The notes beneath the pieces are model-generated. The model made no database searches. It was not told where the DNA came from and was given only the letters and a program-made list of their open reading frames with translations. Shown piece by piece: positions 1 to 64,000 of a stretch of DNA of 64,000 bases. Where the stretch lies: NCBI GenBank assembly GCA_902768125.1, contig CACXKA010000009.1, positions 29,603 to 93,602 on the forward strand, read 5' to 3'. How positions within the stretch are numbered: position 1 is the stretch's first letter; every line of letters starts with the position of its first letter. This stretch comes from an uncultured Bacteroidales bacterium. Its GTDB lineage: Bacteria > Bacteroidota > Bacteroidia > Bacteroidales > Bacteroidaceae. The position numbers and the translations under genes were made by a program.

Positions 1-692
1 TCGGCAACCAGAGCTTGAAGCCTGAGAAGAGCAACTACTTTGCCCTCAATGCAGAATACCACACCGACAAACTGCTGATGAGCGTCACAGGCTATATCAA
101 CCTCATCAATGATATGGTCGTGAAGCAGAACATTGATGTGGATGACGCCTCACTCGCCATGCTGCAAGGAGAATTCCCTGAAATGACTGCAGAGGAGGCT
201 ACCAAGTTGGAGCGCTACACCCTCTACCAGAACAGCGACAAGGGCGATGTGAAGGGAGTGCAGGTGAACGTGTCGGCTAATCTGTTCCAAGGATTCAATC
301 TCTCTGCCAACTGGGCTTACACCTATGCACGAACCAAGAGCGAGAATGAATGGAGTGTGCTGGAGCGCAGCATTAGGAATACGGCAACTCTTGCCGCCAA
401 TTATCATCACACTTGGGGACGATATGCCCTCAATGTCAATTTGAACGGCCGACTGCAATCAAAGACCTATTACACTGGCTCGTATGAGAATGCGCCAGGC
501 TATGGTGTGTGGAATCTCAACACGACACATACGTTCGACTGCACGACATGGGCACTTCTCGAACCCAGTATCGGTATCGACAACCTCTTCGACAAAACTG
601 ATCATCGCATTGATTCCTCAGCACGCAAATACGCCCTCTATCATCCAGGCAGAATGCTCACCGTCGGACTCAAAGTGAAGTTCAAGCAATAA
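1..692 (+). CDS. TonB-dependent outer-membrane receptor, C-terminal part
   Basis: The open frame runs in from the left edge, so only the last 230 or so residues are seen. The first codons read GNQSLKPEKS, the conserved N-x-x-LKPE motif found near the middle of the beta-barrel of TonB-dependent receptors. What follows alternates amphipathic strands with turns (for example a strand around NTATLAANYHH and LNTTHTFDC), and the protein ends in a strand, GRMLTVGLKVKFKQ, as barrel proteins do. Such receptors import large ligands across the outer membrane using TonB energy. The cobalamin genes start 52 bases downstream, so a corrinoid (BtuB-like) ligand is plausible. That is inferred from context only; the plug and substrate loops lie outside the window. 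Confidence 0.85.
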   Translation, partial: GNQSLKPEKSNYFALNAEYHTDKLLMSVTGYINLINDMVVKQNIDVDDASLAMLQGEFPEMTAEEATKLERYTLYQNSDKGDVKGVQVNVSANLFQGFNLSANWAYTYARTKSENEWSVLERSIRNTATLAANYHHTWGRYALNVNLNGRLQSKTYYTGSYENAPGYGVWNLNTTHTFDCTTWALLEPSIGIDNLFDKTDHRIDSSARKYALYHPGRMLTVGLKVKFKQ

Positions 693-705
693 CCTCTTCA
701 ATCGC

Positions 706-737
706 TTGGAGCGTATTGAAATAATCACTATCTTTGC
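706..737 (+). promoter_or_regulatory. Bacteroidetes-type promoter of the cobalamin operon
   Basis: A TATCTTTGC box at 729-737 matches the Bacteroidetes -7 consensus TAnnTTTGC, with a TTG at 706-708 about 20 bases upstream. The ATG of the next gene follows only six bases after the box, so the mRNA would have almost no leader and no room for a riboswitch. Confidence 0.7.
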
Positions 738-743
738 CGCCGT

Positions 744-2144
744 ATGAAAAAGATTATCGTTGCAGGCATTGGGCCAGGTAGCCCTGAAGACATCACGCCG
801 GCAGTCATCAAGGCTGTGGGTGAGGCAGATGTGGTCGTTGGCTACAAATACTATTTTCAATTTATCACACCTTATTTGAAAGTGGGGTGCGAATGCATCG
901 ACACGGGCATGAAGCATGAACGCGAACGTGCGGAACAAGCCTTCCAACTGGCAGAACAAGACAAGACCGTCGTGGTCATCTCTTCTGGCGATGCTGGCAT
1001 ATATGGGATGACGCCACTCATCTATGAGATGAAGAAGCTGCGAGATACTGACATCATTGTGGAGGCTTTGCCAGGCATCTCAGCTTTCCAAAAGGCGGCA
1101 TCTTTGCTGGGTGCTCCTGTAGGGCATGACTTCTGCGTCATTTCCTTGAGCGACTTGATGACTCCTTGGGACGTCATCGAACGGAGAATCAAAGCGGCAG
1201 CTATGGGCGACTTTGTGACGGCAGTATATAATCCCAAGTCAAACGGCAGATATTGGCAACTTTATCGACTGCAAGAAATTTTCTTGCAAGAGCGTTCAGC
1301 TGACACACCTGTCGGCTATGTTCGACAGGCAGGACGTCCCAAACAAGAAGTGACCATCACCACCCTCGCCGAGTTCGACCCCGAGGATGTCGATATGTTC
1401 ACGGTGATTCTGATTGGTAATTCGCAATCCTACCAATGGAGTGGAAAGATGATTACCCCACGTGGCTACTATCGAGAGGGAACACAAGGTGAAGAAAAGA
1501 AGGGACAGCAGATTATGATGGAGTCGTTTAGTACCATTGAGAAGGAATTAAAACACCAAGATTATCCACTCGACCACAAATGGGCACTTCTCCATGCTAT
1601 TCATACCACCGCCGACTTCGAGATGGAGAACATCCTGAAGATGGATGCGGGTGCTGTAGAGACTATATATAATAATGTGAAGTCGGGGAAGCTCAAGACC
1701 ATCATCACGGATGTCACGATGGTGACCAGCGGTATTAGAAAAGGGGCACTACAACGACTTGGCATCGAAGCCAAATGTTATCTCTCCGACCCACGTGTGG
1801 CAGAAATGGCTGTGGAGAAAGGCATCACCCGCACACAAGCAGGCATCCGTCTCGCTGTCGAGGAACATCCCGATGCCCTCTTCGCTTTCGGCAACGCTCC
1901 CACCGCACTGATGGAACTCTGCGACCTGATCCGCAAGGGGAAAGCACATCCTGCTGGCATCATCGCCGCACCTGTGGGATTCGTCCATGTGAAAGAGTCG
2001 AAGCACATGGTCAAACCCTTCAAGAACATTCCCAAAATCATTGTTGAAGGACGCAAAGGGGGTAGTAACCTCGCCGCCACCCTGTGCAACGCTATCCTCA
2101 CTTTCAATGACGCAGCACAACTCAAACCCGGACGCGACCTATGA
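744..2144 (+). CDS. cobJ: Fused precorrin-3B C17-methyltransferase / precorrin-8X methylmutase
   Basis: Two corrin-ring enzymes are joined in one 466-residue chain. Residues 1-245 are a tetrapyrrole methylase: a glycine-rich start (VAGIGPGSPE), the SSGDAGIYGM loop and a VYNPKS region typical of CobJ/CbiH, which methylates C17 during ring contraction using SAM. Residues 255-466 are a CbiC/CobH methylmutase (HAIHTTADFEM near its start, TDVTMVTSGI, AFGNAPTAL and the GFVHVKESK segment), which moves the C11 methyl group to C12. The next gene overlaps by four bases (ATGA), so translation is probably coupled. Fusions of this kind are common in Bacteroidetes cobalamin operons. The enzyme acts in the cytoplasm in the early-insertion pathway. 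Confidence 0.93.
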   Translation: MKKIIVAGIGPGSPEDITPAVIKAVGEADVVVGYKYYFQFITPYLKVGCECIDTGMKHERERAEQAFQLAEQDKTVVVISSGDAGIYGMTPLIYEMKKLRDTDIIVEALPGISAFQKAASLLGAPVGHDFCVISLSDLMTPWDVIERRIKAAAMGDFVTAVYNPKSNGRYWQLYRLQEIFLQERSADTPVGYVRQAGRPKQEVTITTLAEFDPEDVDMFTVILIGNSQSYQWSGKMITPRGYYREGTQGEEKKGQQIMMESFSTIEKELKHQDYPLDHKWALLHAIHTTADFEMENILKMDAGAVETIYNNVKSGKLKTIITDVTMVTSGIRKGALQRLGIEAKCYLSDPRVAEMAVEKGITRTQAGIRLAVEEHPDALFAFGNAPTALMELCDLIRKGKAHPAGIIAAPVGFVHVKESKHMVKPFKNIPKIIVEGRKGGSNLAATLCNAILTFNDAAQLKPGRDL

Positions 2145-3349
2145 AGTTCTATGTAATCGGCATCACCGACAAACCACACCCGTTCTTTCCTCCCGATGTA
2201 CTGAACGTGATTCAGAGTGGACACACTTTCTCTGGTGGCAAGCGTCACCATGAGATTGTCACCCCATACCTTCCCGATGGGGCTGAGTGGATTGACATCA
2301 CAGCTCCCCTCACAGCAGTCTATGAGCAGTATCAACACTCAACCCTCCATACTCCACAGTCAACCATCATCGTCTTTGCCTCGGGCGACCCTCTCTTCTT
2401 CGGCTTTGCCAACACGCTCAAACGTGTATTTCCCGATGCAGAGATGAAGGTCTTTCCCACCTTCAACTCCCTACAGATGCTGGCACATCGCCTACTGATG
2501 CCCTACCATGACATGCATGTCGTCTCCCTCACAGGTCGCTCATGGCAGGAGTTCGACCGTGCCCTTATCGAAGGGGCTTCTCCTATAGGCATCCTGACCG
2601 ACAAGGAACATACTCCTGCCGCCATTGCCCAGCGTATGCTCGAATTTGGCTATACCGATTACACCATGCATATTGGGGAACATCTGGGTAATCCCCAACA
2701 CGAAAAGCTTTCTATCCTCCCATTGGAACAGGCATCCCAGCAGGACTTTTCCATGCCCAACTGCCTTATCCTCATAGGTGCTCACCCACGAAGATGGGGT
2801 ATTCCCGACCACGAATTCGCTCTTCTCGACCATCGAGAGAAGATGATCACCAAGATGCCTATCCGAATCCTTTCCCTACAGGCACTCGATTTGCCTCGCC
2901 GTCATACGCTATGGGACATTGGCTTCTGTACGGGCAGCATCAGTATAGAAGCCCGTTTGCAGTTTCCACACCTTCACATCGAGGCTTTCGATATCCGACC
3001 TGATTGCGAAGCTCTTCTTCGGGAGAATGCGCGCCGTTTTGGAGCACCTGGCATCAATATGCACATCGGCAACTTCTTGGAAGCTGACATCACATCTTTG
3101 CCCCGTCCTGATGCTGTTTTCATCGGTGGTCATGGCGGGCAGCTCAAAGACATCCTCAAGAAGGTGCTGACCGTATTGACCGATGACGGATGTATCGTGA
3201 TGAATAGCGTGAAAGCCCCCAAGGTCTTGACCGACAGTCACCAGCTTTGGGACGAGGCTTGCGAAGAACTTGGTTTGATACAAGATGCACCTTCCAAAAT
3301 CATATTGAACGAAAACCATCCAATCGAGATACTAAAATGCAGCAAATAG
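2141..3349 (+). CDS. cobL: Precorrin-6Y C5,15-methyltransferase (decarboxylating), CbiE-CbiT
   Basis: This 402-residue protein combines CbiE (residues 1-225; FASGDPLFFG loop at about 79-88) and CbiT (residues 235-402). The CbiT SAM motif I reads DIGFCTGS at 259-266, where DIGxGTGS is usual, so the second glycine is replaced by cysteine. CobL methylates C5 and C15 and removes the C12 acetate carboxyl group of the corrin ring. The chain contains a low-complexity stretch (QHSTLHTPQST, residues 65-75) encoded by five degenerate 7-bp repeat units at 2333-2367. It sits just before the conserved FASGDP loop and looks like an insertion. The gene overlaps its upstream neighbour by 4 bases and the downstream one by 13. 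Confidence 0.92.
   Translation: MKFYVIGITDKPHPFFPPDVLNVIQSGHTFSGGKRHHEIVTPYLPDGAEWIDITAPLTAVYEQYQHSTLHTPQSTIIVFASGDPLFFGFANTLKRVFPDAEMKVFPTFNSLQMLAHRLLMPYHDMHVVSLTGRSWQEFDRALIEGASPIGILTDKEHTPAAIAQRMLEFGYTDYTMHIGEHLGNPQHEKLSILPLEQASQQDFSMPNCLILIGAHPRRWGIPDHEFALLDHREKMITKMPIRILSLQALDLPRRHTLWDIGFCTGSISIEARLQFPHLHIEAFDIRPDCEALLRENARRFGAPGINMHIGNFLEADITSLPRPDAVFIGGHGGQLKDILKKVLTVLTDDGCIVMNSVKAPKVLTDSHQLWDEACEELGLIQDAPSKIILNENHPIEILKCSK
2333..2367 (+). repeat. Degenerate 7-bp tandem repeat inside cobL
   Basis: Five consecutive heptads (CAACACT, CAACCCT, CCATACT, CCACAGT, CAACCAT) lie in the CbiE coding region. The period of seven is not a codon multiple, so gain or loss of one unit would shift the frame. 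Confidence 0.6.
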
Positions 3350-4833
3350 CAGTCATACAAATCAATGAGGCTGGCAAAGATATCGCATTCTTGCTTCAGC
3401 GTCAGTTTAGTGCCCAAATCATACAACGAACAGATGTAGGTGAGTATTGGAACGACTTTGATGCTTTCATCTTCATCGGAGCGATGGGTATTTGTGTTCG
3501 CACTATTGCTCCCTATATCAAAGACAAGCATGAAGATCCTGCGATTGTATGTATCGACAGTCTGGGGAAGAACGTCGTCTCCGTTCTCTCTGGACATATC
3601 GGAGGTGCCAACGACCTGACCCGTCAAGTAGCCACCCTCCTCGAAGCCAATCCCGTCATCACTACCCAAAGCGACAACGCTGGTTTGTGGGCGCTCGACA
3701 CGTTGGAGAAGCGCTTCGATTGGTCTATTGCCAGTGGCATAGAAGATATGAACGACTGCATTTTTGCTTTTGTCAATCGTCAACCCACCGCTTTGCTTTT
3801 AGAGGTAAAAGATGAGGGCACCGACTATCTGGAGAAGACGCTTCCAACCCATGTGACCCTCATCAATGACATCAAAGAAGCCACGTCTGACAAGTACAAG
3901 TTACTCATTATCGTGTCACCTTTCAATCTGCCATATCCTGCCAATATGCTGGTTCTGCATTTTGTGCCGATGGTGGGAACGATAGGCTTTGGATTAGCAC
4001 ATCATCCACAGGATTACAAACAGATATATGACGAGATCAACCAGGCATTTGCCGAGCGAGGTATCTTGCCATGTTCCCACCGTTATTGTACCATTGACGT
4101 GAAGGCTGAAGAACCCTTTGTGGACGAGTTGAGGAATGTGTATCACGAAGATGTGGTGTTCTTCACCGCGGATGAACTGGCGAAAGTTGAAGTGCCCAAT
4201 CCCAGCACTACTGTTGAGAAGCATGTGGGCACGCCCAGTGTATGTGAGGCAGCCGCTATCATAGGGTCTAATTATGGTGAACTCATCATTCCTAAGGTGA
4301 AAGGCAAGAACTGGACAGCAGCCCTCGCCATCGACAAGCAACATCTCAAATCTCAAACCTCAAACTCCCAATCTCACATTGAGATTGTGGGTGCTGGTCC
4401 TGGCGACCCCGACCTCGTGAGTGTTCGTGGACGAAAAATGTTGGAGAAGGCAGACCTGATTCTCTATGCAGGTTCTCTGGTGCCCAAGGCATTGACTGAA
4501 TGTCACAAGCCCGGTGCAGTAGTGCGTTCGTCTGCCGACATGAACCTCGAAGAGCAATGTGCCCTCATGAAGGATCATTACGACCAAGGTCATTTCATCG
4601 TTCGTTTACACACGGGAGATCCTTGCATCTTCGGTGCTATTCAGGAGCAGATGGCATTCTTCGATCGGCATCAGATGTCCTATCACATCACCCCAGGCAT
4701 TTCTTCCTTCCTTGCTGCTGCTGCTGAGTTGAGAAGTCAGTTCACCATTCCAGAACGTACACAGACCATCATCCTTACACGAGGCGAGGGGCGTACTCCT
4801 ATGCCGGAAAAGGAGTGCAGCCATCGTGGATGA
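3337..4833 (+). CDS. CbiG fused to a truncated CobM/CbiF methyltransferase
   Basis: The start is placed at ATG 3337 (MQQIAVIQIN), inside the last codons of cobL, because codons upstream in this frame show no homology. Residues 1-310 are CbiG, the cobalt-precorrin-5A hydrolase that opens the lactone ring: FIGAMGICVRTIAPYI and VLSGHIGGAN are typical. A linker of 7-bp repeats (4341-4375) follows. Then comes the start of CobM/CbiF, the C11-methyltransferase (VGAGPGDPDLVSVRG, LYAGSLVP, HTGDPCIFGA, TPGISSF, TRGEGRTPMPEKE). After PEKE the frame runs into a stop at 4831-4833, while the CobM C-terminus continues in another frame from 4814. A CobM needs the later residues for its fold, so the methylase half is probably inactive unless this is a sequencing error. 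Confidence 0.88.
   Translation: MQQIAVIQINEAGKDIAFLLQRQFSAQIIQRTDVGEYWNDFDAFIFIGAMGICVRTIAPYIKDKHEDPAIVCIDSLGKNVVSVLSGHIGGANDLTRQVATLLEANPVITTQSDNAGLWALDTLEKRFDWSIASGIEDMNDCIFAFVNRQPTALLLEVKDEGTDYLEKTLPTHVTLINDIKEATSDKYKLLIIVSPFNLPYPANMLVLHFVPMVGTIGFGLAHHPQDYKQIYDEINQAFAERGILPCSHRYCTIDVKAEEPFVDELRNVYHEDVVFFTADELAKVEVPNPSTTVEKHVGTPSVCEAAAIIGSNYGELIIPKVKGKNWTAALAIDKQHLKSQTSNSQSHIEIVGAGPGDPDLVSVRGRKMLEKADLILYAGSLVPKALTECHKPGAVVRSSADMNLEEQCALMKDHYDQGHFIVRLHTGDPCIFGAIQEQMAFFDRHQMSYHITPGISSFLAAAAELRSQFTIPERTQTIILTRGEGRTPMPEKECSHRG
4341..4375 (+). repeat. Degenerate 7-bp tandem repeat in the CbiG-CobM linker
   Basis: Five heptads (ACATCTC, AAATCTC, AAACCTC, AAACTCC, CAATCTC) encode the linker LKSQTSNSQSH between the two fused enzymes, exactly at the domain border. 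Confidence 0.6.
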
Positions 4834-5092
4834 TGTCCAGAAGGAACTGTTGCAGGAATATCCAGCCGACACACCTGTCGCTGCTTGCTATCACCTCACA
4901 TGGCCTGACCAGAAGATTTATCGTGGGCAATTGAAGGACTTGGCAAAGATTGTACATGACAATCACCTGACCCTGACCACCATGCTCGTCGTAGGCGAAG
5001 CCATCGACAACCGTCACGGCTTTTCAGAACTATACAACAAAAACTTCACCCATCTTTTCCGGACGGGTGAAGATACTATTCAAATCGGGTGA
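4814..5092 (+). pseudogene. Frameshifted C-terminal part of CobM/CbiF
   Basis: This frame encodes SAAIVDDVQKELL followed by the conserved CobM tail (YPADTPVAACYHLTWPDQ, IYRGQLKDL, TMLVVGEAI). The preceding gene carries the first part of the same domain in another frame. Comparing the two parts with the usual CobM layout (GRTPxPE, then about 20 residues ending in a LSA motif, then the helix seen here), the bases for roughly 15-20 residues appear to be missing at about 4810-4816, and the frame changes there. The stop at 5090-5092 lies inside a 22-bp tandem repeat, so the natural end may also have been altered. A GTG at 4826 could start a short free protein, but that is unlikely to be functional. 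Confidence 0.8.
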
Positions 5093-5125
5093 AGATACTA
5101 TTCAAATCGGGTGAAGATAGTATTC
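5064..5125 (+). repeat. 22-bp tandem repeat, about 2.8 copies
   Basis: The 22-base unit starting CGGGTGAAGATACTATTC occurs perfectly at 5064-5085 and 5086-5107 and then degenerates from 5108. It spans the stop codon of the broken cobM and reaches to within a few bases of the convergent GH30 gene end. Confidence 0.85.
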
Positions 5126-5129
5126 GCTA

Positions 5130-7571
5130 TCATGGCATCACAACTTTGCGTCCACCGATGATATAGACTCCCTTCTGCATGTTTGCTTTGTCGATGCGAC
5201 GGCCCGAGAGGTCATAGACGGACTCGTCTTTAGTAATGTCAGAAGTCTGCTGAACATCTTCGATGGCGTCGGTCTCTGCAGACGCAGTGAGCGGAACAAG
5301 CATCCACTGCCGATGGATGGGTGTAGGATTGCTGTCCTGATACTGCCAGATAGTGACGGAGGTGCCTGCTGCCGTCGATTCGTTGCTCAGGTCAAAGCCA
5401 TGACTGCGGCCGTTGCTTGCCAAAATCTTGTAGAATGGATAGTCAACAGCGTCAATATAGAAATCTTGTTCGCTGGCTTGTCCCTTCTGAGCCGTCAGCG
5501 AGGAACTGTTGCTGTTGCGATGAGCCGTAAGTCGCAATCCGAGAGCATTCTGCAACCCATACTTCCCATTGCCCTTATCTGCCAATGTCCAACGCTGGGC
5601 ATCGCTGTATTCCAGATCCTCTATCGTCACTTTACTGCCTGTCGCCGTGATGGCGCGTGTAGTCTCATGACGAGGGATGATGATGTACTCGCCTCCATCA
5701 CGCAGCAGTTCTTCAGGTTGGATGGCTGCACTGCGGGCAGGGATGACGAGTGTGACAATGGACTGTGCAGGCATTGCTACACTGAGTGTGTTGCCATTGA
5801 GACTGATACCGTTTTTAGTGCTGAGCAGATTCTCACTGGCCGATGTGCGATATGCTTTGATATTGCTGAGCACAGGCAGTTCGGTAAAGAGCGAGAGGTC
5901 GATGTTGTGCATGGCCTTGGCTCCTTCGTTCAGCAGCACCACCACTAACGTGTCCCTGTTGGCATTGACGGCACAGAGCGATTGGGGGCAGGGCGAAGTA
6001 ATGATGTCGTAACCGCGACGGATGAAGCGTGTACAATGCTGACGCACATAGTAGTTCTTCACCTTCTTATACGTCTGGTTGGCAAAACTGCCCTGAATCG
6101 TACACCACTGGTCGTTGGCCTCCTCCATATACTGCCAATCAATCCAGGCTTCGGGTTGGATGTATCGCATATCGTCGAAGAGGCGCTGAGCCAATGCGAG
6201 GTTTCCGCCAATATCGTTGCCACCCGAACCTGTCTCGCTCATCCACAGTGGCATCTTAGACTGATGAGCCAACAGTGCCAGACGGGCACGGTCGGCATTA
6301 TTGCCTGAATAGGTATGCGTGTTCCATTGTCCCACTTTCGACAGCACACCAGCATTCTTGAATTGCTTAAAGCCCTCGACGCTGAGTCCGATGTTGGTTT
6401 CGTCTGATGCTGAGATGACCGTGTTGAGACCCGATGCACGCAGGATGGGTTCCAAGACACGGACAAACTTAATCTGAGACTGATAGTCGAAGTGGCAACC
6501 CTCCTGCGGGCCATTGGCATACCAGAAGTTGGTGACCGACTCGTTGAAAGGTTCGAGTGTCTTAAATTCTATACCGTATTCTTCCTTATAGTGCTTGCAC
6601 ACATCGACGAGATAGTGGGCGAACTCCTCGTAATACTCAGGCTTCAGATTGTCCTTGCCCCCATCCGTATTCCCGCTCACGCAGCCACTATAGGTCATAT
6701 AGTAAGGACATGAATTGCTGAAGGCCTCGAAGACGGCATCAGGACGTTTCTCCTTAATCTTCAACATAATCTTGCGCTGGGCTGCATCGCGGTCCCAATG
6801 ATAGTCATCGCCGCTGAAGTCCTTGAATCCCTCCATCTCGGCACGCAATCCCTTGCCGCGTCCCATGTGATGCTGGTCGCAATGTGCATTTGCAGGATCG
6901 TCGCCGCCACCGATGTTATAACGGAAATGGGAGTAGTTCAGACCTGTCGGGCTGACCATCCAATCCACTATCTCATCAATATGCTGGTCTGACCACTTGC
7001 CGCACTGACCTGCCCACCAGCAGAGCGACACGCCCCAACCGTCAAAGTGTTGGCGGACCACCTGCGGACTGACCATATAGTCGAAAGTGGCCACAGGCGG
7101 TGCTTGCATCACATCTTCGCTGAAGTACCACAGGTGCTTAATATCCGCACCATCCTTGTCGGTGTAAACCTTCTGATGAGGGTCGTTGCTGTCGGTGCCC
7201 AAATATCTGTTGTTCGCCTTGCAGCGCAGTTTGACGTATTGGCCCGAACCTGGCTCGATGCTCCATTTTGCCTCGTCAGCCGATGCGCTGGTCCCGAAGG
7301 TGGAGTTCCACGAACCCGTTTTCGACAGATATTGTGTTTTCCCTGCCACCTGGATGGTGTAGTAGCCATTGCCCACGGGCGTGATGGTCATCTGCTGAGG
7401 ATTCGCCTTCGTGGAGGCCTCAATCCATCCGCCATTGTCACTGCCCATCTCAAGGTGCTTTCCACTGCTATGCATCACATACAGCGTGGTGGCCTTGCTG
7501 AAACTGGTTTGAGCCGAAGCCGTCATAACGATAGCCACGGCCACAATCAATGATAGAAGTCTTTTGTTCAT
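5130..7571 (-). CDS. Secreted GH30-type glycosidase with ricin-like and sorting domains
   Basis: The ATG at 7571 gives an 813-residue protein with a signal peptide (MNKRLLSLIV through TASAQ). Residues 25-150 and about 640-765 look like ricin-type beta-trefoil carbohydrate-binding regions. Residues 165-560 resemble GH30 enzymes: HFDGWGVSLCWWA, an acid/base glutamate in EPFNES (E344) and a nucleophile in PLWMSETGSG (E446), followed by the usual beta-sandwich. The C-terminus (YDLSGRRIDKANMQKGVY, then GGRKVV) is the short beta domain used by many Bacteroidetes secreted proteins. The likeliest substrates are beta-1,6-galactans or similar plant side chains, by analogy with GH30 subfamily 5; this was not tested. 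It lies opposite to and between the two cobalamin blocks, with its own promoter. Confidence 0.85.
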   Translation of the reverse strand: MNKRLLSLIVAVAIVMTASAQTSFSKATTLYVMHSSGKHLEMGSDNGGWIEASTKANPQQMTITPVGNGYYTIQVAGKTQYLSKTGSWNSTFGTSASADEAKWSIEPGSGQYVKLRCKANNRYLGTDSNDPHQKVYTDKDGADIKHLWYFSEDVMQAPPVATFDYMVSPQVVRQHFDGWGVSLCWWAGQCGKWSDQHIDEIVDWMVSPTGLNYSHFRYNIGGGDDPANAHCDQHHMGRGKGLRAEMEGFKDFSGDDYHWDRDAAQRKIMLKIKEKRPDAVFEAFSNSCPYYMTYSGCVSGNTDGGKDNLKPEYYEEFAHYLVDVCKHYKEEYGIEFKTLEPFNESVTNFWYANGPQEGCHFDYQSQIKFVRVLEPILRASGLNTVISASDETNIGLSVEGFKQFKNAGVLSKVGQWNTHTYSGNNADRARLALLAHQSKMPLWMSETGSGGNDIGGNLALAQRLFDDMRYIQPEAWIDWQYMEEANDQWCTIQGSFANQTYKKVKNYYVRQHCTRFIRRGYDIITSPCPQSLCAVNANRDTLVVVLLNEGAKAMHNIDLSLFTELPVLSNIKAYRTSASENLLSTKNGISLNGNTLSVAMPAQSIVTLVIPARSAAIQPEELLRDGGEYIIIPRHETTRAITATGSKVTIEDLEYSDAQRWTLADKGNGKYGLQNALGLRLTAHRNSNSSSLTAQKGQASEQDFYIDAVDYPFYKILASNGRSHGFDLSNESTAAGTSVTIWQYQDSNPTPIHRQWMLVPLTASAETDAIEDVQQTSDITKDESVYDLSGRRIDKANMQKGVYIIGGRKVVMP

Positions 7572-7593
7572 AGTCTCTGATAGATTTGTCGGC

Positions 7594-7602
7594 ACAAAGG
7601 TA
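7594..7602 (-). promoter_or_regulatory. Promoter -7 box for the GH30 gene
   Basis: Read on the minus strand, TACCTTTGT lies 22 bases before the GH30 ATG. It faces away from the cobK promoter at 7646, so the two genes are divergently transcribed. Confidence 0.6.
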
Positions 7603-7645
7603 CAAATTTTTTATCACACAGAGGGCATGTTCGGTAAAAAATCCG

Positions 7646-7654
7646 TACCTTTGC
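7646..7654 (+). promoter_or_regulatory. Promoter -7 box for cobK-cbiD
   Basis: TACCTTTGC lies 52 bases before the ATG at 7707. The leader ends in an uninterrupted TA run (about 7690-7704) directly before the start codon. Confidence 0.65.
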
Positions 7655-7706
7655 CTTCGGACAACCAATCCGTCCATTCACATTCCTTCATATATATATA
7701 TATAAT

Positions 7707-9491
7707 ATGGTATTAGTTTTTGGTGGCACGACCGAGGGGCGCAAGGCGATAGAGGCGCTTGAGGAGGCTGGCAACACGTTCTACTACAGCACGAAGACGG
7801 GCGAGCAGGACGTGCCGCTCCATCACGGTGTTGCCATCAGCGGAGCCATGGACGCAACCGCCATGACCGTTTTCTGCCAGAAGCATGGCATCAGACTCTT
7901 GGTCGATGCTGCCCATCCTTTTGCCGAGGTGCTGCACCAGACCGTGGCGAACGTGGCAGAGAGATTGAACATCCCAGCCATACGTTTCGAGCGCATCTTC
8001 CCCGCCAGAGACCCTGACATCACATGGATTGATTCCTACGCCTCCCTCATCTCACACCTCTCCCCCCAAAACTGTCAACTGTCAACTGTCAACTGTCAAC
8101 TTTCCACCCTCCTTGCCACCACCGGTGTGCAGAGCATCGCCCAACTAAAACCTTTGGAAGAACAAGGCGTGAAGGTGTATTATCGCATTCTTCCAAGAGA
8201 ATCATCCATTGCTTTGGCAAAGAAACAGGGTGCTGTTGATGAACAACTCTGCTACTATGAAGACCCTAGGGAGATTCCTGTGAATGCGGATGCCATCCTG
8301 CTGAAAGAGAGTGGGTCAACTGGCGGTTTTCAGGAGAAGGTGAAGGCGGCAAAGGCATTGGGTATGCAGATCTATGCCATCAAGCGTCCTGAAACACCCA
8401 CTATTTTTCATTGTGTGAATGGGGAACATGGTCTCAGGCGGATGGTGGAAAAACTGCTTCCCGAATTCTATCCTCTCCACAGCGGACTGACTACAGGCAC
8501 TTGTGCTACAGCGGCAGCCATTGCAGCAACTACCCGTTTGCTCAAAGGGGAAACACCACAAGAAGTGCCCGTCATCCTCCCCAACGGCGAAACCATCATG
8601 GTCCCCGTCGGATATGGAGAAGACTACGCCTACTGCATCAAGGAAGCAGGCGACGACCCCGACGTGACGGATGGCATCGAAGTGAGGGCAGAGGTGAGGC
8701 AAGTCGACCAATTTGAAATATGTGGTGGCGAAGGCGTGGGCAGATTCACTTTGCCAGGTTTCGACTATCCTCCAGGCGAGCCTGCCATCAACAAAGCACC
8801 TCGTCAAATGATTCGCCAGAATCTGGAGAAACTGTCAACTGTTAATTGTCAATTGTCAATTACCCTCTCTGTTCCTCAAGGTGAAGAAATTGCCCGTCAC
8901 ACCTTCAATCCCCGTCTTGGCATTGAAGGTGGCATCAGCATCATCGGTGTGTCAGGCATCGTCAAACCCTTCTCGGAGGAAGCCTTCATCGAGAGCATCC
9001 GCAAGTGTATGGAGGTGGCGAAGGCAAGTGCTTCGGAACGAATCGTGTTGCATAGTGGCATGAAGAGTGAAGGATTCTTACAGGACCACTATCCCCATCT
9101 CCCTCAACAGGCGTTTGTGGAGTATGGCAATGCCATTGGTGCCGCCTTGCAAATTGCTGACGAACTCCACATTCCCCGCATCACCCTCGGCATCATGTTG
9201 GGCAAAGCTGTGAAACTGGCAGAGGGACACCTCGACACCCACAGCAAAAAACAGACGATGAACAAAGCGTTCATCATCCAGATGTTAGAAGAGTCAGGCT
9301 GTGACACCAAGGTCATCGAACAAATAACAAGCATCACCTTGGCACGCGAACTCTGGGGCATCATCCCCTCCGAACAGATAGAAACCTTTTGCCGCACCGT
9401 CATCCGCCATTGCCTGACGCATTGCGCCCCCCTCCTGCCACACGGCGACCTCACCATCCTTCTGATAGACGACGCTGGCGGCATCCATTAA
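7707..9491 (+). CDS. Fused precorrin-6x reductase (CobK/CbiJ) and CbiD C1-methyltransferase
   Basis: The 594-residue fusion begins with CobK (residues 1-250; VLVFGGTTEGRKAIEAL start, LVDAAHPFA, LLKESGSTGGF), which reduces the corrin macrocycle. It continues with CbiD (about 252-594; SGLTTGTCATAAA, DDPDVTDG, GGISIIGVSGIV, ITLGIMLGKAVKLAEGH), the cobalt-precorrin-5B C1-methyltransferase of the anaerobic route. Two low-complexity insertions break the domains: NCQLSTVNCQLST at residues 123-135 and STVNCQLSIT near residue 380. Both are encoded by four copies of the same 7-bp unit. The frame is intact in this copy. The gene completes steps missing from the first block, but cobI/cbiL, cbiA and late genes are not in the window. 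Confidence 0.92.
   Translation: MVLVFGGTTEGRKAIEALEEAGNTFYYSTKTGEQDVPLHHGVAISGAMDATAMTVFCQKHGIRLLVDAAHPFAEVLHQTVANVAERLNIPAIRFERIFPARDPDITWIDSYASLISHLSPQNCQLSTVNCQLSTLLATTGVQSIAQLKPLEEQGVKVYYRILPRESSIALAKKQGAVDEQLCYYEDPREIPVNADAILLKESGSTGGFQEKVKAAKALGMQIYAIKRPETPTIFHCVNGEHGLRRMVEKLLPEFYPLHSGLTTGTCATAAAIAATTRLLKGETPQEVPVILPNGETIMVPVGYGEDYAYCIKEAGDDPDVTDGIEVRAEVRQVDQFEICGGEGVGRFTLPGFDYPPGEPAINKAPRQMIRQNLEKLSTVNCQLSITLSVPQGEEIARHTFNPRLGIEGGISIIGVSGIVKPFSEEAFIESIRKCMEVAKASASERIVLHSGMKSEGFLQDHYPHLPQQAFVEYGNAIGAALQIADELHIPRITLGIMLGKAVKLAEGHLDTHSKKQTMNKAFIIQMLEESGCDTKVIEQITSITLARELWGIIPSEQIETFCRTVIRHCLTHCAPLLPHGDLTILLIDDAGGIH
8072..8099 (+). repeat. Perfect CTGTCAA x4 heptad repeat in cobK
   Basis: Four perfect copies of CTGTCAA lie in the reading frame and encode the repeated peptide NCQLSTV. 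Loss or gain of one to two units would shift the frame. Confidence 0.9.
8832..8859 (+). repeat. CTGTCAA-type heptad repeat in cbiD
   Basis: Four units (CTGTCAA, CTGTTAA, TTGTCAA, TTGTCAA) related to the repeat at 8072 interrupt the CbiD part of the same gene. Confidence 0.85.
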
Positions 9492-9509
9492 CACAAGAAA
9501 CCCTACACC

Positions 9510-9540
9510 AAGGGGCACCCGACCCACTCGGATGCCCCTT
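9510..9540 (+). terminator. Hairpin after cobK-cbiD
   Basis: AAGGGGCA (9510-9517) pairs with TGCCCCTT (9533-9540), with an inner CCGA/TCGG pair. The T tract is weak, so termination is likely but not certain. A 7-bp-period repeat (9545-9565) follows. Confidence 0.6.
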
Positions 9541-9572
9541 CTTCATCTATCATTTATCATTTAGCGCAGCGC

Positions 9573-10031
9573 CTAATCCCCATCAGGATCGTCCACCGGC
9601 GTTCCGCCGCCACCTGATGGAGGTAGAGGCTCGTCATCGCCCGTTTCGCCACCACCTGATGGAGGCTGACCGCCACCACCGCCTTGGTCATCACCGCCAC
9701 CTGATGGAGGTAGAGGCTCGTCATCGCCCGTTTCACCACCACCATTGTTGGGCTTGTCGATGTTGCCGCCCGATGCACTGCTGATGTAGTAGAGTTTTGC
9801 ACGTTCCTCGATGCTGAGCAGCACGGTGATGAGGGCGTTGAGCGATTCGCTGGGCTGAAGAACGGCGAGTGCGTTCAAAATTTCGTAAGCACTGCGGATG
9901 GCTGCATCGACCGTCTTGCGTGCAGCGGCCAGTTCGCCCTTCACCTTGGCACTCTCGTTGTCCACGCGCACTGTGATGAGCTGCAGCACCTTGTTAGCTT
10001 GAATGACTGCCTTGCTCACCCACTCGGCCAA
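9573..10031 (-). pseudogene. C-terminal fragment of a DUF6261-like protein with a Gly/Pro-rich tail
   Basis: The frame has no ATG start; only a TTG at 10031 is available and the coding pattern simply begins there. Residues 1-85 are helical (KAVIQANKVLQLITVRVDN, RKTVDAAIRSAYEILNAL, SLNALITVLLSIEERAKLYY), resembling the C-terminal part of DUF6261 proteins of Bacteroidales. The tail is a repeated GGGETGDDEPLPPSGGG peptide encoded by two nearly identical stretches of about 38 bp. DUF6261 proteins are normally well over 200 residues, so the N-terminal half is missing. The break coincides with the start of an unrelated, AT-rich gene piece on the opposite strand, which suggests a rearrangement. The DUF6261 assignment is from memory of the family pattern. 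Confidence 0.5.
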
Positions 10032-10044
10032 GAGATTCGCTAAC

Positions 10045-10335
10045 GCTACTAAAGAAATATATTTCTATTCCTCCGACTACTTGGGAGAGGGCAAAGAAAT
10101 TTTCCATGTGGAATATAACATGGAATATAATAATGGCGACATCCAAGACGGCAACTGCAGCATAGACACAGACGATGTGCTTACCGCTTTCGGTTTTAAA
10201 GATTATAAAGAATTGAAATCATACTTTCTCAACAAATACACTGACGACAATAATGCATGGAGGAATATTATCAATGAAATGCAAGAAAAAGGATTGTCGC
10301 CAATGGTTGATGAAAACGAAGGAGGCTATAATTAA
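10045..10335 (+). pseudogene. Orphan C-terminal gene fragment, unknown family
   Basis: The plus-strand frame is open through the DUF6261 fragment, but coding character starts at about 10045 (KEIYFYSSDYLGEGKEIF). It ends with a normal stop at 10333-10335. The roughly 96 residues (NGDIQDGNCSIDTDDVLTAF, KELKSYFLNKY, WRNIINEMQEKG) are acidic, look soluble and use clearly more AT-rich codons than their neighbours. No start codon with a ribosome site is seen. The most likely reading is the end of a foreign gene whose start was lost at the same junction that truncated the gene on the other strand. Confidence 0.45.
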
Positions 10336-10372
10336 TGACAAATCTATAATATAGAAAAAACAAACAGGCGGG

Positions 10373-10414
10373 AAACCACACCGACATCATCGGCATATGG
10401 TTCCCCGCCCTGTT
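10373..10414. terminator. Large hairpin between convergent genes
   Basis: AACAGG-CGGG-AACCA on the left pairs with TGGTT-CCCCG-CCTGTT on the right with one or two bulges, and an inner CCGA/TCGG pair caps it. A and T runs on both sides suit a bidirectional terminator. Confidence 0.65.
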
Positions 10415-10496
10415 GTTTCCACATTTATATTATCATTGCGCTATCCATCCGTATTACTTATTCTATTGATGGATGACGTCGGAACAAAACACATCA

Positions 10497-11153
10497 TCAC
10501 AGCCCCGCAGCCAGCAGTTGCTCACAGATGCTCTTCATGCCGTTGATGGACGGATGGCCGTTCTGTTTCTCGATGTCATGCAGTTCGATGAGTTGCACAT
10601 TGTAGTGTTTGCACACCTCACGCATCGACTCGTTGATAGGCTCCCTCAGTTCCGAGTTCAGAATGGAACAGAGTTTTGCTTTCGGATAGCGCTTCTGTAA
10701 CATGTCGAGCAGACAAGCCAACGCAGGACGGAAATTCTTGCAGTCCTCTTTCGTCCAGTCTGCATACTGATACTCGCCGATGGGCGAATTGGCCCATGCG
10801 TCGTTCGTGCCGCCAAACACAAAGATGATGTCCGGATTTCCCAAACTGTCCACGCGGGAGATGAAATTGCTGTGCGACGAGTCCATGCGTCCGTAGCCCG
10901 TGCCGCAGATGGTCGTGCCGCCCCACGAGTCGTTCTTCTCCAACGTGTAGCCCTTTGCCTTGAGGTAGAGGCTCCACCATGTCTGCTCCACCTCCTTCAC
11001 GTCGTTCTGGTTGTTGGGGTAGAATGTTGAATAATTGGCAGGAATGATGCCCTGAAACGTAGAATAGGAATCGCCCAATACGGACACCTTCTTCTGAGCC
11101 GACGCTGTCACAGTCACGACCACCATCAGTGTAAGTAAAAAAAGTTTCTTCAT
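10497..11153 (-). CDS. Secreted SGNH/GDSL-family hydrolase
   Basis: The start at 11153 (MKKLFLLTLMVVV) gives a clear signal peptide ending in TASAQ; an ATG three codons upstream is possible. SGNH blocks are visible: block I GDSYSTF with the nucleophile serine near residue 31, block III GGTNDAW near residue 114, and block V with HPSINGM, whose histidine completes the triad. This family removes acyl or acetyl groups from esters, often from polysaccharides in Bacteroidetes. The mature enzyme of about 200 residues would be periplasmic or secreted. The 5' untranslated region carries an 18-bp tandem repeat. No operon partner is seen; the gene downstream on this strand is the truncated DUF6261 piece. 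Confidence 0.82.
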   Translation of the reverse strand: MKKLFLLTLMVVVTVTASAQKKVSVLGDSYSTFQGIIPANYSTFYPNNQNDVKEVEQTWWSLYLKAKGYTLEKNDSWGGTTICGTGYGRMDSSHSNFISRVDSLGNPDIIFVFGGTNDAWANSPIGEYQYADWTKEDCKNFRPALACLLDMLQKRYPKAKLCSILNSELREPINESMREVCKHYNVQLIELHDIEKQNGHPSINGMKSICEQLLAAGL

Positions 11154-11169
11154 GTTGTACATTTAATTA

Positions 11170-11205
11170 GGTTGTAAATTAAGTTTTGGTTGTAAATTAA
11201 GTTTT
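11170..11205 (-). repeat. 18-bp tandem repeat in the SGNH gene leader
   Basis: GGTTGTAAATTAAGTTTT occurs twice in tandem (11170-11187 and 11188-11205), between the -7 box and the start codon. Confidence 0.85.
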
Positions 11206-11215
11206 AGTTGCGGCT

Positions 11216-11224
11216 GCAAAGATA
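11216..11224 (-). promoter_or_regulatory. Promoter -7 box for the SGNH hydrolase
   Basis: TATCTTTGC on the minus strand at 11216-11224 matches the Bacteroidetes consensus and lies about 62 bases before the ATG. Confidence 0.65.
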
Positions 11225-11358
11225 GGAAAAATCCACGACCCCTCCCAAACATTTCCCGACTTTTCTTTTTTCTTTCCCGTCATCTTCATCAACTCAAACA
11301 GAAAATACCAGTTCGATTCCGACACATACGGGGACTCATCGTCACGAAGCGGAGGGTG

Positions 11359-12384
11359 TCACTCGATGGACTGATGGCGACGGAAGATGACGCTGGCGAT
11401 GACGGGGGCACCAATCAGCGCCGTGACACTGTTGACCGGCAGCGCTCCCTCAAATCCAGGCATACGTGCCACAAGATTGCACGCCAATGCGAGGCAAGCG
11501 CCCGTCAGCATACAGGCAGGCATCAGGATGCGGTGGTCGCTCGTCTGGAAAAGGGCACGGCACAGATGCGGCACTGCCAAACCGATGAACATGATGGGAC
11601 CACAATAAGCGGTGACTATCGCCACAAGAATGCCCGAACTACTGATGACGAGCAAACGGGCACGACGCAGATTCAGACCGAGATTGCTGGCATAATAATC
11701 GCCGAGCAGGAGCAGGTTCATGGTCTTGGACAGAAGCATGCTCAGCGGTAACAGACCTGTCATCAGCAGGACAAACAGCATCATCTGATCGCCCGACACA
11801 CGAGCAAACGAACCCAATCCCCACACCACGTAGGCCTTCACGTCTTCCTCGGCGGAGAAGAATTTCAGCACGCCGATGATGGCTGTGGCGAGATAACCTA
11901 TCATCACGCCGATGATGAGCAGGGTCACACTCCCCTTCACCTTCTGCGACACATAGAGAATCAGCGCCATCACCGCCAATGCGCCCACGATGGCAGCCAC
12001 CGACATGGCGGCATCGCCCAGATAGCCCAATCGGCTCAATGCCACACCGCCCAACGAACCTGACATCAGCACCACGAACGCCACACCCAAAGAAGCGCCA
12101 TTCGAAATGCCCAACACCGACGGACCCGCCAACGGATTGCGAAACACCGTCTGCATCTGCAAACCACTCACAGCCAATCCAGCCCCTGCCACCGTAGCGG
12201 TCAAGGCTTGTGGCACTCGTGAACTGAGGATGATGTTGCGCCAAATCTCCTGCTGGCTTTCATCGCCAAATAAGATGCACAGGATGGCATCGACGGGTAT
12301 CTTCACCGTGCCCAACAACAGGTTGAGCACGAAAAAGAGGAGCAGACCCACCAACAATAATATGAACTTCGAGGCCAACTTCAT
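11359..12384 (-). CDS. FecCD-family ABC importer permease, BtuC-like
   Basis: The protein of about 341 residues has the multi-helix pattern of BtuC/FecCD permeases and their signatures: ILSSRVPQALTATVAGAGLAVSG, QTVFRNPLAGPSVLGISNGAS, and near the end GPIMFIGLAVPHLCR. It forms the inner-membrane channel that takes vitamin B12, haem or siderophores from a periplasmic binding protein, powered by a separate ATPase. The ATG overlaps the stop of the binding-protein gene by one base (TGATG), so the two are one operon. The ATPase gene is not next to it: no gene lies between 11153 and 11359. The nearby cobalamin genes make a corrinoid substrate likely, though iron chelates cannot be excluded. Confidence 0.88.
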   Translation of the reverse strand: MKLASKFILLLVGLLLFFVLNLLLGTVKIPVDAILCILFGDESQQEIWRNIILSSRVPQALTATVAGAGLAVSGLQMQTVFRNPLAGPSVLGISNGASLGVAFVVLMSGSLGGVALSRLGYLGDAAMSVAAIVGALAVMALILYVSQKVKGSVTLLIIGVMIGYLATAIIGVLKFFSAEEDVKAYVVWGLGSFARVSGDQMMLFVLLMTGLLPLSMLLSKTMNLLLLGDYYASNLGLNLRRARLLVISSSGILVAIVTAYCGPIMFIGLAVPHLCRALFQTSDHRILMPACMLTGACLALACNLVARMPGFEGALPVNSVTALIGAPVIASVIFRRHQSIE

Positions 12385-13538
12385 CACTTCAATAATTGAT
12401 AGTATCGCGGTTGATATCCTTCGCCCATCACCTCCGGATGGAAAATGGCTATCAAGTCTGCCAAGAGCACGTTAGGCCACACTGGCGAAGACTCATAGTA
12501 AGGTGTTTTCTTCATGTTGCAGTAAATCACGTGCTTCTCCTTGAAGGCCTTGAAGAGTTCGTTACGAGGTTCCGACGAACGCAATGCCTCGTAGGAGAAA
12601 TCACCAGGATAACTGTTCAAGATGCGCCAATAGTCAGCATTCGCCGCAAGGGCATACATCTGTTCATACTCGATGGGCACTCCACCCGTGTTGTCATCCT
12701 TCAGGATATATTCGGCTCCAGCATCGCGGAATAGTTGTGCCAAATGATTCTTGCCTCCCACAGCAAACCAGTTGCCACCATGCATCTCACCGCTGAACAC
12801 GGTAGGACGCTCTTTCAGGTCCAAACTCTCAACCTTTGCCTTCAACTCATTATAACGTGTCCGTATCTCCTCAAACAAAACATCAGCCTCTTTCTCCTTG
12901 CCAATGAACAGCCCCACATACTTCACCCATTCCGCCTGACCCAGAGGATGCGGCTCCTTGTAGCCCAAATGCGGCACGAGCGTCACACCCGTCTCCTTGA
13001 TGGCATCGTAACCACCACGTTTGAACGGCGAAATGAAGATGACCTCAGGATTGGCTGCCAAAATCAGCTCCGTGTCGAAATTTCCCTCCATACCAATCTT
13101 CACAATTCTCCCATCCTCCACCCGCTGTCGAATGTCCTTGTCGAAAAGATTCTTCGTGCCTGTGATACCTTTCACCACATCGAGTGCATTGAGTACGGTG
13201 AAATTCGACAGTTGCAGCATTGTCATCACCAATGTCCGCTCCACAGGTACCTCCACCTTCGTGTAACCTTCAGGTACCTCCGCCTTCGTGCCCTTCTGCA
13301 CCAAGGCAAAATGGTAGCTCACGGGCATCCTGTCCTCGTCTGTTTGTGGGTCTGCCACATCAACGAGTTTCACACCATTCTCCAAAGTCTTCACCTGAAA
13401 GCCCTTGGCATACTCCAAAGGCATCACTCCAGCAGAGTTGGTGTCGTTCACTCCTGCCTGTCCAGAAGGTGTTTGTTTGCAAGCTGTCATCAAGAAAAGA
13501 CCGATGATCCCAAGCACAAAAAAATGAAAATGTTTCAT
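12384..13538 (-). CDS. Periplasmic metal/corrinoid-binding lipoprotein (BtuF/FepB-like)
   Basis: The start at 13538 (MKHFHFFVLGIIGLF) is chosen over an ATG two codons upstream because it begins a lipoprotein signal ending in the lipobox LMTAC; the cysteine becomes the lipidated N-terminus. The mature part has the two-lobe binding-protein pattern of cluster A-II proteins: VERTLVMTMLQLSNFTVLNALDVVKGI in lobe one, EVIFISPFKRGGYDAIKETGVTLVPHLGY, and a long linking helix (EKEADVLFEEIRTRYNELKAKVE). It hands its ligand to the permease encoded immediately downstream. A weak -7-like box (13556-13564, minus) is the probable promoter. The ligand is inferred from context to be a corrinoid or an iron complex. 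Confidence 0.85.
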   Translation of the reverse strand: MKHFHFFVLGIIGLFLMTACKQTPSGQAGVNDTNSAGVMPLEYAKGFQVKTLENGVKLVDVADPQTDEDRMPVSYHFALVQKGTKAEVPEGYTKVEVPVERTLVMTMLQLSNFTVLNALDVVKGITGTKNLFDKDIRQRVEDGRIVKIGMEGNFDTELILAANPEVIFISPFKRGGYDAIKETGVTLVPHLGYKEPHPLGQAEWVKYVGLFIGKEKEADVLFEEIRTRYNELKAKVESLDLKERPTVFSGEMHGGNWFAVGGKNHLAQLFRDAGAEYILKDDNTGGVPIEYEQMYALAANADYWRILNSYPGDFSYEALRSSEPRNELFKAFKEKHVIYCNMKKTPYYESSPVWPNVLLADLIAIFHPEVMGEGYQPRYYQLLK

Positions 13539-13544
13539 AACCAT

Positions 13545-13953
13545 CTAATTTGGCGGTAAAGTTACAAAAAAGTGACGAGTTAGAAGTGATGAGTCAACAG
13601 TTTTTTTCCTCAACGTGAGATATTTTCTTCATCTCTCTTCTGTTTTGTGTAACATTGTGTATGTGACGGTGCTCGAGCGTCCAACAATTACGATTGTTGA
13701 GATTGAAAATAGACTTCTTTTCTTTTAATGTCAAATTGAATCGCTTTATTATTTATAGCTTTCATTTTGAAATCTATATAATTGTATCATGTTACATATT
13801 TTATATAAATAATGTTAAAATCAATACAAGTTGATATATATTGTTTTGTTTCTACTTCAAAATGATGTACCTTTGCATCGTGGTTTGAGAAAAATGTATC
13901 AGCCACGTAGTATTCATCACAAAATATCATTATGACAAACAAGCAGTAACATT
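13545..13953. other. Divergent intergenic region, promoters only
   Basis: This AT-rich stretch of about 400 bases separates the binding lipoprotein from amt. A weak minus-strand -7 box lies at 13556-13564 and a good plus-strand box at 13868-13876. No gene, riboswitch core or long hairpin was recognised. In particular, no cobalamin-riboswitch conserved core was seen. Confidence 0.6.
13868..13876 (+). promoter_or_regulatory. Promoter -7 box for amt
   Basis: TACCTTTGC lies about 78 bases before the amt start, with TTG-containing sequence about 20 bases upstream. Confidence 0.65.
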
Positions 13954-15342
13954 ATGAAAGTAAAGAAACGTTGGGTGATCTTGATGACGGCAATGACGTT
14001 GATCGCCCTGACAGGAGTATTTGTAGGGGAGCCTACTTTTGATTGTGATTGGTCTGTAATTTCATCTGCCGATGTGGCTTGGCTGATTACAGCCACTATT
14101 TTTGTATTGATGATGACACCAGGTCTGTCCTTTTTCTATGGCGGCATGGTGGGTGCGAAGAACGTCATCAGCACGATGTTGCAGTCGTTCATCGCCATGG
14201 GACTCATCTCTGTGTTGTGGGTGGTCATCGGTTTTTCCTTGTGCTTTGGCGACGACATCGGTGGCATTATCGGCAACCCGCTCACTTTCCCGATGTTCCA
14301 CAATGTGGGTGGTGCCGTCTATACCACACCTGCTGGTAATGTATTGGGCGGTGCTTCCATTCCGTTGGCGCTGTTCGCTTTGTTCCAGATGAAGTTCGCC
14401 ATCATCACGCCGTCGCTGATTACAGGCTCGTTTGCTGAACGTGTACGTTTCTCTGCCTACATGTTCTTCATGATGTTCTTCTTCTTCATTATTTATTGTC
14501 CACTGGCTCACATGACTTGGCACCCAGAGGGATTGTTTATGCGCTGGGGCGTGGTTGACTTCGCTGGTGGTATCGTGGTGCACGCCTCATCGGGTGTGGC
14601 AGCCCTCGCTGGAGCCATCTATTTGGGTAGGCGTAAGACGGACACCCACAACAGCGAACCTGCCAACATCCCGTTTGTGCTGCTCGGAGCCGCCATGTTG
14701 TGGCTGGGTTGGTTTGGTTTCAATGCAGGTTCTTCGCTGCATTCTGACGGTCAGGCCATCAAGGCGTTCCTGAACACGAATACGGCTGCGGCTACGGCGA
14801 TGATGACTTGGATTTTCTTCGACTGTCTGCGTGGTCGCAAACCTTCTGCGATGGGTGCTGCCGTAGGATGTGTGGTGGGTCTGGTTGCCATCACTCCTTC
14901 GGCTGGTTATGTGACGGTGGGACAGAGCATCTTCATCGCTTTCGTGATTACACTCATCTGTAACATCGCTGTCTATTGGCGTTCACACTCGAAGATTGAC
15001 GATGCCCTCGATGTGTTTCCAACTCACGGAACGGGCGGTATCTTCGGAACGGTGCTCACGGGTATCTTCATTCAGGAGGGACTGATTGCTGGCTCATGGG
15101 ACGGATTCGTGGTGTTCCTGCTCCACTTGCTCGCCATCGTTATTGTCATCGTCTATACGTTTGCCATGAGTTGGGCGGGCTATGCCCTCATTGACAAGCT
15201 CATTCCGATGCGTGTTTCTGTTTACAGCGAGAAAGTGGGCTTGGATTACAGCCAGCACGACGAACACTATGGTTTGGCACAAGTGGGCGAACGTGAGTTG
15301 GCTGAATACGAGGAGCACATCCGACGGAAGGAGTCGAAGTGA
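13954..15342 (+). CDS. amt: Ammonium transporter
   Basis: The 462-residue protein has about eleven hydrophobic helices after an N-terminal signal-like helix. Amt/Rh features include the PGLSFFYGGMVGAKN segment, the FAGGIVVHASSGVAALAG helix carrying the first pore histidine, LGWFGFNAGS, and the FPTHGTGGIFG motif with the second pore histidine. Amt proteins are trimers in the inner membrane that conduct ammonium and are normally shut by the PII protein GlnK when nitrogen is ample. No glnK gene is adjacent here, so control may involve a distant PII or transcription only. A terminator follows within 20 bases, so the gene is probably a single transcription unit. Confidence 0.95.
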   Translation: MKVKKRWVILMTAMTLIALTGVFVGEPTFDCDWSVISSADVAWLITATIFVLMMTPGLSFFYGGMVGAKNVISTMLQSFIAMGLISVLWVVIGFSLCFGDDIGGIIGNPLTFPMFHNVGGAVYTTPAGNVLGGASIPLALFALFQMKFAIITPSLITGSFAERVRFSAYMFFMMFFFFIIYCPLAHMTWHPEGLFMRWGVVDFAGGIVVHASSGVAALAGAIYLGRRKTDTHNSEPANIPFVLLGAAMLWLGWFGFNAGSSLHSDGQAIKAFLNTNTAAATAMMTWIFFDCLRGRKPSAMGAAVGCVVGLVAITPSAGYVTVGQSIFIAFVITLICNIAVYWRSHSKIDDALDVFPTHGTGGIFGTVLTGIFIQEGLIAGSWDGFVVFLLHLLAIVIVIVYTFAMSWAGYALIDKLIPMRVSVYSEKVGLDYSQHDEHYGLAQVGERELAEYEEHIRRKESK

Positions 15343-15360
15343 TAGGTTTATCATTGATAG

Positions 15361-15388
15361 AAAAAGGGAGCCAATCGGCTCCTTTTTT
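15361..15388 (+). terminator. Intrinsic terminator of amt
   Basis: GGAGCC (15367-15372) pairs with GGCTCC (15377-15382) over a four-base loop and is followed by six Ts. Confidence 0.85.
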
Positions 15389-15420
15389 GTATATAATTGA
15401 AATTAAAGACTCCCGAGGAT

Positions 15421-15474
15421 ACACTTGCAACCTCCTCGTTGTAACAAGTGCAGGCTCGGGGAGGGTGCAAGTGT
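15421..15474. other. Long inverted repeat between amt and ppiD
   Basis: An 18-base arm at 15421-15438 (ACACTTGCAACCTCCTCG) pairs with 15457-15474 with two mismatches over an 18-base loop. The loop holds CAAGTG (15445-15450), which can pair with the same first arm instead. It lies after the amt terminator and before the ppiD promoter, so it is not obviously part of either transcript. Confidence 0.6.
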
Positions 15475-15569
15475 AGGTTCGAATGGGAAAACCAAGGGTG
15501 TTTCTTGAAAAAAAGAATCATATTTGAAAAAAACTTGGTGAACGTGATGGTCGGGTGAGAAAATTTTCG

Positions 15570-15578
15570 TACTTTTGC
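15570..15578 (+). promoter_or_regulatory. Promoter -7 box for ppiD
   Basis: TACTTTTGC at 15570-15578 fits the consensus, about 80 bases before the ATG at 15660. Confidence 0.6.
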
Positions 15579-15659
15579 ATGATTTTTGCGATTCTGTGAG
15601 GAAAAATCCTCTTGGGGTCGCACATAACGACAGATACAAATCAATAAAAATAATAAGAA

Positions 15660-17810
15660 ATGGCAGCATTACAAAAAATCAGAAGCAAGGGCGTGCTCCT
15701 TGTGTCCATCATTGCGGTGGCGTTGTTCCTCTTCGTCGCCGGCGACTTATTCAGAGGCCTTGAGAGCCTCTTTATGAAATCAAGCCAGCAGGTGGGAGAA
15801 GTGGAAGGAAAGTCTATCTCCATCCAGGAATACCAGAAGCTGGTGGACGACATGCAGACTTACTATGAGGTTGCTCAGCAGAAGAGTTCTTTCTCTGAGG
15901 ATGAGCTGAACCGCATCAAGGATGAAGCATGGCAGACTTATGTGCAGCAGCAGCTCATCCAGACTCAGTGTGAGAAATTGGGTCTTGCTGTGAGCGACGC
16001 TGAAATTTCAGACATCGTGAAGACTGGTTACAGCCAGATGCTTCAGGTGCCTGTGTTCATGAACCAGCAGACAGGTCGTTATGACTATGCTACTGTGAAC
16101 CAGTTCCTCACTGAGTATAAGAAACTGAAGGAGTCTGGCACTCAGATTCCTGAGGAATACGAGAAGGTGTACAAGTACTATCTGTTTGCACAGCGTCAGA
16201 TTCGTGACCAGTTGCTCACTCAGAAGTATCAGGTGTTGCTCTCTCAGTGCTTCCTCTCCAACCCAGTGGAGGCTAAGCAGGCGTTTGAAAGCCGCGCTGA
16301 GGAGTCTGATCTTTTGATTGCCGCTATCCCAGCCGCTTCGGTGAAGGATGACGACGTGAAGGTGACTGACGAGGAACTGACTGCTAAGTACAATGAAGAC
16401 AAAGAGCAGTATAAGCAGTTCATTGAGACTCGCGACGTGAAGATTATCGACGTGCCTGTTGTGGCAAGCGAGGCTGACAAGCAGGCTGCTGAGAAAGAAA
16501 TCGGCGAGGCTGCTTCGAAGTTGGCTGCAGCCACCAGCAATGCAACGGCTGGCAATGTGACTCGTCAGGCTACTTCCTTGTTGCCTTACTCTGATGTGTA
16601 CAAGATGAAGGAAGCATTCCCAAGCATGGTTTCTTCCACACTCGATTCTACAGCTGTGGGTTCTGTGAAGGCTCCTGCATTTGATGCAATGACCAATACT
16701 TATTACACATATAAGGTGCTGGGCAAGACCACTCAGCCCGACTCTGTGCTCTTCCGCCAGTTGGGCGTGATTGGCAAGGACGAGGCTGACATTGCCAAGA
16801 AGGCTGACAGCATCATGACTGCCCTTGGTGCTGGTGCAAACTTCAAGGAAATCGCCAAGAAGTACAACCAAGTTGGTGACTCTTCTTGGGTTGCTACTGC
16901 TCAGTATCAGAATGCCACACTTGGCGCAGACGATGCGCTCTACATCAACACCATCTTCGGTATGAATGCTGGTGAGACCAAGAAACTGAAGTTGGAGAAT
17001 GGTTCCACCATCATCCTGCAGGTGATGAAGACTACCAACCCTGTGACGAAGTACAATGTGGCTGCTGTGGTGAAGGAACTGAAGTTCTCCGACGAAACAT
17101 ACAGCAAGGAATACAACAAGTTCTCTTCGTTTGTGGCTGCAAACACCACACTGGAGAGTATGGAGGCAAACGCTGCCAAGAGCGGCTACGTGGTTCGTCC
17201 TCTCAACGACGTGACGACTTCTGCTCACGGCATTTCAGGCATCCGCGCCACTCGCGATGCATTGAAGTGGGTGTTTGACGATGCTAAGGTGGGTGACATC
17301 TCTCCGCTTTACGAATGTGGAAGCAATGACCACTTGCTCGTGGTTGCCTTGACAGGCATCAACAAGGAAGGTTATCGTTCACAGGAGAAACTGAAGGACG
17401 AGTTGACTGAGATTGTTAAGAACGAGAAGAAGGTTGCCAAGATCTATGAGTCAGCCAAGAACGTGAAGAGCATGGCTGAGGCACAGAAACTGAAGGATGT
17501 GGTGGTTGACACTCTCAAGCACGTATCATTCAGCGCACCAGCATTCATCGCTTCAACAGGCGCTTCTGAGCCACTCGTGAGTGCTGTGGCTGCCAAGACT
17601 GCCAAGGGTGCATTTGCTGGTCCTATAAAGGGTAACAACGGCGTGTATATGATGCAGGTGATTGACAAGACCAAGACTGCTGAGAAGTTCGATGCAAAGA
17701 ACGAGGAAGCATCTATCGGCATGAACCACTTCCGCAATGCTTCAAGCACGATCATCAACTCACTCTACATGAAGGCGAAGGTAAAGGACAACCGTTACAA
17801 GTTCTTCTAA
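15660..17810 (+). CDS. ppiD: PpiD-like membrane-anchored peptidyl-prolyl isomerase/chaperone
   Basis: The 716-residue protein starts with a short cytoplasmic segment and one membrane helix (VLLVSIIAVALFLFVAGDLF). A SurA-type N-terminal chaperone domain follows (QVGEVEGKSISIQEYQKLVDDM, DEAWQTYVQQQLIQTQCEKLGL). A parvulin-type domain lies in the middle at about residues 350-450, and a second coiled or chaperone-like part extends to the C-terminus. PpiD helps newly secreted outer-membrane proteins leave the Sec translocon and fold in the periplasm. The length matches Bacteroidetes PpiD proteins, which are longer than the E. coli one. It has its own promoter and terminator, so it is probably monocistronic. 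Confidence 0.88.
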   Translation: MAALQKIRSKGVLLVSIIAVALFLFVAGDLFRGLESLFMKSSQQVGEVEGKSISIQEYQKLVDDMQTYYEVAQQKSSFSEDELNRIKDEAWQTYVQQQLIQTQCEKLGLAVSDAEISDIVKTGYSQMLQVPVFMNQQTGRYDYATVNQFLTEYKKLKESGTQIPEEYEKVYKYYLFAQRQIRDQLLTQKYQVLLSQCFLSNPVEAKQAFESRAEESDLLIAAIPAASVKDDDVKVTDEELTAKYNEDKEQYKQFIETRDVKIIDVPVVASEADKQAAEKEIGEAASKLAAATSNATAGNVTRQATSLLPYSDVYKMKEAFPSMVSSTLDSTAVGSVKAPAFDAMTNTYYTYKVLGKTTQPDSVLFRQLGVIGKDEADIAKKADSIMTALGAGANFKEIAKKYNQVGDSSWVATAQYQNATLGADDALYINTIFGMNAGETKKLKLENGSTIILQVMKTTNPVTKYNVAAVVKELKFSDETYSKEYNKFSSFVAANTTLESMEANAAKSGYVVRPLNDVTTSAHGISGIRATRDALKWVFDDAKVGDISPLYECGSNDHLLVVALTGINKEGYRSQEKLKDELTEIVKNEKKVAKIYESAKNVKSMAEAQKLKDVVVDTLKHVSFSAPAFIASTGASEPLVSAVAAKTAKGAFAGPIKGNNGVYMMQVIDKTKTAEKFDAKNEEASIGMNHFRNASSTIINSLYMKAKVKDNRYKFF

Positions 17811-17841
17811 AAAGAAGTTTACACATTATTATATATATTAG

Positions 17842-17872
17842 AATGGCTGGCGTTTGTGTCAGCCATTTTTTT
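17842..17872 (+). terminator. Intrinsic terminator of ppiD
   Basis: AATGGCTG (17842-17849) pairs perfectly with CAGCCATT (17860-17867) and is followed by a T run. Confidence 0.9.
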
Positions 17873-17934
17873 ATTTTATTGTGTAAAAGTGCATTTTTTT
17901 TGAAGAAAAATTTGGAGATAATAAAAAAAGGCAC

Positions 17935-17943
17935 TACATTTGC
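17935..17943 (+). promoter_or_regulatory. Promoter -7 box for the small sorting-domain protein
   Basis: TACATTTGC lies 19 bases before the ATG at 17963. Confidence 0.6.
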
Positions 17944-17962
17944 ATCATAAAACGTATTGTGT

Positions 17963-18292
17963 ATGATAAAATCTGTACTCAAAATATCAAAAGTCCTTCT
18001 ATTGATGGTGTGTTTGTCGTCAGTTCCAGCCACCATGATGGCAGAGGTGGAAGAGGCGGTGAATAACCAGATAGAGCAGGAGTTGAACCAGGTCAGCATC
18101 TCGGTGAGCGGTTCGACACTTCGTGTGAAGAATGCAGAGGGACTGACGCTGGAGGTGTATGGCATCACGGGCGAGAAGGTTTATACACAGAACATTGACA
18201 GTTCATCAAAGGCCTTTGAACTCAGCCAGTTGCAACGCGGATACTATATTGTCAAGATTGGCAAGTTCACCCGCAAAATCTACCTGCACTAA
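17963..18292 (+). CDS. Small secreted protein consisting mainly of a T9SS type A-like C-terminal domain
   Basis: The start ATG at 17963 (MIKSVLKISKVLLLMVC) gives a signal peptide and a mature protein of about 80 residues. After a short helix (VEEAVNNQIEQELNQ), the rest is one beta domain: VSISVSGSTLRVKNAEGLTLEVYGITGEKVYTQNI and LQRGYYIVKIGKFTRKIYL. This is the usual Bacteroidetes C-terminal sorting fold, but with no cargo in front of it. It could be a stand-alone adaptor of the secretion or attachment system or the remnant of a larger protein. It has its own promoter and terminator, which favours a real gene. Its function is unknown. Confidence 0.75.
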   Translation: MIKSVLKISKVLLLMVCLSSVPATMMAEVEEAVNNQIEQELNQVSISVSGSTLRVKNAEGLTLEVYGITGEKVYTQNIDSSSKAFELSQLQRGYYIVKIGKFTRKIYLH

Positions 18293-18347
18293 AAAATAAA
18301 CTCTCTTCATTGAGAAAGAGTTAAAAACCGATTATAGACACAAAAAT

Positions 18348-18395
18348 GTGAAAGTTTGTCTTTTCCGTGTGGATTGAAGGACTTTCACTTTTTTT
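18348..18395 (+). terminator. Intrinsic terminator after the sorting-domain protein
   Basis: GTGAAAGT (18348-18355) pairs with ACTTTCAC (18381-18388) and is followed by a long T run. The loop is long (25 bases). Confidence 0.65.
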
Positions 18396-18450
18396 ATGTC
18401 AAACCATACCTAAAACCAAGTTGCCCTAACGACATGGTCGTGCACGAGAG

Positions 18451-18996
18451 ATGGCAAAGATAGACGAACAAGACATACTGAAAAGGATTCAAGACCCGCA
18501 GAGCAAGCGTAAGGCCTTCGAGGAGATTGTCAATGTCTATTCGCGTCAGCTCTATTGGAAGATCCATTATGTGGTGCAGAATCACGACGATACGGATGAC
18601 GTGCTGCAAAACACGTTTATCAAGGCTTGGAGGGGCTTGGACAATTTCAAGGGAGATTCAGCCATTTTCACGTGGCTCTACAGGATAGCATACAACGAAT
18701 CCATCACTTTCCTCAAGCAGAAGAAGCAGATGAGTTCCATCGACGATGAAGATTTCGTAGAACAAGCAAGCTTTGTGGCTGACGAATATTTCGACGGCGA
18801 CAACACGCAGCAGCTGCTCATGCAGGCTGTGTCCACCTTGCCCGCCAAGCAGCGGCAGGTGTTCTGTATGAAGTACTTTGAGGACAAGAAATACGAGGAG
18901 ATTTCTGACCTTGTAGGCACCAGTGTGGGAGCGTTGAAAGCTTCCTACCACATCGCTGTGGAGAAGATTACAACCTTCATTAAGTCAAAAGAATAA
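18451..18996 (+). CDS. ECF-family RNA polymerase sigma factor
   Basis: The 181-residue protein has sigma region 2 (FEEIVNVYSRQLYWKIHYVV, DDTDDVLQNTFIKAWRGL, FTWLYRIAYNESITFLKQ) and region 4 (LPAKQRQVFCMKYFEDKKYE, then EISDLVGTSVGALKASYHIA). The linker between them is acidic. ECF factors redirect RNA polymerase to stress or envelope genes and are usually held back by a membrane anti-sigma factor. The two genes downstream, a single-pass membrane protein and a Spy-like periplasmic protein, form the common Bacteroidetes arrangement of sigma factor, anti-sigma-like protein and Spy-like protein, so envelope stress is the likely signal. Confidence 0.92.
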   Translation: MAKIDEQDILKRIQDPQSKRKAFEEIVNVYSRQLYWKIHYVVQNHDDTDDVLQNTFIKAWRGLDNFKGDSAIFTWLYRIAYNESITFLKQKKQMSSIDDEDFVEQASFVADEYFDGDNTQQLLMQAVSTLPAKQRQVFCMKYFEDKKYEEISDLVGTSVGALKASYHIAVEKITTFIKSKE

Positions 18997-19072
18997 AAAA
19001 ATCACTCATACGATTAAACCTTTTCATTAAAAATTAGTCACAAAAATAACGAAACTTAAAAATAGTGTGATT

Positions 19073-19498
19073 ATGAGTACAAAGAACAACCGAATATTAG
19101 CCCCAGAGGGCGGCAGATACCCATTCAAGGTGTCTGATGAATATTTCGACAATCTGACTGCTCGTATCATGGAGCAGATTGATTCTGTCGAGCAAGAGGT
19201 TCCTGCCAAGGTGGAAGAGGCTCCTGCACAAAGCGCGAAGCTCTTCAGCATTCACAAGAACCGCCGTCGTAACTTGTGGTTCAGCACGATCTCTATCGCT
19301 GCATCGCTCGTGCTCATTGTAACTGTGGCATTGAAATTCATCCCAACGCCTTCATCCACTCCGGTTGAACAGCAGAAGGCTGAAACCACTGTGCAATACA
19401 CCCCCGATAACTACAACGAAGACCTGATGAACTACACAATGGTGGACAACGTGGATGTTTACTATTATCTGGCTTCAGAAGGAGACTTCGAGGAATAA
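19073..19498 (+). CDS. Single-pass membrane protein, probable anti-sigma factor
   Basis: The start is placed at ATG 19073 (MSTKNNRILAPEGG) rather than the GTG two codons upstream. The N-terminus contains YPFKVSDEYFDNLTARIMEQI, like the F-x-VPxGYFxxL motif seen at the start of many Bacteroidetes proteins encoded next to ECF sigma genes. A cytoplasmic part of about 65 residues is followed by basic residues and one membrane helix (LWFSTISIAASLVLIVTVAL), then a short acidic periplasmic tail ending in DFEE. The helix placement and position directly after the sigma gene fit an anti-sigma role. There is no classical zinc anti-sigma motif, so this is inference. Confidence 0.72.
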   Translation: MSTKNNRILAPEGGRYPFKVSDEYFDNLTARIMEQIDSVEQEVPAKVEEAPAQSAKLFSIHKNRRRNLWFSTISIAASLVLIVTVALKFIPTPSSTPVEQQKAETTVQYTPDNYNEDLMNYTMVDNVDVYYYLASEGDFEE

Positions 19499-19539
19499 CC
19501 TCTCCGTAGTGTAGCAACAAACAACAAGCAACATCATCC

Positions 19540-20076
19540 ATGAAGAGATTTGTCTTAGTCATCACAACCTTGCTGGTTTGCTTCTGTGTGAACGCCCAGA
19601 ACCAAGGTTTTGGAAGGATTCAGAACCCACGCGCGGAATTCAATCCTGAATTGTACACGAAACGTATGAACGAGTTCGTGGCACGTGAGGCGCACCTGAC
19701 CGAAGCCGAATCAGCAAAGTTCTTTCCTCTCCTCAATGAGATGCAGAACAAGCAGCGTCAGATTGGAAGACAGCAGAGGGAAATTATGATGAAGGCATTC
19801 CGTAACACGAACATCAGTGAGGAGGACTATGAGCAAATGGTGATGCGTGTGACGGGTCTCGAGATAGAGAGCCGAAAAGTGGAGCAGACCTATTACAAGA
19901 AGTTCCACATGGTACTTTCTTGGAAGAAAATCTATGGGGTGAGAGTGGCGCTGGCACGTTTCCAAGTGGAAGCCCTGAACCAGTTCCAGCCGGGCAGAGG
20001 TGCTGCCAACAACAATCGAATCACGTTCCCACAATGGAACAGGCCTAACGGCAATAACAATAATAACAGGAAATAA
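19540..20076 (+). CDS. Spy/CpxP-like periplasmic protein
   Basis: The 178-residue protein has a signal peptide (MKRFVLVITTLLVCFCVNAQ) and a mature helical region with an LTxxE/Q-type motif, HLTEAESAKFFPLLNEMQNKQRQ. Long charged helices follow (EEDYEQMVMRVTGLEIESRKVEQTYYKKF), and the tail is rich in asparagine and proline. It resembles Spy and CpxP, small helical proteins that bind unfolded periplasmic proteins or sense envelope damage. It is the third gene of the ECF sigma operon (41 bases after the anti-sigma-like gene) and ends at a strong terminator. Confidence 0.78.
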   Translation: MKRFVLVITTLLVCFCVNAQNQGFGRIQNPRAEFNPELYTKRMNEFVAREAHLTEAESAKFFPLLNEMQNKQRQIGRQQREIMMKAFRNTNISEEDYEQMVMRVTGLEIESRKVEQTYYKKFHMVLSWKKIYGVRVALARFQVEALNQFQPGRGAANNNRITFPQWNRPNGNNNNNRK

Positions 20077-20120
20077 TTTGACTTGTGTGATACAAGATAT
20101 AATAGAGTGAAACTAATGCG

Positions 20121-20150
20121 AGGAGATGCCTGACGGCGTCTCCTTTCTGT
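20121..20150 (+). terminator. Intrinsic terminator of the ECF sigma operon
   Basis: AGGAGATGCC (20121-20130) pairs with GGCGTCTCCT (20135-20144), ten pairs with one G-T wobble, followed by a T-rich tail. Confidence 0.88.
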
Positions 20151-20233
20151 TTCCTTTGGGTGGTCTTCTTTGATTTCTGGGACGTTTTTAGAATATTTAG
20201 AATTAATTATTTGACCAAAAGATGTAAAAGCAG

Positions 20234-20242
20234 TAACTTTGC
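20234..20242 (+). promoter_or_regulatory. Promoter -7 box for the DUF4468 operon
   Basis: TAACTTTGC at 20234-20242 has TTTGAC-like sequence about 20 bases upstream and lies 28 bases before the ATG at 20271. Confidence 0.65.
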
Positions 20243-20270
20243 AAACAATATCAACAAAAATCATATCCAA

Positions 20271-20921
20271 ATGAAGAAGATTATCATTGCCATAATGGCT
20301 GTGGCACTCCCCTTGATGGTGCAAGCCCAAAGTGAAGGTCTTATCGCTCGTAAAGCCCAAAAGGGCAAATCAGATATGTCGGTCTATACGGCAAAGGGCG
20401 CTGTGCCTGAAGAAGCGGGTAGGGTGGTGTTCAAGGATGTCATCGCTGCTCCAGGCAAGGGAAAGGAGGACATTTTTAATAAGGTGGCTCAATGGGCAAA
20501 CCTCCGATATGCGCCTAACACAATGATGGGCGACGACTACAGAGACGCTAATTTCTTCAAGAACATCGAGTATGCCAAGGTGAAGGAGGCCAACAAGCAA
20601 AGTGGCAAGATTGAATGTCAGGGTGCAGAGGAACTGATTTTCTCTGTGAAGCCGCTTGCCAAGAACTACACGCAGGCATTCTATCTGCTGGATCTGAATG
20701 TCAGCGACGGCAAGGTGGAGTTCTCGCTGAATACGCTGTCTTTCAATGTGGATCAGGGTGAAGGTGAGTTTCTTCGCATGAATGCAGAGGAATGGATCAC
20801 GGATGCCAAATGCTTGAACAAGAAAGGTGCCTTGAAGCGTATGAATGGAAAATACCGCATCAAGACCATTGATCTGGTGAATGAACTGAAGAAGGAAATC
20901 TCAGAAGCCATCAATAAATAA
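20271..20921 (+). CDS. Exported DUF4468-type protein
   Basis: The true start is ATG 20271 (MKKIIIAIMAVALPL); codons upstream in this frame precede the promoter. A signal peptide ends in VQAQS. The mature part of about 200 residues matches the DUF4468 pattern: GRVVFKDVIAAPGKGKEDIFNKVAQWANLRY, then YTQAFYLLDLNVSDGKVEFSL and FRMNAEEWITD-like segments. The domain is thought to have a TBP-like fold, but its function is not known. A small membrane protein gene starts at the last base of this stop codon, so the two are coupled. Confidence 0.72.
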   Translation: MKKIIIAIMAVALPLMVQAQSEGLIARKAQKGKSDMSVYTAKGAVPEEAGRVVFKDVIAAPGKGKEDIFNKVAQWANLRYAPNTMMGDDYRDANFFKNIEYAKVKEANKQSGKIECQGAEELIFSVKPLAKNYTQAFYLLDLNVSDGKVEFSLNTLSFNVDQGEGEFLRMNAEEWITDAKCLNKKGALKRMNGKYRIKTIDLVNELKKEISEAINK

Positions 20922-21187
20922 TGAATCAAGAGGACGTAGATAAAATCATTGCAGAAGCTGTTGCGGAGAGCAAGAAGGAAAGCCAGAAGAAGTGGCACAA
21001 GGGCAAGTCATCCAGCCATAATGTGGACACTGCCCGTCGGGTGCTGAATTGGGTCTTCATGGTGGGTTTCGTTGCGGCTATCATTATCTACTTTTTACTA
21101 CCTGAACAAAGGGTGCTTTTCTTCAGCATCGGTTTTGGTGCCATAGCTGTGAAGTTGGTGGAGTTCTATCTGCGATTCATGTTTTGA
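20921..21187 (+). CDS. Small two-helix membrane protein
   Basis: The 88-residue protein has a charged N-terminal part rich in Lys and Glu (VAESKKESQKKWHKGKSSS) and two hydrophobic segments (WVFMVGFVAAIIIYFLL and LFFSIGFGAIAVKLVEFYL). The start overlaps the preceding stop by one base (TAATG), which shows coupling with the DUF4468 gene. No family is recognised. It may anchor or assist its exported partner. Confidence 0.6.
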   Translation: MNQEDVDKIIAEAVAESKKESQKKWHKGKSSSHNVDTARRVLNWVFMVGFVAAIIIYFLLPEQRVLFFSIGFGAIAVKLVEFYLRFMF

Positions 21188-21247
21188 TATCGGTGTCAAG
21201 AGAAATAGGAACTTCTTGTATTATTCTATATAGGAAAGATTAAAGTT

Positions 21248-23311
21248 TTGAATTATAGATATTTATTAACATTCTTTTTCTGTGTGTTGCTGGCTTCGTC
21301 AAGTTACGCACAACGTATCATTTCAGAGTTGGAAACGAACTCTGATTTGTCGATGGATGCCCGTCCCGACTCTGCTGAGACCAAGAAGAAAAAGAAGGTT
21401 GTTCCCACCGAAATAAGAGCTTGGACTGTTGATGAGAAATATGGCAACATGACCGACACGTATGTTGACACCTTGCATCACATGTTCATGAACACCGACC
21501 TGCCTGAGGGAATAGAAGGACACTACAATTCATTGGGTAATGTGGGTTCCCCTCGCATGTCCCGCATCTTCATGGAGCGTCCCATCACCCCCGATTTCAT
21601 GTTCACCGCTCCTTTCGATATGTTCTTTGTTGATACAGAGCACTTCAGGTTCTACAACACGAAATCGCCCTTCATGAATGTCACCTACAACTGGAATGGT
21701 TCGAAGAACACGGGTTCCGATCATGTCAAGGCAACGTTCACCAACAATGCAGGCAAGAAATTTAACTTCGGTGGTATCTTTGATTATATCTATGGTCGTG
21801 GATACTATGACACCCAATCCACTTCCTACATGAATGCCTCCGCATGGGCTTCCTATCTTGCCGACCATTACAACTTCCACTTCTACTATCAGCACAATTT
21901 CATGAAGACGGCGGAGAATGGTGGTATTGAGGATGAAGGTTATATCACTAACCCTGAGAATATGGCGAGGGAACTTACCTCGAACGACATCCCTACGATG
22001 CTCTCACAGACTTGGAACCGTCAGGAACATGACTTGGTGTTTTTCAATCATCACTACAATATTGGTTTCTATCGTGAGGAAGAAGTGGATTCTGTCACCA
22101 CCAAGCAGGTATTTGTTCCTGTCAGCAAAATATTCCATTCCTTGAAACTCCAGAACATGATGCGCAACAATCGTGCTTACAAGGAGACAGAGAACTATCA
22201 TTCCTACACTTATCTGCCAGGTGACTCCACACAGGACTATACCAAGCATTTTTACGTGAAAAACCTGTTGGGTATCTCTCTCTGTGAAGGTTTCAACAAA
22301 TGGGCGTTGTTTGGTCTGAATGCTTATGTGGGATATGAATTCAATCGGTTCATGTTGCCAGATTCCACTCGTTATGGAGGCCTATACACCAACACGACAG
22401 GATTGGTGGACAAACGATACTACAAGGAGCACAATGTCCTTGCAGGAGGACAGATTATTCGCACACAAGGAACGACTGTTCACTACAATCTTGATGCTGA
22501 GTTTGTGGTGGCAGGGGAGGACATCGGACAGTTCGAGGTGAATGGTCATGCAGAGGTCAACATCCCCTTGCTGGGTGATACGGCACAAGTGGCATTGAAT
22601 GCCCACCTTATGAATGTGGGTCCCAGCTTCTATTTCGGCAATTATCACGGCAAGCATGCGTGGTGGGACAAAGATGTTGACAAAGAGTTCCGACAACGCA
22701 TAGAGGGTATCATCGACATTCCCCACACTAACACCAAGATTACAATCGGTGTGGAAAACATCAAGAACTTCTGCTACTTCCAGAACACTGGTATTGCCAC
22801 AACCACTTCGACGGGCAATACTGTGATTAGCAATAACGTGTCTCCCATGCAGTGTGGTGACAACATTCAGGTGTTTAGTGCCAACCTGCGTCAATACTTC
22901 AAACTGGGCATTTTCCATTGGGAAAACGATATCACCTATCAGACTTGCAGCCATTCAGAAGTGTTGCCGCTCCCAACCGTTTCGCTTTATACCAACTTGT
23001 ATCTTCGCTTCAAGATAGCCAAAGTGCTGAAGACCGAGTTTGGTGCAGACATGAAGTATTTCACAGAATACTATGCACCCGACTATTCCCCCGTCATCGG
23101 TATGTTCATGAATCAGAACACACTGAAAAAAGAAAAAGTGGGCAATTACCCACTTCTCTCTGTCTATGCTAATTTCGATTTGAAAAGGACACGTTTCTAC
23201 GTGATGTATCACCACTTCAATCAATCGGATGGTCGTTATTTCTGGTCACCTTGCTACCCAATGAATCCCGCCAGCATCCGCTTCGGATTGAGCTGGAACT
23301 TCTACGATTAA
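21248..23311 (+). CDS. Porin_10-type putative porin
   Basis: The 687-residue protein starts at TTG 21248; the signal peptide ([21 protein letters not shown]) begins directly there and no in-frame ATG is closer. A lysine cluster ([10 protein letters not shown]) is followed by [39 protein letters not shown] and [15 protein letters not shown], typical of the putative porin family of Bacteroidetes (Porin_10). The rest alternates aromatic strands and polar turns, ending in a terminal strand [12 protein letters not shown] with an aromatic near the end, as outer-membrane barrels do. Its substrate is unknown. The gene is convergent with ispE, overlapping it by 4 bases at the 3' ends. Confidence 0.82.
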
Positions 23312-24135
23312 AGTTCGCGTTGGCGGCAGAACATTCCGCTGAATTTCTCGTCGATATTCTCCACAGGATCCTCAAAGATACCGAATACACTCGAACCGCT
23401 GCCTGACATGCTGGCATAAACAGCTCCGAGGTCATATAGCTTGTCCTTGATGGCTGCGATCTCTGGGTATTTTGAGAAGACACTTGCTTCGAAATCATTT
23501 ACCACAGTATCCTTCCATGTTTCAATCGGCTGAGCCAACAGTTCAGGCAACTGCTGTTTGGGGTGCTGCACTTTCACCTTTGCATAAGCATCCTTGGTCG
23601 AAACAAAAATGTCGGGCTTCACCAGCACCAGTTGCTTGTACTTCAGGTTCAGTTCCACAGGGTGGAACACATTGCCGATACCAGTTGCAAAAACTGGCTT
23701 GTTCTGAATGAAGAAGGGACAGTCGGCGCCCAACTGAGAACAGTAATCCTCCATCTGCTGGATAGTCAATCCCAACTTGAAGCGTTCGTTCAGCGTCTTC
23801 ACCGTGAAAGCAGCATCAGCAGAGCCTCCACCTAATCCCGCACCTGTGGGGATGTGCTTGTACAGCCCGATGCTCACGGGAGGTAAGTCAAAGTCTTTCT
23901 TCAGCAATTTCAACGCCCTCACCACAAGGTTGTCTTCGGGTGAACCATCCAACAACGTGCCAGTCACCTTCAGGCGATAGCCACAGGCTGGCGCATCCGT
24001 TTCTATCTCCTGAATCTCCAAGATGTCTTGCAGACCTATTGGATAAAACACTGTTTCCAGATTATGGTAACCATCTGGACGCTTCTCCACGACGTTCAGT
24101 CCGATGTTAATCTTCGCATTAGGATATACTATCAT
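23308..24135 (-). CDS. ispE: 4-diphosphocytidyl-2-C-methyl-D-erythritol kinase
   Basis: The 275-residue protein matches IspE of the MEP isoprenoid pathway, a GHMP kinase that phosphorylates the 2-hydroxyl of CDP-methylerythritol. The N-terminus carries [27 protein letters not shown], with the conserved lysine and the DGYH motif; the ATP loop is [15 protein letters not shown] at about residues 91-105; and the third GHMP motif is [15 protein letters not shown] near residue 245. Length is normal for the family. A minus-strand -7 box lies at 24162-24170. The enzyme is essential in organisms using the MEP route. Confidence 0.95.
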
Positions 24136-24161
24136 AATTCCTCATCTTTTAGTTAACGGGG

Positions 24162-24170
24162 ACAAAGGTA
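24162..24170 (-). promoter_or_regulatory. Promoter -7 box for ispE
   Basis: TACCTTTGT on the minus strand lies 26 bases upstream of the ispE start. Confidence 0.6.
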
Positions 24171-24210
24171 CGATTAAGTGAACAAAAAACCAAATTATTT
24201 TTGATTTTCA

Positions 24211-25473
24211 TCACTCTTCTTCCATCAAATCCTTCAGTTTTCTCACAAGTTTCTCCACAAATGTGGGTGTTTTAGGCTCTTCATCCCTTGTCTCCTCCTC
24301 CTCGTGCTCAGAAATATCTTCCTCTGTCTCTGTTGCTTGAGGAATCTCCACCGTTGTTGGCACTTGCTCTTCTACCTGAGGCTTCTCTTCTATCTTTGGC
24401 ACCTCATGAGTGCATGAATAAAACTTCTCACGCAAGTCCTTCAGCCGCTTCATCTCATCTTGTTTGGCATGATCCTCGTCTGTTTCGTTCTCCTCCTCAT
24501 CTTGGTCGAAGCCTGTAGCCACTACAGCCACCTTGATTTCATCGCCCAAGGTGTCATCTGGATAGTGTCCCCACAGTACGTCCAGATTCTCGTCAAAGTT
24601 CTCCATGAACTCACTGATTTCCTCCAGTTCATCCATGCGGGCGGGATTCTCGTTGCCACTATACACGATATAGAGCAAGCGACGGATTTTCTGTTTTTCC
24701 ACATTCGCCACAAGTGGGGAACTGATGGCCTCCGACAATGCCTTGAAAATGCGCTTCTCTCCACTTGCCTTAGCCACCGACACCAAAGCCGCACCTCCAT
24801 CCTTCATGACGGTACGCACGTCATTGTAGTCTCGGTTGATGCTTCCCTTGACGGTGATGATTTCGGCAATTGTCTTCGTGGCAATGGTCAGCACCTCGTC
24901 TGCCTTCTTCAGTCCTTCCTCAAGCGTCAGATTATTGTATCGCTCATTCTCCAGCAACTTTTGGTTGTTGATGACAATCAGCGAATCCACGCATTTCTTC
25001 AGCGCATCCATGCCCAGCAGCGCCTTGTCCATACGTTTGCGCATTTCCATCCTGAACGGAAGCGTCACCACGCCCACTGTCAGGATGCCCATTTCCTTTG
25101 CCACACGGGCAATCACTGGGGCTGCACCTGTTCCTGTGCCGCCGCCCATACCAGCTGTGACAAATACCATCTTCGTCTCCTCTCCAAACATCGTCTTGAT
25201 GTCCTCAATGCTCTCCTCTGCCATCTCACGTCCCAGTTCAGGAATTCCTCCTGTACCAAGACCTGGTCCAATCTGCATCTTGTTGGGCACCAAGTTTGCC
25301 TTCAGCACCTGACTGTCTGTGTTTGTTACCAGAAAAGACACGTTCTTCACGCCCTCTTCCCACATGTGTTGTACTGCATTTCCGCCACCGCCTCCTACTC
25401 CGATGACCTTGATAATTCTCTCCGACTTGTCCTCAATGGGAAAGTTGAAAGGAGGTAACTCTTCCTCTTTCAT
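24211..25473 (-). CDS. FtsZ-family tubulin-like GTPase, encoded outside a division cluster
   Basis: The 420-residue protein has all catalytic FtsZ features: the N-terminal VIGVGGGGGNAV, the tubulin signature GGGTGTGAAPV at 110-120, and a T7 loop NRDYNDV with D215 and D218 for GTP hydrolysis. It forms dynamic cytoplasmic filaments. Several segments differ from the main Bacteroidales FtsZ as I remember it: GPGLGTGGIPELGREMAEES, a run of acidic residues after 330, and a C-terminus TPTFVEKLVRKLKDLMEEE, which looks like an amphipathic helix rather than the usual FtsA-binding peptide. It sits between ispE and a PD40 gene, with its own promoter and no ftsA or mur genes. It may be a second, specialised FtsZ. 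Confidence 0.85.
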   Translation of the reverse strand: MKEEELPPFNFPIEDKSERIIKVIGVGGGGGNAVQHMWEEGVKNVSFLVTNTDSQVLKANLVPNKMQIGPGLGTGGIPELGREMAEESIEDIKTMFGEETKMVFVTAGMGGGTGTGAAPVIARVAKEMGILTVGVVTLPFRMEMRKRMDKALLGMDALKKCVDSLIVINNQKLLENERYNNLTLEEGLKKADEVLTIATKTIAEIITVKGSINRDYNDVRTVMKDGGAALVSVAKASGEKRIFKALSEAISSPLVANVEKQKIRRLLYIVYSGNENPARMDELEEISEFMENFDENLDVLWGHYPDDTLGDEIKVAVVATGFDQDEEENETDEDHAKQDEMKRLKDLREKFYSCTHEVPKIEEKPQVEEQVPTTVEIPQATETEEDISEHEEEETRDEEPKTPTFVEKLVRKLKDLMEEE

Positions 25474-25512
25474 TCAATTCTCAGATGTTAATAAGTTATA
25501 CAATCATTTTTA

Positions 25513-25532
25513 GCCAACCCTCATCGGTTGGC
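25513..25532 (-). other. Hairpin in the ftsZ-like gene leader
   Basis: GCCAACC (25513-25519) and GGTTGGC (25526-25532) form a perfect seven-pair stem with a six-base loop in the untranslated leader, about 45 bases before the start codon. Confidence 0.6.
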
Positions 25533-25559
25533 GTCTCACTTTATCATATATTCTCGGGC

Positions 25560-25568
25560 ACAAAGTTA
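25560..25568 (-). promoter_or_regulatory. Promoter -7 box for the ftsZ-like gene
   Basis: TAACTTTGT on the minus strand lies 86 bases before the ATG. Confidence 0.55.
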
Positions 25569-25575
25569 CAAAAAG

Positions 25576-25605
25576 AGAGAAAGAAATCCAAATATCTCTT
25601 TCTCT
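25576..25605. terminator. Terminator after the PD40 gene
   Basis: AGAGAAAGA (25576-25584) pairs perfectly with TCTTTCTCT (25597-25605). A and T runs on both flanks would allow termination on either strand. Confidence 0.75.
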
Positions 25606-25685
25606 TTTTTTTGACAAAACTAAAAAAACGGGTTATTTTTCTCTGTTTTTTACAAATGTAAAGGCAGATTTGTAAAATTTACCCC

Positions 25686-26930
25686 TTATTTCACCATTTC
25701 GAGGGTACGAATTTGCTTCTCGAGGGTGTGAACTTCGACTTGCAATTCCCTAATGCGAGCTTCGAGGTTGATGATTTGCTGAGAGGAAGTAGGGGAGGTT
25801 TCCCTCATCTGCTGCAATTGCTCGTTGAGGGTGGTGAGGTTCTTGGACTTCTGGAGCCAATCGCTGCATTGCTTCTTTGCTTCGCTGGATTTGAAATCGT
25901 CCAGAGTGTAACAAGTTCTGCTGTCGTTGAGGATAAACTCAAAATCTCTCACACTATTGACTTTTGCCCTTTGCCCTCTTACTTTTGCCAGACGTTGGTT
26001 GGCTTCTGCTTTCTCCTTTTGCTGTTCATCGGTGATTGGAATGGAAATGATGGAGCGTAATGAAGCGATGGCGCGAAGCTCGTTCAGATCGGTGGTCTCG
26101 TAGTCAATGGTTTGACGTGATTCGTTGGGGACAAATGTGTAGATGCACACTTTCCCTTCAGGTTGGTAGCGGTCACTGGCAAACCATCCGAGGTTGGCTC
26201 CCTCGTCGATGACGAGCATATAGTCATTCGCATAGGAGTTGTAGGGGAGTCCCATGTTCTCTGCCTGATAGAATCGTTTGGATTCGGAGTCGTATCGGGT
26301 GGCGTATAGGTCATAGTTGCCGTAACCCTCTTCGCACCGTGCCGCAAAGTAGAAGGTTTGTCCGTCGGGCATGAGGAAAGGGTAGTTGATGTCACCCTCA
26401 ATCCCGAGTCCTTCTATACTCGTACCCTCTGTGAGTCTTCCATTCTCCAGATAGTATCTCACGATATGCAGATGGGTTGTGTCGGAGGCATTGACAGGAA
26501 GAAGGACCATCCCGTTCAGTTGTGTCTGGTACTGAACGATGTCTCCTTTTTCAGAGAGGGTGAGGGTTCCCAAGTCTTCGGAAAGAGGGTAGGCCTTGAG
26601 AAAGTTTTTCTTGTCAACGACAACGCTGTCCACAATCAGCACTCTATCAACGCCCCGCAATCCGTTCTCTCCTTTGTGGCAGATATCGACCACCTTGTCG
26701 TATTCCGCTGTTGATTGGCGTTTGCGCTTGGCTGTCTGGATGAGTTTCTTGGCACTCGCGTCAGCCTTGCTGAATTGAAGCGACAGGATATCGGCATTCA
26801 GGTCTTCCACCGATGAGATAGGAACCAGATAAGGGTAGGTTGGGGCAGCCGCTGGTGCAATGCTGTCGTTTTGAGCGTGAGCCATCAGAGCCACGCACGC
26901 GTAAATAATATATGTGACAATTCTTTTCAT
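25686..26930 (-). CDS. Exported WD40-like (PD40) repeat protein with coiled-coil tail
   Basis: The 414-residue protein has a signal peptide (MKRIVTYIIYACVALMAHAQ). Its middle part contains PD40-type beta-propeller strands: INYPFLMPDGQTFYFAARCEEGYGNYDLY and NDYMLVIDEGANLGWFASDR are characteristic of the form G-x-TLYFAS found in OmpA-associated propeller proteins. The last 60 residues (LNEQLQQMRETSPTSSQQI, LEARIRELQVEVHTLEKQIRTLE) form a coiled coil that could make oligomers. The protein is probably periplasmic. It lies 57 bases downstream of mutS2 on the same strand, separated by a 7-bp-period repeat. No enzymatic role is apparent. Confidence 0.72.
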   Translation of the reverse strand: MKRIVTYIIYACVALMAHAQNDSIAPAAAPTYPYLVPISSVEDLNADILSLQFSKADASAKKLIQTAKRKRQSTAEYDKVVDICHKGENGLRGVDRVLIVDSVVVDKKNFLKAYPLSEDLGTLTLSEKGDIVQYQTQLNGMVLLPVNASDTTHLHIVRYYLENGRLTEGTSIEGLGIEGDINYPFLMPDGQTFYFAARCEEGYGNYDLYATRYDSESKRFYQAENMGLPYNSYANDYMLVIDEGANLGWFASDRYQPEGKVCIYTFVPNESRQTIDYETTDLNELRAIASLRSIISIPITDEQQKEKAEANQRLAKVRGQRAKVNSVRDFEFILNDSRTCYTLDDFKSSEAKKQCSDWLQKSKNLTTLNEQLQQMRETSPTSSQQIINLEARIRELQVEVHTLEKQIRTLEMVK

Positions 26931-26950
26931 TCTGTCTATTCTATTTTTCT

Positions 26951-26985
26951 TTAACCTTTAACCTATAACCTTTAACCTTATAACC
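26951..26985. repeat. Heptad repeat TTAACCT x5
   Basis: Five consecutive 7-bp units (TTAACCT, TTAACCT, ATAACCT, TTAACCT, TATAACC) fill the space between mutS2 and the PD40 gene, three bases before the mutS2 stop codon. Confidence 0.85.
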
Positions 26986-26987
26986 GT

Positions 26988-29525
26988 TTACACCAATTCC
27001 ACAATCGTGATGCCAGCTCCTCCAAATCGGATATCCTCATCGTAGAAGTCTGCCACGGGAGGCATGGTGTTGAGATATTGGCGGATAACGGTCTTGAGGG
27101 CACCTGTACCTGTTCCGTGCAGAATTTTCACACGAGAGGCTCTGGCTACACAAGCGTCATCAATAAAATATGTGACGGCTTGAATGGCTTCATCTCCTCG
27201 CATTCCTCTCACATCGAGCTGCTCCTTGAAATTGAGTGTGGTGTTGCGGATTTCGTTGCGTGTCTGCACACTCACAAACGTGGAAGCCACATTCTTTTCC
27301 TTCTTGGGTGCTTCTGCTGGCTCAAGGCGGTTCAGTTTCACATTGGTGGTGATGTGTCCGAAAACAATGGTTGCTTCGTTGCCGCTGATTTTCTGTATCT
27401 GTCCGATAGTGGTCTGCCCAATCATCCTCACGTAATCGTTGGCTCTGAGTGGTTGCTTCTCCGTTTCCGTCGTTGTTTTCACACTCTGTACAGCCTCTCC
27501 CTTTGAATCTTGGGGAGCTTTCTTCTTCTCTTCCTTCCTTTTCCTCCTTGCCACCAGTTTCTCCATCTGCCTTCTGATTTTCTCATCAGCAATATCTGGG
27601 TCAATCTCGCGGATGTCGTGCTTGAAGTCCGCAAGGTCTTGGCGAATCATTCTTGTGCGTTCCTTCTCAGCTTGTGCCTCCTTGATGTCCTTGATGGTCT
27701 GCTCAATCTTGGCGTTCGACTCTTTCAACATCTGCTCCGCTTCTTCCTTGGCGCGTGAGATGATGACCTTGCGTTCATCGTGCAGTTTCTGGATATCCTC
27801 CTCGTAGCGTTGGATGGTTTGTTCCATCTGCTTTTCGTGTTGGTGGATGCTCTGGCGCTTTTGTTCCCAATAACGCTTGTCGCGCACGATGTCTTGCAAG
27901 TATTTGTCAGAGTTGATATAGTCCTTGCCCACAATCTCGCTGGCATCCTTGATCACCTCGTCAGGAATACCTGTCTTGCGGGCAATCTCAATGGCGAACG
28001 AACTACCCGGATTGCCGATGGAAAGTCGGAAGAGCGGTTGCATCAGCTGGCGGTCATACAGCATCGCACCATTCACGACACCCTCTGTCTCTTGGGCATA
28101 ATGCTTCAGGTTCTGATAGTGGGTGGTGATGACACCAAAGGCACGTTTCTTGTTGAAGACCTTCAGCATTGCTTCCGCCATTGCCCCACCAATCTGGGGT
28201 TCTGTACCTCCACCAAACTCATCAATGAGGATGAGGCTCTTTCCGTCACAATGTTTCATCATATTTTTCATGTTGAGCAAATGGGAAGAATAGGTCGACA
28301 GGTCGTTTTCCAGACTTTGTTCGTCGCCAATGTCGATGAAGATGCTGCGGAAGATGCCGAACACGCTGCTCTTGGCAACAGGGACTGGCATACCGCATTG
28401 GAACATATATTGCAACAAACCTGTGGTCTTCAGGCAGACAGACTTGCCACCTGCATTAGGTCCAGAGATCAACAGGATGCGTTGTTTCTGTGTGAGGGTG
28501 ATGTCCAAAGGAACCACCTTGCGAGGTTCTTCGTCTTGATGTTGGAAGTTGTAGTCGCGAAACTTCAAATCCAACAACGGATGGATAGCAATTGCCCAAT
28601 CCAGCACCTGCTTGTTCTCCATGCGTGGTTCCGTACTGTTGGTGATGATGGCGAACTTTGCCTTCGCACGAATAAAATCAATCTTGGCGAGGAAATCGTA
28701 GCCCAACAGCATCTCTTCCACTTCTGGACGAACTGTTTGTGTGAATTCCAGGAGAATGCGATGAATCTCCTTGCGCTCCTCACTTTCCAGTTCACGAATC
28801 TTGTTGTTGGCTTCCACCACCTCTGCGGGTTCAATAAACACCGTTCGACCTGTATCCGATTCATCATGCACGATACCACGAATCTTTCTCTTCATGGCTG
28901 GAGCTACAGGAATGACCAAACGGCCATCGCGGAGAGTAGGAGAGATATCCTTGTCAATGAGTCCTTCCCCTTTCGCCGATTTCAGAATGTTCTGTAAAGC
29001 CCGTGACACACTGCCTGCTGTGGATGCCAGTTCCCTGCGAATCTCCATGAGAGTGGGGGAAGCAGTATCCTTCACATGCCCATACTTATCCAATATCTGG
29101 TCAATCCGCTTCACCATTTGCGGATAGGTCTTCACATCAGCCGTCAGCGCATAAAGGTGGGGATAAACGGGTATGCTATGTTCATCATCGGCATAGCGGT
29201 GGAGAAAAGTGTAAACGTTGTCGATGGCAGCCAACGACCGTTGCAAGTTAAAGAGTTCCTCCACTTCCAGACAGGTGTTCTGGATGCGGATGCGTTTCAG
29301 CGATGGGCGCACATCAAAGAAGTTCTGGTCAGGAAAGTCCTCTTCCTGCAGAATGCGCACAAACTCCATCGTCTGCTTCACTTGTCGGTGGATGTCGTCG
29401 AATTGTATGGAGAACGCCATCTCCCTCACCTGTTCCTCACCCAAAGGGCAGAGGCATAAAGCCGTGAGGCGTTGGCGTATCTGGTCAAAGCCTATCTTCT
29501 GTTCGTATGTGTTAGGATAAATCAT
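26988..29525 (-). CDS. mutS2: MutS2-family DNA-binding ATPase/endonuclease
   Basis: The start ATG at 29525 (MIYPNTYEQKIGFDQIRQRL) is preferred to one three codons upstream because it lies just after the promoter. The 845-residue protein has the MutS core and clamp, a Walker A loop ISGPNAGGKSVCLKT, Walker B LILIDEFGGGTEPQIG, a long coiled coil (about 510-640), and a C-terminal Smr nuclease domain with LDVRGMRGDEAIQAV, VKILHGTGTGALK and RFGGAGITIVEL. MutS2 suppresses recombination and, in some bacteria, rescues collided ribosomes. The -7 box ends only five bases before the ATG, so the transcript would be leaderless or nearly so. Confidence 0.95.
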   Translation of the reverse strand: MIYPNTYEQKIGFDQIRQRLTALCLCPLGEEQVREMAFSIQFDDIHRQVKQTMEFVRILQEEDFPDQNFFDVRPSLKRIRIQNTCLEVEELFNLQRSLAAIDNVYTFLHRYADDEHSIPVYPHLYALTADVKTYPQMVKRIDQILDKYGHVKDTASPTLMEIRRELASTAGSVSRALQNILKSAKGEGLIDKDISPTLRDGRLVIPVAPAMKRKIRGIVHDESDTGRTVFIEPAEVVEANNKIRELESEERKEIHRILLEFTQTVRPEVEEMLLGYDFLAKIDFIRAKAKFAIITNSTEPRMENKQVLDWAIAIHPLLDLKFRDYNFQHQDEEPRKVVPLDITLTQKQRILLISGPNAGGKSVCLKTTGLLQYMFQCGMPVPVAKSSVFGIFRSIFIDIGDEQSLENDLSTYSSHLLNMKNMMKHCDGKSLILIDEFGGGTEPQIGGAMAEAMLKVFNKKRAFGVITTHYQNLKHYAQETEGVVNGAMLYDRQLMQPLFRLSIGNPGSSFAIEIARKTGIPDEVIKDASEIVGKDYINSDKYLQDIVRDKRYWEQKRQSIHQHEKQMEQTIQRYEEDIQKLHDERKVIISRAKEEAEQMLKESNAKIEQTIKDIKEAQAEKERTRMIRQDLADFKHDIREIDPDIADEKIRRQMEKLVARRKRKEEKKKAPQDSKGEAVQSVKTTTETEKQPLRANDYVRMIGQTTIGQIQKISGNEATIVFGHITTNVKLNRLEPAEAPKKEKNVASTFVSVQTRNEIRNTTLNFKEQLDVRGMRGDEAIQAVTYFIDDACVARASRVKILHGTGTGALKTVIRQYLNTMPPVADFYDEDIRFGGAGITIVELV

Positions 29526-29530
29526 CGTGT

Positions 29531-29539
29531 GCAAAGGTA
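29531..29539 (-). promoter_or_regulatory. Promoter -7 box for mutS2, next to the start codon
   Basis: TACCTTTGC on the minus strand ends five bases before the ATG at 29525. Confidence 0.65.
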
Positions 29540-29644
29540 CGATTTAGCGAGCGAAAAACCAAATAAATCCGAGTTTTTCCGAGCATGAGTACCTTCGTCG
29601 TGGGTTTAAGCGGAGAAAATCTTGCGGGTATGCACGGAATTGCT

Positions 29645-29653
29645 TAACTTTGT
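29645..29653 (+). promoter_or_regulatory. Promoter -7 box for the small exported protein
   Basis: TAACTTTGT with a TTG about 20 bases upstream (29622-29624) precedes the ATG at 29691. Confidence 0.55.
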
Positions 29654-29690
29654 CGCCAGAAAACTATTACTTAACCAAATTCCAACGATT

Positions 29691-30233
29691 ATGAAGAAAG
29701 TGTTTTTATCATTTGCCCTTGTGGCAGTAGCTGCCACAATGATGGCATCAGGTAACAATGTGTTCACGACTGGGGAAACGGCTGCGCCTGTGGCTGATGA
29801 AGTGCCCATCGACGAACAGAAAGAACTTACTTGTGATGTTTATTCCGTCAAAGTCCCAGAGGGATGGACTGCCCGCAGCCGCGTGGTGAGCAGAACCTGC
29901 GTGATGGGACTGAACGATGAGCCTTTCACCTATGCTTCTTTCAGCGCAGTGTCCTACAATGATGTAAGCTACTATCAGAAATCCAAGCAAGAGGATGGCT
30001 TCAGTGTTAGAGAGGAAAAGATGAAAGTGGGTGACCATGAGTTTGTCATCATGGATATGGAGGATGAGGATGGACATTTCAACATCTTTGCCGTCACCTC
30101 CTGGGGTGAGGACGGTTCCATCTCCGTGAAGATGGCGACGGGCAATTGTACCCTGAGTCAGGATGAGAAGAAGACTGCCATTGAGGCCAACTTGCAGACG
30201 ATTCTTAAGAACCTCACCATCAAGACGAAATGA
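29691..30233 (+). CDS. Exported protein of unknown function
   Basis: The start ATG at 29691 (MKKVFLSFALVAVAATMMAS) follows the promoter; upstream codons in frame are not expected to be translated. The mature protein of about 160 residues is acidic, with the segments LTCDVYSVKVPEGWTARSR, YASFSAVSYNDVSYYQKS and HEFVIMDMEDEDGHFNIFAV. The VPEGWT segment resembles the opening of small exported beta proteins such as PsbP/DUF1795-type domains, but the match is weak. It is convergent with uvrA, ten bases apart, with no terminator between them. Confidence 0.6.
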   Translation: MKKVFLSFALVAVAATMMASGNNVFTTGETAAPVADEVPIDEQKELTCDVYSVKVPEGWTARSRVVSRTCVMGLNDEPFTYASFSAVSYNDVSYYQKSKQEDGFSVREEKMKVGDHEFVIMDMEDEDGHFNIFAVTSWGEDGSISVKMATGNCTLSQDEKKTAIEANLQTILKNLTIKTK

Positions 30234-30242
30234 TGGATCGCG

Positions 30243-32822
30243 TCAAATGCCCAGTTCTTTTTTGAGGAACTCTGAGGTGATGCCCTTGCCGCTTTTGGCA
30301 ACAGTTTCGGGGGTGCCGGTCACAACGACGGTACCCCCTTCTCGTCCTCCTTCGGGTCCCATATCGATGATGTGGTCAGCCAGTTTGATGACATCGAGGT
30401 TGTGCTCAATGACGATGACGGTGTTACCCTTGTCAACCAAACGGTTGAGCACGACCATCAAGGTGCGGATGTCCTCGAAGTGGAGTCCTGTAGTTGGCTC
30501 GTCGAGGATGTAGAGCGTCTTGCCAGTGTCTTTCTTTGCCAATTCTGTGGCGAGCTTCACACGCTGACTTTCACCACCAGAAAGGGTGGAGGAGGGTTGT
30601 CCCAGCTTGATATAGCCAAGTCCCACATCTTGCAACACCTTGATTTTTTGGAGAATCTTGGGTTGGTGCTCGAAGAATTCCACCGCCTGATTGATGGTCA
30701 TGTCGAGCACATCAGAGATGCTCTTTCCCTTGAAACGCACCTCCAGCGTTTCGCGGTTATATCGTTTGCCGTGACATGCCTCACAAGGAACGAGCACATC
30801 GGGCAGAAAGTTCATTTGGATAGTCTTGTAACCATTTCCGCCACACACTTCACAACGTCCTCCTGCCACATTGAAGGAGAAGCGTCCGGGCTTGTAGGCT
30901 CGCATCTTCGATTCGGGCATTTCGACGAAAAGTTTGCGGATGTCGGTGAACACTTCTGTGTAGGTGGCAGGGTTGCTGCGAGGGGTGCGTCCTAAGGGCG
31001 ACTGATCCACACTCACCACCTTGTCGATAAATTCTGCTCCTTCGATTCTGTCAAATGCAAGTGGCTCTTGAAGAGAACGATAGAAATATTGGCTCAAGTA
31101 AGGCTGTAAGGTCTCGTTAATCAAGGTTGACTTGCCGCTACCACTCACACCTGTCACACAAACGAGCGTTCCAAGTGGAATGTCCACACTCACATCTTTC
31201 AGATTATTCCCCTTGGCGCCGATGATGCGAAGGCTCTTTCCGTTGCCTTTTCTTCGAGTTTCAGGAACCTCAATTTTCTCCTTTCCGTTGAGGAAACGAG
31301 AAGTGAGCGTGTCGGTCTTCAGCATCTCTTGGGGAGTTCCCTGAAAGACCACCTCGCCGCCTTTCCGACCAGCCAGCGGACCCATATCCACAATATAGTC
31401 GGCATTGAGCATCATGTCCTTGTCGTGTTCCACCACAATGACGGTATTACCCTCATCGCGCAACTCTTTCAACGAATGGATCAGTCTGACGTTATCTCGT
31501 TGGTGCAATCCGATACTGGGTTCATCCAAGATGTAGAGCACGTTCACCAATTTTGTGCCAATTTGTGTGGCAAGTCGGATGCGCTGACTCTCTCCACCGC
31601 TGAGGCTCACAGAACCTCGTGACAGACTCAGATAATGTAGTCCCACATCGAGCAGGAACTTCAATCGGGTGCTGATTTCCTTGATGATTTCGTGGGCGAT
31701 GGTGCGTTGCTTCGGGTCCATTCTCTCCTCCACAGAAATCACCCAGTCATAGAGTTGCTGCAATTCCATATCCGACACTTCGCTGATGTTCTTGCCATCG
31801 ATGCGGAAGTGCAACGCTTCCTTGTTCAGACGCTTTCCGCCACATTCGGGACACACCACCATCTTATCCACCGATTCACTCCATTTCTCCGCCCAAGCTC
31901 TTTGTTCTTCCACGTTGAGTCCCTGCACATAATTCGCCATTTCCTGATAATCCACATTGTCTATATCAATAGCAGGCACCACACCCAAACCCTTGCAATG
32001 CGGACAGGCTCCTTGTGGAGAGTTGAACGAGAAGTTGTTGGGAGCAGGGTCGCGATAGCACAAACCTGTCGTGGGACACATCAATTTCTTGGAGAAATGC
32101 TTGATGGTTGATTGTCCGCTGTCAACAATCATCACCTGTCCATCTCCCATTTTCATCGCTACTTCCAGACTTTTCTTCAGACGTTCCTCATCTTTGTCGT
32201 TGATGGCGAGTTTGTCAATCACCACTTCGATGTCGTGGTTCTTGTATCGGTCCACCTTCATGCCTTCCGTCACTTCCACAATTTCTCCATCCACTCGGGC
32301 ATACAGATATCCCTTCTTCCGAATGCTCTCGAACAGTTCCCTGTAATGTCCCTTACGGCTTTGCACCACAGGTGCCAAAAGGTAGATTCTTTTACCGTTG
32401 TACTGCTCCAGCAACAGGCGCATCACATCTTCCTCCGTGTATTTCACCATCTTCTCGCCTGTCTCATAGCTGAATGCCTCACTGGCACGGGCATAGAGCA
32501 GTCGCAGATAGTCATAGATTTCAGTCACCGTTCCCACCGTCGAACGAGGGTTCTTGTTGGTGGTCTTTTGTTCGATGCTGATGACAGGGGAGAGTCCGCT
32601 GATTTTATCCACATCAGGGCGTTCCATTCCTCCCAGAAAGTTACGGATATAGGCGCTGAAGGTCTCGATGTAGCGTCGCTGACCTTCAGCAAAAATCGTG
32701 TCGAACGCCAACGACGACTTGCCGCTGCCGCTCAATCCTGTAATGACTGTCAAACTGTTGCGAGGAATCTCAACATCCACATTCTTCAGGTTGTGCACCC
32801 TCGCCCCCTCAATTTTGATCAT
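30243..32822 (-). CDS. uvrA: UvrA-family excinuclease ATPase with a short insertion domain
   Basis: The 859-residue protein carries both UvrA ATPase halves: Walker A loops [12 protein letters not shown] (29-40) and [12 protein letters not shown], two ABC signatures [14 protein letters not shown] and [13 protein letters not shown], and Walker [12 protein letters not shown] and [11 protein letters not shown]. The UvrB-binding region (about 112-245; [16 protein letters not shown]) is present. UvrA scans DNA for bulky damage and loads UvrB. Between the zinc cysteines CPHC (273-276) and CPEC (324-327) there are only 47 residues, where E. coli UvrA has about 125, so most of the DNA-contacting insertion domain is missing. 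The first zinc knuckle is also irregular (CPTTGLC). The gene starts four bases inside the preceding gene's end. Confidence 0.92.
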
Positions 32823-33685
32823 GAGCCTCCTCCTGTTGAGTGTTCTGTACCTTCGCGGAATCCCTTCAAGACATTGATGGATTTCTCGATTTTGTACTTG
32901 ATGCCGTCACTTCCAAGTGCCTCAAGTCGAAGGAAATAGACACCATTATCCACCACCTTTCCGTTCTTCTTTCCGTCCCAGAGAATCAGTTTGTTGGGTT
33001 CACCTTCCACGTGCTTTGCCGTTTCAAGGTTGACGGAGTGGAGCTTCTCTCCCCATCGAGTGAAAAACTTGGCATCCAACTTCACGATGGATTGTGCCGT
33101 GATGCGGTAGGTGTCGTTGATACTGTCGTTGTTGGGCGTGAAACCATCAGGACATGTCAACTTCGATTCGCTGATGACGATGTTGATAGGCTCACTCTCA
33201 TAGGCGATGGTGTCGTTCCCTTGAGTGAAAGTCAAGTACAGCTTGGCATTGTAACCTCCCGACTTGGTCAGCGTGTAGGTGGTGTTCTCCTCAAAACGGG
33301 ACACGAGGGGAGAGTCCTCGTTTCCATTGTCCTTAGTACTCCAGATTCTCCACTCACAATGACACTTGTAGTTGTCGGGGTTGCCGATATTTCCAAAAAG
33401 GCGGATTTCCACAGGTGCTTGCGCCGTTTGTGATTCTCCAGGATTCACGATGACCGTGTCTTCGTCGTCTATCGAATAGAGCAGGATGTATGGAGCCGCA
33501 CCTGTTTCGTCAGGAACGTCAGGTATCGTCACCGATTTGGTGCTGTCCTTGCCGACACTGTCAGCCCTATGGATTTTTTGGTTTGTCGGGGTGTTGAAGA
33601 GTTCTCTCTCTTCTAGGTCATTGCTACATGCCATCATCAGCAACACACAACCCACGACAAGTGCTATTTTTGTCTTGATGTTCAT
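32819..33685 (-). CDS. Lipoprotein with a gliding-motility-type C-terminal (T9SS type B) domain
   Basis: The 288-residue protein starts with a lipoprotein signal ([20 protein letters not shown]); the cysteine would be lipidated. The middle is a beta-sandwich-like region with [10 protein letters not shown] and [16 protein letters not shown], recalling PKD folds. The end is the CHU_C/type B domain: [52 protein letters not shown]. Type B domains direct export through the type IX system. Having both a lipobox and such a domain is unusual but is seen in Bacteroidetes. It overlaps the start of uvrA by four bases, so the two are transcribed together, although a functional link is not obvious. Confidence 0.82.
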
Positions 33686-33814
33686 GCTTGAATTTCTGTA
33701 TTTATCTGTTCATTTTGATGCAAATTTACTCAATCTCTTCCTGAAATCGTACGAATTTCATCGTAAAATCGCTCAACAAGCGGTTTTAATTTGTTCTGAA
33801 TGGCATTTTTTTAC

Positions 33815-33823
33815 TAATTTTGT
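33815..33823 (+). promoter_or_regulatory. Promoter -7 box of the LysM/PorT/VanW operon
   Basis: TAATTTTGT lies 32 bases before the ATG at 33856, with a TTG at 33791 about 21 bases upstream. Confidence 0.55.
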
Positions 33824-33855
33824 GCCCTGAAATCATTCGAACTACTTTAATAACG

Positions 33856-35517
33856 ATGAAGAAAGTACTTTTATTGTTGATGACTTTTGTGGTAGCCACC
33901 ATCATGTTGGCTCAATCGACGACACAAAAGCATGAAGTTCAGTCAGGGGAGACACTCTATAGTATTGCACGACAGTACAACGTCACCGTAGCGTCGTTGC
34001 TTCAGGTCAATCCAGGGTTAGATGCCGACCACATCATGGCAGGACAGAGTATCAATGTGCCTGCTGGTGCTCAGAGAAGTGTTGCCACTCCTGTCAATCA
34101 GCAACCCGTTCAACCTGTTCAACCCACTCAGCCAGCCACTCAGTCTATCCAGCAGCAGGTTTTGCAGCAAGTGCGCCAGCAAGTGCAGGCTCAGCAAGGG
34201 GTTGAAGTGCCTTCCACACCCAATCGTCCTCGTTACAAGACTTTGCACGAGGTGAAGAAGAAGGAGACACTCTATTCCATTTCTCGTCTGTATGGCATTA
34301 CGGTGGACCAACTCGTGGATGCCAATCCCGACCTGAAGAAGACCAAACTGAAGAAGGGCGTGGTGCTCAACATTCCTTATACGACAGCAGAAGACACCCA
34401 GTTCAAGGAGGAACAACAGCGTGCCATCGAAGAGGCGAACAAGCCCAAGGTGATCATGTATCCTTCCATCAAGGTGGCTGTTATTCTTCCTTTCTCCAAG
34501 ACAGAGGAGAAGGTGAGTGCTGAGTCGCAGAAGATGATCAACCTCTATCAAGGTTTCCTCTTGGCTGTCGATTCCTTGAAGCAGCGTGGATGCAATGTCG
34601 AGGTGTTTGCCTACGACGAGGCAAGTTCTGTCACGCCTGTTGCTTCCGTCTTGCAGAAGCCTGAGATGAAGGACATGCAACTCATCGTGGGTCCTATCCG
34701 TCAATGGAACCTGAAGAGTGTGGCTGATTTTGCCCACCAGAATAATATCGCTCATGTGGTGCCACTCTCCAACGACCTTTCTTTGGTCAACGAGCATCCC
34801 ACCACATTCCAGGTCAATTCCCACAACTCCCTCTTGTTCAATCAGGTGTATAATCGTTTCTACCTCATTCACAAAGACCACAACATCATCTTTGTCAACA
34901 TGAATGACAGGGGCGACAACATGTCTTATATCACCGACTTCAAGAAAGACCTCGACGCCAAGGGTGTCAAGTACAGCAATGCCAGTGTGGCTGACTTCGC
35001 CACGGTTCGCGATGCGCTGAAGAAGGGGATGAACAACACCATCATTCCTTCCAGCGGTTCTACGACAGCCTTCGAGACCCTTTGCAAGAAACTGGACGGA
35101 CTGGAACTCACGACCGAATATACCGTTCAACTCTTTGGTTTCCCAGAGTGGCAGACCTTGCAGGGAAAGAACGACAAGTATCTGGGCAAGTATCAGTGCC
35201 AGTTCTTCACGTCTTTCTACAGCAATGGTTCGTCGAGCCGAATCCAGCAGTTCAATGGTCGTTTCCGTCGTTGGTTCAATCAGGACCAATACAACAGCTT
35301 CCCCAAGTATGGAGAACTCGGCTACGACATTGGTGCTTACTTCATCAAGGGACTCAACGACTTTGGTTCATCCTTCTACGAGAACCTCCACAACTATTCC
35401 TATATTTCAATGGAGTTCCCAATGGTGTTTGAGAAGAAAAACTCATGGTCGGGCTATCAGAACCGCTCCGTGATGATCGTGACACATCGCACTGATGGAA
35501 CAGTCTTTGTGAGGTAA
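33856..35517 (+). CDS. Periplasmic protein with two LysM domains and a PBP1-type ligand-binding domain
   Basis: The start ATG at 33856 (MKKVLLLLMTFVVATIMLAQ) gives a signal peptide. LysM domain 1 (residues 25-67; HEVQSGETLYSIARQYNVTV) and LysM domain 2 (about 130-172; HEVKKKETLYSISRLYGITV) flank a Gln-rich linker; LysM domains bind peptidoglycan. Residues 205-553 resemble type 1 periplasmic binding proteins of amino-acid importers (IKVAVILPFSK, INLYQGFLLAVDSLKQRG, MQLIVGPIRQWN, HVVPLSND). There is no importer nearby, so it may sense or scaffold at the cell wall. The next gene starts three bases after the stop. This pairing with a PorT-like barrel recurs in Bacteroidales as I recall. Confidence 0.85.
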   Translation: MKKVLLLLMTFVVATIMLAQSTTQKHEVQSGETLYSIARQYNVTVASLLQVNPGLDADHIMAGQSINVPAGAQRSVATPVNQQPVQPVQPTQPATQSIQQQVLQQVRQQVQAQQGVEVPSTPNRPRYKTLHEVKKKETLYSISRLYGITVDQLVDANPDLKKTKLKKGVVLNIPYTTAEDTQFKEEQQRAIEEANKPKVIMYPSIKVAVILPFSKTEEKVSAESQKMINLYQGFLLAVDSLKQRGCNVEVFAYDEASSVTPVASVLQKPEMKDMQLIVGPIRQWNLKSVADFAHQNNIAHVVPLSNDLSLVNEHPTTFQVNSHNSLLFNQVYNRFYLIHKDHNIIFVNMNDRGDNMSYITDFKKDLDAKGVKYSNASVADFATVRDALKKGMNNTIIPSSGSTTAFETLCKKLDGLELTTEYTVQLFGFPEWQTLQGKNDKYLGKYQCQFFTSFYSNGSSSRIQQFNGRFRRWFNQDQYNSFPKYGELGYDIGAYFIKGLNDFGSSFYENLHNYSYISMEFPMVFEKKNSWSGYQNRSVMIVTHRTDGTVFVR

Positions 35518-35520
35518 TTG

Positions 35521-36237
35521 ATGAAGTTCAGACATTCCATATTATTCCTCGTCGGATTCTTCCTGTTCTCCCTCGCTTCTGCGCAGGTGGGAGAGCATCG
35601 TAATGACCTTTCCATCGGTTTCACGGGAGGTGTCACGATGAACACGATGGACTTCGTGCCCAAGATCAAGCAGAGCCGCAAGAACTCTCCGATGTTTGGT
35701 TTCTCTTCCCGTTATGTCTGCGAGAAGTACTTCACCACCATCTGTGCCGTTGCACTCGAGGTGCAGTACAACAACCTCGGTTGGGAAGAAGTCATCGAAG
35801 ATGGTTCCCAGAACACCTACAAGCGCGACTGGCACTTTATTGAGATGCCTATCCTGATGCAAATGGGTTGGGGACGTGAACGTCGTGGACTCAAGTTCAT
35901 CTTCGAGGCAGGTCCTCAGGTGGGACTTTATCTCGCTGGCAAGGAACATCGTGGTGGTGCCACTTGGGATGTGTCCAATCGTCCCAATGGCGTGGTTTAC
36001 CAATATGGCAAAGACCCTGACCGCCGCTTCGATTACGGCATTGCAGCAGGATTGGGTATGGAATTTTCTTCTCCCATCGGTCACATCCTGCTCCAGGGAC
36101 GCTACTACTATGGTTTGGGCGATATGTACGACAACAGCAAGCGTGGCAAGTTCGGACGCTCAGCCAACCAGACTATTCTGGTCAAGATGACCTATCTCGT
36201 CGACCTCATCCGCACAAAGGGTGACAATATCAAATAG
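35521..36237 (+). CDS. PorT-like outer-membrane beta-barrel protein
   Basis: The start is ATG 35521 (MKFRHSILFLVGFFLFSLASA); a signal peptide follows. The mature 218 residues form a small barrel of the PorT/OMP_b-brl_2 type: NDLSIGFTGGVTMNTMDFVP as the first strand, EVQYNNLGWEEV, YKRDWHFIEMPILMQMGWG, FEAGPQVGLYLAG, GIAAGLGMEFSSPIG and the terminal strand region. PorT itself is needed for type IX secretion in Porphyromonas. This gene lies in an operon with a LysM/PBP protein (3 bases upstream) and a VanW protein (6 bases downstream), so a cell-wall link is possible. Whether it is the true PorT or a relative cannot be decided here. Confidence 0.78.
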   Translation: MKFRHSILFLVGFFLFSLASAQVGEHRNDLSIGFTGGVTMNTMDFVPKIKQSRKNSPMFGFSSRYVCEKYFTTICAVALEVQYNNLGWEEVIEDGSQNTYKRDWHFIEMPILMQMGWGRERRGLKFIFEAGPQVGLYLAGKEHRGGATWDVSNRPNGVVYQYGKDPDRRFDYGIAAGLGMEFSSPIGHILLQGRYYYGLGDMYDNSKRGKFGRSANQTILVKMTYLVDLIRTKGDNIK

Positions 36238-36243
36238 ACAACA

Positions 36244-37071
36244 ATGGCTCGAAAACTATTCTGTGAAATTTCTCCATTCACCTATCGTCTTTCCACGGAG
36301 AAAGAAATTCTGAAACGACATCTGCGGGATGCCTTCAATGGTGTGCAATTCGCCAAGGAACGCACAAAAGACACTTTGCCAGTGGTCGTTTATCGCCACA
36401 ACTCCCTCATTCGTCGTCGTCTGGGCAATGTGGACATGCAGCTGCAAGAGAACAAGGCAGTCAACCTCGCCTTGGCTGTCAAGCACATCGACGGACTCCT
36501 GATTCGTCCAGGGGAAACTTTTTCCGTTTGGAAACTGATTGGACGCACCACAGAAAGTCGGGGCTACAAAGAGGGATTGACCATCACGCACGGAAAGCCT
36601 TGCAAGGGTATTGGAGGCGGAATGTGCCAGCTCTCCAACCTCATTCATTGGATGGTGCTTCATAGCGACCTCACCATCACCGAGCATCACCATCACGATG
36701 CACTCGACCTCTTTCCTGATCACGGACGACAGATTCCTTTTGGCACGGGAACCAGCATTTCCTACAACTACATCGACTATCGGGTGAAGAACAACACTTC
36801 CAACACTTATCAGTTGTGTCTTCATGTCGATGACGAATACCTTTGTGGCGAGCTTCGTGCTACCGAACAGTTGCAGTACACTTTCCACATACATGCCGAA
36901 GGGGAGTACTTCTCCAGAGAGGACGGGGTGGTGTATCGCAACGGAGAGGTCTATCGCGACACCATCAATCGGGAAACGGGTGAATGTGTTGAGAGTCAGC
37001 TCATTCGCACCAATCATGCACGAGTGATGTATGAATGTCCTCCTGATATGGAGATACAGGAAAAGTCTTAA
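36244..37071 (+). CDS. VanW-family protein
   Basis: The 275-residue protein has no signal peptide. It contains the VanW core: HIDGLLIRPGETFSVWKLIGRTTESRGYKEGL, GIGGGMCQLSNLIHWM and a histidine-rich ITEHHHHDALDLFPDHGRQ segment, followed by NYIDYRVKNNT. VanW was first seen in vancomycin-resistance clusters, but its biochemical role is unknown. It is the last gene of the operon with the LysM/PBP and PorT-like proteins. It is followed by the small-RNA terminator at 37109-37144, which could also stop this transcript. Confidence 0.85.
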   Translation: MARKLFCEISPFTYRLSTEKEILKRHLRDAFNGVQFAKERTKDTLPVVVYRHNSLIRRRLGNVDMQLQENKAVNLALAVKHIDGLLIRPGETFSVWKLIGRTTESRGYKEGLTITHGKPCKGIGGGMCQLSNLIHWMVLHSDLTITEHHHHDALDLFPDHGRQIPFGTGTSISYNYIDYRVKNNTSNTYQLCLHVDDEYLCGELRATEQLQYTFHIHAEGEYFSREDGVVYRNGEVYRDTINRETGECVESQLIRTNHARVMYECPPDMEIQEKS

Positions 37072-37104
37072 ATTCCTCCCCAATCACATTCTTTTAGCTT
37101 GAAA

Positions 37105-37213
37105 AAAATTAGGGTGAATCACTACTCATAGTGACTCACCCTAACAAAAAATTGCTTATCTCACGACAAGCAATCTTTACTAACCTTAAAATAAATCTAA
37201 TACCATGAAAAAC
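37105..37213 (-). ncRNA. Predicted small RNA with its own promoter and terminator
   Basis: On the minus strand a textbook promoter (TTTGC, 19 bases, TATCTTTGC) ends at 37219. The predicted transcript starts near 37213 and runs about 105 bases. It has an unpaired U-rich 5' part, then a hairpin with seven-base arms ATTGCTT and AAGCAAT, then a long terminator hairpin whose 15-base arms (37109-37123 and 37130-37144) differ at one pair, followed by seven Us. No coding frame is visible on that strand. It resembles multi-copy intergenic small RNAs of Bacteroides, possibly the FopS family, but that is from memory only. Confidence 0.7.
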
Positions 37214-37218
37214 ACGTT

Positions 37219-37251
37219 GCAAAGATACAGACTTTTCCAAATACTTGCAAA
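37219..37251 (-). promoter_or_regulatory. Promoter of the predicted small RNA
   Basis: Minus-strand TTTGC at 37251-37247 and TATCTTTGC at 37227-37219 are separated by 19 bases, one of the best matches to the Bacteroidetes consensus in this window. Confidence 0.75.
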
Positions 37252-37313
37252 GAAATGTTCTCCATTGGCTGATTATTTAAACTTTTTTAACCATGTGGAG
37301 GCATAAATCCCCT

Positions 37314-38489
37314 TTATTCCACATACAACACCAAGCCTTTCAGATACTCTCCTTCGGGGTGATAGATGTTGATGGGGTGATCGGCTGGCTGGTGCAACTG
37401 GTGGAGAATGCGCACGTTACGTCCTGCCGATGCAGCAGCGGTGAAGACCGCCGTGCGGAACTGGTCTTTGTTGACAGCTTGCGAACAGCTGAAGGTGAAC
37501 AGGATGCCGCCTGGTTGTATCTTTTCAAATGCTTTCTTGTTCAGACGCGTATAACCTTTCAGCGCATTGCGGAGGGCATCTTTATGCTTGGCAAAGGCTG
37601 GAGGGTCAAGGATGATGAGGTCGTAGGGCGTCTGCATCTGGTCGAGGAACTTGAACGCATCTTCCGCAAATGCCTCATGTCTGGCATCACCGGGAAAGTT
37701 CAGTTCCACGTTGGCTTTCGTCAGGTCGATGGCCTTCTGGGAGGAATCCACGGAGTGCACCAGTTCGGCACCTCCACGCATCGCATAGAAGGAAAAACCG
37801 CCTGTATAGCAGAACATATTCAGCACTTTTCTTCCCTTCGAGTAACGCTCCAACAAACTTCTGTTATCTCGTTGGTCTACAAAGAATCCTGTTTTCTGTC
37901 CTCTCAACCAATCCACGTGGAATTTGAGACCGTTTTCCATCGCCACATCATCGGTGTCACCACCTAACAGAAAACCGTTCTCCTGACCTAATTCTGCCTT
38001 GAAGGGCAGGGTAGTTTCTGACTTGTAGAAGATGTTCTTGAGCGCATCACCCATCACCGCTTTCAGGGCTTGGGCAATGATTTTTCTGTCGGTATGCATA
38101 CCCACCGAGTGAGCTTGCATCACGGCGGTGTTGCCATAGATGTCGATGACGAGACCTGGCAGGTTGTCGCCCTCACCATGCACCAGACGATAGGTGTTGT
38201 TGTTGCCGCCAATCACTCCGATGCGATGTCTCACATCCTTGGCGATGGACAGCTTCTTCTCGTAGAAGCTTTGGTCAATGGCATCGTGCTCAAAAGTCAG
38301 CACGCGCACCATGATGCTGCCTATCTGGTAGTGTCCAGTGGCGATGTATTCGTTCTCGCTGGTGAAGACCTCCACCAATTCGCCCTCCTCTGGCTCCTCA
38401 CTCATGTGGTGGATGGCGCCTGAGAAAATCCAGGGGTGGAATCGGCGCAGCGAATCTTCCTTGCCTCGTTTCAGAAAAATGCTCTTCAT
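37314..38489 (-). CDS. rlmI: 23S rRNA (cytosine-C5) methyltransferase, RlmI-type
   Basis: The 391-residue protein has an N-terminal PUA-like domain (SIFLKRGKEDSLRRFHPWIFSGAI), then the RlmI linker (GLVIDIYGNTAVMQAHS), WLRGQKTGFFVDQRDNR, and a SAM-binding domain with VLNMFCYTGGFSFYAM, the acidic VHSVDSSQKAI strand and the catalytic loop DLIILDPPAFAK. A later SCSQAVN cysteine is consistent with a C5 methyltransferase. RlmI methylates C1962 in the large ribosomal RNA. It is the last of three closely spaced minus-strand genes (DUF5063, exonuclease, rlmI), with only three bases between it and the exonuclease. Confidence 0.9.
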   Translation of the reverse strand: MKSIFLKRGKEDSLRRFHPWIFSGAIHHMSEEPEEGELVEVFTSENEYIATGHYQIGSIMVRVLTFEHDAIDQSFYEKKLSIAKDVRHRIGVIGGNNNTYRLVHGEGDNLPGLVIDIYGNTAVMQAHSVGMHTDRKIIAQALKAVMGDALKNIFYKSETTLPFKAELGQENGFLLGGDTDDVAMENGLKFHVDWLRGQKTGFFVDQRDNRSLLERYSKGRKVLNMFCYTGGFSFYAMRGGAELVHSVDSSQKAIDLTKANVELNFPGDARHEAFAEDAFKFLDQMQTPYDLIILDPPAFAKHKDALRNALKGYTRLNKKAFEKIQPGGILFTFSCSQAVNKDQFRTAVFTAAASAGRNVRILHQLHQPADHPINIYHPEGEYLKGLVLYVE

Positions 38490-38492
38490 TGG

Positions 38493-39113
38493 CTATATTG
38501 TATTTGTCTTTTCTACAACAAAATCTTGTTCTCTCTTCATTCTTGCCACTTCCTCGTGAATCTTGATGCATGCCCAAGCGTCGGTGGCTGCATAGCGTTG
38601 CTGTGCTTCCGTCAGGATTTCAGCCTCCCAGTTCGACAACTGTTGCCCTTTGGCAATCTTCCCGCCAAACAGGTTGGCGAAAATCTTCTGCAAGCTGTTG
38701 TCCTCAATCCCGATGTCCTTCACTTCCTTTTGCAACTCCACGAACGTGCCAGGGGTGAATGCCCTTCGTTGGTTCAGCATCCTCATATCGTCCTGTAGCG
38801 ACAGTCCCACCTTCGTGATGGTTTGGTCTTCCAACAACCTCACCACCGAATCCGTCATGCCTATCTTGTTGAGCCTGAAAAGGAAACAAGTGTCGTGGGT
38901 GGCTACTTGCAAAAGGGCTACCTGATGCGACTGTCCCTTCTTGAAAGTGGGTCTGGTCTCCGTGTCGAATCCCAACACCGATTGCTTCATCAGGTAATCC
39001 ACTGCCTTGTCGGCTTCCTTTTCCGTGAAAATGACGATGATTCGTCCCTTGAAATGGACGCAGGGCAGCGTTTGTATCTGGTTCTTGTCGTATTTGTCTT
39101 GAATAACCTTCAT
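38493..39113 (-). CDS. DEDD-family 3'-5' exonuclease
   Basis: The 206-residue protein has a single RNase D/Pol I-type exonuclease domain. The metal-binding acids are visible: VLGFDTETRP (Asp and Glu of motif I), VGLSLQDDMRML (motif II Asp), and YAATDAW (motif III Tyr and Asp, making it the DEDDy subtype). No polymerase or HRDC domain is attached, so it is a stand-alone nuclease, perhaps for RNA 3' ends or short DNA. The context with rlmI and DUF5063 suggests an RNA-related role, which is inference. Twelve bases separate it from the DUF5063 gene. Confidence 0.87.
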   Translation of the reverse strand: MKVIQDKYDKNQIQTLPCVHFKGRIIVIFTEKEADKAVDYLMKQSVLGFDTETRPTFKKGQSHQVALLQVATHDTCFLFRLNKIGMTDSVVRLLEDQTITKVGLSLQDDMRMLNQRRAFTPGTFVELQKEVKDIGIEDNSLQKIFANLFGGKIAKGQQLSNWEAEILTEAQQRYAATDAWACIKIHEEVARMKREQDFVVEKTNTI

Positions 39114-39125
39114 CTTCTCCTCCGC

Positions 39126-39662
39126 TTAAAAATCATCCTCTTCCGAATACCTCACCTCGTGCAACGCCCGCTGCACATTCACCAACTTCTGTCCCCAGCT
39201 GTACTGGAACGACTCCTTCACCTCCGCCAGCGCATTCATCATCTGCTCCTCGTCATTCGCATTCTTGTATGCCATCGCAAAGTTCTTCAGTTCCTGATAG
39301 ATGTCAGCCAGGTTCTCGCTGACTGTCGAAAGGATAGGGGACTCGCTGTACTTCATGTCCTCCATGAACACATCCAGATAGTCATCCTTGTCACCCATCA
39401 AGAGGCAGATATTCGCGCGAACAATATTATAATTCTCCTCCGTCACAAAATCCTCTGCATAATACTCCTCATCCAGAATCTCATACTTCGGCAGCAATGC
39501 CGCCTTCAGGTAGAGTAGGGGCAGCAACTTCATCAACGTGTCCACAAAACTCAATCGTGTCCTTTCCTCCGTCTTTTCGAGGAAAGCACAATACTCCACA
39601 GCGACCGTGACCAACTCCATCACGTCCCGTCCATACACTGGTGATTTTCCTTCTGTTTTCAT
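39126..39662 (-). CDS. DUF5063-type protein
   Basis: The start ATG at 39662 (MKTEGKSPVYGRDVMELVTV) is chosen because the promoter box lies just upstream; longer readings would begin before it. The 178-residue protein is entirely helical and acidic (VEYCAFLEKTEERTRLSFVDTL, LPLLYLKAALLPKYEILD, VFMEDMKYSESPILSTVSENLADIYQELKNF), matching DUF5063, a family of unknown function common in Bacteroidetes. It has no signal peptide or membrane helix. It heads an operon with the exonuclease and rlmI genes. Confidence 0.78.
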   Translation of the reverse strand: MKTEGKSPVYGRDVMELVTVAVEYCAFLEKTEERTRLSFVDTLMKLLPLLYLKAALLPKYEILDEEYYAEDFVTEENYNIVRANICLLMGDKDDYLDVFMEDMKYSESPILSTVSENLADIYQELKNFAMAYKNANDEEQMMNALAEVKESFQYSWGQKLVNVQRALHEVRYSEEDDF

Positions 39663-39670
39663 AATCGCTT

Positions 39671-39679
39671 GCAAAGTTA
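39671..39679 (-). promoter_or_regulatory. Promoter -7 box of the DUF5063-exonuclease-rlmI operon
   Basis: TAACTTTGC on the minus strand ends eight bases before the ATG at 39662, leaving almost no leader. Confidence 0.6.
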
Positions 39680-39752
39680 GTGCAAAAAATCGAGTCCGTG
39701 AATAGAATGAGACTATTTTTTCATTTTTGCTGTTGAGATGCCCCCCCAATCT

Positions 39753-39822
39753 CTTGAACCTTGAACTTTTGAACTCTTGAACTCTTTAACCGATAACCTA
39801 TAATCGATAACCTTTAACCTTT
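39753..39822. repeat. Degenerate 7/8-bp tandem repeats
   Basis: Units of the type CTTGAAC/TTTTGAAC grade into CGATAAC/CTTTAAC units, nine or so in all, in the divergent spacer between DUF5063 and the esterase. Confidence 0.75.
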
Positions 39823-39897
39823 ATTTTTTCCCTCCAATTAAACCAACTCCCATAGACTTAGTCTAAACCAGTAGCATTTTATTTTCAATTATTATAG

Positions 39898-40791
<894 letters not shown>

Positions 40792-40819
40792 TCATCTCCT
40801 CATTTCAGTATATAACCCC

Positions 40820-40851
40820 AAGAACGCAAGCTCTGCCTGCGTTCTTTTTTA
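40820..40851 (+). terminator. Intrinsic terminator of the esterase gene
   Basis: AAGAACGCA (40820-40828) pairs perfectly with TGCGTTCTT (40838-40846), followed by T residues. Confidence 0.9.
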
Positions 40852-40860
40852 TTCCCTAAA

Positions 40861-40933
40861 CCCTAACCTTGAACTTTTGAACTCTTGAACCCTTACCCAA
40901 CCGATAACCGATAACCTCTAACCGATAACCGAC
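40861..40933. repeat. Degenerate 7/8-bp tandem repeats
   Basis: CCTTGAAC-type octads followed by CGATAAC/CTCTAAC heptads fill the spacer between the esterase terminator and the aldo/keto reductase promoter, like the array at 39753. Confidence 0.75.
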
Positions 40934-40975
40934 AAAAAAATCCCTTTTTCTTTTTGTCTTCTTCCCACTTATTCG

Positions 40976-40984
40976 TACCTTTGC
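40976..40984 (+). promoter_or_regulatory. Promoter -7 box for the aldo/keto reductase
   Basis: TACCTTTGC ends 24 bases before the ATG at 41008. Confidence 0.65.
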
Positions 40985-41007
40985 AAGAAAGAACAACTGA
41001 ACAAACA

Positions 41008-41955
41008 ATGGAAGGACAGTATTCAGCCAACCCCAACCGCTACGAAAGCGGAATGCAATACGAGCGTTGCGGACGCTCAGGAGTCCTGTTGCCCAAGGTG
41101 AGTCTGGGCTTCTGGCACAACTTCGGAGCCGTTGATTCTTATGATCGCAGTCGCGAAATCGTGCGCTATGCCTTCGACCACGGCATCACCCATTTCGACC
41201 TCGCCAACAACTACGGTCCCCCTTACGGTTCAGCCGAAGAGACGCTCGGACGATTGATGGACGACGACTTCCGTCCCTATCGCGATGAACTCTTCATCTC
41301 CACCAAAGCAGGCTATGACATGTGGCAGGGACCCTATGGCAATTGGGGAAGCCGCAAGTATCTGATGGCATCGCTCGACCAATCCCTTCGCCGCATGAAA
41401 CTGGATTATGTCGACCTCTTCTATAGTCACCGCTACGACCCCGAAACCCCATTGGAAGAGACGCTACAGGCACTCGTCGATGTGGTCCGACAGGGGAAAG
41501 CCCTCTATGTCGGCATCAGTCGCTGGCCCTTGGAGGCAACCCGTTTCGCCGCCCAATATCTGAAAGAGCGCGATGTGCCCCTGCTCATCTATCAGGGACG
41601 CCTGAATATGCTCGACCGTGCTCCGATGGAAGAAGGTATTCTCGACTTCTGTGCACAAGAAGGCATTGGCTTCATCTCCTTCTCACCCTTGGCACAAGGT
41701 CTGCTCACCGACCGCTATCTGAATGGCATCCCAGAGGACAGCCGAATGTCCAAAGGCAAGTTCCTGAAAGCATCCATGCTCACCCCCGAACTGCTGTCCC
41801 AGTTGCAGCAATGGAACCACCAAGCCAGTGAACATGGCATGACCTTGGCAGAAATGGCGCTCACCTGGATTCTCCAACAGCACGCCGTCACCTCCGTCCT
41901 GATCGGCGCCAGCTCTACCCTCCAACTCTCCAACAACCTCCGCTGCCTCAAATGA
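41008..41955 (+). CDS. YghZ-type aldo/keto reductase, C-terminally shortened
   Basis: The start ATG at 41008 (MEGQYSANPNRYESGMQYE) follows the promoter. The 315-residue protein has the AKR barrel: LPKVSLGFWHNFGAVDSYD, the catalytic Asp/Tyr segment FDLANNYGPPYGSAEETLG, STKAGYDMWQGPYGNWGSRKYL, the catalytic His in FYSHRYDPETPLEETLQAL, and the cofactor-binding SVLIGASSTLQLSNNL. It resembles YghZ (L-glyceraldehyde-3-phosphate reductase), which is about 345 residues. Here the protein stops at SNNLRCLK, some 25 residues early, and a heptad array begins at the first base after the stop. The lost tail normally covers the active site, so specificity may have changed. Confidence 0.88.
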   Translation: MEGQYSANPNRYESGMQYERCGRSGVLLPKVSLGFWHNFGAVDSYDRSREIVRYAFDHGITHFDLANNYGPPYGSAEETLGRLMDDDFRPYRDELFISTKAGYDMWQGPYGNWGSRKYLMASLDQSLRRMKLDYVDLFYSHRYDPETPLEETLQALVDVVRQGKALYVGISRWPLEATRFAAQYLKERDVPLLIYQGRLNMLDRAPMEEGILDFCAQEGIGFISFSPLAQGLLTDRYLNGIPEDSRMSKGKFLKASMLTPELLSQLQQWNHQASEHGMTLAEMALTWILQQHAVTSVLIGASSTLQLSNNLRCLK

Positions 41956-42016
41956 CGATAACCGATAACCGCTAACCTTACACAGATTTCACAGATTCCA
42001 CAGATTTCACAGATTA
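41956..42016. repeat. Heptad and 9-bp tandem repeats directly after the reductase stop codon
   Basis: CGATAAC, CGATAAC, CGCTAAC (41956-41976) are followed by four 9-bp units of the type CACAGATTT (41981-42015). The array begins immediately after the TGA at 41953-41955. Confidence 0.85.
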
Positions 42017-42086
42017 TTTTTGTTTTAACCACGAATAACACGAACCTTTAGCTCGACGGAGTCAATCGCACGAATTGATTTTTTAG

Positions 42087-42225
42087 ATGGATGCAATTTG
42101 TGTGAATGAACACACAAGAGTGTGATAGGACTACTGTCACTCTGAGAGCAAGCTTTCAAGATGACAGATGTCATAACGCACTAATGCACAAAGCTATGGC
42201 ATTGTGCGGCATCCATTGTTTTTTT
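42087..42225 (+). ncRNA. Cloverleaf-like inverted-repeat element
   Basis: ATGGATGC (42087-42094) pairs with GCATCCAT (42209-42216). Inside are three hairpins: TTGTGTG/CACACAA (42098-42117, perfect), CTGTCA/TGACAG (42134-42167), and GCACTAATGC/GCATTGTGC (42178-42207, one bulge). Eight Ts follow on the plus strand, which suits an RNA ending there, but no convincing promoter was found. A small non-autonomous mobile element is the alternative, although no target-site duplication is obvious. It lies between two convergent genes, so it could also simply stop transcription. Confidence 0.4.
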
Positions 42226-42276
42226 TACACCCATTATTGATTGATTAGCTATTTTATGTTTCGGGAGTTGAGTGAT

Positions 42277-43869
42277 TTATTTGATGCTCAACACAACAAT
42301 GGACTTGGCAGGCACCTTTACGGTGACGACATTCTGCTTCAGTTTGGCATCTTTGAAGGCCTTGGGGACAACCGTCTCGGGGTGCTGGAAGTCATTGTAG
42401 TCATCCACCTTCTTCGAAGTGAGAATCTCACCGCTCACGGTCTTGGCCTGATAGCCAGCCAACTGGAAGTCGATGGTCTGCTCTTTGTCGAGACTCACGT
42501 TGGTGATGGCCAATACCAGACCGCCGTCTGTGGTCTTCGCTGCCGACGCAGAGAGCATAGGACAAGGACGATAGCCAGCATCCTTGGCTCCTTCCTTCTC
42601 TTTGAAGTATGCCTTGCTCACCTGCATGGTCTCTGTGGGCAGATCAACAGGCAGGAATGTGGCCTCCTGGAACGGGGTGTACATCTTGAACACATGATAG
42701 GTGGGCGTCAACACCATGTGACCCGTACCTTTCTGGTCAGTGAGAATCATGGCCTGCAACACGTTGACAACCTGGGCGATATTCGCCATCTTCACTCGGT
42801 CGGTGTACTTGTGGAAAACATTCAGCGACAACGAAGCCACGAAAGCATCGCGCAGGGCGTTCTGCTGAAACAGGTGACCGCTGACGGTTCCTGGCTCCTC
42901 ATCCCACCAAGTGCCCCATTCATCCACGAGCAGGCCAACCTGTCCCTGAGGATCTTTCTCGTCCATGATGGCTTTGTGCCTCTTGATCACCTCTTCAATC
43001 TCCAGGCATTTTCCCAAGGCCCAATAATACTGGTCGTTGTCGAACTTCGTGGCAGAGCCCTTCGGTCCGTCCCAACCCGAGCAGGTGTAATAATGGAGGG
43101 AGACACCCTGCATGCGGTTGCCAATCTTGTCCATCAGCACCTCCGTCCACTTATAGTCATAGTCAGAGGCACCACTGCCAATGCGATAAAGCTTGTTACC
43201 CGTGTAGTCGCGCAGGTAGGTGTTGAACTTGCGGAACTCATCTGAATAATATTCAGGCGTCATGTTACCGCCGCATCCCCAGGCCTCATTGCCAATGCCG
43301 AAGTACTTCACGCGCCAAGCCTTCTCACGTCCGTTCTGACGGCGCAGACGAGCCATTGGGGTGTCGCCATCGCTGGTCATATATTCCACCCACTGAGCCA
43401 TCTCCTTCACGGTGCCAGAGCCTACATTACCACTGATATAAGGCTCGCAATCAAGCATCTCGCAGAGGTTCAGGAACTCGTGGGTACCAAAGGAGTTGTC
43501 CTCGATAGTGCCACCCCAGTTGTTGTTGCGCAGCGACGGACGCTGATCCTTCGGACCGATACCGTCCATCCAGTGATAATCGTCGGCAAAGCAGCCACCT
43601 GGCCAGCGCAGCACGGGCACCTTCAAAGCCTTCAGCGCCTCAAAAACGTCCTTGCGATAGCCCTTGATGTTAGGAATCTTCGAGTCCTCACCCACCCAGA
43701 GGCCGCCATAGATACAGGTGCCGAGGTGTTCTGAGAACTGTCCGTAAATCTCGCGATTAATCTTAGCTCCCGCCTGATCAGCGTGAACCGTTGCCTTTAC
43801 CACATCTGCTGCTGAGGCAGTAGCGGTGACAGCCAATGAGATGGCTGCAATCAGAATAGTTTTCTTCAT
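42277..43869 (-). CDS. Exported GH51 alpha-L-arabinofuranosidase
   Basis: The start ATG at 43869 ([20 protein letters not shown]) gives a signal peptide; the longer open frame upstream runs into the preceding gene. The 530-residue protein matches GH51: [30 protein letters not shown], the acid/base glutamate in [13 protein letters not shown] (E195) and the nucleophile in [13 protein letters not shown] (E317), then a C-terminal beta-sandwich. GH51 enzymes release arabinose from arabinoxylan or arabinan side chains. The DUF4421 gene lies 79 bases upstream on the same strand, probably in the same transcript. Confidence 0.94.
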
Positions 43870-43948
43870 ATTTGTCTTATATTTTTCTATAATTGTATCA
43901 CTTACTTTCCGAGGTGGAGAGCTTCCTTTGGTATTGTATTCTTTATGT

Positions 43949-44932
43949 TTACAGTCGGATGCCAAAGAAGGCGCGGGCACGCCATTTGGTCTGACGCGCA
44001 TAGTCGTCGTTGTCGCCCAAGAGGGTAGTGTTGAAGAGGAAGGTGGAGCCTACAAAGTACTTCTGGCTGAAGTTATAGACGATGGCGGCGCGGGTGTTGG
44101 TGATCACCTCAGGGAAGTGGGTCTTGCCGTCACGTTTGATTCCGTTCTCTTCGATGTCGATGTCGTTGAAGACAATCAGTGTGGGCTGGGCGGAGGCATG
44201 GAAGAGCCATTTGCCTGTCACGAAGTTGTAGCCATAGCCACCACCGATGGCAAATGTATGCATGGTAGTGCTTGTCTTGCCCCACTCGGCAGGGGCATCG
44301 TCTGTAGTCTTGATTTTACCGCCCTGATAAGTGGCACCTACGAGCCATGAACCAGCCGAACGCTTCTGGATATAGGACTGCGTGAAGGCAGCGGGGTAGG
44401 AGAAGTGACGATGGTTGAAGGCGTAGTAGCCTGTGACGGTGATAAGGGTCAGTTTCATGTCACCCTTGTTGACATGGATGGAACCGTCATTGTATTTGAT
44501 GTCGCCTGAGAGGGTCTTTGCCTCTTGGTAGTTGGCTTCCAGACCGAAGCGGTTGCCATAGGCGTTGATGTTGAACTCGATGTCTTTGTTCTTACCAGAC
44601 AAACGGGCTGGATTGAGTGCCAAGCCTGCCGTCACGCCATAGTAGGTGGCTGCTGCACTGATGGTTCCACGGGTGTCGGTGTTGACTTTGGCGTCGTAGC
44701 GGACGCCGTTCTCGTTGAACTTGGAATGCATGTAATAGCCTGACAGGTTGCCTCTCAGTTTCAGCGTCAGTTTGGAGTCTGGGCGTTTCATGTAGAGGGT
44801 ATCGTAGGAACCTTTCTCATAGTTCTTGCGCAACGCGTTGTCCACACGTTCACGCACCACTTCACGTTTGCTTTGGGCAGAGGCTGTCAGTCCGACTGTC
44901 AGCACCATCAAAATCATGATTGTCTTTTTCAT
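43949..44932 (-). CDS. DUF4421-type outer-membrane protein
   Basis: The 327-residue protein has a signal peptide ([20 protein letters not shown]) and then the pattern of DUF4421: [67 protein letters not shown], with alternating strands to the C-terminal strand [10 protein letters not shown]. It is probably an outer-membrane barrel of unknown role. It is the first gene of a likely two-gene unit with the GH51 enzyme, which suggests, but does not prove, a part in glycan handling. Confidence 0.8.
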
Positions 44933-44984
44933 CTTTCTATGGTTATATGTATTTTCATGATGTTTATCTTCTCTTTTTGGCGTT

Positions 44985-44993
44985 ACAAAGTTA
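44985..44993 (-). promoter_or_regulatory. Promoter -7 box for the DUF4421-GH51 unit
   Basis: TAACTTTGT on the minus strand lies 52 bases before the DUF4421 start. Confidence 0.55.
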
Positions 44994-45205
44994 TATACTT
45001 TTTTTCAAAATCATCTATTCCATATTGCCTTAGAAGTGTTCTTTTGCTGATTTATTGCTAAAAAATACTAAAAATGACCTTGATTGATGACAATTGCACC
45101 TATATTTTCTGCGTTCATCCCCCAAATATTGAAAATGACGAAAGAGATAAACAAAGGGAAATGAAACTTTTTTTAGTTTTCTTTTGGTTTCTCAAATTAT
45201 TTCTA

Positions 45206-45214
45206 TATCTTTGC
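45206..45214 (+). promoter_or_regulatory. Promoter -7 box for the LysM glucosaminidase
   Basis: TATCTTTGC with TTG at 45184-45186 lies 27 bases before the ATG at 45242. Confidence 0.65.
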
Positions 45215-45241
45215 AACCGAAACAGTACTAATCGCTTTCTA

Positions 45242-46153
45242 ATGAGATATTTGAGAATTTTTCTGATGGCGCTGGGCATGGCATTGCCGTCCATCACGTT
45301 CGCACAACGGAATAGTGTATATCAGCAATATGTGGACCAATACAAGGATGCAGCTATCGAACAGATGCATCGTTACAAGATTCCTGCCAGTATCACGCTT
45401 GCACAAGCCCTGCTCGAGAGTGGGGCGGGCACGAGCTATCTCGCCAAACAAGCCAACAACCACTTTGGCATCAAGGTGGGGACGGGCTGGAGCGGTCCCT
45501 ATGTGACGCGTGATGATGACCACAAGAATGAGCGTTTTCGTAAATATAAAAATGTGGAGGAGAGCTACGAGGACCATTCGCAGTTCTTGCTGAAAGACCG
45601 ATATAAGCGTCTCTTCGACCTGAATCCGCAGGACTACAAGGCTTGGGCGCGTGGACTGAAAGCCTGTGGCTATGCCACTTCGCCCACGTATGCAGAACGA
45701 CTCATCACCATCATTGAGACGTATGAACTGGATGACTACGATGAGGATCGCATCGGACTGAGAAAGCGCAAGAAGACGGAACCTGTGCCTGAGTATGTGG
45801 CTCCTGCCCGTCACATCGTGAGGACGGTGAATGGCATTCAATGTGTGACTGCCCGTCCTGGCGACACTTGGGATGCGCTGGCAAAGGAATTGAAGGTGGC
45901 GAAGAAGAAGCTGCTGAAGTTTAACGAGGTGGACGAGGACTTTGCTCCTCAGCCCGACATGAACATCTTCTTGAACAAGAAGGCGAAGAAGGCTGACACG
46001 CAGTATAAGGACTACTGGCACAAGGTGAAGCAGGGTGAATCGATGTACAGCATCTGCCAGTTCTATGGTATCCGCATCGACGCCCTCTACAAGATGAACT
46101 TTAAGGATGACAGCTATATTCCTGTGGCTGGTGACTTGCTGAAAGTCAGGTAG
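45242..46153 (+). CDS. Secreted glucosaminidase with two LysM domains
   Basis: The start ATG at 45242 (MRYLRIFLMALGMALPSITFAQ) follows the promoter and gives a signal peptide; the open frame upstream is not part of the protein. Residues 30-170 are a FlgJ/LytD-type glucosaminidase domain (AIEQMHRYKIPASITLAQALLESGAGTSYLA, NNHFGIKVG, EDHSQFLLKDRYKRLFDL), in which the glutamate of LLESGAG is catalytic. The last 120 residues hold two LysM modules (TARPGDTWDALAKELKV and HKVKQGESMYSICQFYGI). The enzyme should cleave the glycan strand of peptidoglycan, anchored by the LysM domains, during growth or daughter-cell separation. Confidence 0.9.
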   Translation: MRYLRIFLMALGMALPSITFAQRNSVYQQYVDQYKDAAIEQMHRYKIPASITLAQALLESGAGTSYLAKQANNHFGIKVGTGWSGPYVTRDDDHKNERFRKYKNVEESYEDHSQFLLKDRYKRLFDLNPQDYKAWARGLKACGYATSPTYAERLITIIETYELDDYDEDRIGLRKRKKTEPVPEYVAPARHIVRTVNGIQCVTARPGDTWDALAKELKVAKKKLLKFNEVDEDFAPQPDMNIFLNKKAKKADTQYKDYWHKVKQGESMYSICQFYGIRIDALYKMNFKDDSYIPVAGDLLKVR

Positions 46154-46160
46154 GGGTTGG

Positions 46161-46195
46161 GTTTATAGTTTATAGTTTATAGTTTATAGGTTATA
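46161..46195. repeat. Heptad repeat GTTTATA x5
   Basis: Four perfect GTTTATA units and one GGTTATA lie between the glucosaminidase stop and the shared terminator. Confidence 0.9.
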
Positions 46196-46203
46196 GCAAA
46201 TAA

Positions 46204-46241
46204 AAGAGGTGCATCTGATGACTGAGTCGGATGCACCTCTT
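46204..46241. terminator. Bidirectional terminator between the glucosaminidase and pheS
   Basis: AAGAGGTGCATC (46204-46215) pairs perfectly with GATGCACCTCTT (46230-46241). T-rich sequence lies beyond it on each strand. Confidence 0.88.
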
Positions 46242-46260
46242 GTTTTGTATGTAGGGTTGC

Positions 46261-47280
46261 TTAGTTGGCTGCTTCGAATTCCTTGAGGAAGCGGACGTCG
46301 TTCTCTGAGAAGAGACGAAGGTCCTTGACCTGGTATTTGAGGTTGGCAATACGCTCGATACCCATTCCGAAGGCATAGCCTTTGTACTTGGTGGAGTCGA
46401 TGCCATTGGCTTCGAGCACGTTGGGGTGAACCATGCCACATCCAAGGATTTCAAGCCAGCCTGAGCCTTTACACATGCTACAACCCTTGCCCTTGCAGAG
46501 CGTACAAGATACGTCCATCTCAGCACTTGGCTCTGTGAAGGGGAAGTAGGAAGGACGGAGACGAATCTGAGTGTCCTCGCCAAACATCTCCTTGGCAAAG
46601 AGAAGGAGCACTTGCTTGAGGTCGGTGAAGCTCACCTGCTCATCAACGTAGAGTCCTTCCACCTGATGGAAGAAGCAATGGGCACGGGCAGAGATGGCTT
46701 CGTTGCGATACACACGACCTGGGCACAACACACGGATAGGGGGCTGTTGCTTCTCCATCACACGTGCCTGTACGGAACTGGTGTGGGTGCGCAGGATGAT
46801 GTCAGGATGTGCCTCCACGAAGAAAGTGTCCTGCATATCGCGAGCAGGGTGGTCGTCGGCAAAGTTCATGGATGAGAACACGTGCCAGTCGTCTTCCACT
46901 TCAGGACCTTCTGCGAGAGAGAAACCCAGACGAGAGAAGATGTCGATGATCTCGTTCTTCACGAGGGTGAGCGGATGACGGGTGCCCAGACTGATAGGAT
47001 AGGCTGTGCGGGTGATGTCGAGGTGGTTCACCTCTGTCTCCTGCACAGAGAAGTTGTCGCGAAGGGCATTGATTTTATCCTGTGCCTTGTTCTTCAGTTC
47101 ATTGATCTTGATGCCGATTTCCTTCTTCTGGTCGGCTGGCACATTGCGGAAGTCTGCCATGAGGGCTGTGATAGCTCCCTTCTTGCTCAAGTATTTGATA
47201 CGAAGCTGTTCAATCTCTTCAGCTGAGTGTGCCTCGAGACCTTCCACTTCTGTGAGTAAACTTTGAATTTTGTCTAACAT
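46261..47280 (-). CDS. pheS: Phenylalanine--tRNA ligase alpha subunit
   Basis: The 339-residue protein has the N-terminal coiled coil that grips the tRNA (LRIKYLSKKGAITALMADFRNV), then the class II catalytic domain: GTRHPLTLVKNEIIDIFSRLGF, DMQDTFFV, the motif 2 region YRNEAISARAHCFFHQVEGLYV, RLRPSYFPFTEPSAEMDVSC and the motif 3 end AFGMGIERIANLKY. It attaches phenylalanine to tRNA-Phe as an alpha2beta2 enzyme. The beta subunit gene (pheT) is not adjacent, which is usual in Bacteroidetes. A good -7 box (47317-47325) sits 36 bases upstream, back to back with the promoter of the DUF4348 gene. Confidence 0.96.
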   Translation of the reverse strand: MLDKIQSLLTEVEGLEAHSAEEIEQLRIKYLSKKGAITALMADFRNVPADQKKEIGIKINELKNKAQDKINALRDNFSVQETEVNHLDITRTAYPISLGTRHPLTLVKNEIIDIFSRLGFSLAEGPEVEDDWHVFSSMNFADDHPARDMQDTFFVEAHPDIILRTHTSSVQARVMEKQQPPIRVLCPGRVYRNEAISARAHCFFHQVEGLYVDEQVSFTDLKQVLLLFAKEMFGEDTQIRLRPSYFPFTEPSAEMDVSCTLCKGKGCSMCKGSGWLEILGCGMVHPNVLEANGIDSTKYKGYAFGMGIERIANLKYQVKDLRLFSENDVRFLKEFEAAN

Positions 47281-47316
47281 ATCATTGTTGTTTTGTGATG
47301 TTTTTTGAAAATCGGT

Positions 47317-47325
47317 GCAAAGATA
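47317..47325 (-). promoter_or_regulatory. Promoter -7 box for pheS
   Basis: TATCTTTGC on the minus strand, 36 bases before the start codon. Confidence 0.65.
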
Positions 47326-47339
47326 CGAAAAAAACTGTG

Positions 47340-47367
47340 AACTCCTAACTTCTAACTCCTAACTTTT
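47340..47367. repeat. Heptad repeat AACTCCT-type x4 between divergent promoters
   Basis: AACTCCT, AACTTCT, AACTCCT, AACTTTT abut the -7 box at 47371 and occupy the place where its upstream promoter element should be. Confidence 0.85.
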
Positions 47368-47370
47368 GTT

Positions 47371-47379
47371 TATCTTTGC
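47371..47379 (+). promoter_or_regulatory. Promoter -7 box of the DUF4348-murB-MBL operon
   Basis: TATCTTTGC lies 18 bases before the ATG at 47398. Its upstream element is replaced by 7-bp repeats. Confidence 0.6.
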
Positions 47380-47397
47380 AGTGTTTTTCAAAAATAT

Positions 47398-48240
47398 ATG
47401 CGAAAAGGTTTAGTTATAGCAACTGCAATGGGTTGTCTTCTCTTTTCTTGTCAAGATAAGAAGATGACGAATGCCTTCGATCAGGACGGCGATGAGGAGG
47501 GCGACTCGCTGGAGGCTTATGTGGGCGACACGCTCCATCTTTTTGACGAGAATGAGCCTCCTGCGACGGTGGATGAACTGTTCGACGACTTTTTCTACAA
47601 CTTCATTGATGACGCCAAGTTTCAAGGTCAGCGCATCGTGTTTCCTTTGCCCTACAAGGAAGGTCAAGAGGAAGAGAAACTCTCGAAGCAGGATTGGCCG
47701 CATTACGACCATTTCAAGCATCAGGAGCTGCTGTCTGTGATTTATGAACGTGAGCAGGATTATGAACTGTCGAAGGACACGTCGATGCAGAGCGTGACGG
47801 TGGAATGGATAGGACTGAAGGAGGACTTGGTGCAGAACTTCCGCTTCAAGCGTCTGAACGACAAGTGGATGCTGACGGAAATTGACAAGCACGGAAGGAA
47901 TGAGATGCCGACTGGGGATTTCCTGAACTTCTATGCCCGATTTGTTGCCGACAGTGTGTTCCAGCGTGAGGCGTTGGCTGACCCTGTGAAGGTGATTCTC
48001 ACGTCGGAAGATGGGGAAGATGAACCTGAGGAGGAGCATGTGAACCCAGACGAGTGGTTTGAGATGAAGGAGAGCCTGCCGTTGCCAACGGATGCCATCG
48101 TGAATGTGAATTATGGACAGGCAAGCATCAGCCAGAACAAGAAGATTCTCCTGATTCAGGGACTTGGCAATGGTATGCAGATGAAGTTCAAGTTCAACAA
48201 GCAGAGCGATGACTGGAAACTGACTGAAATAGAATATTGA
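47398..48240 (+). CDS. DUF4348-type lipoprotein
   Basis: The 280-residue protein has a lipoprotein signal ([18 protein letters not shown]). The mature part is very acidic at first ([14 protein letters not shown]), then has the DUF4348 pattern with two similar halves: [25 protein letters not shown] and [27 protein letters not shown], each followed by a W-x-LTEI-like strand ([10 protein letters not shown] and WKLTEIEY). Proteins of this family are exported and of unknown function. The murB start codon overlaps its stop by one base (TGATG), so the genes are coupled. Confidence 0.78.
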
Positions 48241-49238
48241 TGAAAGAATATAACGATTATAGTTTGCTGAACCACAATACGTTTGGAATGGATGTGAAAG
48301 CCAAACGTTATGTGGAGTATGACAGCGAAGAAGAACTCAAGACTTTGATTCCCACGTTGGAAAGTGAGGTGCTTCACATGGGGGGCGGCAGCAATCTGCT
48401 CTTCAAGGGAGACTTTGCTGGAACGGTGTTGCATAGTGCCATCCGAGGCATTGAAATCGTGGAAGAGAAGGGTGATGAGGTGCTGGTGCGTGTAGGTGCT
48501 GGTGAGGTGTGGGATGACTTTGTGGCTTGGGCTGTGGCGCAAGGCTTGGGAGGTGTGGAAAACCTCTCGCTCATTCCTGGCGAGGTGGGAGCGAGTGCCG
48601 TGCAGAACATTGGTGCCTATGGCGTGGAAGCCAAGGATGTGATTGCGTTGGTGGAGGCTGTGGAGTTGCAGAATGGTCAGAAACGTGTCTTTGGTACGTT
48701 GGAGTGTGACTATGCCTATCGTCAGAGCATCTTCAAGAAGCAACTGAAGGGCAAGTATGCCATCACATATGTGACCTATCGTTTGCAGAAAACACCCCAG
48801 CTGAAGTTGGAATATGGCAATATCAAAGCCGTGTTGGGTGAGAAGAAAGACTTGACCATCGCAGATGTGCGCCAAGCCATTATCGATATTCGTAATGCCA
48901 AGTTGCCCGATCCAAAAGTGCAGGGAAATGCTGGCAGTTTCTTCATGAATCCTGTGGTGAGCCGTGAGAAGTTCCTGTCGATTCAGAAAGACTATCCTAA
49001 CATGCCGTTCTACGAAGTGGAAGGGGGCGTGAAGATCCCTGCTGGATGGATGATTGACCAATGTGGATGGAAAGGAAAGTCGTTGGGTAGGGCTGGTGTG
49101 CACGACAAGCAGGCTTTGGTGCTGGTGAATCTTGGGGGTGCCACTTCTGACGAGATTATCACGCTTTGCGAAACGGTCTGCAAGGATGTGTATGAGAAAT
49201 TTGGCATTGAAATTCATCCAGAGGTGAACTTGATATGA
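48240..49238 (+). CDS. murB: UDP-N-acetylenolpyruvoylglucosamine reductase
   Basis: The start ATG at 48240 overlaps the upstream stop. The 332-residue flavoprotein shows the FAD-binding segments MGGGSNLLF and [21 protein letters not shown], the DCDYAYR-like [12 protein letters not shown], the catalytic serine in [12 protein letters not shown] and a C-terminal [18 protein letters not shown]. MurB reduces the enolpyruvyl group to make UDP-MurNAc, the second committed step of peptidoglycan synthesis. The extended length with an extra domain marks it as the type I form. It overlaps the downstream hydrolase gene by four bases (ATGA). Confidence 0.95.
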
Positions 49239-49999
49239 AAATCACGATACTTGGCAGCGGAACTTCTTGTGGAGTGCCTCAGATTGGGTGCACCTGCGAG
49301 GTGTGTTCCTCCACCGACCCGAAAGACAAGCGACTGCGTTGTTCGAGCCTTTTGGAGGTGAGGGGCAAGCGCATTCTCTTTGATTGCAGCCCGGATTTTC
49401 GTGAACAGATGTTGCGAATTGACTTCAAGCCTTTTGATGCTGTGCTCATCACCCATGAGCACTACGATCATGTGGGTGGATTGGATGACTTGCGTCCCTA
49501 CAGCGTCTTTGGCGATGTGAATGTCTATGCCGAGAAGTTTTGTGCCGACCACCTGATGGAGCGCATTCCATATTGTTTCACTCCTAAAGAGAAGCGTTAT
49601 CCTGGTGTGCCTACCCTGAACCTCATCGAGATGGAGCCTCATGTGCCCATCGTTCTTGATGATGTGGAAATCATCCCTATTCGTGTGATGCATGCCAAAT
49701 TGCCTATCGTGGGTTTCCGTATCGACAACTTTGCCTACATCACGGACATGAAGACGATTCCCGAATCCGAACTGGAATACTTGCAGGGAATTGATTATAT
49801 GATTGTGAATGGATTGCGCCACAAGGAGCATCCCAGTCACCAAAGCATCGAGGATGCCATTGCCTTTGTGCAGCAGTTAGGTGTGAAGGAAGCTTGGCTG
49901 GTCCACATGAGTCACCATACCAAACCCCATGCAGAAGAGGAGAAAACGCTTCCTGCAGGTATTCACTTGGCGTATGATGGCGAAGTGATAGAATGGTGA
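49235..49999 (+). CDS. MBL-fold metallo-hydrolase (PhnP-like)
   Basis: The 254-residue protein has the metallo-beta-lactamase core: [17 protein letters not shown] at the N-terminus, the metal motif [19 protein letters not shown] (H-x-H-x-D-H), a further [14 protein letters not shown] histidine and [15 protein letters not shown]. The GSGTSxGVPxxGCxC start with clustered cysteines resembles PhnP/Lrp-type phosphodiesterases, which cleave cyclic phosphodiesters. It is translationally coupled to murB and is the third gene of the operon. Its substrate is unknown. Confidence 0.86.
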
Positions 50000-50027
50000 G
50001 AAGTTTCATTGGATAGGAGGCAGGCTT

Positions 50028-51386
50028 ATGCGTATCAATTTATTCTGGAGGAAGGGACTGTTTGTTCTTGCTTTTCTGCTCTCTATGAATGTGCTGGCAA
50101 AGGATGATGCGCCTTACCTCCATACTGGATTACCTGTTTGTTTCATTTCTGTCGACATTCCTACGGGTGGGATTCCTCGCTATGAGTACATCCCTGCCAC
50201 GATCTGTATGGTGGAGGAAACTGACACATTGCTGTTTCCTGTCAACGTTTCCATCGCAGGACGAGGGAATTCCACTTGGGGCTATCCGAAGAAACCTTAT
50301 AAGATGAAGTTCGACCAAAAGGTTTCGTTGCTTGATATGCCTGAAGGGAAGAACTTTGTATTGCTTGCCAACTATTGTGACAAGTCGCTCATGCGTACTG
50401 CCATAGGACTTACCGTTGGAAGAACGATTCAGCAACCTTGGGTGCCAGAGGATCGTTTTGTGGAATTGGTCGTCAATGGTGAACACTTGGGAACCTATCA
50501 GCTGGCGGAATCCATCAAGGTGGGCAAGAATCGTGTACAGCTCAACGATACAGGGTTCATGATAGAATACGATACGCATTATTATCAGCAACCTTGGAAT
50601 TTCCATACAGAGACCTACTCTTATCCGATGGCATTCAAGCATCCAGAGGAGAACATGACGGAGGAGGTGTATGACTATGCCTGCAATTATGTGAATGAGT
50701 TTGAAGAAGTGCTTGCTGCGCCTGATTACTTGAAGACACGCCGCTATGCTGATTACATCGACATGGAGTCGTTTGCCAAGTGGTATTACCAGAAGAATCT
50801 CCTACAAATGGAAGAGTGTAACAGGTATTATCTCAAGGCAGACACCACACAGGAAAGCCGTTTGTGCATGGGACCGTTATGGGATTTCGAATGGTGCTTA
50901 GGCGTAGGACTTTATTATGGAGAAGTTCGTCCCAATCCTTATCATTTCTTGGAAAATAAACTCTATTTCGGACGTATCGGCGAAGATCCGTTGTTTATGG
51001 AGGAAGTGGCGAAACTTCATGTTCGATACAGGGATCAGGTTCGCGATGATGTGTTGGCGATGTACGACCACCTGAAAGAGGAACTGGCTCTGTCGCAGGT
51101 CTTGAATTTTGAACGCTGGAACATCTTGGATAAACAAGTCAGCATTGGTGCTTTACCTTTGGGAACATGGGAGGCTGAGGTGGAATGTGACCGCCAATTC
51201 TTTCTGGCTCATTTAGATTTTCTCGACACCCAATTCCTGCCATATCTTCCGACAGACATCACCTCACCCAAGGAAGACACGCAAGCCCAAGACGACATCT
51301 ATAATCTTTTAGGGCAAAAGGTTCATCAAGGTCATCTGACCAGTGGTGTGTATGTCATAAAAGGAAAGAAGGTCATCATCCGATAA
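50028..51386 (+). CDS. Secreted CotH kinase-family protein
   Basis: The 452-residue protein has a signal peptide (residues 1-25). The CotH fold is marked by VSIAGRGNSTWGYPKKPYKMKF, NFVLLANYCDKSLMRTAIG, LVVNGEHLGTYQLAESIKVG and the acidic MGPLWDFEWCLG loop. CotH proteins are atypical kinases, first known from spore coats, where they phosphorylate serines of partner proteins. The roughly 35 C-terminal residues (IYNLLGQKVHQGHLTSGVYVIKG, ending KVIIR) form a sorting-type beta domain. It starts 28 bases after the MBL gene and may share its transcript. Its target in this organism is unknown. Confidence 0.85.
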   Translation: MRINLFWRKGLFVLAFLLSMNVLAKDDAPYLHTGLPVCFISVDIPTGGIPRYEYIPATICMVEETDTLLFPVNVSIAGRGNSTWGYPKKPYKMKFDQKVSLLDMPEGKNFVLLANYCDKSLMRTAIGLTVGRTIQQPWVPEDRFVELVVNGEHLGTYQLAESIKVGKNRVQLNDTGFMIEYDTHYYQQPWNFHTETYSYPMAFKHPEENMTEEVYDYACNYVNEFEEVLAAPDYLKTRRYADYIDMESFAKWYYQKNLLQMEECNRYYLKADTTQESRLCMGPLWDFEWCLGVGLYYGEVRPNPYHFLENKLYFGRIGEDPLFMEEVAKLHVRYRDQVRDDVLAMYDHLKEELALSQVLNFERWNILDKQVSIGALPLGTWEAEVECDRQFFLAHLDFLDTQFLPYLPTDITSPKEDTQAQDDIYNLLGQKVHQGHLTSGVYVIKGKKVIIR

Positions 51387-51404
51387 CCCTCTTCCCATTA
51401 TAAT

Positions 51405-51535
51405 CTCTAAACTCTAATCTCTAAACTCTAATCTCTAAACTCTAATCTCTAAACTCTAATCTCTAAACTCTAAACTCTAAACTCTAATCTCTAAACTCTA
51501 ATCTCTAAACTCTAATCTCTAAACTCTAATCTCTA
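51405..51535. repeat. Long heptad array CTCTAAA/CTCTAAT, about 19 units
   Basis: Nearly perfect alternation of CTCTAAA and CTCTAAT spans 131 bases between two convergent genes. The stop codon of the minus-strand gene (51533-51535) is formed inside the last unit. Confidence 0.95.
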
Positions 51536-52348
51536 CTTCAGTCCTCCCCAAGTGCCCTTGATTCTCTTGCATTGGGTGTAGAGAGATGGACAATTGAACA
51601 CTTTGAAGAGTCCGCCTTCGTTCACTTGGATGATTTCCACGCTACGCTGTTCTGTGTCCCAACCTTTACCCATCATGTAGATGTACATCACGCGACCGTC
51701 ATACAGCTGCATATCCTGATGCTTGTTCACGCTGGCACGCATGTTCACTGTGTAGGGAGATTTTGGCGAATAGCCATTCTCAGGCGTTGCACCCTCCAAT
51801 ACTGCTGCTGGCAGGTATGGCTGGTGGTAAGAGTCATTCTCAGGCGCATATTGTGAAGTGCCAAACTTCTCCTTGAGCTGAGAGAGCACAGAATTCACGT
51901 TGGAAGGGTAGTTGATGAGACGGATGCACTTCTCACCCTCAGCACGGTCACGTCCATAAATCGCCATTGCCATCGGCATCATGGCAGCGGTTCCATAAGG
52001 TGTCTGTCCCAGAAACTCTGTATAGACTTTCTCGAACTCCTCATAGTTGGAAGGCACATTGGTGAAGGTCACCATACCCGTAGCAGCAGGGATGTAAGTC
52101 TTGATGTTCAAGGTGCCCTTCTGCGTGTAGGTGTGTCCATTGGCAGAGAAAGAGCCCTCCTTGCCAGCATTCTTGGTGAGTGCGTTCAAAGCCTGTTCCT
52201 TCACTTCCTTCTTGGCCTCCTTCTTCACCTCGTTCTTGAGTGCCTGTTTACCTCTGTTGATCAATCCGTTCAACTGTGCGTTTGCCACAGTATTCATGCC
52301 CATCAGCAGCCCAGCCACCATGAGCATTCTGTAAAAGTTCTTTTGCAT
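51533..52348 (-). CDS. Exported protein of unknown function
   Basis: The 271-residue protein has a signal peptide (MQKNFYRMLMVAGLLMGMNTV, cleaved near ANAQ). A lysine-rich helix follows (RGKQALKNEVKKEAKKEVKEQALN), then a conserved-looking globular part: YIPAATGMVTFTNVPSNYEEFEKVYTEF, YGTAAMMPMAMAIYGRDRAEGEKCIRLINYPSNVNSVLSQL and YDGRVMYIYMMGKGWDTEQRSVEIIQV. I do not assign a family; similar proteins occur in Prevotella (possibly DUF6935). A -7 box at 52377-52385 (TACTTTTGC, minus) is its probable promoter. Its 3' end is built into the heptad array. Confidence 0.7.
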   Translation of the reverse strand: MQKNFYRMLMVAGLLMGMNTVANAQLNGLINRGKQALKNEVKKEAKKEVKEQALNALTKNAGKEGSFSANGHTYTQKGTLNIKTYIPAATGMVTFTNVPSNYEEFEKVYTEFLGQTPYGTAAMMPMAMAIYGRDRAEGEKCIRLINYPSNVNSVLSQLKEKFGTSQYAPENDSYHQPYLPAAVLEGATPENGYSPKSPYTVNMRASVNKHQDMQLYDGRVMYIYMMGKGWDTEQRSVEIIQVNEGGLFKVFNCPSLYTQCKRIKGTWGGLK

Positions 52349-52376
52349 GTTAGAATAGTTTTTAATGAATTCGGTT

Positions 52377-52385
52377 GCAAAAGTA
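52377..52385 (-). promoter_or_regulatory. Promoter -7 box for the exported unknown protein
   Basis: TACTTTTGC on the minus strand lies 28 bases before the start at 52348. Confidence 0.6.
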
Positions 52386-52432
52386 CGAACATTTTTTGAA
52401 AAAACAAAAATGTCTTTGACTTTTTAGCAAAA

Positions 52433-52516
52433 GTATAACTAAAACTTGAAGCCTAAGTAGGATAGGGGAGATAAAGAAAGAGCCTGTGCGATTGCACGGG
52501 CTCTTGTGTTGTAAGA
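52433..52516 (+). repeat. Direct repeat with terminator, copy 1
   Basis: An approximately 83-bp sequence that starts GTATAACTAAAA, contains CCTAAGTAGGATAGGGGAG and ends with a strong hairpin (AAGAGCC..GGCTCTT, 52478-52505). The same sequence recurs at 52895-52979 with few changes. Confidence 0.9.
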
Positions 52517-52559
52517 AGAAATTTTTCTGAAAATGTTTGGAGGTTTCGGGGAAAGGATA

Positions 52560-52568
52560 TATCTTTGC
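52560..52568 (+). promoter_or_regulatory. Promoter -7 box for the antitoxin-like gene
   Basis: TATCTTTGC lies 25 bases before the ATG at 52594, with TTGG about 20 bases upstream. Confidence 0.65.
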
Positions 52569-52593
52569 AAGTGAAATAAAAAAATATAAAGTT

Positions 52594-52836
52594 ATGACAG
52601 CGATACAAATGGGCGCATTGAATGCCGAAATACTTCGCAACCTCGGAACGATTGCAGAAGACGAGGACTTGCTCACCCGCGTGGCTAAATATCTGCGCAA
52701 GCTGGTTGTGCAGAAAAAAGACCCAACGCTTTTCACCAAGGAGGAATTCTTTGCTCGTGTAGATGAAGCAAGGAAGCAACCTGGTAAAAGCTTTGCTAAT
52801 GTTGATGAGCTTGATCAATATATCCGCAATTTGTGA
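52594..52836 (+). CDS. Small antitoxin-like protein without a partner
   Basis: The start ATG at 52594 follows the promoter (MTAIQMGALNAEILRNLGTI). The 80-residue protein is acidic and helical, with KYLRKLVVQKKDPTLFTKEEFFARVDEARKQ and an end FANVDELDQYIRNL. This resembles the short solo or RelE-partnered antitoxins seen frequently in Prevotella and Bacteroides, although no DNA-binding motif is recognised. No toxin gene lies beside it. It is enclosed by two copies of an 83-bp terminator-bearing repeat, which suggests a duplication or cassette insertion. Confidence 0.6.
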   Translation: MTAIQMGALNAEILRNLGTIAEDEDLLTRVAKYLRKLVVQKKDPTLFTKEEFFARVDEARKQPGKSFANVDELDQYIRNL

Positions 52837-52894
52837 GTTGTTCATGTAGATGTGCTTACTGCATACGGACATTACGATGATAAATAGTAATATA

Positions 52895-52979
52895 GTATAA
52901 CTAAAAACCGATGCCTAAGTAGGATAGGGGAGAAACAGAAAGAGCCTGTGCGATTGCACGGGCTCTTGTGTTGTAAGAT
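52895..52979 (+). repeat. Direct repeat with terminator, copy 2
   Basis: The second copy of the sequence at 52433. Its hairpin (52940-52967) is well placed as the terminator of the antitoxin-like gene and of the convergent nuclease gene. Confidence 0.9.
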
Positions 52980-53040
52980 GATGATGGAAAAATGAAATCA
53001 ATAATCAATATTGCAATATTTGTTCTTGTTTGTATTTTCT

Positions 53041-54189
53041 CTATTCTGCAGCATGACTTAATATCTCATCTTCTATAGAATAATGATATGGAATATGGGG
53101 ATAACTTTTGAATCGAATGAGGTCAATAACATCTGAAATATTATTGAAAGAAATAGGACTCGGAACGAAAGCTATCTTGAAATTCACGAGCGATGCTTGA
53201 TAATCTGCCATACTTTTGGTCATATAATCCATGTCTCTTAATAATTTCTCCATATACTTTAGGCAACCAGAACAGATTTTCAGCTTCGCTTGTAATTCTT
53301 GTTTAGAATACACTCTATAAATAGCATAATCCGTGTTCTTCTTCTCTGTTATAAATCTTATTTCATTTTTGCTTATTATCACAGCTTGTTCAAACTCATG
53401 TTCTGTGGTCTTCACATCAATCCATTGTTCCAAACCATTCGAATGCTTAATATAGAAATCGTATGGTTTACCTTGCTCAGAACTTTGATTCATCCATACA
53501 AAATCCGAGACTAATCCTTCAAACCTTTGTTTGTTCAAGTGTTCATTGATGAAAGCCTCGCCTTGTTTGCCAATTTCATTAATATAGCTTTTCGCTTTCT
53601 TTACATCCGCATCCTTGAATTTCGGATTCTCGGCTTCAAGTTCCACCGATAGTTCCAAATCCTTTTGTAATTCAACGGAAGTGTTTTCTATTCTACTTTG
53701 AACGTATTGTAGAACTTTCGAAAAGACAAAATCATCACGTTTTAATATGACGATTTTTCTATCTTTTAGATGAGTGAGATCACAATAATCATTTAAGAAA
53801 TTGTAATCATATGAACTTTCTTCTATAAGCCAGAATACAGGTGTGAGACTATCTAACCCAAACCAAAATAGATAGAAATCTTTGTCTTCCGACATTTTGG
53901 CAAATGCACGTATTTTGTTCACTACATTTTCATTCTTTCTTCCCATTGAAATTTTGGGCGCGTCATATCTTCCATCGGCTCTATGGATTTTGGCTATTTC
54001 ACAATTCAGAATATCACAATAGCCTTTATAGATAAGCATAGCGGAATACTCCGTTTTGTCATCTGGCATAAACGTTAAACTATCATTTGACAGCCCGATA
54101 TGGGTTTGATGTGACACACTCCTTTTTAGATCTGCATTTGATAGCCTTTTATAGGATATCTTACCTTCTTTGTGAATCTCGAATAGCAT
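53041..54189 (-). CDS. Probable restriction endonuclease with a DUF3883-like nuclease domain
   Basis: The 382-residue protein has an unrecognised N-terminal part (1-190) and a C-terminal domain resembling DUF3883: INEIGKQGEAFINEHLNKQ, PYDFYIKHSNGLEQWIDVKTTEHEFEQAVIISKNEIRF, TDYAIYRVYSK. In this PD-(D/E)xK-like layout, Glu of GEAF, Asp of PYDF and the D-x-K of WIDVKTT would hold the metal. It is the third gene of an operon with two cytosine methyltransferases and starts one base after the second one's stop. This makes it the natural cutting partner. The sequence is clearly AT-rich compared with the chromosome around it. Assignment as the restriction enzyme rests on this context. Confidence 0.72.
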   Translation of the reverse strand: MLFEIHKEGKISYKRLSNADLKRSVSHQTHIGLSNDSLTFMPDDKTEYSAMLIYKGYCDILNCEIAKIHRADGRYDAPKISMGRKNENVVNKIRAFAKMSEDKDFYLFWFGLDSLTPVFWLIEESSYDYNFLNDYCDLTHLKDRKIVILKRDDFVFSKVLQYVQSRIENTSVELQKDLELSVELEAENPKFKDADVKKAKSYINEIGKQGEAFINEHLNKQRFEGLVSDFVWMNQSSEQGKPYDFYIKHSNGLEQWIDVKTTEHEFEQAVIISKNEIRFITEKKNTDYAIYRVYSKQELQAKLKICSGCLKYMEKLLRDMDYMTKSMADYQASLVNFKIAFVPSPISFNNISDVIDLIRFKSYPHIPYHYSIEDEILSHAAE

Positions 54190-54190
54190 G

Positions 54191-55261
54191 CTAATATAGG
54201 TATTGATTATGGATTAAATAATACATAACTGCATAGATGGTATTTACACTAACCGCATTACCAGCTTGTTTGTATAATGCTCCATCCGAAACACCTGCAT
54301 TTCTTGCATTGATGGCGAATTCAGGAGGGAATCCTTGCAACATAAAAGCTTCTTCAGGCGTAATCTTTCTGATTGGCATCTGGGCAAGTTGCTCCTTCGT
54401 CATATGATCAACAGGGTTGACTGCCCCGTTGGTGTCAATAAAGTCTTGGCTGTAATAATTGTCTTGACAAGCTCTGTGCATCTTGTGCATTGAAGCCGTA
54501 AGCGTCCTCGCTATAATTTGGTTAATATCTGATTTAGACCGGAATCCACCAGAACCGTCTGAAAGAATAGTTGGTTTTATTTTATCAGAAAGGAAATATT
54601 TCGGTTCCACTTGATGTTCCAACAAATCTAACACCGTATTATAATGGGATACGCCTAAATCTTGATAATGTTCATTAAAGAGTGTTGCTACATTCTCAGG
54701 AGTAAACATCTCTGCTGCATTATCTGGAAGGGGATGTGTCGTTGCAAATATCAAGACCCTCCTCCTTCTTTGAGGCAGATGGTAGTCCTGGGTGTCAAAT
54801 ATGTTACTAATCACATTGTATCCCAGATTATGTAGTTCTTCTTCTATTCTTGCAAAAGTGTTACCCCCATCATGTATATAAAGATTCTTCACATTCTCCA
54901 ATAATACATTCGCGGGATGTTTTACGGCAAGAATATCCGTGATTCTAAAGAATAGTTGACCTCTGTCTTCTTCAAAACCAGCTTGATTACCCATGACACT
55001 AAAGGTCTGGCAAGGGAATCCTCCCGATAGGAAATCAAAATCCGGAAGATTCTCAATGTTGTGAGGGGTAGCCGTAAAATTTACAATATCGCCCAATACT
55101 ACTTCACCTTGGGTGTCATAATTTGTTCTATAAGTCAGAGCTGCTTTGGCATCAATTTCAGAATAGCCAACACTTTCAAAATCCATTACACCATCATTGG
55201 TTAACAGATCTAACGCCCTTCTAAAGCCGCCTATTCCCGAAAATAATTCTAAGTGTGTCAT
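54191..55261 (-). CDS. DNA cytosine-C5 methyltransferase 2 of the restriction-modification operon
   Basis: The 356-residue protein has the C5-methyltransferase motifs in order: I (LELFSGIGGFRRAL), IV with catalytic Cys (DFLSGGFPCQTFSVMGNQ), VI (VLLENVKNL), VIII (YHLPQRRRRVLIFA), IX region (ARTLTASMHKMHRACQDN) and X (ALYKQAGNAVSVNTI). The target-recognition region lies between VIII and IX. It overlaps the upstream methyltransferase gene by four bases. Two C5 enzymes together with one nuclease suggest an asymmetric recognition site, with one enzyme for each strand. Confidence 0.93.
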   Translation of the reverse strand: MTHLELFSGIGGFRRALDLLTNDGVMDFESVGYSEIDAKAALTYRTNYDTQGEVVLGDIVNFTATPHNIENLPDFDFLSGGFPCQTFSVMGNQAGFEEDRGQLFFRITDILAVKHPANVLLENVKNLYIHDGGNTFARIEEELHNLGYNVISNIFDTQDYHLPQRRRRVLIFATTHPLPDNAAEMFTPENVATLFNEHYQDLGVSHYNTVLDLLEHQVEPKYFLSDKIKPTILSDGSGGFRSKSDINQIIARTLTASMHKMHRACQDNYYSQDFIDTNGAVNPVDHMTKEQLAQMPIRKITPEEAFMLQGFPPEFAINARNAGVSDGALYKQAGNAVSVNTIYAVMYYLIHNQYLY

Positions 55262-56394
55262 TGCAGGAATTTCATAATGCCATCACCTATTGCTTTGGCA
55301 AGTTTAACAGGAACAGCATTGCCGACTTGGGCATACCACATGTTTTGTGCTCCCGTGATAACATAATCATCGGGAAAGGTCTGAATACGAGCGGCTTCTC
55401 TTGGACTTAACCCACGAGCTTCCCACGGATGTATATACATGTTGCAATCAAACTTCATGTGTGAAGTGATTGTCTTGCATATTTGGTTCTCGTCTAATTT
55501 GAAATATTTATCCTTGAAAATGTCATTGCGACGCTTGTATGGCATAATGTCGGCAATGGACTCATGGAGAGAGTTCGCTCCTTGTGGCAATCTTCTAAAA
55601 ATCTCAAGGTCTCTTTCGTTGTTGTACCGGTTCTTGTGATTGTACAATTTGGTTATCACTTTATCACCATTGATGAAATGATAGAAGTCTGTTTGGGGAT
55701 ATTCAAAATCCCTTTCCGTCAATCCGGAATTTATATCTTCAACTCCAATTTGACCTTTACCTTTCTTCGCTTCAAGATGTGGTAAACCATATAAGGCATC
55801 CCGTAACACAAAAGGCTCACGCTTTAGTTTATTGATTTCTTCGAATATTTCCCTTGTTGGTATCCCCATGCGGTTACCAATCATAATAAAGCGTTCCCGA
55901 TTTTGAGGAACACCAAAATCTTGCGCTTTTAATACAGCATAATCATATGTATATTCTATTCCAAGATATTCTGTGAAATTCTGAATTATTTCATCTTTCT
56001 TGTTCATCATCCCCTTCACATTTTCCATGATGAAAAATTGGGGTCGAACGTGACTGAGAAAAATCAGGTATTGCTTATATAAGCTATTGCGAGGGTCGTC
56101 AAGGATTCGTTGCCTGTTAGCCATAGAAAAGCCCTGGCAAGGTGGTCCGCCACATACAAGAGTTATGTCTGAGAGAATTTCTTTATATTCATCGATATTC
56201 TCATTTAGCGTGACAATATTGCCTATAAAATAATGTTCATCCGACAAATCATGATTAGTCTTGTATGTATTGGCAAATTGTTCAACAATCTCATTTACAA
56301 ACCATGGCGTGAAACCTGCTTGCTCCAATCCTAGACTAAGACCACCACAACCAGCGAACAGGTCTACCATTTTGTATTGTTTTTCCTTTGACAT
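55258..56394 (-). CDS. DNA cytosine-C5 methyltransferase 1 of the restriction-modification operon
   Basis: The start ATG at 56394 (MSKEKQYKMVDLFAGCGGLS) lies two bases after the T tract of a leader hairpin; codons upstream in the frame belong to the structured leader. The 378-residue protein carries motif I (VDLFAGCGGLSLGLEQAG), IV (LVCGGPPCQGFSMANRQR), VI (FIMENVKGM), VIII (FGVPQNRERFIMIG) and X (WYAQVGNAVPVKLAKAIG). It is the first gene of the modification/restriction operon. Having the methyltransferases before the nuclease lets protection precede cutting. Confidence 0.93.
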   Translation of the reverse strand: MSKEKQYKMVDLFAGCGGLSLGLEQAGFTPWFVNEIVEQFANTYKTNHDLSDEHYFIGNIVTLNENIDEYKEILSDITLVCGGPPCQGFSMANRQRILDDPRNSLYKQYLIFLSHVRPQFFIMENVKGMMNKKDEIIQNFTEYLGIEYTYDYAVLKAQDFGVPQNRERFIMIGNRMGIPTREIFEEINKLKREPFVLRDALYGLPHLEAKKGKGQIGVEDINSGLTERDFEYPQTDFYHFINGDKVITKLYNHKNRYNNERDLEIFRRLPQGANSLHESIADIMPYKRRNDIFKDKYFKLDENQICKTITSHMKFDCNMYIHPWEARGLSPREAARIQTFPDDYVITGAQNMWYAQVGNAVPVKLAKAIGDGIMKFLQ

Positions 56395-56395
56395 G

Positions 56396-56501
56396 AAAAA
56401 AGCCCTCTCTTTGGTTTCGAAAAAAGAGGGGCGTGGAAGAGATGTGTTTAACCAAGGCTTAGCACAGCCCACATCAGACAACAATCCAACTGTCCACGCC
56501 C
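56396..56501 (-). promoter_or_regulatory. Terminator-like structured leader directly before the methyltransferase start
   Basis: Read on the minus strand, a nine-pair stem (GGGCGTGGA/TCCACGCCC; 56493-56501 with 56429-56437) encloses nested stems (56441-56446 with 56470-56475; 56456-56459 with 56466-56469). Next comes a hairpin with CCCTCT/AGAGGG arms (56425-56430 with 56403-56408) followed by six Us (56396-56401). The U tract ends one base before the ATG. The two stems share bases 56429-56430. This looks like an attenuator. The ligand or signal is unknown. Confidence 0.5.
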
Positions 56502-56625
56502 GTATGAGCGCAAACATCCAACTGCTTGTCCGACTGATGTGTCTATGAAGTGCTAATTCTGGTTAATCAGTCAATCAAGGATGTCAAAGTCGCTAGTTAA
56601 TTCTTATTCTTTTCTTTTCCATTTA

Positions 56626-56641
56626 TAGTTGTCCGCAAACA
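56626..56641. repeat. 16-bp motif shared with the HU-like gene leader
   Basis: TAGTTGTCCGCAAACA here matches TAGCTGTCCGCAAACA at 63893-63908 at 15 of 16 positions, the only two places seen in this window. Confidence 0.7.
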
Positions 56642-56682
56642 CCCTGTGCGAACAGGTTCAAAATACTATCGCCAACTACAAA

Positions 56683-56994
56683 TAAAAAGCGCGGGTGCTT
56701 GCAACTGCCCGTTTGATTTCGAGGTCTACCACAACCTTGCCATAAACAGACAGAGAAACACCCACGTTTAGGTATATTGACACCCGTAAAGTGTGCGTTG
56801 AGGACACTAGATCCTCGCAGCACACTACGGAGAGTATATAGTACACCCCGTGGAGTTACCCTGCATTTGTTTTTGATGGCAATTCGAGTGTGGTAGTTTC
56901 GAAATCCAAAAACAAAGCGTCAGTAACGCCTTCTAATATGTAGTGATCCACCCATCGGCTATTCCTCGCATCGGGTAGCTCTATGTGGGCAGAT
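56683..56994 (-). ncRNA. Candidate structured RNA of about 310 nt
   Basis: A good minus-strand promoter ends at 57001. The region downstream folds strongly: CCGTA-GTGTGC-GAGGA pairs with TCCTC-GCACAC-TACGG (56784-56830, 16 pairs in three blocks), and GCGTcagtaACGC forms a small hairpin. Ten-base arms 56756-56765 and 56691-56700 pair fully only on the minus-strand RNA, through two G-U pairs, and are followed by GCUUUUU. The asymmetry of the wobble pairs and the final U tract both point to a minus-strand transcript ending near 56683. It carries no convincing reading frame. Family not recognised. Confidence 0.5.
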
Positions 56995-57000
56995 GCAATT

Positions 57001-57009
57001 GCAAAGGTA
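57001..57009 (-). promoter_or_regulatory. Promoter -7 box for the structured RNA / methyltransferase leader
   Basis: TACCTTTGC on the minus strand, with a TTG about 20 bases upstream. It is divergent from the toxin-antitoxin promoter 74 bases away. Confidence 0.65.
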
Positions 57010-57082
57010 GAGATTATTTCTGAAACAACAAAAATTTTGAAAAAAAATCAGAAAAACATTTGGAGGGTGTTTACTAATTAGT

Positions 57083-57091
57083 TACCTTTGC
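57083..57091 (+). promoter_or_regulatory. Promoter -7 box of the toxin-antitoxin pair
   Basis: TACCTTTGC with TTTGG at 57058-57062 about 20 bases upstream; the toxin ATG is at 57107. Confidence 0.65.
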
Positions 57092-57106
57092 GAAAAATTT
57101 GCAGAT

Positions 57107-57460
57107 ATGGATAAAAAGGAATACATCAGGCAGTTTGTGGCATATAAGAGCTACTTTAAGGATTTTAAGAAGACTCTGCCGCAACACGCTTTGAAAAAGA
57201 TGTATCAGATATTTCTCTATATTATGACGCTGGAGGGGATTCCAAGTAAGTATCTAAAATCCATCTCAAGTGTGGCTGGATTGTATGAGATACGTATAGA
57301 GGACGAAGGGAACATTTATCGTGTGTTCTGCTGTTTCGATGAAGGAAATTTGGTCATCCTGTTCAGTGGATTCCAAAAGAAAACTCAGAAGACGCCGCAA
57401 GGAGAGATAGAGAAGGCAAAACGAATCATGAATGAATATTTTGAAGAAAAGAAAGGGTAA
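57107..57460 (+). CDS. higB: RelE/HigB-type toxin
   Basis: The 117-residue protein is basic, with the RelE-fold pattern: VAYKSYFKDFKKTLPQHALKKMYQIFLYI as the helical hairpin, SVAGLYEIRIEDEGNIYRVFCCFDEGNLVILFSGFQKKTQKTPQGEIEKAKRIMNEY as the beta sheet with the conserved K-x-x-KTP end. HigB toxins cut mRNA on the ribosome. The toxin gene precedes the antitoxin, the reversed order typical of HigBA. The promoter lies immediately upstream. It belongs to the same AT-rich island as the restriction-modification operon. Confidence 0.88.
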   Translation: MDKKEYIRQFVAYKSYFKDFKKTLPQHALKKMYQIFLYIMTLEGIPSKYLKSISSVAGLYEIRIEDEGNIYRVFCCFDEGNLVILFSGFQKKTQKTPQGEIEKAKRIMNEYFEEKKG

Positions 57461-57464
57461 AGAT

Positions 57465-57773
57465 ATGACAAAGGAAGAAATGAAAAAAATGAGTCTCACG
57501 CCAATCGAAGACATGATTGCGGAGGACTTTGGAGCAAAGGGTACTCCAGAAAGGCTGGAGTTCGATGCCGAATGTGATGCTTTCATCTTGGGGGAACGCC
57601 TGAAAGAGGAACGCCTCAAGGTGGGTCTCACTCAGGAACAGCTTGCCAAGAAGATTGGCACGAAGAAAAGCTACATCTCTCGCGTGGAGAACGGTCACAC
57701 AGACCTTCAGGTTTCCACCCTTTTTAAGATTTTCCAAGGACTGGGTCGAAGGGTGAGTCTGAGGGTGTTGTAA
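57465..57773 (+). CDS. higA: HigA-type helix-turn-helix antitoxin
   Basis: The start ATG at 57465 (MTKEEMKKMSLTPIEDMIAE) is preferred; an ATG at 57432 would overlap the toxin by 29 bases. The 102-residue protein has a Xre-type DNA-binding domain near its end: LKEERLKVGLTQEQLAKKIGTKKSYISRVENG, then DLQVSTLFKIFQGLGRRVSLRVL. HigA neutralises the toxin and represses the shared promoter. It lies four bases after the toxin stop and is followed by a terminator. Confidence 0.9.
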   Translation: MTKEEMKKMSLTPIEDMIAEDFGAKGTPERLEFDAECDAFILGERLKEERLKVGLTQEQLAKKIGTKKSYISRVENGHTDLQVSTLFKIFQGLGRRVSLRVL

Positions 57774-57788
57774 TTTGTAAGACAGTAT

Positions 57789-57824
57789 AAAGGGGGTATA
57801 TCATTGGATATGCCTCCTTTTTGT
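57789..57824 (+). terminator. Terminator of the toxin-antitoxin pair
   Basis: AAAGGGGGTATATC pairs with GATATGCCTCCTTT (two non-standard pairs) over an ATTG loop, followed by Ts. Confidence 0.75.
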
Positions 57825-57860
57825 TTGGAATCGGCAAAGCACGCTTATCTCTCAGCAGAG

Positions 57861-57923
57861 GCGGGTTATTTCTCAATAAGGGTGGGTTATTGGAAAATAA
57901 GCGTGGGTTATTGGGGGAGAGGG
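57861..57923. repeat. 21-bp repeat with GGGTTATT core, three copies
   Basis: GGGTTATT recurs at 57863, 57884 and 57905, exactly 21 bases apart, with similar flanks. A multiple of three keeps frames open on both strands, producing spurious open frames. Confidence 0.8.
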
Positions 57924-58009
57924 GTATTTTCCCCCATATCGACTTCGTCGAAAACATTTGAAAGCGCTTTTATATTGCAATATTGGCTTCGCCGAAATTG
58001 CTGGCGCTC

Positions 58010-58038
58010 GGCATAGTTCAAACAAGCTTGACTCTGCC
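58010..58038. repeat. Imperfect palindrome between toxin-antitoxin and 19-mer repeat
   Basis: GGCATAGTTCAA (58010-58021) pairs with TTGACTCTGCC (58028-58038) with a mismatch and a bulge. The sequence around it recalls a dispersed intergenic repeat in Bacteroidales, but this is from memory. Confidence 0.45.
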
Positions 58039-58045
58039 CTCGCTG

Positions 58046-58064
58046 TATTGCATTATTGCATTGC
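58046..58064 (+). repeat. Perfect 19-mer, copy A
   Basis: TATTGCATTATTGCATTGC. The same 19 bases occur inverted at 58216-58234 and directly at 63572-63590. The region 57774-58306 around it holds no gene. Confidence 0.95.
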
Positions 58065-58215
58065 GTTTACTTTTCGGCAAAGTGAGAAGAGAGATTTAGG
58101 GATGCTATAGATATGGTATGTATATTATAAGTATTTATATATTAATGATTTATATTATATTTTACCTATATTTACCTTGATTCTCATCTTCCTTCAATTT
58201 CAGCAAAATTGCAAT

Positions 58216-58234
58216 GCAATGCAATAATGCAATA
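58216..58234 (-). repeat. Perfect 19-mer, copy B (inverted)
   Basis: Exact reverse complement of copy A, 37 bases before the promoter of the next gene and extended by additional GCAAT steps on its left side. Confidence 0.95.
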
Positions 58235-58270
58235 TTTTGTTGATTTTTTGGATGGTTGAGAAGAAATGTG

Positions 58271-58279
58271 TACCTTTGC
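58271..58279 (+). promoter_or_regulatory. Promoter -7 box for the unknown gene pair
   Basis: TACCTTTGC lies 27 bases before the ATG at 58307, with TTGG or TTGA sequence about 20 bases upstream. Confidence 0.65.
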
Positions 58280-58306
58280 GAACAAATATCAAAATCACAG
58301 GTAATC

Positions 58307-59056
58307 ATGGATAATAAGATTGTAAGTACTACCTATGCACCGCTTATGCCACCATACCAAATCATTAAATATGGGAAACAAGTTGGTATGCAGATTGGCA
58401 CGCTCATTGCCACAACACAAATAAAAGGCGATGAACGGCACCCCTTTAAGATAGAGACTCATAGCTATCCAGTGGTAACTTATCGAAACAAAGCTACGGC
58501 CAGCAAGAATGAACATCTTTTTGAAAAGTATTTTATGGAGGGTGTCGTTTGGGACCGCATCGAATTGAATGAGGTAAGTACTATATGCATGTCTGATTCA
58601 CATTTACCCTGGCAAGAGTTTATCGATATGTTATGGAGTGATATATGGAGAAGTGGATATCAGTCTGAACCGTCAGTCAATTTATTCCACAAACTTGCAG
58701 AGTTCGGAGTTCAAATTGACACAATCCCCCCAGGCATTCATGAGGTACATATTCAAACGTATTGTGGTGATGAAAAAGAGACAATGGTGCGTACATCGCG
58801 TGATGATATTATGGCTTTAAATGTCCTTTTTACAGAAAATGACCAACAAATGGCTGATAGCATCTCCTCACAAATCATGAGTTATACTATGTCGTTTGCC
58901 CTGTCTCATAACAGACCAGAATACAAATGGAAGTTGAAATTCACAACTGATGAATACATACTTAAGCCTTTAGTCGAATTATTAAATCATCCTAAAAAGA
59001 AAAGAGTAATGGGTAGTATTCAGATTTATGCTGTACAACCTTACGAGGACGAGTAG
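58307..59056 (+). CDS. Unknown protein, first gene of a coupled accessory pair
   Basis: The start ATG at 58307 (MDNKIVSTTYAPLMPPYQII) follows the promoter; codons upstream are not needed. The 249-residue protein has no signal peptide or membrane helix. Segments such as YQIIKYGKQVGMQIGTLI, WQEFIDMLWSDIWRSG and HEVHIQTYCGDEKETMV suggest a mixed alpha/beta soluble protein. I recognise no family. Codon use is AT-rich, unlike the primase-like genes downstream. The following gene starts two bases after its stop. Position next to restriction-modification and toxin-antitoxin genes suggests, but does not prove, a defence or regulatory function. Confidence 0.65.
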   Translation: MDNKIVSTTYAPLMPPYQIIKYGKQVGMQIGTLIATTQIKGDERHPFKIETHSYPVVTYRNKATASKNEHLFEKYFMEGVVWDRIELNEVSTICMSDSHLPWQEFIDMLWSDIWRSGYQSEPSVNLFHKLAEFGVQIDTIPPGIHEVHIQTYCGDEKETMVRTSRDDIMALNVLFTENDQQMADSISSQIMSYTMSFALSHNRPEYKWKLKFTTDEYILKPLVELLNHPKKKRVMGSIQIYAVQPYEDE

Positions 59057-59058
59057 AA

Positions 59059-59976
59059 TTGAAGAGTAAATACAAGATCGAGCATGTTAAGCATCCGGCA
59101 TTGGGTGTTTTAAGCATTAATGATTATCTGACGAAAACTGAAAAGTTTAAAGAATTAGGTAGTCAGGATGTCGCTCTTGTTATGCTTCATACCTTAGAAG
59201 ATTTAGCAAAAGAAGAAAACGACTATGGCCTGAGAGAGGAATGCCGTAAACGCATTAATAAATATGAATATAAGTTAGAAGATGTCCGTTATGATGTTGA
59301 GGCTGGAGCTGCCGCTCCTGTCAATAGGGAACCAAAGAGAACAGGAGATGAAGAAAAAAGCACAAATTCTTCTATAAAACTGGTCGGTCATAAGACCTTT
59401 ACATTCTCTATTGATGGCGAGACACCTGACATGAAGAATAATCGATTGGCTCAAGCGAGAATAACACTCATAAATGGGAATTTCATGTCAGCTAGTGAAC
59501 AGCAATGGAAAGATTTGTTCAGTGGACATACAACCCATGAAAAGATAAAATGGATAGGTGAAAAGGGACATATAGTTTATTTCTTTCAAGCCATAAAGGA
59601 TTCTATTAAAAATCTTACGGGCTTTGGTCTTTGGGAAATTGTTGCTGCGCATTTCTGTTGGGAATATACTTACGCCAAGAGTAAAAAAACGGTGAAAGAA
59701 GATTTTGACCATGTTAAGCTTAGTCAAGGAAAAGCCAAACAGGATAAGATGTTAGATGCAGCTGCCTTTTGGTTCAAACCGGAGAAGAATCCCCATTTTA
59801 AGTCTGAGGAAAAAGAAGAGGATAGTCCATACACATATAATGATCCACTCACGAATTCGGAGTTGGAATCTGACGCATGGAGTAATGACTTAGATGTACC
59901 TCCTGAAGAATTGATATATCCAGAAAATGAGGAAGATGAAACCGATCCTTATTTCCGCCTTTCTGATGATTATTAG
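59059..59976 (+). CDS. Unknown protein, second gene of a coupled accessory pair
   Basis: The start is a TTG at 59059 (reading MKSKYKIEHVKHPALGVLS), two bases after the upstream stop; no ATG is available nearby, so it probably depends on coupling. The 305-residue protein has helical ends and a middle region SIKLVGHKTFTFSIDGETPD and IKWIGEKGHIVYFFQAIKDS-IKNLTGFGLWEIVAAHF. The I-x-W-x-G segment before helices weakly recalls proteins of Bacteroides mobile elements. The C-terminus is strongly acidic (YPENEEDETDPYF). No catalytic motif or known family is visible. Confidence 0.62.
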   Translation: MKSKYKIEHVKHPALGVLSINDYLTKTEKFKELGSQDVALVMLHTLEDLAKEENDYGLREECRKRINKYEYKLEDVRYDVEAGAAAPVNREPKRTGDEEKSTNSSIKLVGHKTFTFSIDGETPDMKNNRLAQARITLINGNFMSASEQQWKDLFSGHTTHEKIKWIGEKGHIVYFFQAIKDSIKNLTGFGLWEIVAAHFCWEYTYAKSKKTVKEDFDHVKLSQGKAKQDKMLDAAAFWFKPEKNPHFKSEEKEEDSPYTYNDPLTNSELESDAWSNDLDVPPEELIYPENEEDETDPYFRLSDDY

Positions 59977-60014
59977 CTGATTCCAAGTAGAGAATCGCGA
60001 TGTTCTAAAAATAC

Positions 60015-60188
60015 ATTCCAATTCTTCAGTTTAAGTTAAATTATTTTTAATTTATTACAACAGGCTGACAAACAGCTTGTTGGCAATTCTTGTGTATAGA
60101 TTAACCACCTATGCTCGACTGCTCTATTCCAATTGGGAGGTGTGTGAATTGGAATTGAGTGGAATATCTTTTAGGACTATTCCTAAAA
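60015..60188. promoter_or_regulatory. Palindrome-rich control region before the primase-like operon
   Basis: ATTCCAATT occurs at 60015-60023 and 60126-60134, and its complement at 60147-60155, giving a perfect nine-pair stem. AACAGGCTG/CAGCTTGTT forms another hairpin near 60059-60081. TTTTAGGA/TCCTAAAA (60169-60188) is a perfect inverted repeat 18 bases before the ATG at 60207. No clear TAnnTTTGC box was found. The arrangement suits repressor binding. Confidence 0.45.
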
Positions 60189-60206
60189 ACATATACTAAG
60201 ACAAGT

Positions 60207-60755
60207 ATGAGCACTAAGAAACAAACAACAACAGCCCAGTCCCTGCCAAGCGGGCATACGGCTACCTACATCACTCGTCCCAAGACGAAGCCGGACGAGA
60301 GCCTAAAAGGCAAAATGAATAAGTGGAACAATGGCTACGCCGAATTTATTCCACAAGGTACGCGTGAGAATCAACGTGAGATGCTCAAGCAGTTGGGCGA
60401 CTCGAGTTTCTACAAAACCACAGGGAAGAAGGACTCTTCGTGGAGCGTTCACCTGAATTGTGATGGGAAATCTGAAGACCCAGTGGGTGAACTACTCGAC
60501 CAGTTCCTCGTTCTGACGGAGAGCCAGCGCAAGACATTGCCCAAACTTCCCGAAGGTTCAGAGGGACGCATGCTCCTCGACAACGGGCAAGGGCTGAAGA
60601 TTTGGCTCGACCGTGAGCGTGGCAAGGTCAGCATCCTAACGGAATTGGATTGTGGACCAAACATCGAACGCCAGCTGTTGCAGGCTGAGGGTCAGATGAA
60701 TGTTGCTATCGGTCGCCACAGACAGGAGATAGTAAACCTAAGTAATAATTATTAA
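60207..60755 (+). CDS. Unknown protein at the head of the primase-like operon
   Basis: The start ATG at 60207 (MSTKKQTTTAQSLPSGHTAT) fits a 182-residue soluble protein. Codon use is again GC-richer than the pair upstream. Visible parts are YITRPKTKPDESLKGKMNKWNNGYAEFIPQGTRENQREML, FLVLTESQRKTLPKLPEGSEGRMLLDNGQGLKIWLDRERGKV and a helical end. I recognise no family. The next gene starts on the last base of its stop codon (TAATG), so it is part of the same unit and may be an accessory factor of the primase-like protein. Confidence 0.65.
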   Translation: MSTKKQTTTAQSLPSGHTATYITRPKTKPDESLKGKMNKWNNGYAEFIPQGTRENQREMLKQLGDSSFYKTTGKKDSSWSVHLNCDGKSEDPVGELLDQFLVLTESQRKTLPKLPEGSEGRMLLDNGQGLKIWLDRERGKVSILTELDCGPNIERQLLQAEGQMNVAIGRHRQEIVNLSNNY

Positions 60756-61537
60756 TGTATAGTAGTATGGAAAAGAATTGGCGTTTCGTTTGGCAGGCAA
60801 ACATATATTGGGCTTCGTGCGAACCTTGCACGGCTGCGGTGTTCTCCACGCAGGTGCGAAGTGCACAGGTGAACTGGAAAATCAGCACACGCAGGGCGAT
60901 CATCAAGGCTGTGCGCGAGGGACTCCCTCTGGATGAATGGACTCGTCGCAGCGACTATCAGCGGTGGTGCATTGAACAGTTGGCAAAGCCTCGTGCTGGT
61001 GAGAAGTTCGCTATGAAACCAGAGCCGCTGCGTTTGCTACAGTGGGGCGAGGAACTGAAAACATCGCTGTCTGGATTTGTTTATGGCGTGCGTGAGTTTG
61101 CGCTGGTGCCAAAGCTGGATAAGAATGGCAATCCCAAATTGGATTCTAGTGGAAAGCAAATCATGTATCGACGCCGTAAGCAAGAGAACGTGACGCATCT
61201 GAGTGGATTGTTTATGAGCGACTATGATCACTTGCCTTTCGACCCTCGCGAACTGTATGAAAAGACGAAGCAGCCTGGGTATCCTTGGAAAACCTGTCTG
61301 GCTCACTTGACCAGTTCGGGAGAAGGGTTGCGTCTGGTGAGCGAGTGCCTGCTTGGTATGGGTAACATTGCTGACCAGCAATATCTCCAGGCGCAGGAGC
61401 TTGGGATGCTGAATGTCATTGGAACTACTGGCAAACATGTCACTGATAACAGTTGTGTGAATTGCGACAAATTCTCATTCTGTCCCCGTGAAGAGGACAT
61501 CCTCTATATCGATGAAGACAAGCTATTTCACATATAA
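60755..61537 (+). CDS. Primase-like protein with VirE N-terminal (BT4734-type) domain
   Basis: The ATG at 60755 overlaps the previous stop; an ATG at 60767 (MEKNWRFVWQ) is an alternative. The 260-residue protein matches the BT4734/VirE N-terminal domain family: RAIIKAVREGLPLDEW, THLSGLFMSDYDHLPFD, in which the aspartates of the D-x-D step would bind metal, and AHLTSSGEGLRLVSE, the S-x-G-x-GL-R motif. The fold belongs to the archaeo-eukaryotic primase group. The tail has a C-x2-C...C-like cluster (CVNCDKFSFC), perhaps zinc binding. With the DUF3987 protein next to it, it forms the two-gene module often found in Bacteroides genomes. Confidence 0.75.
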   Translation: MYSSMEKNWRFVWQANIYWASCEPCTAAVFSTQVRSAQVNWKISTRRAIIKAVREGLPLDEWTRRSDYQRWCIEQLAKPRAGEKFAMKPEPLRLLQWGEELKTSLSGFVYGVREFALVPKLDKNGNPKLDSSGKQIMYRRRKQENVTHLSGLFMSDYDHLPFDPRELYEKTKQPGYPWKTCLAHLTSSGEGLRLVSECLLGMGNIADQQYLQAQELGMLNVIGTTGKHVTDNSCVNCDKFSFCPREEDILYIDEDKLFHI

Positions 61538-61568
61538 TTTATTTTATTAACTACTAAATTTTAAGAAG

Positions 61569-63560
61569 ATGCAAGAAACGGATCTTTTTGAAAGCGAATT
61601 CGACCGTCAGTATGGCGATTCGTATCGAGATGGTAACAGTGCCGCCACCAATTCCGACCACCAGCTGCCCGGCAATGCAGCAGGGGTGGGGGAAGGCGGA
61701 CAGTCATTAACCCCAAAAGCAAGTGACGAGACCGCTAAGGAGTTGGCTGCGCAGTTGCTTCCGAAGGACATGGAGAAGGAGAAGTATCTGGTGTTCGGCT
61801 ACGACCCTGTGGACTTCGTAAACACCCTGTATCCCAATGGCCCCAACTGCCGCCACGATGCAGCCCGTGACCTGTACAACGACCTCCTCGTGATGTACGA
61901 CGGCCACTGGGAACTGGCTCGTAACAAGTTGCTGACAATCCAGTTTGTGCAAGACCTCATCAGCGAGCGTGGCATGGCTGAGATTGACCGCATTGTGGAG
62001 GGTGGTCGCAAGCTGTTCCAGAAGAAGGAGAGCGAGAACTTCAATTCACTGCAGCCTTCGAAAGCCATGCGTGATGCCATTGAGCAGGTGACGGGACGTA
62101 AGTACAACGTGCTGAGACTTGAACAACGTGGCGTGATGCAGAGCCAGGCTGCGGCGCTACAGATGGAGATTCTGCAGACGCTGGAGAACATCGGCGCTGA
62201 GTTTGCCAAGCTGATTCCTTACTTCCCACTGCTGAAGCTGCTGTGTTTCCGCATGAAACAGAAGTACTATCCTGCCGTGTTCTTTGTGGGTGGCGCCTTT
62301 GCCATGACGCTGATGACAAGGTGCTGGTACCACTTCTGGCCGAAGCCCGGGAAGAAGAACCGCCTGAACTCGCTGGTGATGCTCATCGGTCGTATGGGTG
62401 GCATGAAGTCAGTGGCTGTTGACTTGGAGGAAATCATGATGGAGCCTATCCATGTGGCAGACGCTCCTCAGATAGCCGCCCTGAATGCCAGCAACGCCGA
62501 ACGTGAACAAAACAATGGCGGCGCCAAGAGCAAGAAGCCACGTCCAACGGGTGTGTATCGTGCCTTGCCACCAGAGACCTCCACTGCAGCTCTGCGTGAG
62601 GCTGAGGCAAATGCCCACGAGACGCTGGACGGTGAGGAGTTCTCCCTGCATGTCAGCATCTTTGATTCAGAACTTCAGAACACGCTTTCGCAGTTGAAGA
62701 AGAGCTATATGGATGCGCTGCAGACGTATTGGCTGAAGTCGTATCATTCGGAAAAGCATGGTGCCTATCTGAAGACTTCGAACGCTCCTGTGGGTGAAAC
62801 GCCTGTACATTTCAATGCCTGCTATACAGGAACGGACGACGCCTTGAACGCACTGAACACTGAGAAAAACAACGTGAACGGGTTGATGTCGCGCTTTACG
62901 GTGGTGCCCAATGCCGACAGTAACTTTGAGATGCTCAAGCCTGCGCCTTACGACGAAGTTGCCAAACAGAGAGAGGCTGACCTGCGCGAGTTGTGCTATA
63001 GGCTGAACGACTGCAAGGGGGAGATTCCATGCGAACCTATCTCGAAGGCGTTGCATCTTTGGACAGAGCATCACATGGCAGACGCCGGTGAAGACCATGA
63101 CTACGCTGAGGAGGACTTGGTGAAGCGCCCCTGCTGGCATGCCATCAACTTCGTGCTCCCGTTCGTGGTGACTCGCCATTGGAATCAAATGGTGCAGGAT
63201 GCTGACGGGAAGTGGAAGTGCGGTCCCGACTTCAAGGTTGACCAGAAGGATGTACGCCTGGCTATCCTGATTGCCAACGCCCAACTCGCTTTCCAAGAGC
63301 ATTATTGCAAGGCTATCCTTGAGAAACACTATGATGATCTGGCAGCGAAACAGTCATCGAACGTGTGCCACAAGAATAAGACGTGGATAGGCTATCACCG
63401 TCTGCCTGACCCATTCTCCTCGGAAGACGTGGATGAGTGTTTCGGCTACGAGGGCAAGACCGGCAGTATCTGCAGCCGTCTGAAGCGACTTCAAGACCAA
63501 GGTCTGGCTCAGAAGATCACCAGCGGCAAGGACAAGGGCAAGTATCGAAAACTGATGTGA
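61569..63560 (+). CDS. DUF3987-type protein, helicase-like with an altered P-loop
   Basis: The 663-residue protein begins with an acidic, low-complexity part (1-60), then helices typical of the DUF3987 partner of VirE-N primases (YDPVDFVNTLYPNGPNCRHDAARDLYND, FPLLKLLCFRMKQKYYPAVFFVGGAFAM). The likely P-loop reads MLIGRMGGMKSV at about 271-282, where GxxGxGKS is expected; the glycine before lysine is methionine. A winged-helix-like C-terminal end (GYEGKTGSICSRLKRLQDQGLAQKI) may bind DNA. A terminator follows. It starts 32 bases after the primase-like gene. Confidence 0.75.
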   Translation: MQETDLFESEFDRQYGDSYRDGNSAATNSDHQLPGNAAGVGEGGQSLTPKASDETAKELAAQLLPKDMEKEKYLVFGYDPVDFVNTLYPNGPNCRHDAARDLYNDLLVMYDGHWELARNKLLTIQFVQDLISERGMAEIDRIVEGGRKLFQKKESENFNSLQPSKAMRDAIEQVTGRKYNVLRLEQRGVMQSQAAALQMEILQTLENIGAEFAKLIPYFPLLKLLCFRMKQKYYPAVFFVGGAFAMTLMTRCWYHFWPKPGKKNRLNSLVMLIGRMGGMKSVAVDLEEIMMEPIHVADAPQIAALNASNAEREQNNGGAKSKKPRPTGVYRALPPETSTAALREAEANAHETLDGEEFSLHVSIFDSELQNTLSQLKKSYMDALQTYWLKSYHSEKHGAYLKTSNAPVGETPVHFNACYTGTDDALNALNTEKNNVNGLMSRFTVVPNADSNFEMLKPAPYDEVAKQREADLRELCYRLNDCKGEIPCEPISKALHLWTEHHMADAGEDHDYAEEDLVKRPCWHAINFVLPFVVTRHWNQMVQDADGKWKCGPDFKVDQKDVRLAILIANAQLAFQEHYCKAILEKHYDDLAAKQSSNVCHKNKTWIGYHRLPDPFSSEDVDECFGYEGKTGSICSRLKRLQDQGLAQKITSGKDKGKYRKLM

Positions 63561-63571
63561 TGTTTCGGTAA

Positions 63572-63590
63572 TATTGCATTATTGCATTGC
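63572..63590 (+). repeat. Perfect 19-mer, copy C
   Basis: Same 19 bases as copy A, twelve bases after the DUF3987 stop codon. Together with the inverted copy B it brackets the block 58216-63590. Confidence 0.95.
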
Positions 63591-63632
63591 ATTTGATTTT
63601 TCGTTTTCCATAGTGTAATTTTATGGCGTGGA

Positions 63633-63660
63633 GGGGTGTCTGTCGTGAGACAGTTGCCCC
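63633..63660 (+). terminator. Terminator of the primase-like operon
   Basis: GGGG...CTGTC pairs with GACAG...CCCC around a GTGA loop, followed by T-rich sequence. Confidence 0.7.
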
Positions 63661-63760
63661 TTGTTTCTTCTCTTTCGTTACTTAATTTATCACTCTAAAA
63701 AAACTGATAAAAACATTGAAAATAATTGTTTTATTATTTGGCGGTTTCGGAAATATTTCG

Positions 63761-63769
63761 TACCTTTGT
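63761..63769 (+). promoter_or_regulatory. Promoter -7 box for the last gene
   Basis: TACCTTTGT with TTGG at 63738-63741, 20 bases upstream. A leader of about 160 bases follows. Confidence 0.6.
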
Positions 63770-63782
63770 AATGTAATTAAAA

Positions 63783-63810
63783 GTTTAGAGTTGAGGGTTT
63801 AGAGTTGAGA
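63783..63810. repeat. Heptad repeat GTTTAGA/GTTGAGG x4 in a leader
   Basis: GTTTAGA, GTTGAGG, GTTTAGA, GTTGAGA lie just downstream of the promoter at 63761, in what should be the untranslated leader. Confidence 0.85.
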
Positions 63811-63892
63811 GTAATCTGTGAAATCCGTGCCATCTGTGTGAGATAAAATATCATATCAGTGTGAAGAATAAGCGGGAGGCGGGCACCCGATG

Positions 63893-63908
63893 TAGCTGTC
63901 CGCAAACA
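63893..63908. repeat. 16-bp motif shared with the methyltransferase upstream region
   Basis: TAGCTGTCCGCAAACA; see the near-identical copy at 56626-56641. Confidence 0.7.
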
Positions 63909-63935
63909 ACACAAACACAAAATACACAAAATGCT

Positions 63936-64000
63936 ATGATTGAATTGTATTTATCAAAGGTGACTGAGAATTCGGAAACCGAACAGGCGGGCAAGATGTA
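63936..64000 (+). CDS. Start of a small DNA-binding (HU-like) protein, partial
   Basis: Only 21 codons are present (MIELYLSKVTENSETEQAGKM) before the window ends. An ATG at 63931 is followed by an immediate stop, so 63936 is the start. The short strand-rich opening with a basic end resembles the start of HU-family DNA-binding proteins of Bacteroidales, which often follow the VirE-N/DUF3987 pair. The call depends mainly on that neighbourhood and is tentative. Confidence 0.4.
   Translation, partial: MIELYLSKVTENSETEQAGKM

Follow-up and report, generated by a model that had tools for sequence, protein, structure and literature searches.

Heptamer arrays in the window and in the host genome

The window, a 64,000-nucleotide stretch of the genome of an uncultured, Prevotella-like Bacteroidales bacterium (G000), carries tandem arrays of 7-bp units in gene gaps, beside stop codons and inside genes. 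One lies between pheS, which encodes the Phe-tRNA synthetase alpha subunit (46261-47280, minus strand), and a DUF4348 gene (47398-48240). As read from the sequence, this array (47329-47367, plus strand) consists of an A-tract and five AACT cores starting at 47333, 47340, 47347, 47354 and 47361, with AACTTTT as the last unit. A sigma-ABfr-type -7 box, TATCTTTGC (47371-47379, plus strand), stands 3 bp past the array and 18 bp ahead of the ATG of the DUF4348 gene, and a divergent -7 box, GCAAAGATA as written on the plus strand, occupies the pheS side (47317-47325, minus strand; locus G000:C9:76919).

Two plus-strand arrays are in frame in a CbiJ-CbiD fusion gene (7707-9491), namely AACTGTC at 8070-8101 and, in the CbiD part, TGTCAAT/AACTGTC at 8833-8861, while a gene encoding CbiG and tetrapyrrole methylase domains (3337-4833) contains ATCTCAA units (4343-4376, plus strand). 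The AAC strand is the minus strand for GTTTATA (46161-46196; 5.1 copies, 7 bp past a stop codon) and for GTTTAGAGTTGAGG (63783-63809). Five arrays carry no strand assignment: a short TCATTTA array of three copies (9543-9563; score 35 in Tandem Repeats Finder), a TTTAACC-type array of the AACC class (26949-26990) that overlaps by 3 bp the 3' end of a minus-strand gene (26988-29525), a CGATAAC array of the same class directly past a stop codon (41956-41977), and two in which 8-mers precede 7-mers, with CTTGAACT followed by AACCGAT/AACCTTT at 39751-39823 and an 8-mer array followed by AACCGAT at 40868-40932. The 19-unit AACTCTA/AATCTCT array at 51401-51535 (plus strand), which fills the gap between two convergent genes, is an exception to the usual array length. 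Tandem Repeats Finder (score >=30) recovered 11 of the 12 arrays located in a preliminary description of this DNA, with period 7 or 14, and added the match at 39751-39823; the array claimed at 2333 was not recovered, and the sequence there, within a gene encoding a methyltransferase domain, only loosely resembles one.

A class of period-7 arrays does exist, both across the window and across the genome. Exact lag-7 runs of at least 10 number five in the window against 0.1 per shuffle, and an 854-kb sample of the host genome holds 77 period-7 arrays against 0.3 in shuffled sequence, so that tandem copies of a 7-bp unit exceed chance as in long simple sequence repeats. Lack of such a genome-wide excess had been set beforehand as grounds for refutation. 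In the same sample, period 14 (32 vs. 4.7 shuffled) and period 21 (20 vs. 0.7) are also in excess, period 8 follows among the short periods that are not triplets (30 vs. 1.0) and has its theme in common with period 7, and milder excesses occur at period 11 (28 vs. 12.0) and period 10 (11 vs. 6.3). The expected presence in relatives was borne out as well: a degenerate four-unit pattern occurs in 35 of 37 same-genus genomes, the host included, and in neither of the other two, with a density across one genus of 0 to 686 matches per genome. A reversed-pattern control for this pattern was left unused because many heptamers fit both readings.

The arrays had been thought to have a period in common but not a sequence, a view that does not survive the word counts. 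Words recur (226 same-word pairs vs. 8.4 expected; 40 distinct words among 103 sites), and an AAY/RTT core is common to the arrays. Among 56 intergenic array words from a 454-kb sample, AAC is found in 37 (15.1 expected), TAA in 36 (15.5 expected) and GGTTA in 15 (1.1 expected), and 53 contain a stop codon on one or both strands, compared with ~59% of random words. Array length peaks at 30-34 bp (47 of 108 arrays) rather than falling off steadily, and the unit number is nearly fixed at four to five (phased AAC runs of 3, 4, 5, 6, 7, 8 and 9 units: n = 18, 29, 17, 2, 1, 1 and 1).

Array placement is not random. The preliminary description had placed arrays beside promoter boxes, against stop codons and inside genes, and all three sites hold among 141 arrays of 7- or 8-bp units, genes being called with a simple codon-usage caller: 23 end within 12 bp of a -7 box of the sigma-ABfr type, TAnnTTTG (3.2 expected under random placement), a stop codon is no more than 10 bp away for 31 (6.4 expected), and 27 are inside genes. 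The enrichment at stop codons is partly automatic because an open reading frame entering a stop-bearing array must end there, and nothing is therefore built on it. Intragenic arrays have the same median length as promoter arrays, 32 bp, and thus this length does not come from promoter function alone. Tandem gaps show no strand preference (24 vs. 23 in G000; 20 vs. 16 in three other genomes).

A subclass locked to a predicted promoter box

The arrays fall into subclasses that differ in position within one common sequence theme. The promoter-locked share is 0 of 39 for AACC, 6 of 25 for AACT, 3 of 9 for AATT and 5 of 8 for CACT; AACT arrays are mostly away from promoters (19 of 25), as are 118 of the 141 arrays overall. 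Boxes anywhere within 40 bp are only in modest excess (27 vs. 15.4 expected); the signal is the spacing. In six genus genomes, a -7 box lies within 60 bp of 16 AAC runs, and the spacing is exactly 7 in 11 of these. Over 118 promoter loci, with record titles nearly all from Bacteroidota, the layout reads A6-CTNNN-(AACTNNN)3-AACTTTT-N3-TAnnTTTGC. Counted from the first base of the -7 box, the five cores of the AACT form begin at -38, -31, -24, -17 and -10, with an A-tract (-42 to -37) at their head; a sixth core is almost absent (4 of 118). The 115 stretches listed all enter the 118-locus layout, and 80 of them gave the first layout, the distances to open reading frames and the synthetase counts. 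Within these 80, with 82 usable loci in which the -7 box is present by construction, cores 4, 5, 6 and 7 occur in 49, 51, 3 and 1, respectively, while the A-tract and a T at -14 (0.95) were recovered though outside the search pattern. The 35 stretches new to the analysis repeat this layout (cores 4, 5, 6 and 7 in 29, 22, 1 and 0 of 36 loci, respectively). Where core 4 or core 5 is missing, simple decay can be the cause.

An open reading frame of at least 60 codons begins a median of 22 bp past the box in 79 of 83 cases. These promoters are assigned by consensus match, and both their activity and any contribution of the array beyond the -7 box are predictions from sequence. G000 shows the lock clearly; in its sister G400 it is visible, and in samples of G402, G411 and G383 it is thin. 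The promoter pattern GCAAAGNTA-N{3,28}-GTT x3 was found in 31 of 45 genus genomes, and the opposite array orientation near boxes in 30 of 45, some of these cases being, by eye, arrays between divergent boxes met at their far end. The -33 TTTG at a spacing of 17-23 is found in 0 of 21 array promoters as opposed to 103 of 278 array-less ones, with 36 promoters of middling lag identity (6 with TTTG) dropped from this comparison. From these positions we conclude that part of the AACT/AATT/CACT subclass probably serves as the upstream half of predicted promoters.

The orthologous promoter of gltX, an aminoacyl-tRNA synthetase gene, allows the same site to be followed across species. A -7 box is present in 28 of 30 gltX loci, and a lag-7 array in 6 of 28 species (p <=0.0025), built from four to five different words and never accompanied by TTTG. 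Where G000 has an array, its sister G400, at 98% identity in the queried gltX stretch, has TTTG-N20-TACCTTTG with a canonical -33 TTTG. Neither a clear array nor TTTG is found in 16 of the 28, and the -7 box may therefore suffice. Genes behind array promoters include gltX-, argS-, recR- and pheS-type genes. A synthetase lies downstream of at least 10 of 65 array promoters, some of these being orthologues in related species, compared with at least 2 of 99 array-less promoters of G000; in G000 alone the figure is 2 of 14 array promoters. These counts scanned 65 of 74 open reading frames from the 82 loci and 99 of 162 G000 promoters, the remainder being short or past the cut, and 23 further control reading frames were left out. 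If five AACT heptads replaced the -33 element and were recognised together, whether by RNA polymerase or by a dedicated heptad-binding regulator, tying together growth genes and synthetases above all, Bacteroidota would gain a candidate second housekeeping promoter architecture, an extension that we regard as doubtful.

Origin and persistence of the arrays

Array content differs between species. The insertion at 8070 is found only in G000 and G410 among 30 aligned homologues, with other insertions there in G462 and G414. The array at 8833 is common to G000, G410 and G399, and other heptamers occupy the same CbiD loop in other species (7 distant homologues of the 30 were dropped from this DNA view). 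In the sister G400, the array at 39751-39823 is remodelled between conserved flanks, and that at 40868-40932 is remodelled too.

Plain simple-sequence repeats, with slippage favouring 7-bp steps, arrays staying where harmless and the promoter upstream merely permissive, would be one explanation. Loops of 7-bp size escape mismatch repair, and the reading fits the rapid change, relative to the sister species (one genome per species), at two of the three bracketed 7/8-bp sites, the arrays that sit in frame within loops of a conserved enzyme and the wide range of densities within one genus. A mutator state is not required, since mutS1 scores above the cut-off in 32 of 35 genomes and the three genomes without a match are 65-84% complete; mutS loss is rejected as a cause. 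A 7-nt polymerase contact was also proposed earlier, as told in the accessible part of PMC4679880. The length peak at 30-34 bp, the exact 7-bp spacing to the -7 box, the same words at unlinked loci and the split of AACC and AACT by location all speak against plain repeats, an explanation that we consider unlikely. Copying between loci, through template switching or ectopic gene conversion anchored at promoters by the shared -7 box, would derive spacing and orientation from homology rather than function, and its chances appear to be somewhat below even. The same-word pairs favour it, as do composite blocks of >100 bp common to the unlinked divergent promoters L011, L037 and L038, the preponderance of inverted over direct pairs (62 vs. 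22 over 11 genomes; 20 vs. 1 at an arm match >=0.8) and two loci with perfectly matching arms although the loci differ in one unit. The gltX array common to G000 and G420, whose word is absent from G400, G460 and G410 although these are closer to G000, points the same way. However, different words occupy the same site in different species, and non-promoter arrays have nothing resembling a -7 box at the correct offset, which makes them unlike copied promoters and led us to reject that origin for them.

Two functional readings fare less well. Heptanucleotide promoter repeats control the hmw genes of Haemophilus, and arrays at the -33 region could similarly act as contingency loci, with shifts in copy number switching expression; the nearly fixed unit number and a gene set not confined to surface genes make this very unlikely. 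RNA binding by an RRM protein such as RbpB would suit the report of heptamer repeats from Cyanobacteria and Bacteroidetes (in the accessible text of PMC4679880) and the presence of RRM_1 in control genomes of a cyanobacterium and a Bacteroides. Yet RRM_1 matches none of 35 same-genus genomes, the array-richest included, and tandem gaps lack a strand preference, so that as far as the Pfam model reaches such a reader is ruled out for the genus and the reading has almost no remaining probability. Other candidates were set aside: Y-family polymerase (PF00817; 29 of 35 genomes) shows by eye no link with array density, word choice for low self-folding had no clear effect (mean -1.34 vs. -1.58 permuted; weaker in only 25 of 60), and a read-through stop insulator is unsupported by the tandem gaps of G000 (stop on antisense only 17, sense only 15, both 15). 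The corresponding figures in three other genomes are antisense only 8, sense only 13, both 12 and none 3.

A joint reading appears the most reasonable, and we hold it to be probable. A process active in the genus and in other Bacteroidota would make ~32-bp arrays, typically of four to five AAY-type cores in exact 7-bp steps, possibly by slippage and template switching with copying between loci. The arrays would be spread or re-made at many sites and would survive where harmless, in gaps, beside stop codons and in in-frame enzyme loops. Part of the subclass whose fourth base is T (AACT, AATT, CACT) would form the upstream half of sigma-ABfr promoters, covering the stretch usually contacted by RNA polymerase (spacer, -33 element and UP region) and taking the place of the TTTG element; it may be read by the polymerase itself or by a heptad-reading regulator. 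The preliminary description had taken the common period to suggest one copying mechanism. A common generator is plausible, given the ~32-bp length everywhere and the words and composite blocks common to unlinked loci, but the common sequence theme, the differently placed subclasses and the promoter lock go beyond it, and copying alone need not explain the lock.

Relation to known heptamer repeats and promoters

Heptamer repeats in scattered bacteria have so far had no firm function. Porphyromonas gingivalis has a minisatellite of ~22-23-bp units within a MITE (BrickBuilt); these too are Bacteroidales tandem repeats, but with longer units inside a transposable element. Short tandemly repeated repetitive (STRR) sequences of cyanobacteria resemble the present arrays in having several heptamer words within one genome, and we know of no promoter lock for them. 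Three such words occur in one Calothrix genome (cited in the accessible part of PMC4692102). The suggestion that the class is undescribed in Bacteroidales is partly wrong, as publications already report both an over-representation of heptamers in bacteria and arrays of TAACTGA in five Bacteroidetes (PMC4679880; PMC4692102, as far as accessible). TAACTGA direct repeats occur in Beggiatoaceae, Cyanobacteria and these Bacteroidetes (MacGregor, 2015; PMC4679880). Like the present arrays, they have a 7-bp unit, are mostly intergenic and contain AACT. They consist, however, of a single unvarying word whose relatives are rare in the principal genome of that study, and the many words found here do not fit that family; the TAACTGA repeats lie near start codons and are read as translational, with no -7 box lock or five-unit layout in the accessible part of that account. 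The GGGAATC and GGGGA(C/T)T heptamers of Xanthomonas and Nostoc (Rehm, 2015; PMC4692102) are similarly genome-wide, mostly non-coding, variable between related species and in some cases in inverted pairs. According to the accessible text they are G-rich and quadruplex-forming, with one word type studied per genome, whereas GGG or CCC occurs in just 3 of 108 array words here, which excludes membership.

For an array fixed upstream of a -7 box we found no description in the literature. The position of one heptamer subclass can now be given to the base against a promoter box, and across species a single promoter carries different words, so that the old puzzle of "why seven?" becomes open to a reporter experiment. 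The sigma-ABfr promoter of Bacteroidota combines a -33 TTTG with a -7 TAnnTTTG (PMC7366714, accessible part); array promoters have the same -7 box, with an AACT-type heptad array in place of the absent TTTG. Heptamer repeats as such are already published.

Period, words and pairing of the heptad arrays

Tandem arrays with a 7-bp unit occur at 11 of the 12 places that a preliminary description of the window had named, as judged by Tandem Repeats Finder. In an 854-kb sample of the host draft genome (2.78 Mb, 41 contigs), made up of the window and 40 further stretches, the same program found 77 arrays of period 7, 32 of period 14 and 20 of period 21, as against 0.3, 4.7 and 0.7 in dinucleotide-shuffled blocks. 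Period 8 ranked next (30 arrays versus 1.0 shuffled), and periods 11 and 10 showed a milder excess. Of the 108 arrays in the family of seven, 22 lie within predicted genes in a sample that is 84% coding. Array lengths of 30–34 bp are the most frequent; the median is 32 bp for promoter, in-gene and stop-codon arrays alike and 31 bp for the rest, and phased AAC runs of 3, 4, 5, 6, 7, 8 and 9 units number 18, 29, 17, 2, 1, 1 and 1. One exception to this typical length is the array at 51401, with 19 units.

The further claim that these arrays share no sequence did not hold. Their words are related, with AAC, TAA, AACC, GTTA and AACT strongly enriched and ATG nearly missing (1 versus 12.2 expected). 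When 373 units were aligned on the RTT core, 7 mismatches to the array's own consensus fell on the third base and 63 on the sixth. Only 40 words serve 103 independent sites, same-word pairs number 226 versus 8.4 in a random draw, and certain words reappear across species. Unlinked loci also have composite blocks in common, such as identical inverted octamer arrays at three divergent promoters. Among array pairs at most 200 bp apart in the host, the inverted match was the better in 20 and the direct in 3; across 11 genomes the figures were 62 and 22, or 20 and 1 where the arms matched at 0.8 or above. Each of the loci L014 and L021 has perfectly complementary arms, yet one unit differs between the two.

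Longer repeats were also seen. At 5064–5125, 2.8 tandem copies of a 22-bp unit (97% match) overlap a short predicted ORF at its end, and repeats of 21 bp that contain GGTTATTG and AATAAG stretches occur at the unlinked loci 57863–57914, L014:17246 and L023:14821. Separately, 53041–56517 holds three long minus-strand ORFs overlooked by the codon-usage gene caller and is perhaps a recently acquired region.

Arrays at the -7 box

With a lower detection threshold, 27 of 140 intergenic arrays lie within 40 bp of a TAnnTTTGY box (15.4 expected); 21 of these 27 are at 5–9 bp, and in 23 the AAC-type strand is the promoter sense strand. Arrays within 12 bp of the box number 23, as against 3.2 under random placement, and the last AAC is exactly 7 from the box in 11 of 16 cases. 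The canonical -33 element, TTTG, is found in 0 of 21 predicted array promoters versus 103 of 278 array-less ones. The promoter-locked share differs by subclass, being 6/25 for AACT, 3/9 for AATT, 5/8 for CACT and 0/39 for AACC, and no ghost of a -7 box was seen at non-promoter arrays. Across 45 genomes of the genus, the promoter pattern matched 275 times, overlaps included, in 31 genomes, as against 6 matches for the reversed control; the opposite array orientation near boxes gave 129 matches in 30 genomes, and inspection by eye traced many of these to the distal end of an array flanked by divergent boxes. In our own samples other than the host and its sister species (G400), the lock is thin. 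The genes downstream of the 14 predicted array promoters in the host, all checked by Pfam, encode gltX-type and argS-type synthetases, RecR, an HflX-like GTPase, a pyridoxal-phosphate enzyme, an aldolase, CinA, an integrase, two patatins, glycosyltransferases and others.

When one genome from each of 84,980 species was scanned for AACn4AACn4AACTTTTn3TAnnTTTGC, at least 115 stretches matched, the 80 matches listed carrying the titles Prevotella, Bacteroidaceae, Bacteroidales, Muribaculaceae, Alistipes, Bacteroides fragilis, Flavobacterium and one Ignavibacteria; the exact pattern was absent from the viral contigs searched. At 82 loci among the matches listed, the columns left free by the pattern show an A-tract from -42 to -37, T at -14 (0.95) and upstream cores at -38 in 51 and -31 in 49, with nothing of the layout beyond the fifth core (core 6 in 3/82, core 7 in 1/82). 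The other 35 stretches behave likewise (cores 4, 5, 6 and 7 in 29, 22, 1 and 0 of 36), giving 78, 73, 4 and 1 of 118 for all loci of the 115 stretches together. Unit counts of 3, 4, 5, 6 and 8 occur at 33, 13, 35, 1 and 1 of 83 loci among the 80 matches listed. A full example stands at 47329–47379 of the window, in the gap that separates pheS from a DUF4348 gene; pheS itself is faced by another -7 box, at 47317–47325.

The gltX promoter provides a comparison across species. The -7 box is present at 28 of 30 loci and an array at 6 (p 0.0025 or less), its word being AACTCTA in G000 (the host) and G420, AATTATG-type in G410, CAC-type in G399, AATTRTG in G422 and AAYTCTT in G459; G403 (p 0.025) and G425 (p 0.033) are borderline. 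None of the 6 has TTTG at the usual spacing. TTTG stands at exactly 20 in G400, G460, G396, G401 and G416 and at 23 in G423, and sixteen promoters have neither array nor TTTG. Despite 98% identity between host and sister species over the queried gltX stretch, the sequence above the box diverges, up to three bases before it. Some of the arrays whose unit has T as its fourth base probably serve a promoter function. While a 7-bp step does not equal a helical turn, three steps would make two turns.

Arrays inside a gene

The arrays at 8070 and 8833 lie in frame within a CbiJ-CbiD fusion gene, a homologue of which is present in 33 of 45 genus genomes. The CbiD loop DNA was compared in 23 of 30 homologues, and its heptamer differs by species: AACTGTC in G000, G410 and G399, CACTTTT in G460, AATGGTC in G395, AACTCCT/AACTCCA in G397, G411 and G420, CTCCTTG in G417, and GAATTAG/GAATGAG with an inverted ATTCCTC array in G462. 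No heptamer array is present in others of the 23, G402, G405 and G421 among them. The AAC strand is the coding strand in 21 of the 22 in-gene arrays of the host, a bias that can be explained by stop codons on the other strand. In three other species (L148, L163, L164) the CbiD loop is occupied by what is, by eye, a palindromic element with CCCTCTCC/GGGGAG-like arms. At another loop of CbiJ-CbiD, near residues 183–198, a GTCGACGAT-like repeat forms an in-frame insertion in five species (L160–L163, L173).

Turnover, origin and known heptamers

Of 395 Bacteroidota genomes, 244 contain a four-unit RTTNANN pattern, and within the genus it occurs in 35 of 37 (0 to 686 matches); G418 and G413 (99% and 88% complete) have no match, while others have hundreds. 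Three 7- or 8-bp sites could be bracketed in the sister species. At 39751 and 40868 the flanks are kept and the arrays differ, and the promoter-side array of L047 is retained with small changes. One dispersed element, roughly 230 bp long (41977–42224 and L101), consists of 9-bp CACAGATTT repeats followed by a MITE-like stretch with, by eye, inverted GGATGC/GCATCC ends; it follows the gene at 41008–41955 in the host and lies in the gap preceding that gene in the sister species.

We infer a single generator behind the short heptad arrays, in which slippage, template switching and copying would be likely steps. A search of 35 genomes of the genus for RRM_1 proteins gave no match; almost every genome of the genus carries mutS. 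Searches of the open-licence literature brought up no article dealing with heptamers locked to promoters in Bacteroidota. A heptamer excess in bacteria generally (PMC4679880, PMC4692102) and TAACTGA arrays in Bacteroidetes (PMC4679880) have already been described.

Follow-up and report, generated by a model that had tools for sequence, protein, structure and literature searches.

Heptamer repeats are known from cyanobacteria as STRR, and in Rickettsia palindromic elements, which are short repeats forming single palindromes, lie in frame within working genes. The arrays described here also occur in frame within genes, as tandem heptamers where the Rickettsia elements are palindromes. The heptanucleotide repeats of Mrazek 2007, as cited in excerpts of PMC4679880 and PMC4692102, are alike in that seven is favoured, and slippage was proposed for them; PMC4679880 cites the same work for heptanucleotides being the most abundant class in most genomes. 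The sections of MacGregor 2015 (PMC4679880) drawn on here describe TAACTGA, along with some further heptamer repeats, from five Bacteroidetes, one of them Paludibacter. The TAACTGA repeats, found also in Beggiatoaceae and Cyanobacteria, are like ours dispersed heptamers mostly in spacers, and some Bacteroidetes have longer mixed heptamer arrays, as here. A statement in the sequence-only reading of this DNA, that such a class is not described in Bacteroidales, was therefore too strong; our literature search found no report of heptamer arrays for Prevotella. The GGGAATC and GGGGA(C/T)T repeats of Xanthomonas and Nostoc are likewise degenerate heptamers that vary in length and sequence between close species, with 186 and 183 heptamer patterns in two Xanthomonas genomes, and they form quadruplexes, each unit having three or four G (PMC4692102, cited section). 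Heptamer repeats of bacteria are already known, and the arrays reported here are a variant of them. They appear to differ from the Mrazek repeats in forming related families with a common core, in lying in genes too, in their hairpin cassettes and in differing between lineages. The bacterial preference for seven-base repeats has so far apparently been based on a 2007 conjecture; in the group studied here, with its dense arrays, many congeners and sites alignable at codon level, step size, rate and any copying between loci are measurable.

We analysed a stretch of 64,000 nt from an uncultured Bacteroidales bacterium (the window), using TRF and an independent scoring caller (match +1, mismatch -2, score at least 10). 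The features are as follows.

2333..2370, plus strand: very degenerate heptamer stretch, probably decayed, inside a CbiET-like gene (tetrapyrrole methylase domain)
4343..4376, plus strand: CTCAAA[C/T] array inside a CbiG-methylase fusion (TRF and caller)
8070..8101, plus strand: AACTGTC array in the CbiJ part of a CbiJ-CbiD fusion (TRF, 100% matches)
8830..8861, plus strand: AACTGTC/AATTGTC array in the CbiD linker, a site occupied in many species
9543..9563, plus strand: short ATTTATC array downstream of the CbiJ-CbiD gene (TRF and caller)
26949..26990, plus strand: CTTTAAC/CTATAAC array between two minus-strand genes (TRF and caller)
39751..39823, plus strand: mixed CTTGAAC / TAACCGAT / TAACCTTT array between divergent genes (TRF and caller)
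40855..40932, plus strand: mixed CTTGAACT / AACCGAT array between two plus-strand genes (TRF and caller)
41956..41977, plus strand: CGATAAC array immediately 3' of an aldo/keto reductase gene (TRF and caller)
46161..46196, minus strand: CTATAAA array (GTTTATA on the plus strand) between convergent genes (TRF and caller)
47340..47364, plus strand: AACTCCT array just upstream of a TATCTTTG box (TRF and caller)
51401..51535, plus strand: CTCTAAA/CTCTAAT array between convergent CotH-like and DUF6935 genes, the longest, with 19 units and 98% matches as a 14-mer (TRF)
63783..63812, minus strand: short CTCTAAA/CCTCAAC array (GTTTAGAGTTGAGG on the plus strand; TRF only)

Ten of the 12 coordinates named before our analysis passed the scoring caller (array starts 4343, 8070, 8830, 9543, 26949, 40899, 41956, 46161, 47340 and 51401, the array at 40899 being part of the block first named at 40861). 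The one at 63783 was called by TRF only (1.9 copies of a 14-mer, or 4.4 of a 7-mer at 79%), and at 2333..2370 neither TRF nor the scoring caller called an array. The array at 39787-39823 is an addition to that earlier list. An Rfam search of the window gave a single match, away from the heptamer arrays.

The same sites are variously occupied in relatives. At the 2333 site, a clear CTCTCAC array is present in the relative G061 and arrays also in L077 and L094, and none in the aligned G006 or G005. The 4343 site holds a CTCTAAA array in both G061 and G006, and a hairpin-rich insert of a different kind in G005. The array at 8070..8101 amounts to about 12 extra residues in the CbiJ part; among 81 aligned proteins, this insert occurs in the window and L078 only, and a few others carry different inserts there. 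G006 has a related, rearranged array at the 26949 site and a 21-nt segment with no scored array at the 46161 site (flanks 92%), and the AACTCCT array at 47340 is longer in G056 (L141). The block at 40855..40932 is mixed by TRF, with period 8 at 40868-40894 and period 7 at 40899-40932, and flanks that are 97-99% identical in G006 enclose 78 nt in the window versus 406 nt there. At 39751..39823, flanks 96-100% identical in G006 enclose 73 versus 186 nt of different heptamers.

In the 864 kb scanned of the window's own genome (G000, ~90% complete), 119 arrays were scored at period 7, against 34 at period 8 and 30 at period 9. No period-7 array passed the score in 444 kb of dinucleotide-shuffled sequence. 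A chance origin was rejected on these shuffles and on the comparison with other periods. In the spacers of the 864 kb, tandem runs with two or more exact units numbered 119, 70, 128, 35 and 19 for periods 5, 6, 7, 8 and 9, and 80 related loci (1.46 Mb) held 23, 203, 44 and 45 arrays at periods 6, 7, 8 and 9. The seven-base excess over neighbouring periods that marks bacterial heptanucleotide repeats is present here. Period-7 density in congener samples of 20-240 kb ranged from 0 (G024, 40 kb) to 18.8 per 100 kb (G017, 80 kb). Sixteen other families of the order (231 kb) showed no period-7 excess, with 5, 4, 3 and 6 arrays at periods 7, 8, 9 and 10. The class seen in the window is real and genome-wide; neither a lack of period-7 excess nor absence from all relatives was observed. 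An assembly artefact is unlikely because most arrays are short and two are present in the locus of Prevotella sp. tf2-5 (L135), by its record title not a metagenome assembly; neither locus L099 (tc2-28) nor locus L106 (Xylanibacter brevis) has any.

Arrays occur inside genes, behind stop codons, in the spacers of convergent gene pairs and ahead of promoter boxes (gene starts were placed crudely), and the placement described earlier, in spacers, by promoter boxes and inside genes, held up: gene calls contain 32 of the 119 arrays, and among the 87 spacer arrays 17 have a TAnnTTTG box within 30 nt, compared with 8.1% of 4000 random spacer positions. This enrichment is what regulatory elements under selection, for example binding sites upstream of promoters, would give, and the orientation is the same in 11 of 12 box-adjoining CTCTAAA and TTTTCAC cases. 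The TTTTCAC array at L029:18424 is also unchanged in G061 at 83% flank identity. However, 0/19 CTCAAAY and 1/21 TAACC spacer arrays are near a box, more than a quarter of all arrays are in gene calls, and arrays are more changeable than control spacer segments (below), all of which makes a regulatory origin very improbable. Most arrays are probably without function, and some by promoter boxes may have been recruited.

Heptamer arrays change faster than the surrounding DNA. Of 28 G000 arrays whose flanks match those in the congener G006 at 95% identity or more, 22 differed, 16 of them in length, versus 82/191 and 25/191 control spacer segments (p=0.0005 for any difference, p=9e-7 for length; the compared genomes are related and the pairs non-independent, so these and all later p-values are too small). 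Of these length changes, seven are by a multiple of 7 (p=0.004 against a chance of 1/7), the copy-number change in unit steps that belongs to bacterial heptanucleotide repeats, and the other nine are not. Families differed in this respect, with identical arrays in 0/11 cases for CTCAAAY versus 6/8 for TTTTCAC plus TGTCAAY (p=0.001). Whole switches of unit are rare over short times: across the panel of 80 loci, 18 array pairs had flanks of 95% identity or more, and in none of them did the unit type differ by more than one base. Near-identical flanks enclose a clear replacement in few cases (window 39751, L020:12991 and L039:19671). One array, at L032:17783, shows a gradient of units from CTAAAC through CTCAAC and CTGTCAA to TTGTCAA. 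Gene-length and spacer differences in such genomes may, as a caution, be repeat noise.

The arrays had been thought to share a period and no sequence, which the units contradict. A core T-[ACG]-A-[AC] (T-V-A-M), derived from the same data on which it was counted, is present in 110/119 units, versus a mean of 58.6 and a maximum of 73 in 500 within-unit letter shuffles. After strand and rotation choice, the units hold 6.6 bits versus 4.72 (sd 0.08, 15 within-unit shuffles). The commonest are AAACCTC (19), AAAAGTG (10), AAATCTC and AAACTCT (9 each) and AAAGGTT (7). A stricter pattern, Y-N-T-M-A-M-Y, fitted only 57/119 units (shuffle mean 17.5, maximum 36), and the looser core was adopted. TAACTGA holds the loose core and not the stricter one, which means little because about half of shuffled units hold T-V-A-M. 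Its dominance elsewhere has no parallel here, where it is absent from the listed units of the 119 and not a main unit; in BOGUAY, near variants of it are rarely repeated and most arrays lie just before start codons, in forward orientation (PMC4679880, cited section). The Xanthomonas and Nostoc units are without the core, and their runs of three or four G are absent from the main units here, a minority (AAACCCT, AACCCTT) having three. Slippage alone does not explain the shared core.

Six author-defined families lie side by side in G000. CTCAAAY x3 matches numbered 187 in G000, 115 in G006 and 23 in G001, with 0-5 in each of the remaining 42 congeners (45 in all), and TTTTCAC x3 is present in 43/45. 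A phylum search with one family only, AACTCTA x3 with 1 mismatch, matched 8/395 genomes including its own, the other seven at one place each among the matches listed. Reversed-query controls of other searches gave no baseline, since they matched other real families and the TTTTCAC x3 control is a rotation of the query. Like arrays (distance at most 1) made up 0.20 of 383 pairs at different sites of one genome, versus 0.094 of the 11,113 inter-genome pairs (500 permutations reached at most 0.157). Units more alike than composition gives, bursts of families confined to lineages and cassettes common to several sites all speak against pure local slippage, by which each array would arise in place from chance seven-base duplications and likeness would reflect base composition. 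That account has already been proposed for other bacteria and agrees with the 7-bp steps and with the likewise excessive period 8 and 9 arrays; we regard it as distinctly unlikely here.

Two hairpin cassettes accompany the arrays. Nine of the 10 cassette A copies in the 864 kb have CTCAAAY units as flanks, cassette B is found next to arrays of several families, and each was gained or lost between G000 and G006. Such dispersed cassettes would fit arrays belonging to miniature inverted-repeat or REP-like elements that a transposase mobilises in trans. Mirrored arms match fully in 3/16 G000 array pairs within 150 nt (L025:4784-4889, L025:16968-17067 and L044:8069-8168) and at 89% in one more, and the TTTTCAC x3 family of nearly all congeners includes some opposite pairs among the matches listed. 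Yet most arrays stand alone and have no fixed ends, inspection of the aligned empty sites by eye showed no target duplication, and the Y1 family search (PF01797) gave no transposase match in G000, ~90% complete (14/45 congeners were over the cut-off, and G006 had one match below it). We consider mobile elements unlikely.

We favour, with moderate confidence, heptamer satellites in which slippage in seven-base steps homogenises arrays and copying between arrays spreads families and hairpin cassettes. One set of related heptamers, the majority having T-[C/A/G]-A-[A/C] once in each unit, would be dispersed to many sites. Within a site, slipped-strand copying by seven bases would add, remove and homogenise units; the changes themselves are seen by comparison, and slippage is their presumed cause. 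Between sites, array segments and hairpin cassettes may be copied by ectopic conversion or template switching, probably where arrays supply short homology, as the likeness of arrays at different loci suggests. Some families of a lineage would be active (here CTCAAA[C/T]) and others more stable (TTTTCAC, TGTCAA[C/T]), and in genes arrays would persist where the frame stays open and their length preserves it. The single copying mechanism suggested at first is plausible, but the data point to two steps, slippage at the site and copying between sites. Why the step is seven is conjectural here; it may be the duplex stretch contacted by the polymerase, a proposal of Mrazek as cited in the excerpts above.

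A fixed unit length with changing sequence and lineage-specific families would also fit templated synthesis, in which repeats would be written into breaks by a reverse transcriptase of the telomerase or DRT10 type, templated by a species-specific RNA. DRT10 produces 9-nt tandem repeats from an RNA template, short and of fixed length as here, the product there being cDNA made by reverse transcriptase (PMC12632851, cited section). RVT_1 was over the cut-off in 17/45 congeners, among them the array-rich G017 and G056; no match (E 0.001) was found in the array-bearing G000, G006, G001, G003, G005, G012 and G023, of which only G003 is >95% complete and the rest 65-90%. Six coexisting families in G000 are not expected from one template, and we give this explanation hardly any probability.

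The CbiD linker holds an array in 27/81 genomes (caller score at least 8), with 16 unit types; 38/81 have a linker of >8 residues without a scored array and 16/81 a short one. On a tree made by a quick method with the linker columns excluded, raw minimum counts give at least 9 changes of presence and at least 17 changes for the 16 types among the 27 bearers. The unit type matches that of another array of the locus for 14/25 types, with 7.6 expected (p=0.0016). A dedicated, so far unknown activity might copy seven-base units between arrays and rewrite fixed sites towards the genome's current family, with the T-V-A-M core as part of its recognition, an idea we hold decidedly improbable; if true, the unit at the CbiD linker would be replaced with the reading frame, and in many cases the length, unchanged. 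Among in-gene arrays, sense units are stop-free in 25/30, largely because genes were called as open frames. Vitamin B12 genes here carry a repeat of species-dependent unit with the frame still open.

Period-7 arrays were profiled in 864 kb of the source genome (2.78 Mb, 41 contigs, ~90% complete), comprising the window and 40 further stretches. A simple period-7 caller detected 119 arrays, from which roughly 380 would be expected genome-wide; spacers hold 87 of them, and the other 32 fall within crude gene calls. Seven was in excess, periods 8 (34 arrays) and 9 (30) were raised too, and the 87 period-14 arrays are probably mostly period-7 arrays read as dimers. The heptamer repeats noticed in the sequence-only reading are real and extend more widely than it stated. 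Ten of its 12 named places were borne out by TRF and the simple caller, 63783 holds a weak array only, and neither program called an array at 2333. Other tandem repeats were also seen.

Window 5064-5125: tandem repeat of 22 bases
Window 9610-9743: tandem repeat of 42 bases
Window 57863-57914: tandem repeat of 21 bases

The arrays had been described as sharing a period and no common sequence; their units are related to one another. With strand and rotation picked by expectation-maximisation, the source-genome units held 6.6 bits of information vs 4.72 (sd 0.08) when letters were shuffled within each unit. Units from a panel of 80 related CbiJ-CbiD loci, titled Prevotella, Prevotellaceae, Bacteroidaceae, Bacteroidales, Bacteroidetes or Xylanibacter and many rumen-derived, held 5.75 bits vs 4.21 (sd 0.06). 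A core T-V-A-M occurred once per unit in 110/119 source-genome units (shuffle mean 58.6, maximum 73), 161/203 panel units (81.0, 102), 138/151 units of the congener G006 (70.8, 88) and 28/32 of the relative G061 (13.4, 21). The stricter Y-N-T-M-A-M-Y fitted 57/119, 89/203, 57/151 and 25/32, respectively, exceeding the maximum of 500 shuffles in all four sets; because both patterns were derived from the same data, these counts are descriptions more than tests. Among known heptamers, TAACTGA fits the loose core and not the stricter one, and GGGAATC and GGGGATT fit neither.

Some families are confined to lineages. CTCAAAY x3 matched 187 times in the source genome, 115 in G006, 23 in the congener G001 and 0-5 in each of the other 42 congeners. 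With 2 mismatches allowed, CTCTAAA x3 matched 17 of 25 genomes in the genus, from 1 to 290 times each, and 3 of 16 genomes outside its family; TTTTCAC x3 was present in 43 of 45 congeners. The fraction of orthologous panel array pairs (counted in both directions) alike within one base was 1.00 with flanks ≥95% identical (18 pairs), 0.67 at 90-95% (9), 0.62 at 85-90% (16), 0.38 at 80-85% (60), 0.23 at 75-80% (269) and 0.24 at 60-75% (309), a drop that is partly ordinary divergence; at non-orthologous sites it was 0.094.

Both flanks of 48 of 111 source-genome arrays were located in the 829,562 bases of G006 compared, and the other 63 were not found there. Arrays changed beyond the controls: among 28 with flanks ≥95% identical (mean difference 2.2%), six were identical and 22 differed, vs 82 of 191 control spacer 32-mers away from arrays. 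Length had changed in 16 arrays (25 controls), with a preference for unit steps (a multiple of 7 in seven). None was identical in CTCAAAY (0/11), CTCTAAA (0/4), TAACC (0/3) or others (0/2), vs 3/5 for TTTTCAC and 3/3 for TGTCAAY. The alignments show units gained or lost, units permuted and a few whole replacements; slippage is the probable cause of the unit-step changes.

Two dispersed hairpin elements are shared among arrays (L010 to L048 are stretches of the sample).

Cassette A (AACCTTCAGCTCGGCGGAGCC), hairpin element: L011:5665, L011:7818, L016:16873, L020:7522, L024:16622, L038:17015, L038:17827, L040:17047, L041:305, L048:3071
Cassette B (CTTATCGTATCTTTAGCACGCTTGGCTTGCCAAG), dispersed hairpin element: L010:8936, L016:9888, L017:16727, L026:1686, L034:6016, L035:13103, L039:16689, L041:358

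CTCAAAY-type units flank nine of the ten cassette A copies (exception, L024), and the eight cassette B copies in 864 kb lie beside arrays of different families. Between the source genome and G006, cassette A was gained or lost as 21 nt inside a gene call (L034:1154), as was a segment carrying cassette B. RVT_1 and Y1 had no match in the ~90% complete source genome. At window 41981-42015 a nine-base repeat, CACAGATTT/CACAGATTC, adjoins a heptamer array; the neighbouring site 40855 is occupied in G006 by 406 nt that include similar stretches of CACAGAT and ACACAAAT.

Sixteen array pairs lay ≤150 nt apart in the source genome, three with fully matching mirrored arms and one with 89%.

L025:16968-17067, L044:8069-8168, L025:4784-4889, L017:13822-13921: inverted heptamer arrays, centre 39-47 nt

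In the three fully matching pairs the variant units run in mirrored order, which suggests copying within a hairpin. Where a single copying mechanism was proposed earlier, two steps are suggested here, slippage within an array and, probably, copying from one locus to another. As to why the unit has seven bases, PMC4679880 and PMC4692102 credit Mrazek with the idea that polymerase contact may set it.

A TAnnTTTG box lay ≤30 nt from 17 of 87 spacer arrays vs 8.1% of random spacer places, mostly near CTCTAAA (8/16), TTTTCAC (4/11) and AAAAACT (3/7), and rarely near CTCAAAY (0/19) or TAACC (1/21). Some arrays near promoters may have been recruited, and most arrays are probably without function. Sense units were stop-free in 25 of 30 arrays ≥15 nt inside gene calls, largely because genes were called as open frames.

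Heptamer repeats are already known in bacteria, and those described here are a variant of them. Literature searches for heptamers in Bacteroidetes or Prevotella, with subscription papers mostly outside reach, gave only PMC4679880 as relevant, and none of these searches turned up a description of this variant, in which unit families are related, turnover is fast and sites within genes are used.

Among the 80 loci, the nearest to the window CbiJ-CbiD protein was L078 (uncultured Bacteroidales RUG14675; 89% identity). The CbiJ array at 8070, an insertion of ~12 residues, occurred among 81 proteins only in these two. A CbiD linker array was present in 27 of 81 genomes, in 16 unit types at a lenient threshold (score 8; a few types, those of L066, L089 and L135, are weak). 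The linker was exactly 14 residues in 16 of the 27, nine of which have the TCA of their units at the same positions. These nine seem either to have been kept at the site by descent while every unit changed in concert, or to have been converted, in register, from another place; the other linker arrays may be separate gains. The CbiD type was within one base of another array in the fetched locus in 14 of 25 genomes vs 7.6 expected (p=0.0016, inflated by relatedness of the genomes). The CbiD linker of L062, L065, L077, L101 and L106 carries hairpin-rich inserts of another kind; such GGGAGGGG/CCCCTCCC-like inserts, also in CbiG of L147, occupy gene sites where other species carry heptamer arrays. 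Elsewhere in the window, 37142-37215 (-) matches FopS (RF04319), a Bacteroidetes sRNA family in Rfam, at 61.2 bits (gathering score 56).
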